A stretch of DNA of 34,998 nucleotides from Teichococcus aerophilus (lineage in GTDB: Bacteria > Pseudomonadota > Alphaproteobacteria > Acetobacterales > Acetobacteraceae), in the NCBI RefSeq assembly GCF_014490485.1, contig NZ_JACTVA010000053.1, forward strand, positions 1 to 34,998, read 5' to 3'. The position numbers and the translations under genes were made by a program. Below the pieces are notes generated by a model, which was given only the letters and a program-made list of their open reading frames with translations, made no database searches and had not been told where the DNA came from. Shown here piece after piece: positions 1-34,998 of the stretch; position 1 is the first letter of the stretch; each line of letters starts with the position of its first letter.

Positions 1-515
1 CGCGCGCCGCGCCGCCGCGGCCGCGCTCACCCTTCCCGGGGACGCTGGACCTCAGCCGGCAGCCGCCGATGGCCCTGGCGCCGCCGCCGCCGCGTGGCGG
101 GGTGCCGCGCCAGTCCCTGCCGCCGGGGGCGTTGGACCTCAGCATGGGGCGGGTGCCACAGCAGCGCAGCGTGCCGGGTCAGCAGAACCTCAACAGCAAC
201 ATGAGCCACGTGGCCGGCGCCCAGGCCAGTGGCAGCTGGAATGGCGCCTTCATGTCCTGGGTGCGCAACCGCAGCTTCTACCCGCGCCAAGCGGCCGAAA
301 ATGGCGACGATGGCGAGGTGATGGTGCAGGTGGTGATCGAGCGAAGCGGCCGCGTGCGGTCAGTGGAACTGCGCCGGCGCTCCGGCTCGATGTTCCTGGA
401 CATGGGACTGCAATCCATCTTCCGGAACCAGACGGTGCCGCCCTTCACGCCGGATATGGAGGGCGACACGATGACCATGAACTTCACCATGCGCTACATC
501 CTGCTCTACCGCTAA
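1..515 (+). CDS. TonB C-terminal-domain protein (5' end outside the window)
   Basis: The reading frame is open from base 3, so the gene starts upstream of the window and only its last 170 codons are visible. The visible part begins with a Pro/Arg/Ala-rich stretch that twice contains a G(T/A)LDLS segment, which looks like a periplasm-spanning linker. It ends with a compact domain starting near WNGAFMSWVRNRSFYPR, with GEVMVQVVIERSGRV and a final aromatic-rich strand. This is the pattern of the TonB/TolA C-terminal fold: a YP-type motif, a G-x-V-x-V strand and a 'SG' turn. Such proteins are anchored in the inner membrane and transmit proton-motive energy to outer-membrane receptors, or act as energy-transducer-like proteins of unknown partner. 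The anchor helix cannot be seen. The stop overlaps, tail to tail, that of the minus-strand gene at 512-1447. The domain call is good; the exact role is unknown. Confidence 0.75.
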   Translation, partial: RAAPPRPRSPFPGTLDLSRQPPMALAPPPPRGGVPRQSLPPGALDLSMGRVPQQRSVPGQQNLNSNMSHVAGAQASGSWNGAFMSWVRNRSFYPRQAAENGDDGEVMVQVVIERSGRVRSVELRRRSGSMFLDMGLQSIFRNQTVPPFTPDMEGDTMTMNFTMRYILLYR

Positions 516-1447
516 AGACGAAAACGGTCCGTCGCTGCCACCAGCGCGCCCGCCATGCCGGGATCGTCCCGGCTATGGCCGGCGGCGCCCAGCACCACCA
601 GTTCGCTGCCCGGCCAGGCTTTTGCCAACTCCCACGCCGTGGCCAGCGGACTGCCGAGATCCAGCCGTCCGTGGATCAGCACGCCGGGAATGCCAGCCAG
701 CCGGCCCGCCTCTCGTAGCAGTGCGCCATCCTCCAGCCAGGCGGCATGGCGCCAGTAATGCGTGACCAGCCGGGCGAAACCGTAGCGGAAGCTGGCATCC
801 TGCCAGCGCGCGCTGGGCGTGTGGCCGGGAAGGGTGTCGAGCAACGCCATTTCCCAGTTGCACCAGTCCCGCGCGGCTGCCTCGCGGATCGATGGGGCCG
901 GGCTTTCCAGCAGGCGCGCATAGGCGTCGGGCAGCGCGCCATCCGGCGCACCGGCACGGAAGGCATCCCAGGCTTCGGGCAGCAGGCGGCGCACGCCATG
1001 AGTGATCCAGTCGATCTCGGCGCCGGAGGTGGCGGCAATGGCATGCAGCACCATCTCGCTCACCCGGTGCGGGTGTTGTTGCGCGTAGGCCAAGGCCAGC
1101 GTGCAACCCCAGGAGCCGCCGAGCACCAGCCAGCGTGGGATGCCGAGATGCGCGCGCAGCGCCTCGATGTCCGCCAGCAGATGCGCCGTGGTGTTGGTGG
1201 AAAGACTGGTGGCCGGATCGCGCGCCGAGGGCGTGCTGCGGCCGCACTGGCGCTGGTCCAGCAAGACGATGCGATAGGCGGCGGGGTCGAAATACCGGCG
1301 GTGCGTGGGGCCGCAGCCGGAGCCGGGACCGCCATGCAGCACCAGGGCCGGCTTGCCCAGCGGGTTGCCGCAGCATTCCCAATAGACCCTGTTCCCGTCA
1401 CCCGGTTCCAGCCATCCATGGGCGTAGGGTTCAATCGGCGGATACAT
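512..1447 (-). CDS. pip: Proline iminopeptidase (prolyl aminopeptidase), S33 family
   Basis: This cytoplasmic alpha/beta-hydrolase of 311 residues would remove N-terminal proline from peptides. The oxyanion-hole motif HGGPG is at residues 38-42, DQRQCGRSTP starts near residue 64, and the nucleophile elbow GGSWG places the catalytic Ser at 112. The likely acid is Asp263 (GRLD) and the base His291 (GHS). The WCNWE motif near 195-199, typical of prolyl aminopeptidases, binds the substrate amine. The length is normal for the short bacterial form. The ATG at 1447 gives the standard N-terminus (YxxxEPYxxGWLxxGDG). An F1 hairpin terminator lies between it and the upstream phosphodiesterase, so it is probably not strongly co-transcribed with the importer genes. 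Confidence in the family is high. Confidence 0.93.
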   Translation of the reverse strand: MYPPIEPYAHGWLEPGDGNRVYWECCGNPLGKPALVLHGGPGSGCGPTHRRYFDPAAYRIVLLDQRQCGRSTPSARDPATSLSTNTTAHLLADIEALRAHLGIPRWLVLGGSWGCTLALAYAQQHPHRVSEMVLHAIAATSGAEIDWITHGVRRLLPEAWDAFRAGAPDGALPDAYARLLESPAPSIREAAARDWCNWEMALLDTLPGHTPSARWQDASFRYGFARLVTHYWRHAAWLEDGALLREAGRLAGIPGVLIHGRLDLGSPLATAWELAKAWPGSELVVLGAAGHSRDDPGMAGALVAATDRFRL

Positions 1448-1464
1448 GCCCGCCCCCGTGCGGC

Positions 1465-1520
1465 AAACTCGCAGAAAAAAGAAGGGGGCTCGGGGGAATT
1501 TCTTCCCCCGATCTTTCCCT
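1465..1520 (-). terminator. F1 hairpin repeat, solo copy 1 (putative terminator)
   Basis: On the minus strand this begins right after the phosphodiesterase stop (1522). The stem is CGGGGGAA / TTCCCCCG with a GAAA loop, followed by CCCCC and the tail TTCTTTTTTCTGCGAG. It has the same layout as nine other copies in the window. The sense orientation directly behind a stop codon suggests transcription termination. Confidence 0.7.
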
Positions 1521-1521
1521 A

Positions 1522-2367
1522 TCAGGCGGCGACAAGCGCCTTCATCGGCGCATAGATGCCTGGCAGCAGCCCCAGGTCATGCACCTGCATGCCGGCGGGC
1601 TCCACCAGGCGGTACTCATGCCGGCCATCCTCGTGCAGCAGGTGCTCCACGTAGCCGACTGGCTTGCGGCTGCCCGGGGCGGCATGCTGCCAGGTGTCGC
1701 CAACGATGAAGGCGGCGGCGGGCGCCCAGATCTGCCGCAGCCCTTCCACCACGCCACGGTCCCGCCACTGGTGCACATGGCCGGAGGCGACGAAGCGCAG
1801 CGGGTGGGCGGCGAACAGGTCCAGCATCCGCCGGCGCGGCGTGGGCTGCACGGACCAGTAGGTGATGACCTCCTCGGCCATCGTTTCCTCGCAGAGCGGC
1901 TTGTGCAGGAACACGCCGATGGCGCGGTCCCCCGCGCTGGCCAGGGCGTCCTCCAGCACCGCGAACTGCTCTTCCACGTCCGGCAGGGCGGTGGTGGTGA
2001 TCAGGGTATCCAGGCCGATCAGCCGCCAGCCGGGCACGTCCCGCACGAAATGGTCGTCGCCGAAGGCGTGCTGCCAACGGGCGAGGCGCTGCGCATCCGC
2101 CGGGGTGGCGCCGAGGCCGGGGTCATTGCCGACATCGTGGTTGCCGGGAATGGCCAGCCAGGGCAGGCCCAGCGCGTCCATCTTCTGGCGCGCGAAGAGC
2201 AGGTCGTCGATCGCCAGCTCCCCATGCGCCGAGATGTCGCCGGTATGCACCACCAGGTCCGGTGCCTGGGCGCGCAGATGCGCGGCCAGCACGTCGAAAT
2301 TAGCGGTGAAGCCGTCATGCTGTTCCGACATGTGGGTGTCGGTGATCTGTGCGACGCGGAACACCAT
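1522..2367 (-). CDS. Calcineurin-like (class III) cyclic/glycero-phosphodiesterase
   Basis: This 281-residue metallophosphatase has the full set of metal ligands: D10-x-H12 (ITDTH), GD at 43-44, GNHD at 75-78, His155 (LHKP) and GHVH at 196-199. The spacing fits the CpdA/GpdQ branch, which cleaves cAMP-type or glycerophospho-diesters. No signal peptide is visible, so it is cytoplasmic. It starts 3 nt after the stop of the Ugp-type binding-protein gene and is therefore the last gene of the importer operon. This supports, by inference, a role in hydrolysing the imported diester, as GpdQ/UgpQ enzymes do for glycerophosphodiesters. An F1 hairpin ends the unit. The substrate is not proven; a cAMP phosphodiesterase role is the alternative. 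Confidence 0.88.
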   Translation of the reverse strand: MVFRVAQITDTHMSEQHDGFTANFDVLAAHLRAQAPDLVVHTGDISAHGELAIDDLLFARQKMDALGLPWLAIPGNHDVGNDPGLGATPADAQRLARWQHAFGDDHFVRDVPGWRLIGLDTLITTTALPDVEEQFAVLEDALASAGDRAIGVFLHKPLCEETMAEEVITYWSVQPTPRRRMLDLFAAHPLRFVASGHVHQWRDRGVVEGLRQIWAPAAAFIVGDTWQHAAPGSRKPVGYVEHLLHEDGRHEYRLVEPAGMQVHDLGLLPGIYAPMKALVAA

Positions 2368-2370
2368 GGC

Positions 2371-3648
2371 TCAGCTCCGGCGCGGCAGCAGGCGGCGGAT
2401 TTCGCCGGCCATGTCGGGCAGAACCTGTTCCGGCGTCGCCTTGCCTTCGACGATGCGGGCCAGGTTGTCCACCATGGTCTGCGTCACGCGCACGCTGTTG
2501 CTGCCGGGGAAGGCGTACCAGGGGATGCTGATCGGGATCTGCTTCACCGATGCCACGAAGAGCGGGTTCTCGCGGTAGAAGGCGCCGAGATACTGCGGGT
2601 CGTCGATGGCGATCTGGTTGCAGGGCAGGTAGCCGCTGGCCTTCACCATCATCGCCTGGCCCTCGGGGCCGGTGGAATAGCGCAGGAACTTCATCGCCGC
2701 GGCGCGGCGGGCGGAGTCCTTCGCCGTCAGCATGCCGGCGGCGCCGCCGGTCGGCAGGCGGCCATTCTGCGCGTCGATGACCGGCATGCCGGTAGTGCGC
2801 AGGACGAAATTGTTGCCGACGGCGGCGGCGGTGCCGCGCACCAGCGCCGTGGTCTGGAACAGCATGCCGATCTTGCCGGCGGCGAAGGCCTGGCGGGCGG
2901 CGACGGCGGTCATGTTCGGCATGCCGGCCTGCTTCACCATCCGCTCCAACAGCTTCAGGGAGGCCATGCCCTCGGCGCCGGCGAAGGCGACGTCGGTCTC
3001 GTCCGCGTTCAGCATGCGGCCACCATGGCCGAACAGCAGGGCGGAGAACATCCAGTCGTCACCGTTCCAGGTGAACCACATGCCGTCCGTGCCATCACCC
3101 AGCGCGTCGATCCTGGCGGCCAGCGCCAGCACGCCGTCCCAGTCCTTGGGGAAGTTGTCCGGGTCGCCGCCGGCGCGCTTCACCAGGTCCGCGTTGTAGT
3201 AGCAGATGGGGTTAGAGGCGGCGTAGGCCAGGCCCGCCTGCATGCCACCGAAATGCGCCAGGTTCAGCAGGTTTTCCGAATAGCCCAGCGTGGCCGGATC
3301 GGCGGCTTCTGCCTTCAGCAGCGGCGTCAGGTCCTGAGCGATGCCCCGCTCCGCGAACACGCGCAGGCGATTGAAACCCTGGTAGGAGAGGTCGGGCAAC
3401 TGGTTCGTCGCCGACTGGCGGAGGAGGAGCTGGGCGCCTTCCTCGTAATTCGGCGTGGTGACGAAATTGACGCGGATATCCGGTTCCTGCTTGTTGAAGC
3501 CGGCCAGGATGGCGTCGTAGCTCTCCTTGTAGATGTTGGGCTGGGCGTAATGCACCGTGATGGCGGTGGCACTTTGCGCGCGCGCGATGGCGGGCAGGGC
3601 GAGGGCGGCAGGCAGCGCCAGGGCGGCGCGGCGGGACAGGACGGTCAT
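2371..3648 (-). CDS. ugpB: CUT1/Ugp-type ABC importer periplasmic binding protein
   Basis: This is a 425-residue type-1 (MalE/UgpB-like) solute-binding protein. The N-terminus TVLSRRAALALPAALALPA with an ARAQ cleavage site is an export signal, and its twin Arg makes Tat export possible. The mature part shows the family pattern: a lobe-1 start (AITVHYAQPNIYKES), YEEGAQLLLR, NPICYYNADLVKRAG, and near the end KASGYLPCNQ. The ATG at 3648 was chosen over an upstream in-frame ATG (3717) because it begins the signal peptide and lies 4 nt after the permease stop. It binds the ligand and delivers it to the two permeases encoded upstream. UgpB similarity is by order and pattern; a sugar or polyol ligand is possible. 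Confidence 0.85.
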   Translation of the reverse strand: MTVLSRRAALALPAALALPAIARAQSATAITVHYAQPNIYKESYDAILAGFNKQEPDIRVNFVTTPNYEEGAQLLLRQSATNQLPDLSYQGFNRLRVFAERGIAQDLTPLLKAEAADPATLGYSENLLNLAHFGGMQAGLAYAASNPICYYNADLVKRAGGDPDNFPKDWDGVLALAARIDALGDGTDGMWFTWNGDDWMFSALLFGHGGRMLNADETDVAFAGAEGMASLKLLERMVKQAGMPNMTAVAARQAFAAGKIGMLFQTTALVRGTAAAVGNNFVLRTTGMPVIDAQNGRLPTGGAAGMLTAKDSARRAAAMKFLRYSTGPEGQAMMVKASGYLPCNQIAIDDPQYLGAFYRENPLFVASVKQIPISIPWYAFPGSNSVRVTQTMVDNLARIVEGKATPEQVLPDMAGEIRRLLPRRS

Positions 3649-3652
3649 AGGA

Positions 3653-4492
3653 TCAACCCTTGAGGCCGGTGGTGGCGATGCCTTCGACGAAGCGCCGTTG
3701 CGCCAGCAGGAAGGCAATGACGAGAGGGGCCGTCATGATGACGGCGGCGGCCATCAGCGCACCGAAATCGTCGCCCGCCTCGGCCGAGCGAAAATACATC
3801 ACGCCGAGGGCGGGCGTCGCGTAGTCCTGGCCATTGACCACGATCAATGGCCAGAACAGGTCGTTCCAGTGTGCGACGACGGAGAAGATGGAAAAGGCGG
3901 TGGCGGCGGGCCAGGCATTGGGCAGCACGACGCGCCAGACGATGGCCATTTCCGAGAACCCGTCCAGCCGCGCGGCGTGGATCAGGTCATCCGGAAGCGA
4001 CTTGAAGAATTGCCGGAACAGGAAGATGGCGAAGACGGAAATGGTGAAGGGCGCGATCAGCGCGGTGTAGCTGTTCAACAGCCCCATCTGGCTGAAGGCG
4101 ACATAAAGCGGCAGCGCCTGCACATGCGGCGGTACCAGCAGCCCCAGCATCACCGCACCGAAGACGAACTCCTTGCCCGGAAAACGAAGCTTTGCCAGTG
4201 CGTAGCCGGCGGGCACGGCGAACAGCAGCTGGAAGAACAGGATGCCGCCGCAGACGACGAGCCCATTCCACAGATACAGACCGACCGGGATACGGGCAAA
4301 AACCTTGCCGTAGTTCTCGATGGCATGGAAACGTTCCGGCAGCAGCGTGAGCGATGCGCGGAAGATCTCGTCCAGCGGCTTCATGCTGGCGGCGACCATC
4401 CAGATATACGGCATCAGCATGATCAGCCCGGCCAGCGCCAGCAACAGCAGGCGGGGCGTGTCCCGGTACAACGGTGTCGCGCGCTCAGCCAT
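3653..4492 (-). CDS. ugpE: ABC importer inner-membrane permease (UgpE/MalG-like)
   Basis: This 279-residue permease has about six hydrophobic helices, beginning with LLLLALAGLIMLMPYIWMVAAS. The EAA coupling loop is seen as DDLIHAARLDGFSEMAIVWR followed by VVLP, near residues 180-205; it contacts the ATPase. It ends ATTGLKG, the usual 'GLKG' C-terminus of the MalG family. The ATG at 4492 overlaps the end of the partner permease by 8 nt (ATGGCTGA), implying translational coupling. With the partner it forms the membrane channel. Membership in the CUT1 family is certain; the substrate is inferred from the operon. Confidence 0.9.
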   Translation of the reverse strand: MAERATPLYRDTPRLLLLALAGLIMLMPYIWMVAASMKPLDEIFRASLTLLPERFHAIENYGKVFARIPVGLYLWNGLVVCGGILFFQLLFAVPAGYALAKLRFPGKEFVFGAVMLGLLVPPHVQALPLYVAFSQMGLLNSYTALIAPFTISVFAIFLFRQFFKSLPDDLIHAARLDGFSEMAIVWRVVLPNAWPAATAFSIFSVVAHWNDLFWPLIVVNGQDYATPALGVMYFRSAEAGDDFGALMAAAVIMTAPLVIAFLLAQRRFVEGIATTGLKG

Positions 4493-5429
4493 AATGCACC
4501 CGCTTGTCGAGGACTTTTGTCTGTAGCCACATCATGGCAAGGACGATGGCGAGGAAGACGAGCGTGATGGCGGCCGAGTAGCCAAGGCGGAAATACGTAA
4601 AGCCTTCCTCGTACATCGTGTAGAGCAGCACCTGGGACGCCTTGTTCGGCCCGCCCTGGGTCAGCACCGCCACGGTATCGAACACGCGCACGGCGCGGAT
4701 CATGGTGATGGTCAGCACGAACAGCGTGGTCGGCCCCAGCATCGGCCAGGTGACCAGCCGGAAGCGCTGCCAGGCATGGCGGGCGCCATCTACCTCGGCG
4801 GCGGCGTACAGCTCGCGCGGAATGGCCGTCAGCCCGGCCAGGAACAGCACCAGGTTGAAACCGAGATTTTCCCAGATGCCGATGGCGGCGAGGGACAGCA
4901 GCACGGTGGAACTTGAAGAAAGCCATTCCGGCGCGCCCAGCCCGGCCACCCGCAGCATGGCGTTCAGCGGCCCGATGCTGGGATGCAGCAGGTACTGCCA
5001 GGCCGCGGCCATCGCCACGGTCAGCGACACCACCGGCAGGAAGAACACCGCGCGGAAGAAGGTGCGGCCGCGTGTGCCGGCCTCGATCAGCAGCGCCAGC
5101 GCCAGCGCGCCGGCGATGGAACCCGGCGTCACCAGCCCGACATAGATGATGGTGTTGCGCAGCGAGGTCATGAAGCCACGGTCGCTGAGCATCTCGGCGA
5201 AGTTGTCGAGGCCGATCCAGGCGAAGCCAGTCGCGCCCAGCTCGAAATCGGTGAAGGCGAGGGCGATGGTGGCCAGCGTCGGCAGCAGCAGCATCAGCAG
5301 GTAGGCAATGATTGCGGGGGCGGAGAGCAGCCACGCCGTCGCCGTCTCGCCCAGCGCCAGCCGGGCCGGGCGGGGCAGCGCCTGGGTCAGGGCGGCGTCA
5401 GACAAAGGCCGCCTCGCCCGATAACGCAC
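4485..5429 (-). CDS. ugpA: ABC importer inner-membrane permease (UgpA/MalF-like)
   Basis: This is the second permease subunit, 314 residues from the outermost GTG. Hydrophobic helices start at WLLSAPAIIAYLLMLLLPTL, and the EAA loop is ELYAAAEVDGARHAWQRFRL followed by VTWPML. The start is uncertain. The GTG at 5429 has no clear ribosome-binding site. A TTG at 5405 has GCGAGG six nucleotides ahead and overlaps the ATPase stop by 8 nt, so the real protein may begin MSDAALTQALPRP. It lies between the ATPase gene and ugpE in one overlapping operon. The subunit type is clear; the ligand is not. Confidence 0.9.
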   Translation of the reverse strand: MRYRARRPLSDAALTQALPRPARLALGETATAWLLSAPAIIAYLLMLLLPTLATIALAFTDFELGATGFAWIGLDNFAEMLSDRGFMTSLRNTIIYVGLVTPGSIAGALALALLIEAGTRGRTFFRAVFFLPVVSLTVAMAAAWQYLLHPSIGPLNAMLRVAGLGAPEWLSSSSTVLLSLAAIGIWENLGFNLVLFLAGLTAIPRELYAAAEVDGARHAWQRFRLVTWPMLGPTTLFVLTITMIRAVRVFDTVAVLTQGGPNKASQVLLYTMYEEGFTYFRLGYSAAITLVFLAIVLAMMWLQTKVLDKRVHYG

Positions 5430-6540
5430 TGACGCCGACGCGGCGGCCCTCGGGGCCGAACAGCAGCGCGCGGGTGGTGTCGAACTGCAGGTGGAAGGCA
5501 GCGCCGGGGGCGGGCAGCTCGGCCCGTGCCTCGGGCGGCAGGCGCAGCACCAGCTTGGTGCGGGTCGCCTCGTGCCGGGCGTGCAGCAGCAGGCTCTCGC
5601 CCAGGAACTCCACCGCCTCGGCCACCGCGGGCAGGCCGGTGCCGGCGGGCACCAGGTCCTCCGGCCGGATCGCCAGGGTCAGCGGGCCAGGGCGGGCGCC
5701 CCAGAGCCCGACCGGGTGGCCCGCCACGCGCACCATGCCGTCCGCGCCGGTCTCGGCGGGTAGCGTGTTGATGCGGGGGGAGCCAATGAAGGTGGCGACG
5801 CGCAGATCCTGCGGGTCGGCGTAGATGGCCTCGGGCGTCGCCACCTGCAGCAACTCGCCGCCCTGCATCACCGCCACGCGGTCCGCCATGGTCAGCGCTT
5901 CCGACTGATCGTGGGTGACGTAGAGGGTGGCGGCGCCGGATTGGCGGTGGATGTCGACGATCTCGCGCCGCGTCTGCACCCGCAGGCTGGCATCGAGGTT
6001 GGAGAGCGGCTCGTCCATCAGGAAGGCCTTGGGGCGGCGGACGATGGCGCGTGCCAGCGCCACGCGCTGCCGCTGGCCACCGGAGAGCTGCGCCGGCCGC
6101 CGGTCCAGCAGCGCGCGCAGGCCCAGCGCCTCGGCGGCGCGGCGGACATCCTGCTCCATCAGGTGGTTGGCATCGGCGGCGCCGGGCAGCAGCCCGCCGA
6201 TGGCCGGCAGACGCTGCCAGGCATTCAGGCGCCGCAGCGCCAGTGGCACGCGGATATTCTCGGCCACCGTCAGGTGCGGGTAGAGGGCGTAGGACTGGAA
6301 CACCATCGCGACGTCCCGGTCCCCCGGCCGCAGGCGGGTGACGTCCCGCCCGCCGATGTCGATGGCGCCGCCATCGGCCTGCTCGATGCCGGCGACGATT
6401 CGCATCAGGGTGGTCTTGCCGCAGCCGGAGGGGCCGACCAACGCCACGAATTCACCCGCCGCGACGTCGAGCGAGACGCCGCGAAGGACCTGGGTGCTGC
6501 CAAAACGTTTCGTGACTGACTGGATGCGGATACCCGCCAA
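5398..6540 (-). CDS. ugpC: ABC importer ATPase (UgpC/MalK-like)
   Basis: This 380-residue ATPase energises the importer. Walker A GPSGCGKT is at 36-43, the Q-loop Gln at 82, the signature LSGGQ at 152-156, Walker B FLMDEP at 173-178 and the switch His at 210. A C-terminal MalK-type OB/TOBE region follows, with LAIRPEDL. Oddly, the helical domain between Q-loop and signature carries about 20 extra residues (around LNAWQRLPAIGGLLPGAAD, 105-125) compared with usual MalK/UgpC. The start is TTG at 6540, chosen because it gives the standard MAGIRIQSVTKRF and has GAGGGG seven nucleotides upstream. It is the first gene of the five-gene minus-strand operon, which shares a 183-bp divergent region with the HU gene. 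Confidence 0.92.
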   Translation of the reverse strand: MAGIRIQSVTKRFGSTQVLRGVSLDVAAGEFVALVGPSGCGKTTLMRIVAGIEQADGGAIDIGGRDVTRLRPGDRDVAMVFQSYALYPHLTVAENIRVPLALRRLNAWQRLPAIGGLLPGAADANHLMEQDVRRAAEALGLRALLDRRPAQLSGGQRQRVALARAIVRRPKAFLMDEPLSNLDASLRVQTRREIVDIHRQSGAATLYVTHDQSEALTMADRVAVMQGGELLQVATPEAIYADPQDLRVATFIGSPRINTLPAETGADGMVRVAGHPVGLWGARPGPLTLAIRPEDLVPAGTGLPAVAEAVEFLGESLLLHARHEATRTKLVLRLPPEARAELPAPGAAFHLQFDTTRALLFGPEGRRVGVSALSGEAAFV

Positions 6541-6723
6541 GACCGTGCCCCTCGTGCTGATGGGGCGGCCAATAGCGGCCGGGGATGACAGGTTGGTGCG
6601 TGTTTCGTGAAGCTTTTATGCAGTTCCGGGCGTTGAGCCGGTCACAAACTGCAGCCCCCCCGCTTGACCTGGGCACCGCGCCTGTGCCTCTGCTGCGCCC
6701 ATTATCCGAGTTGGAGATTTCCT

Positions 6724-7017
6724 TTGAGCGATCAAACCCGCCCGATGAGCCGTCAGGACCTGATCGACGCCGTTGCCGCCGCCACCAGCCTGCCGAAGAC
6801 GCAGGCCGATGCGGCGCTGAAGGCCGTCCTGGCCTCGCTGAGCGACGCGCTGGGCGAAGGCCGTGAGGTCCGTCTGGCCGGCTTCGGCAGCTTCGCTGTC
6901 AGCGAGCGCGCCGCCCGCAAGGGCCGCAACCCCGCCACCGGCGAGGAAGTGGACATCGCGGCCAGCAAGTCCGTGAAGTTCAAGCCCGCCAAGGACCTCA
7001 AGACCCGTCTGGGCTGA
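6724..7017 (+). CDS. hup: HU-family DNA-binding protein
   Basis: This 97-residue nucleoid protein has the HU/IHF fold: an N-terminal helical part (RQDLIDAVAAATSLPKTQAD), the GFGSFAVSERAARKGRNPATG arm-and-saddle motif, then the VKFKPAKDLK C-terminus. HU dimers bend and compact DNA. The start is taken as TTG at 6724 because GGAG lies eight nucleotides before it. The ATG at 6745 is the alternative and would remove seven residues; it has no obvious ribosome-binding site. It stands alone and is followed, about 155 nt downstream, by a strong intrinsic terminator. Whether it is HU-alpha, HU-beta or a single HU cannot be told here. Confidence 0.95.
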   Translation: MSDQTRPMSRQDLIDAVAAATSLPKTQADAALKAVLASLSDALGEGREVRLAGFGSFAVSERAARKGRNPATGEEVDIAASKSVKFKPAKDLKTRLG

Positions 7018-7171
7018 GCGTCCGCCCGGCCGGGACCTTCGGGGCCCGGCCACGTGCCCGGATGCGCGACCGTCGATGGCAGTCTGCCGGAGACAGGATC
7101 GCGCGGTCCGGGACGGCCAGAAGCCGGTTGCCGCGCTCGTGGTGGCCGAACCCTGGTGGCGCAGATAGAAA

Positions 7172-7206
7172 GAAGGCTCCGGGAGCGATCCCGGAGCCTT
7201 CCTTTT
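7172..7206. terminator. Strong, probably bidirectional, intrinsic terminator
   Basis: A perfect 12-bp stem (AAGGCTCCGGGA / TCCCGGAGCCTT) with loop GCGA is followed on the plus strand by CCTTTTT. On the minus strand the same stem is followed by CTTTCTATCTG. It lies between the plus-strand HU gene and the minus-strand small ORF at 7248-7322, so it can end both. Confidence 0.9.
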
Positions 7207-7247
7207 TGCACTGTTTGCGGGCCCAGGCCCGCCAGGCACGGATCAGG

Positions 7248-7322
7248 TCAGGACGCGGAACGCATCCCGGCCAGAGAGATCCAGGCCCGGGTCGCCGGGG
7301 CCAACCTCAAACAATGAGACAC
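7248..7322 (-). CDS. Possible 24-codon small ORF with perfect anti-16S ribosome-binding site
   Basis: On the minus strand a GTG at 7322 is preceded by GAAAGGAGGTGATCCA. This is a full complement of the 16S rRNA 3' tail, far longer than any other ribosome-binding site in the window. The frame encodes about 24 residues, starting (M)SHCLRLAPATRAW and containing ISLAGMRS, then TGA. A bidirectional hairpin terminator follows 42 nt after the stop. Together these make a compact expression unit. I do not recognise the peptide. It could be a leader peptide, a small regulator or a non-coding RNA carrying an exposed Shine-Dalgarno. No promoter is clear. Translation is an inference from the ribosome-binding site alone. 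Confidence 0.4.
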   Translation of the reverse strand: MSHCLRLAPATRAWISLAGMRSAS

Positions 7323-7338
7323 TGGATCACCTCCTTTC
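7322..7338. promoter_or_regulatory. 17-nt match to the 16S rRNA 3' tail (SD on the minus strand)
   Basis: The plus strand reads CTGGATCACCTCCTTTC, the usual 3' terminus of bacterial 16S rRNA. The minus strand therefore carries a maximal Shine-Dalgarno ahead of the GTG at 7322. The bases before it do not resemble 16S rRNA. Confidence 0.6.
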
Positions 7339-7514
7339 GTTTGTTGCGGATGAATCCGAATTGGGTCGGGTCAGGGGCTCGTGCAAGGCCGCGTGCAAGA
7401 TCGGCGCATTCTTTTTGCTGGCCGAGTTGTAACCGATCGGTGTCTGCTACGTTCACCGGGCTGGCTGCGGTGAAGGTTCCGCCGGCTGGATTCAACCGGG
7501 TGGAGACGCCGCCG

Positions 7515-8474
7515 ATGCACCCCATCATGACCCGTCGCTCACTGTTGCTGGGCACTGCCGGCCTCGCGCTGATGGCGCGCTGGCCGCTGGCCTTCGCGCC
7601 GCCCGCCCAGGCACAGTCCCGCCGCCTCGTTGTCTCGTCCAAGCTGGATACGGAAAGTGCGCTGCTGGGCGAGATGATCGCCCAGACCCTGGAAGCCAAG
7701 GGCGTGGGCGTGGAACGCAAGCTGCAGCTGGGCCCGACGCGCATCGTCCGCGGCGCCCTGCTGGCCGGCGAGATCGACATCTACCCCGAGTACACCGGCA
7801 ACGGCGCCTTCTTCTTCAACGCAGAGAGCGACCCGGCCTGGCATGACGCCGCCCAGGCCTATGCCAAGGTGCGGACGCTGGACGCCGAGAAGAACAAGGT
7901 GGTCTGGCTGCGCCCGGCCAGCGCCAACAACACCTGGGCCATCGCCGTGCGGAAGGATACCGCGCCGCGCGGCCAGGCGCTGGGCAGCCTGGAGGATCTG
8001 GCCCGCCTTCTGGGCACGGACTGGAAGGCGCAGTTCAAGCTGGCGGCCTCGGCCGAGTTCGTGGAAAGCCCTGCGGCGCTGCCGGCCTTCCAGCAGGCCT
8101 ATGGCTTCAAGCTGGAACCGGCCAACCTGCTGGTGCTCTCCGGCGGCGACACCGCCGTGACCATGCGTGCGGCGGCCGAGAAGCTGAACGGCGTCAACGC
8201 CGCCATGGTCTATGGCACCGATGGCGCCATCTCGGCGCTCGACCTGCACGTCCTGGCCGACCCCAAGGGCGCGCAGATGGTGTACCAGCCGGCGCCCTGC
8301 GTGCGCGCGGAGGCCGCCGCCGCCCACCCGCAACTGGAGGAATGGCTCAGCCCGGTCTTCGAGTCGCTGACGCTGGAAGGCTTGCAGGGCCTGAACGCCA
8401 AGATCGTGGTGGAGGGCCAGAACCCGCGGGAGGTGGCGCGGACGCATCTGCGCGGCCTCGGGATCGGCGGCTGA
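7515..8474 (+). CDS. osmF: Glycine-betaine/osmolyte ABC binding protein (OsmF/YehZ-like)
   Basis: This is a 319-residue periplasmic binding protein of the OpuCC/ProX/YehZ family. The N-terminus TRRSLLLGTAGLALMARWPL with AQAQ is an export signal with a twin-Arg start, so Tat export is possible. The mature part begins LVVSSKLDTESALLGEMIAQ. It contains GEIDIYPEYTGNG, the typical helix-turn before the ligand pocket, and WLRPASANNTWAIAV, both typical of quaternary-amine binders. The ATG at 7515 has GGAG nine nucleotides upstream; the ATG at 7527 is a possible alternative. It heads a four-gene operon with the same order and sizes as E. coli yehZ-Y-X-W. The role is import of betaine-like osmolytes; in E. 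coli this system has low affinity, so the ligand is uncertain. Confidence 0.87.
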   Translation: MHPIMTRRSLLLGTAGLALMARWPLAFAPPAQAQSRRLVVSSKLDTESALLGEMIAQTLEAKGVGVERKLQLGPTRIVRGALLAGEIDIYPEYTGNGAFFFNAESDPAWHDAAQAYAKVRTLDAEKNKVVWLRPASANNTWAIAVRKDTAPRGQALGSLEDLARLLGTDWKAQFKLAASAEFVESPAALPAFQQAYGFKLEPANLLVLSGGDTAVTMRAAAEKLNGVNAAMVYGTDGAISALDLHVLADPKGAQMVYQPAPCVRAEAAAAHPQLEEWLSPVFESLTLEGLQGLNAKIVVEGQNPREVARTHLRGLGIGG

Positions 8475-8482
8475 GCCTCGGC

Positions 8483-9721
8483 GTGGCGCAGGCCCGCCCC
8501 GCCACGCTCGCCCGCGACCTCGCCACCCGGGCGCCACCGCCCCCGGTGCCACGGGAAGCCACCGCCGCGGCGCTGCTCGCGGCGCTGGCGGCCTCGCTGC
8601 CCTTCCTGCTCGGCTGGCTGTCCATCGCCGCCAACCGCCTGGTCTCACCCCGTCCTGTCAGCCTGCCGCTGCATGGCGGCACGGGCCTCGGCGCCGCCTG
8701 CTTCGTGCTGGGCTGCCTCGGCGTCGCCCTGCTGGCACGCCGCCGCAGCCTGCTGCCCTGGGCGGAGGTCACCGCCGGCCTGGCGCTATTGGCCTTGCTG
8801 GCCACGCTCGGCCTTGGTGCCGGCGCGGCGCTGGATGGCGGCGCTAGGCTGGCCCGCGCCGCACCCGGGGCCGGCTTCTGGCTGGCGGCGCTGAGTCTGC
8901 TGCTTTCCGCCGGCTGCTGCGCCGCCGGGCGAGATGCCGCCCGCGAAGGCGAGGCCGCCGGCGCCACCCCCACCCGTTTCCTGGCCGTCGCGGTGCCCGG
9001 CATCGTGCTGCTGGTGGCCTCCGGCGTGCTCGACCCGCTCTCCCTGATGCGAGAGGCCGCGTCGCGCGGGCCGGAACTTCAGGCGGCACTCTGGCGGCAT
9101 GCGCTGCTGGCAGCGGGCGCGCTGGCGCTGGCCGGGCTGGTGGCAGTGCCGCTCTCCCTGCTGGCGCTGCGGCGGCCACGGCTGGAGGCGGCGCTGATGG
9201 CGCTGGCCAATGGCCTGCAGGTGGTGCCCTCCATCGCGCTGTTCGGCCTGCTGATGGCGCCGCTGGCCGGGCTGGCGGCGGTGTGGCCGGCGCTGCGGGG
9301 CTGGGGCATTGGCGGTATCGGCGCCGCTCCGGCGGTGATCGGCATCTCCGCCTACCTGTTGCTGCCGCTGGCGGCCGGGCTGCTCTCCGGCCTGCGGCAG
9401 GCGCCGGCGGATATCCTGGATGCCGCGCGCGGCCAGGGCATGGGGGAGGGCGCCATCCTGCGCCATATCCGCCTGCCGCTTGGGGCCGGCGCCATGCTGG
9501 GCGGGCTGCGCACCGCCGCCGTGCAGGCGGTGGGGCTGGCGACGCTGGCGGCGCTGGTCGGCGCCGGCGGCCTGGGCGCCATCGTGTTCCAGGGCATCGG
9601 CCAACTGGCGGCGGATCTGATCCTGCTGGGCGTGTTGCCCGTCGTTGGCCTCTCGCTTTGCATCGATGCGGCGCTGGCGGCGGCACAGGCCGCGCTGGCC
9701 CCAGCCGGGCGGCGCGGATGA
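8483..9721 (+). CDS. yehY: Osmolyte ABC permease with extra N-terminal helices (YehY-like)
   Basis: This is a 412-residue membrane protein. The N-terminal half has several Ala/Leu-rich helices absent from ordinary permeases. The C-terminal half is the standard OpuCB/ProW permease, with NGLQVVPSIALFGLLMAPL and the coupling loop ADILDAARGQGMGEGAILRH followed by IRLPL, then GLATLAALVGAGGLG. E. coli YehY has the same extended layout (about 385 residues). The GTG at 8483 is chosen because it is the first start after the binding-protein stop (9 nt gap); its ribosome-binding site is poor. Its end overlaps the ATPase start (ATGA). Confidence 0.86.
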   Translation: MAQARPATLARDLATRAPPPPVPREATAAALLAALAASLPFLLGWLSIAANRLVSPRPVSLPLHGGTGLGAACFVLGCLGVALLARRRSLLPWAEVTAGLALLALLATLGLGAGAALDGGARLARAAPGAGFWLAALSLLLSAGCCAAGRDAAREGEAAGATPTRFLAVAVPGIVLLVASGVLDPLSLMREAASRGPELQAALWRHALLAAGALALAGLVAVPLSLLALRRPRLEAALMALANGLQVVPSIALFGLLMAPLAGLAAVWPALRGWGIGGIGAAPAVIGISAYLLLPLAAGLLSGLRQAPADILDAARGQGMGEGAILRHIRLPLGAGAMLGGLRTAAVQAVGLATLAALVGAGGLGAIVFQGIGQLAADLILLGVLPVVGLSLCIDAALAAAQAALAPAGRRG

Positions 9722-10647
9722 TCCGGTTCGACCGCGTCACCAAGCGCTATGGCCACCGTGCCGTGGTTGATTCCGTCAGCCTGGAAGTCCGCAAGGGCGG
9801 GCTGTGCGTGCTGCTGGGCGAATCCGGCTCCGGCAAGTCGACGCTGATGCGGATGGTAAACCGCATGGTCGAGCCCGATGCCGGCCGCGTCATGCTGGAC
9901 GGCACCGACATCGCCAATGTGCCGCCCGAGTCGCTGCGGCACGGTATCGGCTACGTCATCCAGTCCGTCGGACTGTTTCCGCATTGGCGGGTGGCGGACA
10001 ATATCGCCACCGTGCCCCGCCTGTTGGGCTGGGACGCCGCCCGCGTCGCCAGCCGGGTGGACGCGTTGCTGCAACTGGTCGGCCTGCCGCCCGAGGATTT
10101 CCGCGCCCGCTACCCGCACGAGCTCTCCGGCGGCCAGGCGCAGCGCATCGGCCTGGCGCGCGCCCTGGCGGCCGACCCGCCCGTGCTGCTGATGGACGAA
10201 CCGTTTTCCGCCCTCGACCCCGGTATCCGCCGTGGCCTGCAGGTGGCGCTACGGCGCATCCATGCCGAAACGGCCAAGACCATCCTGTTCGTGACCCACG
10301 ACGTGGAGGAAGCACTGCTGCTGGCGGATGAGCTGGCGGTGATGCAGGACGGTCGCCTGCTGGCGCACGGCCGCCCGGCCGAGGTGCTGCGCCGGGATGC
10401 CGACCCGGTGGTGAAGCGGCTGTTCGGGGAGGCGACCCTGGCCTTCCACCGGCTTGGCACACTGCGCGCCGCCAACGCCGCCCGCCCAGCCAGCGCGACG
10501 CAGCCCGCCGAGGCGCAACTGCCCATCCTGCCGCCCGATTCGAACCTGAAGCAGGCACTGATGCTGATGCTGGAAAGCGGCACGGACCAGGTTGCGCTGC
10601 CCGGCGGCGCCACGCTGCATCTCTCCGACATCCTGGCCGCGGCGTGA
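9718..10647 (+). CDS. yehX: Osmolyte ABC importer ATPase (YehX/OpuCA-like)
   Basis: This 309-residue ATPase shows Walker A GESGSGKST, Q-loop VIQSVGLFPH, signature LSGGQAQR, Walker B LLMDEPFSALDP and switch VTHDVEEAL. It belongs to the quaternary-amine transporter (OpuCA/ProV) family. Past the core only a remnant resembling part of a CBS domain is present (LPPDSNLKQALMLMLESG...). OpuCA normally has two CBS domains that sense ionic strength; the short tail matches YehX. The ATG at 9718 overlaps the permease stop as ATGA, and its own TGA overlaps the next GTG as GTGA, so all three genes are translationally coupled. Confidence 0.9.
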   Translation: MIRFDRVTKRYGHRAVVDSVSLEVRKGGLCVLLGESGSGKSTLMRMVNRMVEPDAGRVMLDGTDIANVPPESLRHGIGYVIQSVGLFPHWRVADNIATVPRLLGWDAARVASRVDALLQLVGLPPEDFRARYPHELSGGQAQRIGLARALAADPPVLLMDEPFSALDPGIRRGLQVALRRIHAETAKTILFVTHDVEEALLLADELAVMQDGRLLAHGRPAEVLRRDADPVVKRLFGEATLAFHRLGTLRAANAARPASATQPAEAQLPILPPDSNLKQALMLMLESGTDQVALPGGATLHLSDILAAA

Positions 10648-11357
10648 GGCTGCCGCGCCGGGCCGTGCCCTTGCTGGCGCAGGCGGCCGCCTTCCTGCTG
10701 GCGTTGTGGGCCGCGCCGCATCTGGGCGCGCTCTGGGGCGCACCCTTCCCGGATGTGCAGCGCCCGGTGTGGGACCAGCGCGGCTGGTTCGCGCTGCTCG
10801 GCGCCCACCTGATGCTCTCGGTCGGCGCGGTGGTGATCGCGGCGGCGCTGGGCCTCGGTGGCGGCATCCTGGCCACGCGGGGGCAGGGGCGGCTGCGGCC
10901 GTTGCTGGATGCGCTGTTCGCCCTGGCGCAATCCGTGCCGCCGATCGCCGCCATTGCCCTGGCATTGCCGCTGCTGGGCTTCGGCGCCGCCCCGACCATG
11001 CTGGCCCTGGTGCTCTATGCCTGTCTGCCCGTGCTGCGCGGCACCGTCGCGGGGCTGGATGGCGTGGCGCCGGCGGTGCTGGATGCCGCGCGCGGCACCG
11101 GCATGGGGGCCGCGCGTGTCCTGTGGCAGGTGGAACTGCCGCTGGCGGCGCCCGTCATCCTTTCCGGCCTGCGGGTGGCGGTGGTGCTCTCCATCGCCAC
11201 GGCGGCGGTGGGGGCCATGGCAGGGGCGGAATGCCTGGGTACGCCGATCGTCGTCGGGCTGGCCAACAACAACGGCGCCTACGTGCTGCAAGGCGGGCTG
11301 TTCACCGCTTGGCTGGCCCTGCTGGCGGATCGCGCCCTGGCGCTGCTGGCCCGGTAG
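10644..11357 (+). CDS. yehW: Osmolyte ABC permease (YehW/OpuCB-like)
   Basis: This 237-residue permease of five or six helices has ALAQSVPPIAAIALALPLLG and the coupling loop AVLDAARGTGMGAARVLWQV followed by ELPLAAPV. LGTPIVVGLANNN near the end matches the family's conserved 'LG..I..GL' region. It pairs with the YehY-like permease to form the channel. The GTG start at 10644 overlaps the ATPase stop (GTGA). It is the last gene of the operon; an F1 hairpin with a T-rich tail starts 64 nt after the stop. Confidence 0.88.
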   Translation: MRLPRRAVPLLAQAAAFLLALWAAPHLGALWGAPFPDVQRPVWDQRGWFALLGAHLMLSVGAVVIAAALGLGGGILATRGQGRLRPLLDALFALAQSVPPIAAIALALPLLGFGAAPTMLALVLYACLPVLRGTVAGLDGVAPAVLDAARGTGMGAARVLWQVELPLAAPVILSGLRVAVVLSIATAAVGAMAGAECLGTPIVVGLANNNGAYVLQGGLFTAWLALLADRALALLAR

Positions 11358-11420
11358 GGCGGGGGGCTACGGCCCATCCTGGCTTTGCGCCCGGTGCCAA
11401 TCGACTTTCGGCTGAGGCAG

Positions 11421-11466
11421 AAGGCTGGGGAAGGAATTCCACAGACCCCATCTTTTTCTGGGAGTC
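11421..11466 (+). terminator. F1 hairpin repeat, solo copy 2 (putative terminator, partly decayed)
   Basis: The stem CTGGGGAA / TTCCACAG keeps an outer CTG/CAG pairing where other copies have CCG/CGG, with one internal mismatch. It is followed by ACCCC, then TCTTTTTCTGGGAGTC. It lies in sense orientation after the yehW stop. Confidence 0.6.
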
Positions 11467-11812
11467 TTTTGGGGGTGGATGAGGCAGCGTCGGCCTCCGT
11501 GGTCCGTGGTCCGTGGGCTTCGGCATCCCTGCAAGCTTTTCCGGGCAAGAATTAAGTCCAACGCATCAAGACGCGATAAGACCGGCCGATTCACCGGCGG
11601 GTGTGTTCGAACCGTCGCTGCCGTGAAAAGGCAATGTCGGGTGGTCTTGACGGATAACGGTGGATCGAGAGGCCTCTGCCCCCTCGAGCTGCCCGCGGCA
11701 GGGGACGCGATCCCTGCACCTAAGGCGAGATGGGTCGCGCCGAAAGCATCCTGTTATGCTCAAGCTATTTTTGGAACCGAGACCGGCAGTCGAACGGCAC
11801 GGGCAAACGGGT
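11467..11812. other. Gene-free stretch of lower GC
   Basis: I find no supported gene here. By eye the base composition is less GC-rich than the flanking genes. Near 11495-11518 the heptamer CCGTGGT is repeated. A short LTDNGG-like reading at about 11646-11665 is too weak to call a transposase remnant. Confidence 0.4.
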
Positions 11813-11814
11813 TT

Positions 11815-11870
11815 CCAAAGGCCTCAGGCCTTTGGTGGGGACAGTGTGAGAGGGGCAGCGCCTCTCTCAC
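11815..11870 (-). repeat. F2 two-hairpin repeat, copy 1 (putative terminator)
   Basis: Two hairpins lie just after the minus-strand oxidoreductase stop. One is GTGAGAGGGGC / GCCTCTCTCAC at 11846-11870, with one weak pair. The other is a perfect CCAAAGGCC / GGCCTTTGG at 11815-11835 with loop TCA. The arrangement matches the copy at 21553-21600. No T-tract follows. Confidence 0.55.
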
Positions 11871-11882
11871 GAACCCGGCGCC

Positions 11883-12887
11883 TCAGAACCCCACCAGCAC
11901 CGACTTCCCGATAGCCTTGCCGCTCTCCAGGTGCTCATGCACCTGCGCCAGGTTCGCGGCGTTGATCGGGCCGGATTCCTGCGTCAGCGTCGTCTGCAGC
12001 ACGCCGGCATCCAGCAGGGCGGAGACTTCGGACAGCAGCCGGTGCTGCGCCGCCATGTCGGCCGTCTGGAACAGGGAGCGGGTAAACATCAACTCCCAAG
12101 CCACGGTCACGCTTTTCCGCTTCAGCGGCGCGATGTCGAAGCTGTCGTAGTCGTCGATAAGGGAAAGGTGGCCCTGCGGCGCGATCAGCTCGGCAATGGC
12201 GGGCATATGCGCGCCGGTGGCGGTCAGCCCCGCCACGTGCGTCACCGGGCCAAGGCCGAGGGCCTGGACCGCCGCCACCAGGTCCCCCCGATGGTCCACG
12301 ACATGGTGTGCGCCCATCTTGCGCACCCAGTCCGCCGTCTCGGGGCGGGAGGCGGTGGCGATCACGGTCAACCCGGTCAGCCGCCGCGCCAGCTGGATGA
12401 GGATGGAGCCGACACCTCCCGCCGCCCCCAGCACTAGCAGCACGCCAGGCTGACTGTAGCTGCCGTAAGGCACCCGCAGCCGGTCGAACAACAACTCCCA
12501 CGCCGTGATGGCAGTCAGCGGCAGGGCGGCCGCCTGGGCGAAGGAGAGGTTGCGCGGCATCGGGCCGACGATGCGCTCATCCACCGCCTGGAACTCGGCA
12601 TTGCTGCCGGGGCGGTCGATCTGCCCGGCGTAGAACACGGCATCGCCTGGGCGGAACAGCCGCACCTCGGGCCCCACGGCTTCCACCACGCCGGCGGCGT
12701 CGTAGCCAATGATGCGCGGCTGCCCCGCCGGCGGCGTGGCGCTGGAACGCACCTTGAAATCGACCGGATTGACCGAGACGGCTCGGACCGAGACCAGCAG
12801 GTCCCGCGGCCCAGGGGTAGGCTTCTCCAGCGTCACGTCCCGCAGGACGGTGGCGGGGCCGGGTTGGGTGAAGGCGATGGCTTTCAT
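11883..12887 (-). CDS. Zinc-type alcohol dehydrogenase / quinone oxidoreductase (MDR family)
   Basis: This is a 334-residue medium-chain reductase. The N-terminal GroES-like part reads MKAIAFTQPGPATVL, VSVNPVDFKVR and IIGYDAAGVVEAVG. The Rossmann part has LVLGAAGGVGSILIQLA (a GxxGxxG-type NADPH site) and PLTAITAWELLF before it. The cysteines that bind zinc in true alcohol dehydrogenases are not evident, so it is probably a zinc-free NADPH:quinone/enone reductase of the ZADH/YhfP type. The ATG at 12887 has GGAG eight nucleotides ahead and gives the family's usual start. It is divergent from an HxlR regulator across 103 bp that hold a palindrome, so it is the likely regulatory target. The natural substrate is unknown. 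Confidence 0.9.
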   Translation of the reverse strand: MKAIAFTQPGPATVLRDVTLEKPTPGPRDLLVSVRAVSVNPVDFKVRSSATPPAGQPRIIGYDAAGVVEAVGPEVRLFRPGDAVFYAGQIDRPGSNAEFQAVDERIVGPMPRNLSFAQAAALPLTAITAWELLFDRLRVPYGSYSQPGVLLVLGAAGGVGSILIQLARRLTGLTVIATASRPETADWVRKMGAHHVVDHRGDLVAAVQALGLGPVTHVAGLTATGAHMPAIAELIAPQGHLSLIDDYDSFDIAPLKRKSVTVAWELMFTRSLFQTADMAAQHRLLSEVSALLDAGVLQTTLTQESGPINAANLAQVHEHLESGKAIGKSVLVGF

Positions 12888-12941
12888 GGCAGATCTCCAG
12901 GCAACAGGTTCGGCGGAACAACTGGGGCTTGGTGGCCGTAA

Positions 12942-12963
12942 GCGGAATACGGTAAAATTCCGC
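12942..12963. promoter_or_regulatory. Palindromic operator candidate between the HxlR gene and its divergent target
   Basis: GCGGAAT and ATTCCGC form a perfect 7-bp inverted repeat with the 8-nt spacer ACGGTAAA. It lies 28 nt before the HxlR start and 55 nt before the oxidoreductase start. HxlR proteins are dimeric winged-helix factors that bind such sites in shared promoters. The assignment is inferred. Confidence 0.5.
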
Positions 12964-12990
12964 ACGTAGTGCTGAAAAGGATACCACCCC

Positions 12991-13359
12991 TTGCCCCGTA
13001 AGCTGCGCCCCTACGACTGCGCCCCGGGCTGCCCGGTGGAAGCCGCGCTGGATGTCATCGGCGGTAAGTGGAAAGGCGTCATCCTGTTCCACCTGCTGGG
13101 CGGCACGCTGCGTTTTAACGCCCTGCGCCGCAGCCTGGGCAACATCACCCAGCGCATGCTGATCCACCAGTTGCGGGAACTGGAGGAAGACGGGCTGATC
13201 CTCCGCACCGTCTACCCGCAAGTGCCGCCGCGCGTGGACTACGCCCTGACCCCGACGGCCCAGAGCCTGGAACCCCTCCTGCGCGGCCTGCACGACTGGG
13301 GCGCCGCCTGGATGGCGCAACGGGGCGGCAAGCCGGAAGCGGAACAGCAGGCGGCTTGA
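12991..13359 (+). CDS. HxlR-family transcriptional regulator
   Basis: This 122-residue winged-helix protein has the HxlR hallmark N-terminus: CPVEAALDVIGGKWKGVIL, with Cys15 at the position used for redox or electrophile sensing in some members. LRFNALRRSLGNITQRMLIHQLRELEEDGL follows as the recognition region, then the wing (VPPRVDYALTPTAQSL). The start is TTG at 12991, which gives the usual length; AAGG lies about ten nucleotides upstream. It is divergent from an MDR-type oxidoreductase, a very common arrangement in which HxlR controls the reductase in response to quinones or reactive carbonyls. The inducer is unknown. Confidence 0.92.
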   Translation: MPRKLRPYDCAPGCPVEAALDVIGGKWKGVILFHLLGGTLRFNALRRSLGNITQRMLIHQLRELEEDGLILRTVYPQVPPRVDYALTPTAQSLEPLLRGLHDWGAAWMAQRGGKPEAEQQAA

Positions 13360-13380
13360 GGCTGGCCTTTCTTTCGAGGG

Positions 13381-13634
13381 TAGGGCGGCAGGCCGGGGAA
13401 AGAATTCCCCGGACCCCATCTTTCTTTCTGCAAGTCTGGCGCAGCGCTTCAGGTTTGAGAGCGGACGCTGCTTGATGATTCTATCAATGGGCCACGCGGG
13501 CTGAACCCTCAGTCGCCGGATGTCTAAGAGCTCCGGCGCACCCGGCCGTGTTCCAGACCTCAACAGCCTACACAGGCAAACTCGAAAAAAGAAAAGAAGG
13601 GGTCCGGGGAATTCCTTCCCCGGCCTTCACCCTA
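13381..13634 (+). repeat. Composite F1 element A (about 254 bp, inverted ends, three hairpins)
   Basis: The ends are two F1 copies in inverted orientation: left stem CCGGGGAA/TTCCCCGG at 13392-13411, right stem mirrored at 13604-13623. Each has its C4-T-rich tail pointing inward. The interior contains TGAGAGCGGACGCT, GATGATTCTAT, GGGCTGAACC and a central hairpin (CGCCGGA ... TCCGGCG, 13514-13538). All of these recur in element B, and in part in element C. It fills the gap between the convergent HxlR and inositol-phosphatase genes, so each end faces the gene it would terminate. Confidence 0.85.
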
Positions 13635-13669
13635 TGCTTCCTAAAGTGCCCAACGCGTCGCGGTTGCGC

Positions 13670-14491
13670 TTACCCCAGTGCCTCGCACAGGGCTTCCGCG
13701 GCGCCGGGCATGCCGACAACAAGGGGCCGGCGCCAGTCGCGCAGGTCGCCATCCGCGGTCTGGAAGCCTTCGACCTGTTCCCAGCCGGAGGCACCCCTGG
13801 CCAGGGCGATACCGCCGGTGGCGTGGACCAGGGCAACGCCGGCCGCCACGTCCCAGACATTCGGTTTCTCGAATTGCGCCACTTCCATCAGCCCGGCGGC
13901 AACGAAGGCGCATTCGATGGCGGCGGAGCCGGTGCGGCGCGGTTCCCACCTCGCGGGGGAGCGGTGAGAGGCATCGCGGAAACCGCCCAGCTTGCGCCGC
14001 ACGCCGAGATTCTCCCTGCGGGTGACGGGCGATTCGTCGAACAGCAGAGGGCCGCCCTGAATGCAGTGGTACACCCCGGCACGGAGCGCGTGGCTGGAGG
14101 CACACCAGAGTGCGCCGGCCACCGGCACGCCATCCCGCAACACGCCGATGGAACCGCTGAACAGCGGCAGGCCGTTGATGAAGTTGGCGGTGCCGTCCAC
14201 CGGGTCAATCGCCCAGACATAGCCGCCGGGCGTGGTGGGCGGGTTGGGGAATTCCTCGCCCAGGATGTGGTGGCCGGGGAAGGCGGCCTCGATCTCCGCA
14301 CGCAGCACGGCTTCCACCGCGCGGTCGACGTCGGAGACCGGGTCCTTCAACTCGTGTTCTTCCGGCGCCGTCGGCTTGTAGGCAACATCGAGGGGGCGGG
14401 TGAGCGCGGCGGTCATTTCCTCGCCGGCCAGGCGGGCCAGCCGCAGCGCCAGGGCACCGATGGCATCGAGGGATTCGGGGGAATGGTTCAT
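13670..14491 (-). CDS. Inositol-monophosphatase-family phosphatase
   Basis: This 273-residue Mg2+-dependent sugar/inositol phosphatase has the metal motifs GEE at 78-80, WAIDPVDGT at 93-101 and NVWDVAAG near 211-218. The fold also covers HisN (histidinol-phosphatase), CysQ and SuhB; none of their special features is clear. The ATG at 14491 is used because it overlaps the stop of the upstream lipid-kinase gene (TGATG), with AAGGCG ahead of it. Upstream in-frame starts would run into that gene. The coupling suggests the kinase and phosphatase act in related phospholipid or polyol metabolism, but this is an inference. Confidence 0.88.
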   Translation of the reverse strand: MNHSPESLDAIGALALRLARLAGEEMTAALTRPLDVAYKPTAPEEHELKDPVSDVDRAVEAVLRAEIEAAFPGHHILGEEFPNPPTTPGGYVWAIDPVDGTANFINGLPLFSGSIGVLRDGVPVAGALWCASSHALRAGVYHCIQGGPLLFDESPVTRRENLGVRRKLGGFRDASHRSPARWEPRRTGSAAIECAFVAAGLMEVAQFEKPNVWDVAAGVALVHATGGIALARGASGWEQVEGFQTADGDLRDWRRPLVVGMPGAAEALCEALG

Positions 14492-15387
14492 CAGGAACGC
14501 GCCTTCTGCGGTGCGGCAAGGCATTCGGGCGGAATCAGGAAGGTCAGCGGCTCCACCTCGATATGGAAGGAAACCGTGCAGGCCTCGTCGAACTCCTGCG
14601 GTTCGTCGTCCACGCGGATCGGCCCGCCCGGCCAGCGCAGGGTGACGGTGGCGCCGCGGAGGATCTCCACCGGCGGGTGGCCGGCAGCGGGCGCGCGCAG
14701 CCATTCCAGCATCTCGGCCCGCCGCTCGGGCGGCAGCAGCACGACGTCGAGCAGCCCGTTGCCGGGGCGCGATTCCGGCGCCAGCGGCAGGTTGGGGCCG
14801 AAGAGGGGGATGTTCATCACCTCCACCAGCAGGGTCTCCACCACCTGCTCGTGGTCATCGACGCGCAGGTGGGCGTGCACCACCGGTGCCTCGGCCAGGG
14901 CGCGGCGGAATATGGCGCGCCCGGCCTCCACCCCTTCCAGCCCTTCCTCGTCGGCGCTTTCCACCGCCTGGGCAAAGGCACCGAAACCGACGGATTCCAC
15001 GAAGCGGTGCTCGCCGAAGCCGTCCTCCTCCGCTTCCGCAACGGCGAGGTTCAGGTGGCGGTGCGCGGCCTTGGCCCAGCCGGCTGCGAAATGCTCGGGT
15101 GACGGCCAGGGGCCGAGCGCCCGGGCCAGATTGTTGGCCGTGCCCAGCGGCAACACCGCGCAGCGCCGCCCACGCTCGGGCAGGGAGCGGGCGATGCGCC
15201 CCACCGTGCCGTCCCCGCCCGCGATGACGACGAGGTCCCGCAGCTTCTTCAGGCCCTTGCGCAGGGCCTGCCCCTTGGTGCCATACACCTGCACATGCAG
15301 GCCGGCTTCTTCCAGCAAGGCAACCAGCTCTTCCTGGGTGTGCGCTTCCTCGCCCGCATTCGGGTTGTGGAACAATGTGGTGTCCAT
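14491..15387 (-). CDS. Diacylglycerol-kinase-family lipid kinase (YegS/DgkB-like)
   Basis: This is a 298-residue protein. The nucleotide-binding GGDGT is at 57-61 (VVIAGGDGTVGRIA), followed by VLPLGTANNLARALG near 78-91. Both are signatures of the DAGK catalytic domain. The C-terminal beta-sandwich with RVDDEPQEF matches the YegS/DgkB type, in which the enzyme phosphorylates diacylglycerol, phosphatidylglycerol or sphingoid bases at the membrane surface. The ATG at 15387 begins directly with the conserved TLFHNPNAG strand, so the start is secure. It overlaps the following inositol-phosphatase gene by one base. The lipid substrate is unknown. Confidence 0.9.
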   Translation of the reverse strand: MDTTLFHNPNAGEEAHTQEELVALLEEAGLHVQVYGTKGQALRKGLKKLRDLVVIAGGDGTVGRIARSLPERGRRCAVLPLGTANNLARALGPWPSPEHFAAGWAKAAHRHLNLAVAEAEEDGFGEHRFVESVGFGAFAQAVESADEEGLEGVEAGRAIFRRALAEAPVVHAHLRVDDHEQVVETLLVEVMNIPLFGPNLPLAPESRPGNGLLDVVLLPPERRAEMLEWLRAPAAGHPPVEILRGATVTLRWPGGPIRVDDEPQEFDEACTVSFHIEVEPLTFLIPPECLAAPQKARS

Positions 15388-15536
15388 GCCACGCTAACGC
15401 CTGCCCCCGGGCCGGCGTTCCATACGGTCTGGAAACATGTCCGCGACGGGCGCATTCCAATGGCAAGGCCTGTGGGTGGTGCTGGCGTGGCCCCCCGCCG
15501 GCGCGCTATTCTGGAGGATCGCAGGAGGATCCGTTC

Positions 15537-17138
15537 ATGCTGACACGCCGTTCGATGTTGCTGGCTACCAGCGCCGCCGCCGCCTTGCCGGGCGCCCTGG
15601 TGGCCGCCCCCGCGCGGGCCGCGACGCCCCCGGGCGTCATCGTCTTCGCGCGCCAGATCGACGACATCATCAGCCTCGACCCGCATGAGGCGTTCGAATA
15701 CTCGGCGTCCGAGATGTCGGCCAATGTCTACCAGAAGCTGGTGACCACGCCGAACGCCAACCCCACCGAGATCACCGGCGAGCTGGCCGAGAAGTGGGAG
15801 GTCTCGGACGACAACAAGGCCTTCACCTTCACGCTGCGCGAGGGGCCGAAATTCGCCTCCGGCCAGCCGGTGACGGCGGAAGACGTGGCATGGTCCCTCC
15901 ACCGCGTCGTGGCGATGAACAAGAGCCCGGCCTTCATCATCAACCAGTTCGGCTTCACCAAGGACAACGTGGCCGACCGCATCAAGGCCACCGGCCCGCG
16001 CACGGTCGTGCTGACGACGGCGGAGCCGACCGCGCCCAGCTTCCTGCTGTACTGCCTTTCCGCCGCCGTCGGCTCGATCGTCGAGAAGGCCGTGGTCGCG
16101 CCCAAGGCGACCGGCGATGACTGGGGCAATGCCTGGCTGAAGCAGAACTCCGCCGGTTCCGGCCCCTACGCGCTGCGCCAGTTCCGCGCCAGCGAGAGCC
16201 TGATGCTGGACGCCAACCCGCACAGCAACGTGGTGGCCAAGACCAAGCGTATCGTCATCCGCCACATGCCGGATCCGTCCGCGCAGCTGCTGGGCGTGCG
16301 CCAGGGTGACATCGACATCGCCCGCAACCTGGGCGCGGACCAGATCGGCCAGATCCAGTCGGACGGTCGCTTCACCATTCAGCCCTCCCGCAAGGCGAGC
16401 CTGCTGTATCTCAGCCTGAACCAGAAGAACGCCAACCTGGCCAAGCCCGAGGTCCGGCAGGCCATCAAGTGGGCGATCGACTACGCGGCGATCCAGAAGA
16501 ACATCGTCCCCACCACCTACGCCGTGCACCAGTCCTTCCTGCCGGAAGGTTTCCCCGGCGCGCTGACCGACCACCCGTTCAGCCAGAAGGTGGACGAGGC
16601 CAAGGCGCTGCTGGCCAAGGCCGGCCTGCCCAACGGCTTCGAGGTGAGCTTCGACTTCTTCTCCGGCGCGCCGATCTCGGACATCGCGCAGGTGGTGCAG
16701 GCCAACCTTGCCCTCATAGGCATCCGCACCCGCATGCTGCCGGGCGAGATGCGCGCCGTCATCACCAAGACGCGCTCCCGCCAGCATGACATTGCGCTGC
16801 TGCGCTGGGGCTCGGACTATTTCGACCCGCACAGCAACGCCGAAGCCTTCAGCATGAACCCGGACAACGGGGACGAGGCGCGCAACCGCACCCTCGCCTG
16901 GCGCGCCGGCTGGGACATCCCCGAGCTGACGCGCCGCACCGCCGCCGCGGTGAAGGAAGTGGATTCGGCCAAGCGCGCGCAGACCTACCTGGAGATCCAG
17001 AAGGAGCACCAGCAGGTCTCGCCCTTCGTCATCATGCTGCAGGAGATCGAGGTCGCGGTCTCCCGCCCCGGCGTCACCGGCTTCGACATGGGGCCGATGA
17101 ACGACCGGAACTACTACCACAACATCGTCAAGGCCTGA
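15537..17138 (+). CDS. dppA: Peptide/nickel-type ABC binding protein (family 5, DppA-like)
   Basis: This is a 533-residue periplasmic binding protein. The start MLTRRSMLLATSAAAALPGAL with ARA is a signal peptide with twin Arg (possible Tat). SBP family-5 features follow in order: ISLDPHEAFEYSASEMSANVY, ELAEKWEVSDDNKAFTFTLR, FASGQPVTAEDVAWSLHR, SAGSGPYALRQF, the PEVRQAIKWAIDY block, and WGSDYFDPHSNAEAF, the usual ligand-pocket loop. A strong ribosome-binding site (AGGAGG, eight nucleotides ahead) fixes the ATG at 15537. It heads a five-gene importer operon. Family members bind di/oligopeptides, nickel chelates or opines; the ligand cannot be read from the sequence. Confidence 0.9.
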   Translation: MLTRRSMLLATSAAAALPGALVAAPARAATPPGVIVFARQIDDIISLDPHEAFEYSASEMSANVYQKLVTTPNANPTEITGELAEKWEVSDDNKAFTFTLREGPKFASGQPVTAEDVAWSLHRVVAMNKSPAFIINQFGFTKDNVADRIKATGPRTVVLTTAEPTAPSFLLYCLSAAVGSIVEKAVVAPKATGDDWGNAWLKQNSAGSGPYALRQFRASESLMLDANPHSNVVAKTKRIVIRHMPDPSAQLLGVRQGDIDIARNLGADQIGQIQSDGRFTIQPSRKASLLYLSLNQKNANLAKPEVRQAIKWAIDYAAIQKNIVPTTYAVHQSFLPEGFPGALTDHPFSQKVDEAKALLAKAGLPNGFEVSFDFFSGAPISDIAQVVQANLALIGIRTRMLPGEMRAVITKTRSRQHDIALLRWGSDYFDPHSNAEAFSMNPDNGDEARNRTLAWRAGWDIPELTRRTAAAVKEVDSAKRAQTYLEIQKEHQQVSPFVIMLQEIEVAVSRPGVTGFDMGPMNDRNYYHNIVKA

Positions 17139-17150
17139 GACTAGAACTGC

Positions 17151-18272
17151 ATGAAATCCGATGGAGAACTTCAGGCGGAACTGATGCCGCCTGAGGGCGA
17201 ACAGCACGCCGCGCCGCCCCCCGTTCAGGGCATGGCGCGGCGGGCCAGGCCTTCCGCCGCGTGGCTCCGGCTGCGCGGCATCCTGTCCAACCTGGCCAGC
17301 GTGCCGATCACGCTGTTCGGGCTGGCGGTCGTGACCTTCTTCATCGGACGTGTCGTGCCGATCGACCCGGTGCTGGCCATCGTGGGCGACCGTGCGCCGC
17401 AGGACGTGGTGGACCGGGCGCGTCTGGAACTGGGGCTGGACCAGCCGCTCTACATCCAGTTCTGGCGCTATCTCGGCCAGATCGTGCATGGCGATCTCGG
17501 CCGTTCGGTGATGACGTCCAACCCCGTCACGCAGGACATCGCCCGCTTCCTGCCGGCGACGTTCGAGCTGGCGACGCTGGCCATCATCATCGCCGTCGCC
17601 ATCGGCGTGCCGCTGGGCGTCTGGGCGGCAACGCAGCAGGGCAAGCTGGTGGACCAGGCAGTGCGCCTGTTCTGCCTTGCCGGCCATTCCCTGCCGGTCT
17701 TCGTGCTCGGCCTGCTGTCGCTGCTGCTGTTCTACGCCACGCTGGGCTGGGCGCCCGGGCCGGGGCGGCAGAGCATCTATTTCGACGGGATGGTGGACGT
17801 CCATACCGGCATCCTGACCATCGACTCCCTCATCGCCGGCGACTGGCCCGCCTTCTGGGACGCGCTGGCGCATCTGGCGCAGCCGGCCGGCGTGCTGGCC
17901 TTCTTCAGCCTCGCCTATATCGCGCGCATGACCCGCGCCTTCATGCTGGCGGAGCTGAAGAGCGAATACGTCACTACCGCCCGCGCCAAGGGCCTCTCCT
18001 CCGCCCGCATCGTCTGGCGCCACGCTTTCGGCAACATCCTGGTGCCCTTGGTCACCGTGCTGGCCATGACCTATGCCGGCCTTCTCGAAGGCGCGGTGCT
18101 GACGGAGACGATCTTCTCCTGGCCCGGCCTCGGCCAGTACCTGACCGTCTCCCTGCTGAACGCCGACATGAACGCGGTGCTGGGCGCCACCCTCGTCGTC
18201 GGCCTGATCTATGTGGCGCTGAACCTGCTGGCGGACATGCTCTACCGGCTGCTCGACCCGCGGGTGAAATAA
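17151..18272 (+). CDS. dppB: Peptide/nickel-type ABC permease (DppB-like)
   Basis: This 373-residue permease has a hydrophilic N-terminal extension of about 40 residues (rich in Glu, Pro and Arg) before the first helix (LASVPITLFGLAVVTFFIG). The family body is clear: RLELGLDQPLYIQFWRYLGQ, GDLGRSV, and the coupling loop EYVTTARAKGLSSARIVWRH with LVTVLA after it, then VLTETIFSWPGLGQY. The start at 17151 is the only ATG close to the dppA stop (12 nt). A start at the internal Met28 would remove most of the extension. It forms the channel with the next gene product. Confidence 0.9.
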   Translation: MKSDGELQAELMPPEGEQHAAPPPVQGMARRARPSAAWLRLRGILSNLASVPITLFGLAVVTFFIGRVVPIDPVLAIVGDRAPQDVVDRARLELGLDQPLYIQFWRYLGQIVHGDLGRSVMTSNPVTQDIARFLPATFELATLAIIIAVAIGVPLGVWAATQQGKLVDQAVRLFCLAGHSLPVFVLGLLSLLLFYATLGWAPGPGRQSIYFDGMVDVHTGILTIDSLIAGDWPAFWDALAHLAQPAGVLAFFSLAYIARMTRAFMLAELKSEYVTTARAKGLSSARIVWRHAFGNILVPLVTVLAMTYAGLLEGAVLTETIFSWPGLGQYLTVSLLNADMNAVLGATLVVGLIYVALNLLADMLYRLLDPRVK

Positions 18273-18273
18273 G

Positions 18274-19182
18274 ATGAGCGAAACCACCATGAGCCGCCGC
18301 GAGTGGCTCCTCTCCGACACCCCGACCTCCCGCGCCCAGGCCAAGTGGGGCCGGCGCTACCAGACCTGGCTGGCCTTCCGCCGCAACAAGCTGGCCGTCG
18401 CCGGCCTGGGCGTGGTGCTGTTCATGCTGGTGATGGCGCTGCTGGCGCCGCTGCTGGCCACCCACGACCCCGGCGTGCAGGTGCTGGCGGACCGGTTGCA
18501 GAAGCCCTCCGCCGCGCACTGGCTGGGCACCGACGAGCTCGGCCGCGATACCTGGTCCCGCCTGCTCTATGGCGGCCGCGTCACCCTCGGCATGGTCGTC
18601 GCCGTGGTGGTGCTGGTGGCGCCGCTCGGGCTGATCGTCGGCTGCGTCGCCGGCTACATGGGCGGCATCGTCGACAAGCTGCTGATGCGCGTCACCGACG
18701 TGTTCCTGGCCTTCCCGCGCCTGATCCTGGCCCTGGCCTTCGTCGCCGCCATGAAGCCGGGTGTGGAGAGCGCCGTCATCGCCATCGCTCTGACCGCCTG
18801 GCCACCCTATGCCCGCCTGGCCCGTGCCGAAACGCTGACCATCCGCAACGCCGACTTCATCTCCGCCGTGCAGATGACCGGCGCCTCCCGCTGGCGCATC
18901 ATCCTGCGCCATGTGACGCCGATGTGCATGCCGTCCCTGACCGTGCGGGTGACGCTGGACATGTCCTCCATCATCCTCACCGCCGCCGGCCTCGGCTTCC
19001 TCGGCCTCGGCGCGCAGCCGCCGACGCCGGAATGGGGCACCATGATCGCGACGGCACGCCGCTTCATCCTGGAACAATGGTGGGTGCCGGTGATCCCGGG
19101 CATCGCCATCTTCATGGCCAGCCTCGCCTTCAACCTGCTGGGCGACGGGCTCCGCGACGTGCTGGACCCGAAGCAGCGATGA
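18274..19182 (+). CDS. dppC: Peptide/nickel-type ABC permease (DppC-like)
   Basis: This 302-residue permease has the usual DppC/OppC N-terminal region (FRRNKLAVAGLGVVLFMLVMA), then HWLGTDELGRDTWSRLLYGG, the family's periplasmic signature. The coupling loop is DFISAVQMTGASRWRIILRH, followed by GLGFLGLGAQPPTPEWG. It starts 1 nt after the dppB stop, so the two are co-translated. The next gene of the operon is about 300 bp away because composite element C lies between. Confidence 0.92.
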   Translation: MSETTMSRREWLLSDTPTSRAQAKWGRRYQTWLAFRRNKLAVAGLGVVLFMLVMALLAPLLATHDPGVQVLADRLQKPSAAHWLGTDELGRDTWSRLLYGGRVTLGMVVAVVVLVAPLGLIVGCVAGYMGGIVDKLLMRVTDVFLAFPRLILALAFVAAMKPGVESAVIAIALTAWPPYARLARAETLTIRNADFISAVQMTGASRWRIILRHVTPMCMPSLTVRVTLDMSSIILTAAGLGFLGLGAQPPTPEWGTMIATARRFILEQWWVPVIPGIAIFMASLAFNLLGDGLRDVLDPKQR

Positions 19183-19197
19183 ACGGTTTTCGTGTGA

Positions 19198-19460
19198 AGA
19201 ACCGGGGGGAGAATGAATTCTCCCCCCGGGCCCCCCTCATTCTTTTTTGCGAGTTTGGGTTCGGGCTTGAAGGCCGCAGAGCTGCGCTGAACGGCATGGG
19301 GGCATTGGAATCAAAGAGCCCGCGCAGGCTGAACCGTCACTCGCCGAGGGTCATGGACCCCCGGCGGAACCGGCCGGGCAGGGGTGCCACCGCAGGCGCA
19401 TCCAAAAACGCGCAGAAAGACAAGCAGGGGGTTTGGGGGAATTCATTCCCCCATGCTTCC
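19198..19460 (+). repeat. Composite F1 element C inside the dpp operon
   Basis: The left F1 end has an unusually long perfect stem of 13 bp (CCGGGGGGAGAAT / ATTCTCCCCCCGG, loop GA, 19202-19229). The right end, inverted, has TGGGGGAAT / ATTCCCCCA. T-rich tails point inward (TTCTTTTTTGCGAG on the left). The interior shares GGCTGAACC, TCGCCG and a central hairpin (CGCCGAGGGTC / GACCCCCGGCG) with elements A and B. Unlike A and B it does not separate convergent genes; it lies between dppC and dppD, both on the plus strand. Confidence 0.8.
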
Positions 19461-19483
19461 ACTGACCTTCCGGGGATGCCCCT

Positions 19484-20332
19484 GTGACCAAGCCCCTCGT
19501 AGAAATCCAGAATCTCCGCGTCGATTTCCCCACCGCTTCGGGCGGCTACAACCCCGCCGTGCGGGGTGTCTCCATGGCCTTGGGGCGGGAGAAGCTGGGC
19601 ATCGTCGGCGAATCCGGCTCCGGCAAGTCCGTCACCGGCCGGGCTTTGATGCGCCTGTTGCCGGAGGCCGCGCGCGTGCGGGCGGACAAGCTGGTGTTCG
19701 ACGGCGTCGATGTGCTGAACGCATCGGAGCGTACGATGCGCGGGCTGCGCGGCGGCCGTATCGGGCTGATTTTGCAGGACCCGAAATACAGCCTCAACCC
19801 GGTCATGACGGTGGGCGCGCAGATCAGCGAAGCCTGGCGCGCCCACAACAAGGGCGGCAAGCGGGAGGCGCGGGAGGCCGCGCTGAACCTGCTGGAGCAG
19901 GTGCGCATCCGCGACCCCCGCCGCGTGCTGGATTCCTATCCGCACGAGGTCTCGGGCGGCATGGGCCAGCGCATCATGATCGCGATGATGCTGGCGCCGG
20001 ACCCGGCCATGCTGATCGCGGACGAGCCGACCAGCGCGTTGGATGCCAGCGTGCAGGCGGAAATCCTGAAGCTGATCGACGACCTCGTCTCCGCCCGCGG
20101 CATGGGGCTGATGCTGATCAGCCACGACCTGCCGCTGGTGGCCCGCTTCTGCGACCGCGTGGCGGTGATGTATGCCGGCCAGGTGATGGAGACCCTGCCG
20201 GCGCAGGACCTGCATCGGGCCGAGCACCCCTATACCCGTGGCCTGCTGGATTGCATGCCGCATCTCTCCCAGAAGCGGGCGCGGCTGCCGGTGCTGACGC
20301 GTGACCCGAAATGGCTGGAGCAGCATTCGTGA
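19484..20332 (+). CDS. dppD: Peptide/nickel-type ABC ATPase (DppD/NikD-like)
   Basis: This 282-residue ATPase has Walker A GESGSGKS, Q-loop LILQDPKYSLNPVMTVG, signature VSGGMGQR, Walker B LIADEPTSALDAS and switch LISHDLPLV. The end shows HPYTRGLLDCMPHL, the start of the oligopeptide-transporter C-terminal region, but the rest is short. It is smaller than DppD (about 327) and nearer NikD in size. The start is GTG at 19484; its ribosome-binding site is weak, and the repeat element ends 23 nt before it. The stop overlaps the next GTG (GTGA). Confidence 0.9.
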   Translation: MTKPLVEIQNLRVDFPTASGGYNPAVRGVSMALGREKLGIVGESGSGKSVTGRALMRLLPEAARVRADKLVFDGVDVLNASERTMRGLRGGRIGLILQDPKYSLNPVMTVGAQISEAWRAHNKGGKREAREAALNLLEQVRIRDPRRVLDSYPHEVSGGMGQRIMIAMMLAPDPAMLIADEPTSALDASVQAEILKLIDDLVSARGMGLMLISHDLPLVARFCDRVAVMYAGQVMETLPAQDLHRAEHPYTRGLLDCMPHLSQKRARLPVLTRDPKWLEQHS

Positions 20333-21075
20333 CCAAGCCGATGATCGAGGCCGGCAAGCTCAACGTCCATTTCGGCGACAACCACGTCGTCCACGACGTG
20401 TCCTTCAGCGTCGCCGCCGGCGAAACCTTTGGCCTGGTGGGGGAAAGCGGGTCCGGCAAGTCCACCGTGCTGCGCTGTATCGCGGGGCTGGTCGATAGCT
20501 GGGACGGCGTGCTGGCGGTGGATGGCCAGCAGTTGGGCCATAAGCGGGACAAGGCGTTCTTCCAGCGCGTGCAGATGGTGTTCCAGGACCCCTACGGTTC
20601 GCTGCACCCGCGCCAGACGGTGGACCGCATCCTGTCCGAGCCGCTGGCGGTGCATGGCATCCCCGATGCCGAAACGCGCATCACCAAGGCGCTGGAGGAG
20701 GTGGCGCTGCCGCGCACGGCGCGCTTCCGCTATCCGCACCAGCTCTCCGGCGGGCAGCGGCAGCGTGTGGCGATCGCCCGCGCGCTGATCGCCAACCCCT
20801 CCGTGCTGCTGCTGGACGAGCCGACCAGCGCGCTGGATGTCTCCGTCCAGGCGGAGGTGCTGAACCTGCTGGCGGATCTGCGCCAGGCGCGGCAACTGAC
20901 CTGCATCCTGGTGTCCCACAACCTGGCCGTGGTGGGGCATCTCTGCCGCCGGCTGGCGGTGATGCAGGGCGGCCGGATCGTCGAGATCCTGACCGAGGAC
21001 CAGCTGCGCGCCGGCCAGTCCAACCACGCCCATACACGGGACCTGATCGCGCTGTCGCACGAGCTGGAGGGCTGA
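20329..21075 (+). CDS. dppF: Peptide/nickel-type ABC ATPase (DppF/NikE-like)
   Basis: This is the second ATPase of the importer, 248 residues. Walker A is GESGSGKST, the Q-loop VFQDPYGSLHPRQTV, the signature LSGGQRQR, Walker B LLLDEPTSALDVS and the switch VSHNLAVV. It ends soon after NHAHTRDLIALSHELEG, so the C-terminal oligo_HPY domain of DppF (about 334 residues) is missing; the size fits NikE-like members. GTG at 20329 overlaps the dppD stop; the ATG at 20341 is an alternative start. It is the last gene of the operon, with an F1 hairpin 33 nt after its stop. Confidence 0.9.
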   Translation: MTKPMIEAGKLNVHFGDNHVVHDVSFSVAAGETFGLVGESGSGKSTVLRCIAGLVDSWDGVLAVDGQQLGHKRDKAFFQRVQMVFQDPYGSLHPRQTVDRILSEPLAVHGIPDAETRITKALEEVALPRTARFRYPHQLSGGQRQRVAIARALIANPSVLLLDEPTSALDVSVQAEVLNLLADLRQARQLTCILVSHNLAVVGHLCRRLAVMQGGRIVEILTEDQLRAGQSNHAHTRDLIALSHELEG

Positions 21076-21107
21076 GGCCGGTCGAGCCTCGAACTCGGCC
21101 GGGGAGG

Positions 21108-21160
21108 AAGGTCAGGGGAATGAATTCCCCTGAAACCCCTTCTTTTTTCTGCCAGTTGCG
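21108..21160 (+). terminator. F1 hairpin repeat, solo copy 3 (putative terminator)
   Basis: A perfect 10-bp stem TCAGGGGAAT / ATTCCCCTGA with loop GA (21112-21133) is followed by AACCCC and TTCTTTTTTCTGCC. It lies directly after the dppF stop in sense orientation. TCA/TGA replaces the CCG/CGG of other copies, so pairing is kept. Confidence 0.8.
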
Positions 21161-21552
21161 TTGAGGCGTGGGCAGGCGTGTCCAGGCCATGCGGCCTATC
21201 GTGGACCATCCAAATTGGCCCGTTTGGCACCGGCTTGGCTATCGATCTGCCTGAAGCTGGCTCTCGCCATCCTGAAGGCGGCTGCCTTTGTGCAGTGGAA
21301 GGCCCAGGGTTCCTGCCAAAGCGTTTGGCAACCAGTTTGCCGCCTGCCGCCTGCCGCCTGCCGCCTGCCGCCCACGGCCACACGTTTCGACATGATCCTA
21401 GGCTACAGCCCGCGTCATGCCAGGCCCCGGTCGTCAAAGGCCATCGACTTTGGTGACAATGGTTACCAAACATCGTCATTCGCCTGCCCATCCTGCAAAC
21501 CCTGCCTTGAGCAAGGCGCCGTCAGTGTCAGCCAGACCACTGATGGCGGGGT
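21161..21552. other. Gene-free stretch between the dpp operon and the small exported protein gene
   Basis: I see no supported gene. It holds a 7-bp inverted repeat TGCCAAA / TTTGGCA with loop GCG (21314-21330) and a heptamer tandem repeat (21339-21373). The remaining sequence is unremarkable, with composition somewhat less GC-rich than the coding regions. Confidence 0.5.
21339..21373. repeat. Heptanucleotide tandem repeat (GCCGCCT x4, then GCCGCCC)
   Basis: Four exact 7-bp units and a fifth differing in the last base lie head to tail in a non-coding stretch. This is probably slippage-derived and the copy number may vary between strains. Confidence 0.9.
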
Positions 21553-21600
21553 CTGGGGTGGTCCTGCCACCCCAGCGGGGTCCAGGGGCAGCGCCCCTGG
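21553..21600 (-). repeat. F2 two-hairpin repeat, copy 2 (putative terminator)
   Basis: There are two perfect hairpins: CCAGGGGC / GCCCCTGG around AGC (21582-21600), and CTGGGGTGG / CCACCCCAG around TCCTG (21553-21575). They lie about 50 nt after the stop of the minus-strand gene at 21652. The layout is the same as at 11815-11870 with different stem sequences. There is no T-tract. Confidence 0.6.
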
Positions 21601-21651
21601 CCTTGCCTTCAACCCGAACTCAATGCCTCGGACCCGGGGGCCACGCTTGCC

Positions 21652-21909
21652 CTACCGCCCCTGCGCCACCCGCAACGCGCGGCGCAGCCGGGCGATGCCG
21701 GTGCGGATATGCCCGGTGCGGCACAGCAATTCGCCTTCCTCGCCCAGGCCGCGCGCGGGCTGTTGCACGCCGGCGGGCAGGGTGGCCAGCCGGGCGACCA
21801 GTTCCTGGCAGTAATGGAGATCCTGCGGCAGCGTCCTCAGCTCGGCTGGGAAGGCGACACGTGATGGAGCGGACATGACGGAGAGCGCGAGCAGAAGCCG
21901 GGGAAGCAT
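21652..21909 (-). CDS. Small exported protein of unknown function
   Basis: This is an 85-residue protein with an N-terminal hydrophobic segment (MLPRLLLALSVMSAPSRVAF) that fits a signal peptide. The body has LHYCQELVARLATLP, GEEGELLCRTGHIRTGIARL and RRALRVAQG, with two Cys that could pair in the periplasm. I do not recognise a named domain; the pattern resembles small conserved proteins of related bacteria. The start is set at the Met beginning the signal (21909) rather than 21927, because the latter adds six polar residues. It lies upstream of nothing on its strand but an F2 hairpin, and downstream of the sensor kinase gene by 95 bp. The coding call is moderately secure. Confidence 0.6.
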   Translation of the reverse strand: MLPRLLLALSVMSAPSRVAFPAELRTLPQDLHYCQELVARLATLPAGVQQPARGLGEEGELLCRTGHIRTGIARLRRALRVAQGR

Positions 21910-22004
21910 ACCCGCATCATGCAGCATGCCGCGCTAACAGGGGGTGAGCGCGGCATGAAGCCTTGGTCATACCTGCAGGATTGGCGCCGCCGCCCTTGCC
22001 TGGT

Positions 22005-23492
22005 TCAGGCCAGCGGCAGCCGGAAGCAGACGGCCAGGCCGGGCTTGTCCAGGCTCTCGCCATGGCCTTCGTCGAACCACAGCGTGCCACCATGCAACTG
22101 CACCACGGCCCGCACCAGGGAGAGGCCCAGGCCGGAGCCCGGGGTGTTGCGGGAGGAATCGGCGCGGAAGAAGCGCTCCCCCACCCGCTCGCGGTCCTCC
22201 AGCGAAAGGCCGGGCCCCTGGTCGGAGACACGGACGACGATGGCGTCTTCCAGCAGCTCGGCCTTCAGCAGGATGCTGCCGCCGTCGGGGGTGAACTTCA
22301 CCGCGTTGTCCAGCAGGTTGGCCAGGGCCTGTAGCAGCAGGTCGCGGTCCCCGGTCAGCGGCAGGGCGGCGGGCCATTCGGTGCGCAGGGTCTGGCCGTT
22401 CTCCTCCGCCGTGGCGCCGTAGAGCTCGGCGGCGTCCTCGAGCAGCGGCACCAGGTCCACAGGGGCGAAGGCGGCGCGGCGGGCCCCGGCCTCGACCTCG
22501 GCGATGCGCAGCACGGCCTGGAAGACGCGGGTGACATTGTCCAGGTCGGCGATGCCGCGCTCCAGCGCGCTGTGCAGCGCGGCGGGGTCGTCGGCATTGG
22601 CCAGCGCTTCCTCCAGCCGGTTGCGGGCGCGGGCGATGGGGGTGCGCAGGTCGTGCGCGATGGCGTCCGAGACACCGCGCACGCCCTCCATCAGGTGCGC
22701 GATGCGGTCCAGCATGGTGTTCATGCTGTGGCCCAGCGCCTCGAACTCATCCTCGCGGCCGGAGAGCGGCACGCGGGGGGAAAGGTCGCCGCCGGCGATC
22801 AGCGCCGCCGTGGCGGTCACCGGTGCCAGCCGCCGCTCCAACGCCCGCCTTAGCAGCGCGGCCCCGGCGAAGGCGAATAGCAGCGCCACGCCGGCGGACC
22901 ACGCCAGCCCCTCGGTCAGCAGCGCGCGCAGGCGCAGTTTTTCTTCGACATCCCGGCCGACCGCGAGGCGGGAGCCATCCGGCAGCGGCAACACGAACAG
23001 CCGGGCCTCGCCGGGGATGCCGTCGCGCTCCAGCGACATGCCGTACCACTGCACGTCGGGCGCGAAGCCCTGCGGCAGCGCTTCCAGATTGCCGGCCAGC
23101 CGCTGCCCGCTGGGGGCGCTCAGCAGGTACAGGGTCTGGTTCTCGGCATCCAGCGCCAGCCGCTCGCCAATGGCGTCGGCCACCGCCTGGTCGCCGGCAT
23201 CGCGCCAGCGCTCGGCCAGGGCCATGGCATCGGCGCGGATGGCGGCATCTATCTGCCGGTCCAACGCGCCGGCCGTGCCCCACCACAGCACGCCGGTGAA
23301 GGCGAGGCCGGCGAGCAGGAACAGCGCGGCGAACAGCAGCGCGAAGCGGAAGCCGGCGGAGGAAAGCAGTTGCCACAGCGGGCCGGGATGCTGCCCCCGC
23401 CGCCGGGTGGCGGCGGCAAGCGGCACCGCGTGTGGCATGTCGGGCCGCGGGTGCGGCGCCAGGTCGGGCCGCGGATGCGGCGGGGGGCTCAC
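22005..23492 (-). CDS. Sensor histidine kinase (HAMP, HisKA, HATPase_c)
   Basis: This is a 495-residue inner-membrane kinase. After a Pro/His/Arg-rich N-terminus, helix 1 lies near 49-71 (FALLFAALFLLAGLAFTGVLW). A periplasmic sensor of about 120 residues follows, then helix 2 near 196-214 and a HAMP domain near 215-265. The HisKA motif SDAIAHDLRTPIARAR puts the phospho-His at 280. The ATPase N box ANLLDNAVKF is near 391-400, DQGPGLS near 424 and GSGLGLSLV near 452. GTG at 23492 overlaps the response-regulator stop (GTGA). An ATG at 23438 is an alternative, but no ribosome-binding site precedes it. It phosphorylates the regulator encoded just upstream. The stimulus is unknown. Confidence 0.92.
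   Translation of the reverse strand: MSPPPHPRPDLAPHPRPDMPHAVPLAAATRRRGQHPGPLWQLLSSAGFRFALLFAALFLLAGLAFTGVLWWGTAGALDRQIDAAIRADAMALAERWRDAGDQAVADAIGERLALDAENQTLYLLSAPSGQRLAGNLEALPQGFAPDVQWYGMSLERDGIPGEARLFVLPLPDGSRLAVGRDVEEKLRLRALLTEGLAWSAGVALLFAFAGAALLRRALERRLAPVTATAALIAGGDLSPRVPLSGREDEFEALGHSMNTMLDRIAHLMEGVRGVSDAIAHDLRTPIARARNRLEEALANADDPAALHSALERGIADLDNVTRVFQAVLRIAEVEAGARRAAFAPVDLVPLLEDAAELYGATAEENGQTLRTEWPAALPLTGDRDLLLQALANLLDNAVKFTPDGGSILLKAELLEDAIVVRVSDQGPGLSLEDRERVGERFFRADSSRNTPGSGLGLSLVRAVVQLHGGTLWFDEGHGESLDKPGLAVCFRLPLA
23439..23482. repeat. 24-bp in-frame duplication at the kinase N-terminus
   Basis: Two 20-bp copies (23439-23458 and 23463-23482), 24 bp apart, differ at one base. They duplicate the peptide PHPRPD(L/M) with an adjoining Ala/Pro. 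The unit is eight codons, so gain or loss would not shift the frame. Confidence 0.8.
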
Positions 23493-24169
23493 GGTTCGGC
23501 GCGGATCATGTAGCCGGCGTTGCGCACCGTGTGGATCAGCGGCTTGTCGAAGCCCTTGTCCAGCTTCTGCCGCAGGCGGGAGACATGCACGTCGATCACG
23601 TTGGTCTGTGGGTCGAAGTGATAGTCCCACACCTTCTCCAGCAGCATGGTGCGGGTCACCACCTGGCCGGCATGGCGCATCAGGTGCTCCAGCAGCCGGA
23701 ACTCGCGCGGCTGCACGTCAATCCGCTTGCCACCGCGCGTGACGGTGCGGGAGAGCAGGTCGAGCTCCAGGTCCGCGATCTTCAGCCGGGTCGCGGGCGC
23801 ATCAACGGCCGGGCGGCGGCCCAGCGCCTCGCACCGCGCCAGCAGCTCGGCGAAGGCGAAGGGCTTGACCAGATAATCGTCGCCGCCGGCCTTCAGCCCC
23901 TTCACCCGCTCATCCACGCCGGCCAGGGCGGAGAGAAACAGGACGGGCGTGTGGTTGCCCTGCCCGCGCAGCGTCTCGACCAGGCGGACGCCGTCGATGC
24001 CGCCGGGCAGCATGCGGTCCAGCACCAGCAGGTCGAAATTCTCGCTGGCCGCCATGAACAGGCCTTCGCGGCCATTGGGCACGTGCTCGACGGTGTGGCC
24101 GGCTTCCTGCAGCCCCTTCTTCACGAAGCGGCCGACCTCGGCGTCGTCCTCCACCAGCAGGATACGCAT
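23489..24169 (-). CDS. OmpR/PhoB-family response regulator
   Basis: This 226-residue DNA-binding regulator has a receiver domain with acidic pocket EDD at 7-9, phospho-acceptor Asp51 (LLVLDRMLP) and Lys102 (YLVKPF). The C-terminal winged helix is clear: IDVQPREFRLLEHLMRHAGQ, then TRTMLLEKVWDYHFDPQTN, VIDVHVSRLRQKLD, and a terminal wing ending GYMIRAEP. The ATG at 24169 begins the canonical MRILLVEDD, with GAGGAG ten nucleotides upstream. It is the first gene of a two-gene operon with the kinase. Metal-, envelope- and antibiotic-responsive systems share this architecture, so the signal cannot be named. Confidence 0.94.
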   Translation of the reverse strand: MRILLVEDDAEVGRFVKKGLQEAGHTVEHVPNGREGLFMAASENFDLLVLDRMLPGGIDGVRLVETLRGQGNHTPVLFLSALAGVDERVKGLKAGGDDYLVKPFAFAELLARCEALGRRPAVDAPATRLKIADLELDLLSRTVTRGGKRIDVQPREFRLLEHLMRHAGQVVTRTMLLEKVWDYHFDPQTNVIDVHVSRLRQKLDKGFDKPLIHTVRNAGYMIRAEP

Positions 24170-24471
24170 GAGTGCTGAACTCCTCGGGACGCGCATGGCG
24201 CGAATAGGCGATCGGACAGGCAGGATGGCCTGTCGGTCCGGGCGGCGCCAGCCCATAGCGGGGCCGCGACCATCACGCCAGCGCTGGGGAGCGGGAGAGA
24301 GCGCGTGGGAAAAGGCTCGAGGAGGCGGGGCGGCGCTGCCCGGGGGAGAGCAGGCGCCGCCCCAGCACCATGACCGCAAGGGGAAATGCTGCGGTGCACC
24401 GCCGTGGGGGAGGGCGGTGCGATGGCTGGGACCATTCTAGGCCGGCACTTCCTGACAAAGGTTTAAGGTTG
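24170..24471. other. Upstream region of the two-component operon
   Basis: I see no gene here. There is a hairpin GCACCGCC / GGCGGTGC (24396-24420) and an inverted repeat CTGACAA / TTGTCAG (24452-24475) that runs into the stop of the neighbouring gene. The promoter of the response-regulator operon must lie here; I could not place its -35/-10. Confidence 0.4.
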
Positions 24472-24475
24472 TCAG
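24452..24475. promoter_or_regulatory. Inverted repeat CTGACAA-N10-TTGTCAG, possible operator
   Basis: There are perfect 7-bp arms around AGGTTTAAGG. The spacer side also contains AAGGTTT-AAGGTTG, a 7-bp direct repeat. It lies about 290 bp before the response-regulator start and overlaps the stop codon of the minus-strand gene at 24472. It could be a regulator site or a weak terminator. Confidence 0.3.
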
Positions 24476-24792
24476 AAGAAAGAAAAGCCCCTCTTCGGCG
24501 CACCCTGCTCGGCCCGGATGATGCGGCGGGCCCCGTCGGCGGCGAATTGCCGCCGCTCCCGCACCCCCGGCATGCTGATGCCGCGGCTGCGGCACCAGGT
24601 GAAGAATTCCTGTGGCCGCAGCGTGACGCGGATGACGCGGTAGCCCTGGCGCTCGTGGTGCAGCACGTCCTTGGCCGCGCCTTCCCGCCAATCGTCATAG
24701 GTGGCGCTCATATCCGGCATCCGGTCCCGCAGCAGGTCGAAGCTGGCGGATTCATACCAGGCGAACCCCATGATCGGCTTTTCGCGCTTCAT
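24472..24792 (-). CDS. Small conserved protein of unknown function
   Basis: This is a 106-residue soluble protein, with no signal peptide or membrane segment. Recognisable stretches are GFAWYESASFDLLRDRMPD, TYDDWREGAAKDVLHHERQG, YRVIRVTLRPQEFFTWCRSR and GISMPGVRERRQFAADGARR. The WY..A..D.L...D...TYD.W pattern followed by V.RV...P..F..WC..RG recurs in hypothetical proteins of many proteobacteria, as I recall it, without an assigned function. The ATG at 24792 has AGAGG six nucleotides ahead. It is separated from uvrB by about 130 bp on the same strand. Confidence 0.7.
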   Translation of the reverse strand: MKREKPIMGFAWYESASFDLLRDRMPDMSATYDDWREGAAKDVLHHERQGYRVIRVTLRPQEFFTWCRSRGISMPGVRERRQFAADGARRIIRAEQGAPKRGFSFF

Positions 24793-24924
24793 CGCTGGCC
24801 TCTGTCATCATCGCCGGACCCGACCGGCATCAACGGAGACGCAGGATGGCATGCGTCCCGCTGAGCATGAACAGAGAATCGTCTCTTTTTGTGTCTCTCG
24901 TCCAGAAACGAGATAAACGAGACT

Positions 24925-27132
24925 TTAACCGGCCTTGCGCCTACCGCCGCCCCGCTTCTTCTTGTCCGGCTCGTAGCCACCACCCCCCGGGCCTAGGGGC
25001 TTCGGCCGCCAGTCCTTCTTCTCGCCACGGCGCGGCTGCGCGTCCTGCATCGAGCGGCCGGCCAGGTTGGGTTCCAGACCCAGCTCCAGGCTTTCCAGCC
25101 GCTTGATCTCGTCGCGCATGCGGGCGGCGGTCTCGAACTCCAGGTCGGCGGCGGCGGTGCGCATCTTCTTCTCCAGCTCCGCGATGCTGGCGCGCAGGTC
25201 CTTGCCGACGAAATGCGCCGGCCCGTCCTCCTCCGCCCCCGTGGGCGCGATGGTGACGTAGTCCTGTTCGTAGACCGACTGCAGCACGTCGCTGATCTGG
25301 CGGATGATGGTCTGCGGCGTGATGCCGTGCGCCTCGTTCCATTCCTGCTGCTTGGCGCGGCGGCGGTCGGTCTCCTCCAGCGCGTTGCGCATGCTGTTAG
25401 TCATGCGGTCGGCATAGAGGATGACGCGGCCTTCCGCGTTACGCGCCGCGCGGCCGATGGTCTGGATCAGCGAGGTGGTGGAACGCAGGAAGCCTTCCTT
25501 GTCCGCGTCCAGGATGGTCACCAGCCGGCATTCTGGGATGTCCAGGCCCTCGCGCAGCAGGTTGATGCCGATCAGCACGTCGAACACACCCTTGCGCAGG
25601 TCGCGGATGATCTCGATCCGCTCCAGCGTATCCACGTCCGAATGCAGGTAGCGGACCTTGATGCCCGCCTCGGTCATGTACTCGGTCAGGTCCTCGGCCA
25701 TCCGCTTGGTCAGGGTGGTGACCAGGATGCGGCCGCCCTGGCCGATCACGGTGCGGCACTCCGCCATCAGGTCGTCCACCTGGCCCTCGACGGGACGGAT
25801 CTCCACCGGCGGGTCGATCAGCCCGGTGGGGCGGATCACCTGCTCGGCGAAGGTGCCGCCGGTCCGCTCCATCTCCCATGGCCCGGGCGTGGCGCTGACG
25901 AAGACGGTGTCGGGGCGGAAGCTCTCCCACTCCTCGAATTTCAGCGGCCGGTTGTCCATGCAGGAGGGCAGGCGGAAGCCGAACTCGGTCAGGATGGATT
26001 TGCGCGCGAAGTCGCCCCGGTACATGCCGCCGATCTGCGGCACGGTCACATGGCTCTCATCGACGATCAGCAGCGCATTCTCAGGCAGGTACTCGAACAG
26101 CGTCGGCGGCGGGTTGCCGGGGCCGCGGCCGGAGAGGTAGCGGGAGTAGTTCTCGATGCCTTTGCAGGACCCGGTGGTCTCCATCATCTCCAGGTCGAAG
26201 GTAGTCCTCTGCTCCAGCCGCTGCGCCTCCAGCAGCTTGCCCTCGGCGGTCAGCCGCTCCAGCGTCTGCTTCAACTCGATGCGGATGTCGCGGATCGCCT
26301 GGATCATGGTCGGGCGCGGCGTGACGTAGTGGCTGTTGGCGTAGATCGCCACGCTCTCCATCTCGCCGGCGATCTCGCCCGTCAGCGGGTCGAACTCCCG
26401 CAGCCCGTCGATCTCGTCGCCGAACAGGGAGATGCGCCAGGCGCGGTCTTCCAGGTGGGACGGCCAGATGTCCACGCTCTCGCCGCGCACGCGGAAGGTG
26501 CCGCGCTGGAAGCCGGCGTCGTTGCGGCGGTATTGCTGCTCCACCAGCGCCTTGATCAACTGGTCCCGGGCGATGCTGCCGCCCAGCTGCAGCTTCACCA
26601 CCATGTTCGAGTACAGCTCGACCGAGCCGATACCGTAGATGCAGGAGACGGAGGCGACGATGACCACGTCGTTCCGCTCCAGCAGCGCCTGCGTCGCGGA
26701 GTGGCGCATGCGGTCGATCTGCTCGTTGATCTGCGCGTCTTTTTCAATATAGGTGTCGGAGCGCGGCACATACGCTTCCGGCTGGTAGTAGTCGTAGTAG
26801 CTGACGAAATACTCGACGGCATTGTCCGGGAAGAAGGACTTCATCTCGCCATAGAGCTGCGCCGCGAGCGTCTTGTTGGGCGCCAGGATCAGCGTCGGCC
26901 GCTGCACCTTCTCGATCACCTTGGCCATGGTGAAGGTCTTGCCGGAACCGGTGACGCCCAGCAGCACCTGGTCCCGTTCCTCCTGCGTCAGGCCTCCCAC
27001 CAGCTGCTCGATGGCCGCAGGCTGGTCGCCCGCCGGCTCATAGGGGGAGACGACCTTCAGCGTGCGCGTCGCCGGCGGCGACGGACGCTTCGGCGGCACG
27101 AAGGGGGAGGTAACGGGGACGAACACATCCAT
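24925..27132 (-). CDS. uvrB: Excinuclease ABC subunit B
   Basis: UvrB (735 residues) verifies DNA damage handed over by UvrA and positions UvrC for incision. Walker A GVTGSGKT is at 59-66. The damage-probing beta-hairpin [13 protein letters not shown] starts at 111. DESH follows in [10 protein letters not shown], then the helicase motifs LREGLDIPE and QTIGRAARN. The C-terminal UVR domain ([20 protein letters not shown]) binds UvrC. The end is a Lys/Arg/Gly-rich tail. The ATG at 27132 has GGGAG eight nucleotides ahead; an ATG at 27156 lacks one. A GTTC-N7-GTTC LexA-type box lies 67-81 bp upstream, so SOS control is likely. Confidence 0.98.
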
Positions 27133-27194
27133 GGCAGCAGCTCCCGGCAAGGGCATCGCGCCAATGTGGGGTCGGGGCGGGGCGAACGCTAGGA

Positions 27195-28109
27195 CTACGA
27201 ACGATTCGTGAACGCGGACTCCGGCCCAAATTCACTGGCGACCCAGTCGATGAAGCTGCGCAGCTTGGCGGTGGGCCGCCGGTCGGCGGGAAACAGCAGG
27301 TGCATGGGGCGGGCGGGTGGCGTGTAGCCCGGCAGCAACGGCACCAGCAGGCCCTGCTGCAGCGGCGCGCGCAACATCGCCTCGGCACCCAGGATGATGC
27401 CGAAGCCGGCCAGGGCGGCGTTCAGCAGCGCCTTGCTGTCATTGGCCTGGAAGCGCCCGCCGATCGCCACCGCATGCTCCACCCCGTCGCGGCTGAAGCG
27501 CCATTCACGCGCGACCGGCGAGCGCCATTCGCTGAAGCCGAGACACTCATGGCCGCGCAGGTCCTGCGGCGTCGCCGGCGTGCCATGCGCCGCCAGATAG
27601 GCCGGCGCGGCGCAGGCCAGCAGGCGGTAGGGCGCCAGCGGGCGCGCCGCGAGGGTGGAGTCGCGCAGTGCCCCCAGGCGGATCACCGCCTCGAAGCCCT
27701 CCTCCACCAGATCGACCATGCGGTCCGACAGCGACAGCTCCACCTCCACCGCCGGATGTGCCGTCAGGTAGCGCGCCAGCATCGGGGCCAGGCAGTGCGC
27801 GCCGAAGGTGACCGGCGCGTTCACCCGCAGCCGCCCTCGCGGCGCGGCGCGCAGGTCCTGCGCCAGCGCGTCGGCGGCCGCCGCCTCGGCCAGCACGCTG
27901 CGGCACCGCTCGCAATAGGCGCGGCCGAACTCGGTCAGGCTCTGGCGGCGCGTGGTGCGGGTCAGCAGGCGGCTGCCCAGCCGGTCCTCCAGGAAGCGCA
28001 CATGCTTGCCGACCATCTGCGGCGACATCCGCAACGCCGTGGCGGTGGCAGCGAAGGAGCCGGTGTCGGCCGCCTTCACGAAGACGGCCATGCTGGTCAG
28101 GCGGTCCAT
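27195..28109 (-). CDS. LysR-family transcriptional regulator
   Basis: This is a 304-residue LTTR. The N-terminal winged helix is [55 protein letters not shown], as in the AaeR/DsdC-like group. The effector domain starts near [20 protein letters not shown]. The start at 28109 gives the standard length. It is divergent from an NADP-binding oxidoreductase across about 100 bp, so that gene is its likely target. The last bases of the gene overlap a LexA-type box belonging to uvrB. The effector is unknown. Confidence 0.93.
27199..27213 (-). promoter_or_regulatory. LexA (SOS) box, GTTC-N7-GTTC, ahead of uvrB
   Basis: On the minus strand it reads GTTC ACGAATC GTTC, an exact match to the direct-repeat LexA operator known from alphaproteobacteria. 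It lies 67-81 bp before the uvrB ATG and overlaps the 3' end of the LysR gene. A third half-site (GTTC) lies at 27184-27187. Confidence 0.75.
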
Positions 28110-28156
28110 CCGATTGCATCCATCTGGTTTCGGGAGTTCGCCCGGGATGCCGCATT

Positions 28157-28176
28157 ATCGCCAGCCGATGGGCGAT
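28157..28176. promoter_or_regulatory. Inverted repeat in the LysR/oxidoreductase intergenic region
   Basis: ATCGCC and GGCGAT flank the 8-nt AGCCGATG, 38-57 bp before the oxidoreductase ATG. Its position suits a LysR binding site, although the classical T-N11-A core is not obvious. Confidence 0.35.
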
Positions 28177-28213
28177 GCACAGTCCGCCGCGACAGCCAAC
28201 AGGAGAACGTGGC

Positions 28214-28882
28214 ATGCGGATCGGAATCATCGGCGCGGGATATATCGGCCAGGGCATCGCCCGACTGGCCCTGCGGGCGGGGGACGAAGTGATGATCGGC
28301 AATTCGCGCGGGCCGGAGACGCTGTTCAGCGTGGCGACGAGCCTGGGGTGCCTGGCTGGCACGGCAGAGCAGGTGGCGGCGTTTGGTGGCGTGGTGCTGG
28401 TCGCGGTGCCCTTCCGTAACATCGGCGCACTGCCAGCGGCCGCCCTGGCGGGCAAGGTCGTGCTCGACCCCAACAACTATTACCCGCAGCGGGACGGGCA
28501 GATCGCGGCGCTGGACGAGCGCGCCACGACCACCAGCCAAATGCTGGCCGGGGCGCTGCCGGGTGCCCGGGTGGTGAAGGCCTTCAACGCCATTCTGGCG
28601 GAGGACCTCGGCACGGACGGGCGCCCCGCCGGCACGCCCGGGCGGCGCGCCCTGCCGATCGCGGGCGACGACGCCAGGGCCAAGGCGCAGGTGGCCGCGC
28701 TGCAGGACCGCTACGGCTTCGACGTCGTCGATGCCGGCGGGCTGGCCGAAAGCTGGCGGTTCGAGCGTGCCAAGCCGGCCTATTGCCGGCGGCTGGACAG
28801 CACGGCCCTACGCGCCGCGCTGGCGGCGGCGGAGCGCGACGTGGAACTGCCGCACCACTCCTGGCACGCGGACGATCGCTGA
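28214..28882 (+). CDS. NADP-binding oxidoreductase (F420:NADP reductase-like fold)
   Basis: This is a 222-residue protein with an N-terminal Rossmann fold. GAGYIG at 7-12 is the dinucleotide loop, and IGNSRGPETL after the second strand is a typical NADP 2'-phosphate pocket. VVLVAVPF and KVVLDPNNYYPQRDG follow, as in the coenzyme F420-dependent NADP reductase / NADPH-binding family (pfam F420_oxidored). Most bacterial members act without F420 on unknown substrates. AGGAG eight nucleotides ahead sets the ATG at 28214; an upstream ATG at 28175 would add 13 unrelated residues. It is likely controlled by the divergent LysR protein. The substrate is unknown. Confidence 0.85.
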   Translation: MRIGIIGAGYIGQGIARLALRAGDEVMIGNSRGPETLFSVATSLGCLAGTAEQVAAFGGVVLVAVPFRNIGALPAAALAGKVVLDPNNYYPQRDGQIAALDERATTTSQMLAGALPGARVVKAFNAILAEDLGTDGRPAGTPGRRALPIAGDDARAKAQVAALQDRYGFDVVDAGGLAESWRFERAKPAYCRRLDSTALRAALAAAERDVELPHHSWHADDR

Positions 28883-28904
28883 GGCGTAGCGGCCGGCGGC
28901 GGCG

Positions 28905-30170
28905 TCAGGCCGCCGCCACCTCGCGCAGCGTCACGCCCAGGGCCGCCAGGTCGCGCCAGTATTCCGGGTAGGTCTTGGCCACGCAGCCCGGGTCCAAGAT
29001 GGTCACGCCCGGCACCAGCAGGCCGGCCAGGGCCATGCTCATGGCGATGCGGTGGTCGGCGTAGGTGGTGATGTGCGCGGGGCGGAAGTGTTCGCGCGGC
29101 TGCGGTGTCACCACCAGGTCGTCGCCGTCCTCGACGGCCAGGCCGGGGGCGAGGCGGGCGAGCTCGGTGGCCATGGCGGCCACGCGGTCGCATTCCTTCA
29201 CCCGCAGGTTGGCAATGCCGGTGAAGCGCACGGGGGTGGCGTTGAAGGCCGCCATCGCCGCCAGCGTCGGCACCGCATCCTGCATCTGGGAACCATCAAT
29301 CTCGGCCGGCAGGTGCGGGAAAGCGGCGATCAGCGCGTGGGCCTTGGCGTCGGGCTGGGTGAAGGCCTGGGCGGGGGTGCCAATGTCGATGGCGCCGCCG
29401 GTCAGGACTTCGGCCGCCCAGAGATAGGTGGCGGCGGAGGCATCCGGCTCGATATGGAAGTCCGCCGCGCGATAGCCGGTGGGCTGCACGATCCAGGTGG
29501 CGGCGTCCGGCTGTTCCACCGTGGCGCCGAAGGCGCGCATGGCGGCCAGCGTCAGGTCGATATAGCCGCGCGCGCCGATGGCATCCCCGGCGAGCGAGAT
29601 GCGCACCGGGTGGCGGCCACCCGCCGCCAGCATCAGCACGGCGGAGACATACTGGCTGGAGAGGCCGGCATCGATGGTGACGGCCTGGCCCGGGAAGCCG
29701 CCCTGGCCACGCACGGTCACCGGCGGGCAGCCGGTGGGGGCCTCCACTGCGATGCCCAGGCTGGCCAGTGCCGCGACCAGGGGCGCGATCGGCCGCTTCT
29801 GCATATGCGCGTCGCCGGTGATGACTACGGGGCCATCGGCCAGCGCGGCGGCGGCGGTCAGGAAGCGTGTGGCGGTGCCGGCATTGCCCAGGAACAGCGG
29901 CGTGGCGGGGGCGCGCAGCCGGCCCTCGCTGGTCACGGTGAAGCTGGTGGCGTCCGGCTCCTCCACCGTCACGCCCATCTGGCGCAGGGCTTCGGCCATG
30001 TAGCGGGTGTCGTCGCTCTTCAGCGCGCCGGTCAGGCGGCTGGTGCCGCGCGCCAGCGCCGCCAGCAGCAGCGCCCGGTTGGTGATGGATTTCGACCCCG
30101 GCGGCGCCACGTGCCCGCGCAGCGGCCGCCCGGGCGGCGTGATGGTCAGGGCGCTGGCCGTGGTGGTCAT
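28905..30170 (-). CDS. aroA: EPSP synthase (3-phosphoshikimate 1-carboxyvinyltransferase)
   Basis: This 421-residue enzyme joins shikimate-3-phosphate and PEP in aromatic amino-acid synthesis. Key motifs are PPGSKSITNRALLLAALARG near 23-42, LKSDDTRYM, LGNAGTATRFL at 94-104, HMQKRPI, DASAATYLWA, VKECDRVAAM and DHRIAMSMALAGL. The residue after the conserved Arg of the NAGTAxR motif is Phe103, where E. coli AroA has Pro101. Phe here, together with a VKECxR block, resembles the EPSPS domain of fungal AROM proteins as I recall it. The ATG at 30170 overlaps the fpr stop as ATGA, giving strong coupling. An upstream start would lie inside fpr. Confidence 0.95.
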   Translation of the reverse strand: MTTTASALTITPPGRPLRGHVAPPGSKSITNRALLLAALARGTSRLTGALKSDDTRYMAEALRQMGVTVEEPDATSFTVTSEGRLRAPATPLFLGNAGTATRFLTAAAALADGPVVITGDAHMQKRPIAPLVAALASLGIAVEAPTGCPPVTVRGQGGFPGQAVTIDAGLSSQYVSAVLMLAAGGRHPVRISLAGDAIGARGYIDLTLAAMRAFGATVEQPDAATWIVQPTGYRAADFHIEPDASAATYLWAAEVLTGGAIDIGTPAQAFTQPDAKAHALIAAFPHLPAEIDGSQMQDAVPTLAAMAAFNATPVRFTGIANLRVKECDRVAAMATELARLAPGLAVEDGDDLVVTPQPREHFRPAHITTYADHRIAMSMALAGLLVPGVTILDPGCVAKTYPEYWRDLAALGVTLREVAAA

Positions 30171-30976
30171 TTCTCGACGAAGGCCTTCTCGATGACGTAG
30201 TGGCCGGGGCGGCTGTTGGCGCCTTCCTCGAAGCCCATGCCTTCCAGCAGGGCCTTGGTCTCCGCCAGCATCTCCGGGCTGCCGCACAGCATGATGCGGT
30301 CATCTTCCGGGTTGAAGGCGGGCAGGCCGAGATCGGCGAACAGCTTGCCGCTGCGGATCAGATCGGTCACCCGGCCGGTGTTGCGGAAGGCCTCGCGCGT
30401 CACGGTGGGGTAGTAGAGCAGCTTGGGGGCGACGATCTCGCCCAGCAGCTCGTCCGCCGGCAGCTCGCGCTCGATATAGTCACTATAGGCCAGCTCCTTT
30501 ACCTCACGCACGCCGTGCAGCAGCACGATGCGCTCGAACCGGTCGTACACGTCCGGCTCGCGGATCAGGGACATGAAGGGCGCCAGGCCGGTGCCGGTGC
30601 CGTACAGCCACAGCGTCTTGCCCGGCAGCAGCGCGTCCGGCACCAGCGTGCCGACGGCCTTCTTGCCGACCAGGATCTCGTCGCCCGGGCGGATATGCTG
30701 CAGCCGGCTGGTCAGCGGCCCATCCGGCACCTTGATGGAGAGGAACTCCAGGTGCTCGTCATACGGCGCGGAGGCGACGGAATAGGCGCGCACCAGCGGC
30801 TTGCCCTCCACCACCAGCCCGATCATCACGAACTGGCCTGCGGTGAAGCGCAGGCCGGGCTGCCGCGTGCAGCGGAAGCTGAACAGGCGGTCGGTCCAGT
30901 GATGCACCTGTTCCACCGTCTCGGTGAAATAGGCGGGGTGGGCGGCCTTCAGTGGCGGGCGGGTCTCGGCGTTCAT
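30167..30976 (-). CDS. fpr: Ferredoxin(flavodoxin)--NADP+ reductase
   Basis: This 269-residue flavoenzyme moves electrons between NADPH and ferredoxin or flavodoxin. The FAD site RAYSVAS is at 63-69 with GPLTSRLQHI after it. The NADP site GTGTGLAPFMSLIRE runs from 126, followed by LLHGVREVKELAY. The C-terminus AFVEK, rather than a terminal aromatic, is that of the bacterial Azotobacter/Rhodobacter-type reductases. The ATG at 30976 is the family start; its ribosome-binding site is weak. The gene overlaps aroA by four bases. The pairing with aroA has no evident metabolic logic. Confidence 0.94.
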   Translation of the reverse strand: MNAETRPPLKAAHPAYFTETVEQVHHWTDRLFSFRCTRQPGLRFTAGQFVMIGLVVEGKPLVRAYSVASAPYDEHLEFLSIKVPDGPLTSRLQHIRPGDEILVGKKAVGTLVPDALLPGKTLWLYGTGTGLAPFMSLIREPDVYDRFERIVLLHGVREVKELAYSDYIERELPADELLGEIVAPKLLYYPTVTREAFRNTGRVTDLIRSGKLFADLGLPAFNPEDDRIMLCGSPEMLAETKALLEGMGFEEGANSRPGHYVIEKAFVEK

Positions 30977-31121
30977 GGGCTGCAAGTGGTCTTCTTCAAC
31001 GTGCCGGGCAAGTCTGGTGACATGGGCCAGGGCCAAAGTCTGAGCCAGGGTGAGACAGGCATGGAGCCGGGGCATGGCATGGCTTGCAAGCGGCCGCGGT
31101 TGCGGTGAGCATCCGCCTATC

Positions 31122-31844
31122 ATGAGCACGACCACCGACGCCACCCCGCAAGCCGCCCCCCCCGTAGGCCCGGAGGTCGACCCGACCCCGCGCCCGCTGC
31201 CCGCCCGCATCCCCCACCGGGGCGCGAGCGTGACGCTGGAGCCGCTGGGCGTCCGCCATGCGGAAGAGCTGTGGCAGTCCATGCAGGCCGATGGGCCGAA
31301 TGGCAGCAGCGAGGATAGCTGGGCCTATCTGGGCTACGGCCCCTTCGCCGATTTTGCGACCTTCCGCCGCTTCATCGGCGGTTTCGCCACCACGCATGAC
31401 CCGATCGCCTGGGCGGTGCGGCCACATATCTCCGGCATCGCCTCCGGCTGGCTGACGCTGATGGAGATCCAGCCCGCCAATGCGGCGATCGAGCTGGGCA
31501 ATATCTGGTTCGCGCCACGCATGCAGCGTACCCGCGCCACCACCGAGGCGATGTTCCTGCTGATGCGGCATGCGATGGACGAGCTCGGCTACCGCCGCCT
31601 GGTGTGGAAGTGCAACGCGCTCAACGCCCCCTCCCGCCGTGCCGCCGCGCGGCTGGGCTTCACCTATGAGGGCGAGCACCGGGCACATCTGGTGGTGAAG
31701 GGCCGGCGGCGGGACACCGCCTGGTACTCCATCCTGGACGATGAATGGCCGACGCGGCGGGATGCCATTTTGGCCTGGCTGGACGATGCCAATTTCGACC
31801 ATCGCGGCGTCGCGCGGCGCAGCCTGAATGTTGCCGGAATATAA
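31122..31844 (+). CDS. GNAT-family acetyltransferase (RimJ/RimL-like)
   Basis: This is a 240-residue protein. It opens with a Pro-rich lead, then a RimL-type acetyltransferase body: VTLEPLGVRHAEELWQSMQA, AWAVRPHISGIASGWLTLME, AIELGNIWFAPRMQRTRATT (acetyl-CoA binding region) and YRRLVWKCNALNAPSRRAAA with RLGFTYEG, the classical family end. The ATG at 31122 lacks a good ribosome-binding site but precedes the conserved body by the right distance. Members acetylate ribosomal protein N-termini, aminoglycosides or small metabolites. I cannot assign the substrate. The gene is divergent from fpr. Confidence 0.88.
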   Translation: MSTTTDATPQAAPPVGPEVDPTPRPLPARIPHRGASVTLEPLGVRHAEELWQSMQADGPNGSSEDSWAYLGYGPFADFATFRRFIGGFATTHDPIAWAVRPHISGIASGWLTLMEIQPANAAIELGNIWFAPRMQRTRATTEAMFLLMRHAMDELGYRRLVWKCNALNAPSRRAAARLGFTYEGEHRAHLVVKGRRRDTAWYSILDDEWPTRRDAILAWLDDANFDHRGVARRSLNVAGI

Positions 31845-31912
31845 CCCGGATTTAATTTGGCTGCTTGAATTCACCCGGGCATAACATGGCGCTTCCGCAA
31901 GGAGCATGCGCC

Positions 31913-32482
31913 ATGCCCGATACCCCGCCGCCCTACGCCGCCTTCGAAGGCGCGCGCCTGCTGGCCATCGGCGAACTGCCGCAGGTCGCCCTGCGCGCCA
32001 AGGAGGCGCTGGACCGTGGCTCCAGCGCCCCCGTCCTAGTCTTCGACAACCAGACCAGCCAGCAGGTGGAGGTCGATTTCCGCGGCCAGCCGGGCGATGT
32101 GCTGGAGCGCCTGGCCCCGCCGCCGCGCCGCCCCGGCCGCCCCAAGCTGGGCGTCGTCGCCCGGGAAGTGACGCTGCTGCCCCGCCACTGGGAATGGCTG
32201 GCCCAGCAGCCGGGCGGTGCCTCCGTCGCGCTGCGCAAGCTGGTGGAGGAGGCGCGCCGCAGCCACTCCGGCACCGATCGCCGCCGGACCGCCCAGGAAA
32301 CCTGCTACCGCTTCATGCACACCATGGCCGGGGACCGCCCGGGCTTCGAGGACGCCGTCCGCGCCCTCTACGCCGCCGACCGCAACCGCTTCGAAACCCT
32401 GGCCCGCGCCTGGCCCGGCGATATCGGCGAACACGCCTGCCGGCTGGCCCTGGCAGTGTGGGACGCCGTGCCGGCTGAGTGA
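31913..32482 (+). CDS. DUF2239 family protein
   Basis: This is a 189-residue cytoplasmic protein. It has PVLVFDNQTSQQVEVDFRG, then RRPGRPKLGVVAREVTLLPR and HWEWLAQQPGGASVALRKLV, which define DUF2239. A second part has TCYRFMHTMAGDRPGFEDAV, RALYAADRNRFETLARAWPG and DIGEHACRLA. The RPGRPKLGV...LPRHWEWL core resembles a small DNA-binding motif and could point to a regulator, but the function is unknown. AAGGAG eight nucleotides ahead fixes the ATG at 31913. Composite repeat element B starts 17 bp after the stop. Confidence 0.88.
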   Translation: MPDTPPPYAAFEGARLLAIGELPQVALRAKEALDRGSSAPVLVFDNQTSQQVEVDFRGQPGDVLERLAPPPRRPGRPKLGVVAREVTLLPRHWEWLAQQPGGASVALRKLVEEARRSHSGTDRRRTAQETCYRFMHTMAGDRPGFEDAVRALYAADRNRFETLARAWPGDIGEHACRLALAVWDAVPAE

Positions 32483-32498
32483 GGGAAAGGGAAGGAGA

Positions 32499-32751
32499 AG
32501 GGAAGGCCGGGGAAGGGATTCCCCGGACCCCTTCTTTTTCTTTTTCGAGTTTCTCGGGCGTGGCTGTTGAGAGGGTAGTCCTGAAATACGGCTGGGTGCG
32601 CCGGAGGTCCTAGACCTCCGGCGACTGCGGGTTCAGCCCTTGTGGCCCCTATATAAAATCATCAGAAGCGTCCGCTCTCAGTCCTGCAGCGCAACGCCAA
32701 GCTCGCAGAAAAAAAGAAGGGGCCCGGGGAATTCTTCCCCGGCCTTCCCTA
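32499..32751 (-). repeat. Composite F1 element B (about 253 bp, inverted ends, three hairpins)
   Basis: The reverse complement aligns along its whole length with element A: two F1 ends (stems at 32507-32526 and 32724-32742) and the shared interior blocks TGAGAGCGGACGC, TGATGATT and GGGCTGAACC. The central hairpin is perfect (CGCCGGAGGTC / GACCTCCGGCG, 32599-32623). It exactly fills the space between the convergent DUF2239 and lipoprotein genes. T-rich tails point inward. Confidence 0.87.
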
Positions 32752-32770
32752 AGCAACCCCGACAAAGACG

Positions 32771-33508
32771 TCAGAGCGCGACCGTCCCCTCCAGCGGGTT
32801 GGAGGATGGCGCCACCACCGGGCTGGCCGGGGCTGGCGTGGCTGGGGCCGGGTCGGTGACGGAGGGTGTGGGCGCTGCCGGGGCCGGGGTGCCGGCGGGG
32901 GGCGGCAGGTTTTCCACCTGGGGCGCGGGCAGCGGGCCGGCGCCCTGCACGGTACCGCCGGCGGGCGGGGTGTGGGTGGGCTGCACGGCGTGGTTACGCG
33001 ACTCGGCGGCGGCGGCGGGGTCTTCCGGCGCGGTGGTGTAGTCCGGGACGATGCGGGCCTGGTTGCCGGCGATGACCAGCACCTTCTGCCCCAGGGCCAG
33101 CGGCGTCTGGTCCTTCTGCGCCACCGAGACCAGCTCGTTATTGCCCTTGCGGACGATGTACTCGAAGCCGTTGGTGGTGCCGGCCGCCTGCTCGGCCGCG
33201 CTGCCCAGCAGGCCGCCGAGCAGCCCGCCGCCGATGCCGCCGAAGGCCGAGGTGATATCCCCCCCACCGATGCGGGTGCCGACGACGCCGCCGGCCGCGG
33301 CACCCGCGGCGATGCCGGTGGTGCCATCGGCCGCGATCTGCACCGGGCGGATGCCGACGATGGTGCCCTGTTCCACCTTATTGGCCTGCTGCATGGCGCG
33401 GCCGGCATAGGTGTCGGGCGAATAGTCGGGCCCACAGGCGCTGAGCCCCCCGAGAAGCAGGGGGAGCAGAAGCAGGCGGGAGCGGGAGAGAAGCTGCAAG
33501 GTCGGCAC
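32771..33508 (-). CDS. Glycine-zipper outer-membrane lipoprotein (SlyB/Pcp-like)
   Basis: This is a 245-residue lipoprotein. LLLLPLLLGGLSAC is a lipobox, with the Cys as acylation site. ANKVEQGTIVGIRPVQIAAD and then a glycine-zipper run (GIAAGAAAGGVVGTRIGGGD, GGIGGGLLGGLLGSAAEQ) follow, as in SlyB/PCP lipoproteins. FEYIVRKGNNELVSVAQKD and QKVLVIAGNQARIVPDY complete the domain. The last 80 residues are a Pro/Ala-rich tail. The GTG at 33508 is preferred because it gives a signal peptide of normal length; the ATG at 33562 would add 18 residues. Ribosome-binding sites are weak for both. SlyB-type proteins help envelope integrity; the role here is inferred. Confidence 0.8.
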   Translation of the reverse strand: MPTLQLLSRSRLLLLPLLLGGLSACGPDYSPDTYAGRAMQQANKVEQGTIVGIRPVQIAADGTTGIAAGAAAGGVVGTRIGGGDITSAFGGIGGGLLGGLLGSAAEQAAGTTNGFEYIVRKGNNELVSVAQKDQTPLALGQKVLVIAGNQARIVPDYTTAPEDPAAAAESRNHAVQPTHTPPAGGTVQGAGPLPAPQVENLPPPAGTPAPAAPTPSVTDPAPATPAPASPVVAPSSNPLEGTVAL

Positions 33509-33637
33509 ATCCGCTGCGATGGAAACCGGCCGGAAGGTAGGGACTAGGGCCGCCCGTGTCATCCCGTCCCGCGTGGCGCCGGCAACGTTGGGGGCTTCCG
33601 CTGTTCATACCACCGTCAGCAACCGAGGATGTGACCC

Positions 33638-33970
33638 ATGCACCACCTCTCTGCCGAGATGCGCGCCTGTGTGGAGGCCTGCCTGGCCTGCTACACCACC
33701 TGCCTCTCCAGCTTCTCCGGCCACTGCCTGGAAGAGGGCGGCGCGCATGTGGAACCGAAGCACGCGCGGCTGATGATGGCCTGCGCGGAAATCTGCCGGA
33801 CTTCCGCCCATTTCATGCTGCTGGGCACGCCGCACCACAAGCACACCTGTGCCGAATGCGCCGAGATCTGCAACGAATGCGCCCAGGATTGCGAGCGTGT
33901 GGGCGGCATGCAGGACTGCGTGGAGGCTTGCCGCCGCTGCGCGGAATCCTGCCGGGCGATGGCGGCCTGA
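33638..33970 (+). CDS. Four-helix-bundle copper-storage-like protein (Csp3/DUF326)
   Basis: This 110-residue protein has 16 Cys (11, 15, 18, 22, 30, 49, 53, 71, 74, 78, 81, 85, 94, 98, 101, 105), mostly in CxxxC and CxxC steps. These line the core of a predicted four-helix bundle, and a His-rich loop (HHKH, 66-69) lies near the open end. This is the pattern of Csp copper-storage proteins, which fill the bundle with many Cu(I) ions. No signal peptide is present, so it is the cytosolic Csp3 type. The ATG at 33638 has GAGG nine nucleotides ahead. No copper regulator or pump is adjacent. Confidence 0.9.
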   Translation: MHHLSAEMRACVEACLACYTTCLSSFSGHCLEEGGAHVEPKHARLMMACAEICRTSAHFMLLGTPHHKHTCAECAEICNECAQDCERVGGMQDCVEACRRCAESCRAMAA

Positions 33971-34000
33971 TCGGATCGGCCGCCTGGCCTTGGCGGGCGA

Positions 34001-34070
34001 TAGGGAAGGCCGGGGAAGAAATTCCCCGGGCCACTTCTTTTTCCTGCGGGGTGGCGTTGCGTTCCAGGAC
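34001..34070 (+). terminator. F1 hairpin repeat with remnant of the composite interior
   Basis: The stem CCGGGGAA / TTCCCCGG has a GAAA loop and is followed by GCCACTTCTTTTTCCTGCGGG. It lies 30 nt after the Csp3-like gene stop, in sense orientation. The next bases, TGGCGTTGCGTTCCAGGAC, resemble the matching interior of element B (TGGCGTTGCGCTGCAGGAC), so this copy looks like half of a composite element. Confidence 0.75.
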
Positions 34071-34332
34071 GCATGGCGGGCCTCGGAGGATCCCGGTGGA
34101 GCGGCGACGCCGGAGGCTGACGCGGCGCTGCGGCTGACCAACCAGCCGCAGCGCGCCAGGATCCTGCGGAAAAAGCAACGCGGGGCTGTTTGTCGTCTGC
34201 CTCCCGGCACCGAAATGCCCGCCAGGTGACAAAACCGTAGGCTACACGGCCGGGCCCGGCGGGCGGCCCCGCTTGCGGTGCCGAAACACACCGTGCTAGG
34301 CGCCGCAGCGGAAAGCCCACGGAAGCACCCAA
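34071..34332. other. aroQ upstream region with an 11-bp hairpin
   Basis: I see no gene here. A perfect hairpin GCGCTGCGGCT / AGCCGCAGCGC (loop of eight, 34125-34154) lies about 180 bp before aroQ. A weak promoter candidate is TTGCGG near 34274 and TAGGCG near 34298 (18-bp spacer). Neither is certain. Confidence 0.35.
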
Positions 34333-34788
34333 GTGAACCCGCCCCTGATCCTGGTGTTGAACGGCCCGAACCTGAACATGCTCGGCACGCGAGAGCCCGA
34401 GCTGTACGGGACGGAGACGCTCGACGATATCGAGGCGCTGTGCGCCGAGACCGGGGATGCGCTGGACCTTGCCATCGACTTCCGCCAGTCCAACCTGGAG
34501 GGCGAGCTGATCTCCTGGGTGCATGAGGCGCGCGGGCGTGCCTCCGGCATCGTGATCAACCCGGCCGGCTATTCCTTCACCTCCATCGCCCTGATGGATG
34601 CGCTGCTGGCGGTGGACCTGCCGGTGGTTGAGGTGCATCTGACCAACAGCTACCGCCGGGAATCCTTCCGGCATCACTCCTATGTCTCGCGTGCGGCCCA
34701 GGGCGTCATCTGCGGGCTTGGCCCGCATGGCTACGCGCTGGCGTTGCGCGGCATCGCCGGCATCCTGGCCGATGCCGAAGACGCGTGA
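34333..34788 (+). CDS. aroQ: Type II 3-dehydroquinate dehydratase
   Basis: This 151-residue enzyme dehydrates 3-dehydroquinate in the shikimate pathway; type II enzymes form dodecamers. Catalytic residues are seen as Arg20 (LGTREP), Tyr25 (ELYG), Asn76 (VINPAG), His102 (VEVHLTN) and Arg113 (SFRHHS). At the position of the substrate-binding His of the usual NxGxxTHTS motif, this protein has Phe82 (AGYSFTS). The start is GTG at 34333, with GGAAG seven nucleotides before it. Its stop is 21 nt before accB, the usual aroQ-accB-accC order in many proteobacteria. Confidence 0.95.
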
Positions 34789-34809
34789 GACGAGAAGCAC
34801 AGAGGTAAC

Positions 34810-34998
34810 ATGAGCGGCATTTCCTTCGACCCGGATGCCATCCGCGCCCTGGCGCAGATCCTGCGGGACACCGACCTCAACGAGATCGAGCTGTCCGACC
34901 AGGCCGGCAGCAAGCTGCGCGTCGCCCGCGCCGCGCCCGTGGCTGCCCCGGTCGTCCAGTACGCCGCCGCACCCGCGCCGGCCGCTGCCGCCCCGGCG
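34810..34998 (+). CDS. accB: Biotin carboxyl carrier protein of acetyl-CoA carboxylase (3' end outside the window)
   Basis: Only 63 codons are visible. SFDPDAIRALAQILRDTDLN, EIELSDQAGSKLRVARAA is the standard BCCP N-terminal segment, followed by the start of the Ala/Pro-rich linker (APVAAPVVQYAAAPAPAAA). The biotinyl domain with its MKM site would lie beyond the window. The ATG at 34810 has AGAGG ahead. BCCP carries biotin between AccC and AccAD in the first step of fatty-acid synthesis. The call rests on the N-terminus and the aroQ neighbour. Confidence 0.9.
   Translation, partial: MSGISFDPDAIRALAQILRDTDLNEIELSDQAGSKLRVARAAPVAAPVVQYAAAPAPAAAAPA

Follow-up and report, generated by a model that had tools for sequence, protein, structure and literature searches.

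A lineage-amplified composite palindromic repeat and probable bidirectional terminator at convergent gene junctions of Teichococcus aerophilus

What are the three related elements of about 255 bases that lie in the window (the whole 34,998-nucleotide stretch analyzed, from contig NZ_JACTVA010000053.1 of Teichococcus aerophilus), and why do they lie where they do? The initial annotation took them for a non-autonomous mobile element (MITE or BIME-like) or a structured RNA or insulator module. The reading we favor, with a probability of roughly 0.6, is a lineage-amplified, BIME-like composite palindromic repeat, for which we infer the role of a bidirectional transcription terminator and 3'-end insulator, chiefly at convergent junctions.

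The three elements of the window

A profile search located the elements at 13386-13632 (-), 19208-19451 (-) and 32498-32750 (+), within about 10 bases of the positions first described, confirming that all three are real. Element 1 (13381 to 13634, minus strand) is near full-length and occupies the convergent junction between genes for an HxlR-type regulator (+) and an inositol-phosphatase-family protein (-). Reading of its sequence gives an end hairpin, CCGGGGAA-AGAA-TTCCCCGG, at 13393 to 13412 with the pyrimidine tract inward, and a second, inverted end hairpin at 13604 to 13623, while its core (13470 to 13547, minus strand), comprising the central hairpin at 13514-13538 and a conserved tail, was matched by covariance model R1. 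Element 3 (32499 to 32751, plus strand), also near full-length and at a convergent junction, has the end hairpin CCGGGGAA-GGGA-TTCCCCGG at 32507 to 32526 and an inverted one at 32724 to 32742 (both by reading), with an R1-matched core at 32590 to 32667 (plus strand; central hairpin 32599-32623 and conserved tail). Elements 1 (13.4 kb) and 3 (32.5 kb) can be aligned end to end (I1-I3 74-86% complementary). Element 3 also folds more stably than expected by chance, since none of 200 shuffles equaled its z scores of -8.8 (+) and -10.4 (-).

Element 2 (19198 to 19460, minus strand; 19.2 kb) belongs to the family but has diverged (91 bits, E 6e-27 in the profile search of the 218-kb set). It lies in a tandem gap of an oligopeptide ABC-transporter cluster, with the permease gene on one side and the ATPase gene on the other. 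By reading, its end hairpins lie at 19202 to 19229 (CCGGGGGGAGAATGAATTCTCCCCCCGG) and 19434 to 19453, and its central hairpin, CGCCGAGGGTC-ATG-GACCCCCGGCG, at 19342 to 19366. Inverted end hairpins with inward T-rich tails, as originally described, are seen in all three element sequences. The interior blocks said to be shared are so only in part, as reading shows GGCTGAACC and TCGCCG to be kept in element 2 and TGAGAGCGGACGC and GATGATT to be missing there. The central hairpins agree with their earlier description, and the A-T to G-C compensatory change is genuine. Mismatches in these hairpins, by reading, number one A.C in the 19.2-kb copy and two in the 13.4-kb copy. The window further contains solo end units at 1460 to 1518, 11417 to 11493 (with a weak copy of the minor-subfamily outer motif at 11399), 21106 to 21161 and 34001 to 34081.

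A large dispersed family

The three elements are members of a large dispersed non-coding family of about 255 bases. Scanning of 812,727 bp (14%) of the own genome revealed 73 near full-length copies, and the 40 that were scored among 535 own-genome candidates all matched over nearly their full length, one being the query and the other 39 matching at 84-88%. The doubt raised initially, that further copies might be lacking or the interiors alike only at chance level, is dispelled by these many copies and by strong profile matches. In the same 812,727 bp, end units within 1 kb of each other formed 98 inward-facing pairs versus 7 ++, 6 -- and 4 -+ arrangements, and the conserved core hairpin is present inside 69 of the 98. 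A typical copy has end hairpins, inverted to each other and with their pyrimidine tracts pointing inward, on both sides of a covarying core hairpin; the consensus inverted ends (terminal inverted repeats) of the main, core-bearing family measure about 60 bp. Since the sampled contigs were picked partly for strong matches (contig C97 alone holds 23 of the 73 copies), the genome-wide extrapolation to about 509 full copies and about 683 pairs may be too high.

Placement relative to genes and the termination reading

Among 645 junctions, defined by the gene calls of our own codon-score script and not by an annotation, paired elements were found at 57 of the 99 convergent ones, at 35 of the 448 tandem ones and at 5 of the 98 divergent ones (Fisher p 9e-29, convergent versus all others). 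Of the 35 elements in tandem gaps, 31 are closer to the 3' end of the upstream gene; the median distance is 29 nt to a gene 3' end versus 130 nt to a 5' start, and a coding overlap of more than 20 nt was seen in 0 of 194 flanks. Where gaps contain 10-40 nt of other DNA, 15 of 18 convergent ones are occupied versus 1 of 51 tandem ones, and with 40-100 nt the figures are 14/21 versus 8/61, whereas above 400 nt the convergent excess is almost gone (4/17 versus 5/36). Two complete pairs were observed at no junction, against 12.5 expected (minimum of 4 in 2000 runs), a point weakened by the 9 of 645 junctions that carry three or four end units. Contexts of the copies in G176 and G006 were taken from loci centred on the copies. 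Identical match coordinates indicate that G006 and G038 are AT-5844 and that G013 and G040 are P. ludipueritiae.

Under the termination reading, an RNA polymerase arriving from either gene would stop at the first end hairpin it reaches, with its U-rich tract, so that neither transcript would enter the opposing gene, and the symmetry of the element would make its orientation irrelevant. Copies may have spread by enzyme-driven transposition or gene conversion, and selection would retain them at junctions and purge them from promoter regions. Bidirectional intrinsic terminators of convergent genes likewise have inverted hairpins, each followed by a pyrimidine-rich tract from outside to inside. 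Unlike those, this family has some 170 bp between its two hairpins, which flank a conserved core, has homologous copies genome-wide and has a late U tract that went unrecognized in a terminator scan. The tract starts 5-7 nt past the stem, not at once after the G+C-rich stem, and the simple terminator scan did not pick up a single end hairpin, with totals not above shuffles (4 versus 4.5; 0 versus 1.8). One hit of that scan lies in the interior of element 2. In predicted folds (177 of 196 ends used), the purine-rich flank pairs with the tract in 171 of 177 ends, so that at least five U within the following 8 nt are left at just 43 of 177. Composition accounts for this pairing, given that swapped flanks behave about equally (-8.65 versus -8.81 kcal/mol). 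Element 2 counts against termination, as it separates two genes of an ABC-transporter cluster and a terminator there would be polar. Besides placement, the termination reading draws on the retained local pairing of the end hairpins, the covarying core stem, the even orientation in tandem gaps and the replaceable use of junctions in relatives; the preference of predicted folds for the long palindrome and the second end type, which where read has no U tract, speak against it.

Mobility, ends and lineage

It is rather unlikely, in our view, that the family is instead a selfish dispersed repeat, REPIN- or MITE-like and devoid of a host role, whose 3'-end placement reflects the removal of hits in genes and promoters. 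Such purging from promoters would also yield 3'-end placement, and divergent junctions are indeed almost empty; the convergence of convergent and tandem occupancy in long gaps fits this account, as do a nested insertion and a TA/YR-bounded subfamily. Lineage-specific clustering is equally in its favor. The nearest neighbor of a copy came from the same genome in 62 of 62 cases, the copies clustering by genome (42 of the 73 own copies entered this test, with scores of at least 180), and AT-5844 is without the element at 3 of 5 tested loci. Presence differs between species, and copies are most like those of their own genome. Against a purely selfish repeat stand the far more frequent filling of short gaps that are convergent, the lack of any junction with two complete pairs, and compensatory change that keeps the end stems. 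The original proposal of a BIME-like, non-autonomous mobile or insulator element holds insofar as the family is dispersed, lineage-amplified, species-variable and placed like a 3'-end insulator.

The MITE part of that proposal finds support only in a minor subfamily with the outer inverted repeats TAGGGCNGATCGACATTCGG, of whose 42 ends 32 are bounded by TA or CA/TG (offset -7: TA 11, CA/TG 21, other 10). In the main family, the outer repeat was found at 3 of 77 ends (those anchorable in own copies scoring at least 140), without a TA signal, and target-site duplications of 2-9 bp showed no excess over shuffled pairs (86 of 98 pairs). The copies are old, and target-site duplications may have decayed. 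A scan of the 812,727 bp for a related autonomous element with the same ends, with 4 kb allowed, showed no adjacent facing ends spanning more than 515 bp, and no transposase-bearing partner was seen in the scanned sequence. The own genome contains 49 GATCGACATTCGG-like sites; by reading, the starts of their facing pairs are separated by 254-294 bp, apart from a possible 4-kb pair on contig C72. A RAYT/Y1 transposase as mobilizer is not supported, PF01797 (RAYT) giving no match in the own genome (G000) or G006; the domain gave a weak match in 1 of 12 genus genomes examined (G005), and 5 of 14 control genomes match, E. coli included. A phage or plasmid source was also rejected, phage records giving no match and one plasmid record (P. 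cervicalis) a 37-base end-hairpin match.

Stem conservation and folding

Pairing within each end hairpin is better preserved than pairing from end to end. In 82 of the 98 pairs, 1274 of 1312 cells of the local end stems are paired, versus a shuffle maximum of 1189, and at 61 of the 80 positions where the two ends differ both local pairs are kept. End-to-end matching is not maintained at stem position 2 (38 of 82 elements), where the local pairs are retained; at the remaining seven positions the ends match in 69-82 of 82. The core stem covaries as well: both sides had changed in 10 cells, a level reached by 0 of 500 shuffles. No claim is made for a further small hairpin, CTGA/TCAG, in the tail of the core, which is 88% paired but shows no double change.

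These observations bear on a DNA-level role, in which the element would be a cruciform or a site for gyrase, a nucleoid protein or condensin where convergent transcription piles up positive supercoils. The whole element can be folded as one long hairpin: on energy, the consensus fold and single folds favor the long end-to-end palindrome, with a covariation term of -0.04 (one row, L009, of alignment A1, used for consensus and consensus fold, is in reverse orientation). The bias to convergent genes, the even orientation and the analogy with BIMEs would also suit such a role, but the loss of end-to-end matching at position 2 under retained local pairs makes it improbable.

Transcription of the core between two terminators, as a small RNA or some other structured RNA specific to one strand, is most improbable: although the core covaries and is kept across the genus and a second genus, copies are many per genome, Rfam gave no match at gathering score, no sigma-70-like site was found in 13000-22000 or 31000-34998, and the structured-RNA proposal of the initial annotation is left unsupported by the even core orientation in tandem gaps (12 same versus 10 opposite).

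Comparison with known repeats

Rfam 15 gave two matches in 13000-34998 of the window, both far under gathering score, one of them, to the Mnt IRES (19.7 of 100 bits, E 0.31), covering part of element 2; seven loci gave no match at E up to 0.1. REP/BIME elements and REPINs, with their RAYT transposases, are known from enterobacteria and Pseudomonas. The present family resembles them as dispersed extragenic palindromes in inverted pairs, with high copy number, 3'-end placement and lineage-specific populations. It differs in lacking a PF01797 match in G000 or G006, in consensus ends (AAGGCCGGGGAA..TTCCCCGGACCCC) whose palindrome foot, by reading, bears neither a GTAG nor a CGTC tag, and in its greater length, the two palindromes being separated by a conserved core. 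Among MITEs, those of TA-targeting transposons (Correia, RUP and similar) are like the minor subfamily in their outer inverted repeats and TA or CA/TG boundary, whereas the main family is nearly without an outer repeat and lacks the TA signal and 2-9 bp duplication. ERIC, RIME, CIR and other palindromic repeats of ~100-250 bp share the size class, the imperfect overall palindrome and the intergenic location, but in the present family the core and end modules are combined in more than one way. PMC3733652 reports CGTC repeats as missing in Acetobacteraceae. In searches of open-licence literature, no title or abstract opening described a dispersed repeat in Roseomonas or Acetobacteraceae.

Core, end types and junctions in relatives

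Covariance-model searches (150 and 31 scored candidates per genome) found the core in 10 of the 17 genomes of the genus, and also in a second genus; the match counts, capped by these numbers of candidates, partly represent the stem read on the opposite strand. With 31 scored candidates per genome, 3 of 9 genomes give only one or two weak matches. Two different end types frame the core, some copies having one of each, and the second type, where read, is without a U tract. The core persists across two genera while the end type changes.

Tentatively, these could be modular, genus-spanning mobile terminators, in which the core hairpin persists, terminator-type end hairpins are swapped (two types plus hybrids), and each species amplifies its own set until most convergent junctions are filled, by a mobilizer that is neither RAYT nor a duplication-making transposase. 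If the termination reading is right, the bacterium would take many of its convergent-gene terminators from a single spreading repeat family, and sister species filling the same junctions with different modules would offer a clean comparative set for palindrome spread without RAYT and for host recruitment. The covariance model and end profile make the family easy to map in other genomes.

Relatives suggest that the junction is a replaceable slot, other hairpins filling the same place. A different GC-rich hairpin stands, by reading, at one convergent junction of AT-5844 and Roseomonas sp. E05, and at another AT-5844 has a diverged analogue. A relative of element 2 was found in AT-5844, and P. 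wenyumeiae and P. ludipueritiae lack one at the junction. For element 3, the orthologous junction of P. wenyumeiae is not a simple empty site and contains a short reading frame, putatively ThiS-like by eye.

A multicopy family of paired hairpin elements

The initial annotation named three related elements in the window, at 13381-13634, 19198-19460 and 32499-32751, and reading of the sequences confirmed that they are real and correctly positioned. A profile built from copies in the Teichococcus aerophilus genome placed element 1 at 13386-13632 (-) and element 3 at 32498-32750 (+), and recovered element 2, at 19208-19451 (-), as a diverged member of the family. Single ends of the same kind (solo end units) lie at 1460-1518, 11417-11493, 21106-21161 and 34001-34081. 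By reading, we also observed a short inverted repeat, GGGGATGCCCC (19461-19484), just ahead of the GTG that starts the ABC ATPase gene following element 2; its counterpart in Acetobacteraceae bacterium AT-5844 is TGGGGATTCCCCA.

With element 3 as the query, a first look at the T. aerophilus genome yielded 535 candidates; the 40 that were scored, comprising the query plus 39 more at 84-88%, all align over nearly the full length. The 812,727 bp then scanned, 14% of the genome (contigs C75, C97, C13 [1-120,000], C24, C49 and C51, picked partly for strong matches, plus the window), hold 73 near full copies, along with 87 partial hits. With a model restricted to the end, 232 end units were detected there, 36 of them solo. 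Successive end units faced each other (+-) in 98 pairs, neighbours within 1 kb being otherwise 7 ++, 6 -- and 4 -+. The facing pairs span 152-515 bp (209-268 bp in 72 of 98), and the core is present in 69 of them, the remaining 29 having other interiors.

Local pairing is kept in the end hairpins

From outside to inside, the end consensus consists of a purine-rich flank, AAGG, the hairpin CCGGGGAA-NGAA-TTCCCCGG, ACCCC, TTCTTTTCTTTTTT and CGAGTTT; the interior comes next and is followed by the mirror image of the first end. Folding programs favour one long end-to-end hairpin, with a covariation term that is almost nil (-0.04). The two ends match each other at stem position 2 in just 38 of 82 elements, and at the other seven positions in 69-82. 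Within the local end hairpins, 1274/1312 cells are paired (shuffle mean 1173, maximum 1189), and both local pairs are retained at 61 of 80 end-to-end differences. Since the ends differ from each other, yet their local pairs persist, we take the local hairpin at each end to be the unit that is kept.

The core comprises an 11-bp stem (CGCCGGAGGTC/GACCTCCGGCG), a 3-base loop and a conserved tail. Among 30 core sequences, both sides of the stem were changed in 10 cells (0/500 shuffles; 3 in the best slid controls), four pairs showed a double change (2/500 shuffles), and 8 pair types were seen versus 6.2 (36/500 shuffles). In a genome of a second genus (G176), the stem is CGCCGGAGAGC/GCTCTCCGGCG; over 33 distinct rows, fitted to the model and including short reverse-strand readings, it is 99.7% paired with little covariation, one pair having double changes (72/500 shuffles). 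Support for core covariation therefore comes mainly from comparing genomes and subfamilies.

The core occurs with different end types

Core model matches were found in 10/17 genus genomes and in 9/150 genomes drawn from the order. These nine comprise four of the own genus (T. aerophilus included), two of the second genus with at least 31 and at least 30 matches (counts partly double), and three further genomes in which the model matched weakly, once or twice each. End types were scored on 130 cores by the hairpins within 190 nt either side. The AATTCCCC type stands on both sides of 57/66 cores in T. aerophilus, 21/24 in AT-5844 (genome G006, so identified from match coordinates), 3/4 in G007 and 1/1 in G009, and a GGGGTG..CACCCC-like type on both sides of 3/3 in G001, 2/2 in G003, 3/5 in G013 and 1/2 in G002, all genomes of the genus. 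Hybrid cores, with one end of each type, occur in T. aerophilus (1), G012 (1) and G019 (2). In G176, for which the end patterns are too narrow, an end was recognised on just one side of 13/16 cores and on neither side of the other 3. At the loci read, ACCCC or a near variant mostly adjoins the hairpin on its inward side.

Elements concentrate between convergent genes

Using 652 genes called with a codon-score script, we found paired elements at 57/99 convergent, 35/448 tandem and 5/98 divergent junctions (Fisher p 9e-29); adding solo ends raised these counts to 67, 46 and 6. When junctions were compared at similar residual gap, those filled were 15/18 convergent versus 1/51 tandem at 10-40 nt, 14/21 versus 8/61 at 40-100 nt, 11/19 versus 9/69 at 100-200 nt and 9/17 versus 12/56 at 200-400 nt, the difference being small above 400 nt (4/17 versus 5/36). 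In tandem gaps, 31/35 paired elements lie closer to the 3' end of the upstream gene, and the core points either way about equally often (12 same, 10 opposite). No junction carries two complete pairs, versus 12.5 expected under independent placement within classes (minimum 4 in 2000 runs). The exclusion is not strict, since three or four end units occur together at seven convergent and two tandem junctions, in two cases nested as ++--.

Placement in AT-5844 and G176 runs in the same direction, in loci that were fetched around copies. The 24 AT-5844 cores include 12 at convergent, 9 at tandem and 1 at divergent junctions, with 2 at an edge, in loci holding 22, 57 and 22 such junctions; the 25 G176 cores divide into 9, 15 and 1, in loci holding 22, 94 and 22.

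Between convergent genes, both transcripts need a stop, and each end hairpin, followed inward by a pyrimidine tract, would meet the incoming polymerase. The elements probably act in termination, in Rho-assisted termination with 3'-end protection, or in both, and their symmetry would explain the even core orientation. Against termination, the pyrimidine tract begins 5-7 nt past the stem, the predicted fold pairs it with the purine flank in 171/177 ends, and a U tract is missing from the second end type at the loci read. A simple terminator scan flagged no end hairpin.

Gaps, copies and a possible rearrangement in relatives

A 373-residue permease is 95% identical in AT-5844, 90% in Pseudoroseomonas wenyumeiae, 88% in P. 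ludipueritiae and 84% in P. cervicalis, which marks these as the closest named relatives by this protein and the genome as probably that of a Pseudoroseomonas. When 42 of the 73 own copies were clustered with 20 from AT-5844, the two sets separated, the nearest neighbour being from the same genome in 62/62 cases and the AT-5844 copies forming one clade. The closest own pair among these 42 is 91% identical, so the clustered copies are not recent.

Along a 20-kb stretch with five copies, the orthologous gap in AT-5844 is without the element in three cases; for two of these, Roseomonas sp. E05 was compared as well, and the element is absent there too. By reading, the convergent gap among the three contains a different GC-rich hairpin in both relatives. 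The remaining two copies, in the same orientation, flank a ~9-kb block (L050 7345-16706, from contig C54), and the genes on either side of the block are adjacent in AT-5844 and P. cervicalis. The block lies elsewhere in AT-5844, and the joined gap there contains a diverged analogue of the element. The different position of the block suggests rearrangement at element copies.

At the permease/ATPase junction of element 2, AT-5844 has a relative of that element scoring 62.7 bits, and in P. wenyumeiae and P. ludipueritiae hardly any gap separates the two genes. Our reading of this junction also revealed other inserts: what looks like a small ORF accompanied by a hairpin in Roseomonas sp. E05 (L067 ~11962-12532), and double hairpins of an unrelated kind in P. 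cervicalis and GC11 (L064, L066). Elsewhere in P. cervicalis (L145 ~1363-1501), the junction that matches two T. aerophilus elements holds, by reading, a different composite repeat, with a TTCTTTTTCTGAAGAAAAAGAA end and inner AGTTTGGCG.

Known kinds and a minor subfamily

Rfam 15 gave no match at the gathering score, and searches among open-licence papers listed none that, judged by title and the opening of the abstract, describes this hairpin-repeat family; CGTC-tagged repeats are reported to be missing in Acetobacteraceae (PMC3733652). Among known kinds, BIME/REPIN and MITE come closest, and the main, core-bearing family lacks a defining property of each. No Y1/RAYT match was found in T. aerophilus or AT-5844, no target duplication of 2-9 bp was found in 86 pairs, and an outer repeat is hardly present in the main family (3/77 ends).

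A minor subfamily carries the outer repeat TAGGGCNGATCGACATTCGG. Of 42 ends chosen by the motif, 11 have TA and 21 have CA/TG as the dinucleotide 7 nt before GATC, with no clear conservation beyond it. One outer-repeat element sits in the core-hairpin loop of another copy (C97:26376-26945, both sides visible), as does a second at locus L309, where one side was read. The minor subfamily resembles the MITE of a transposon that targets TA. In several of its elements, the 22-bp palindrome GCGTAAACGTATACGTTTACGC takes the place of the AAACCCC segment directly after the end hairpin (C24 ~68250; C51 ~55970; C75 ~62870; C97 ~64330, ~121190 and ~124310), and it is altered or partly visible at some of these sites.
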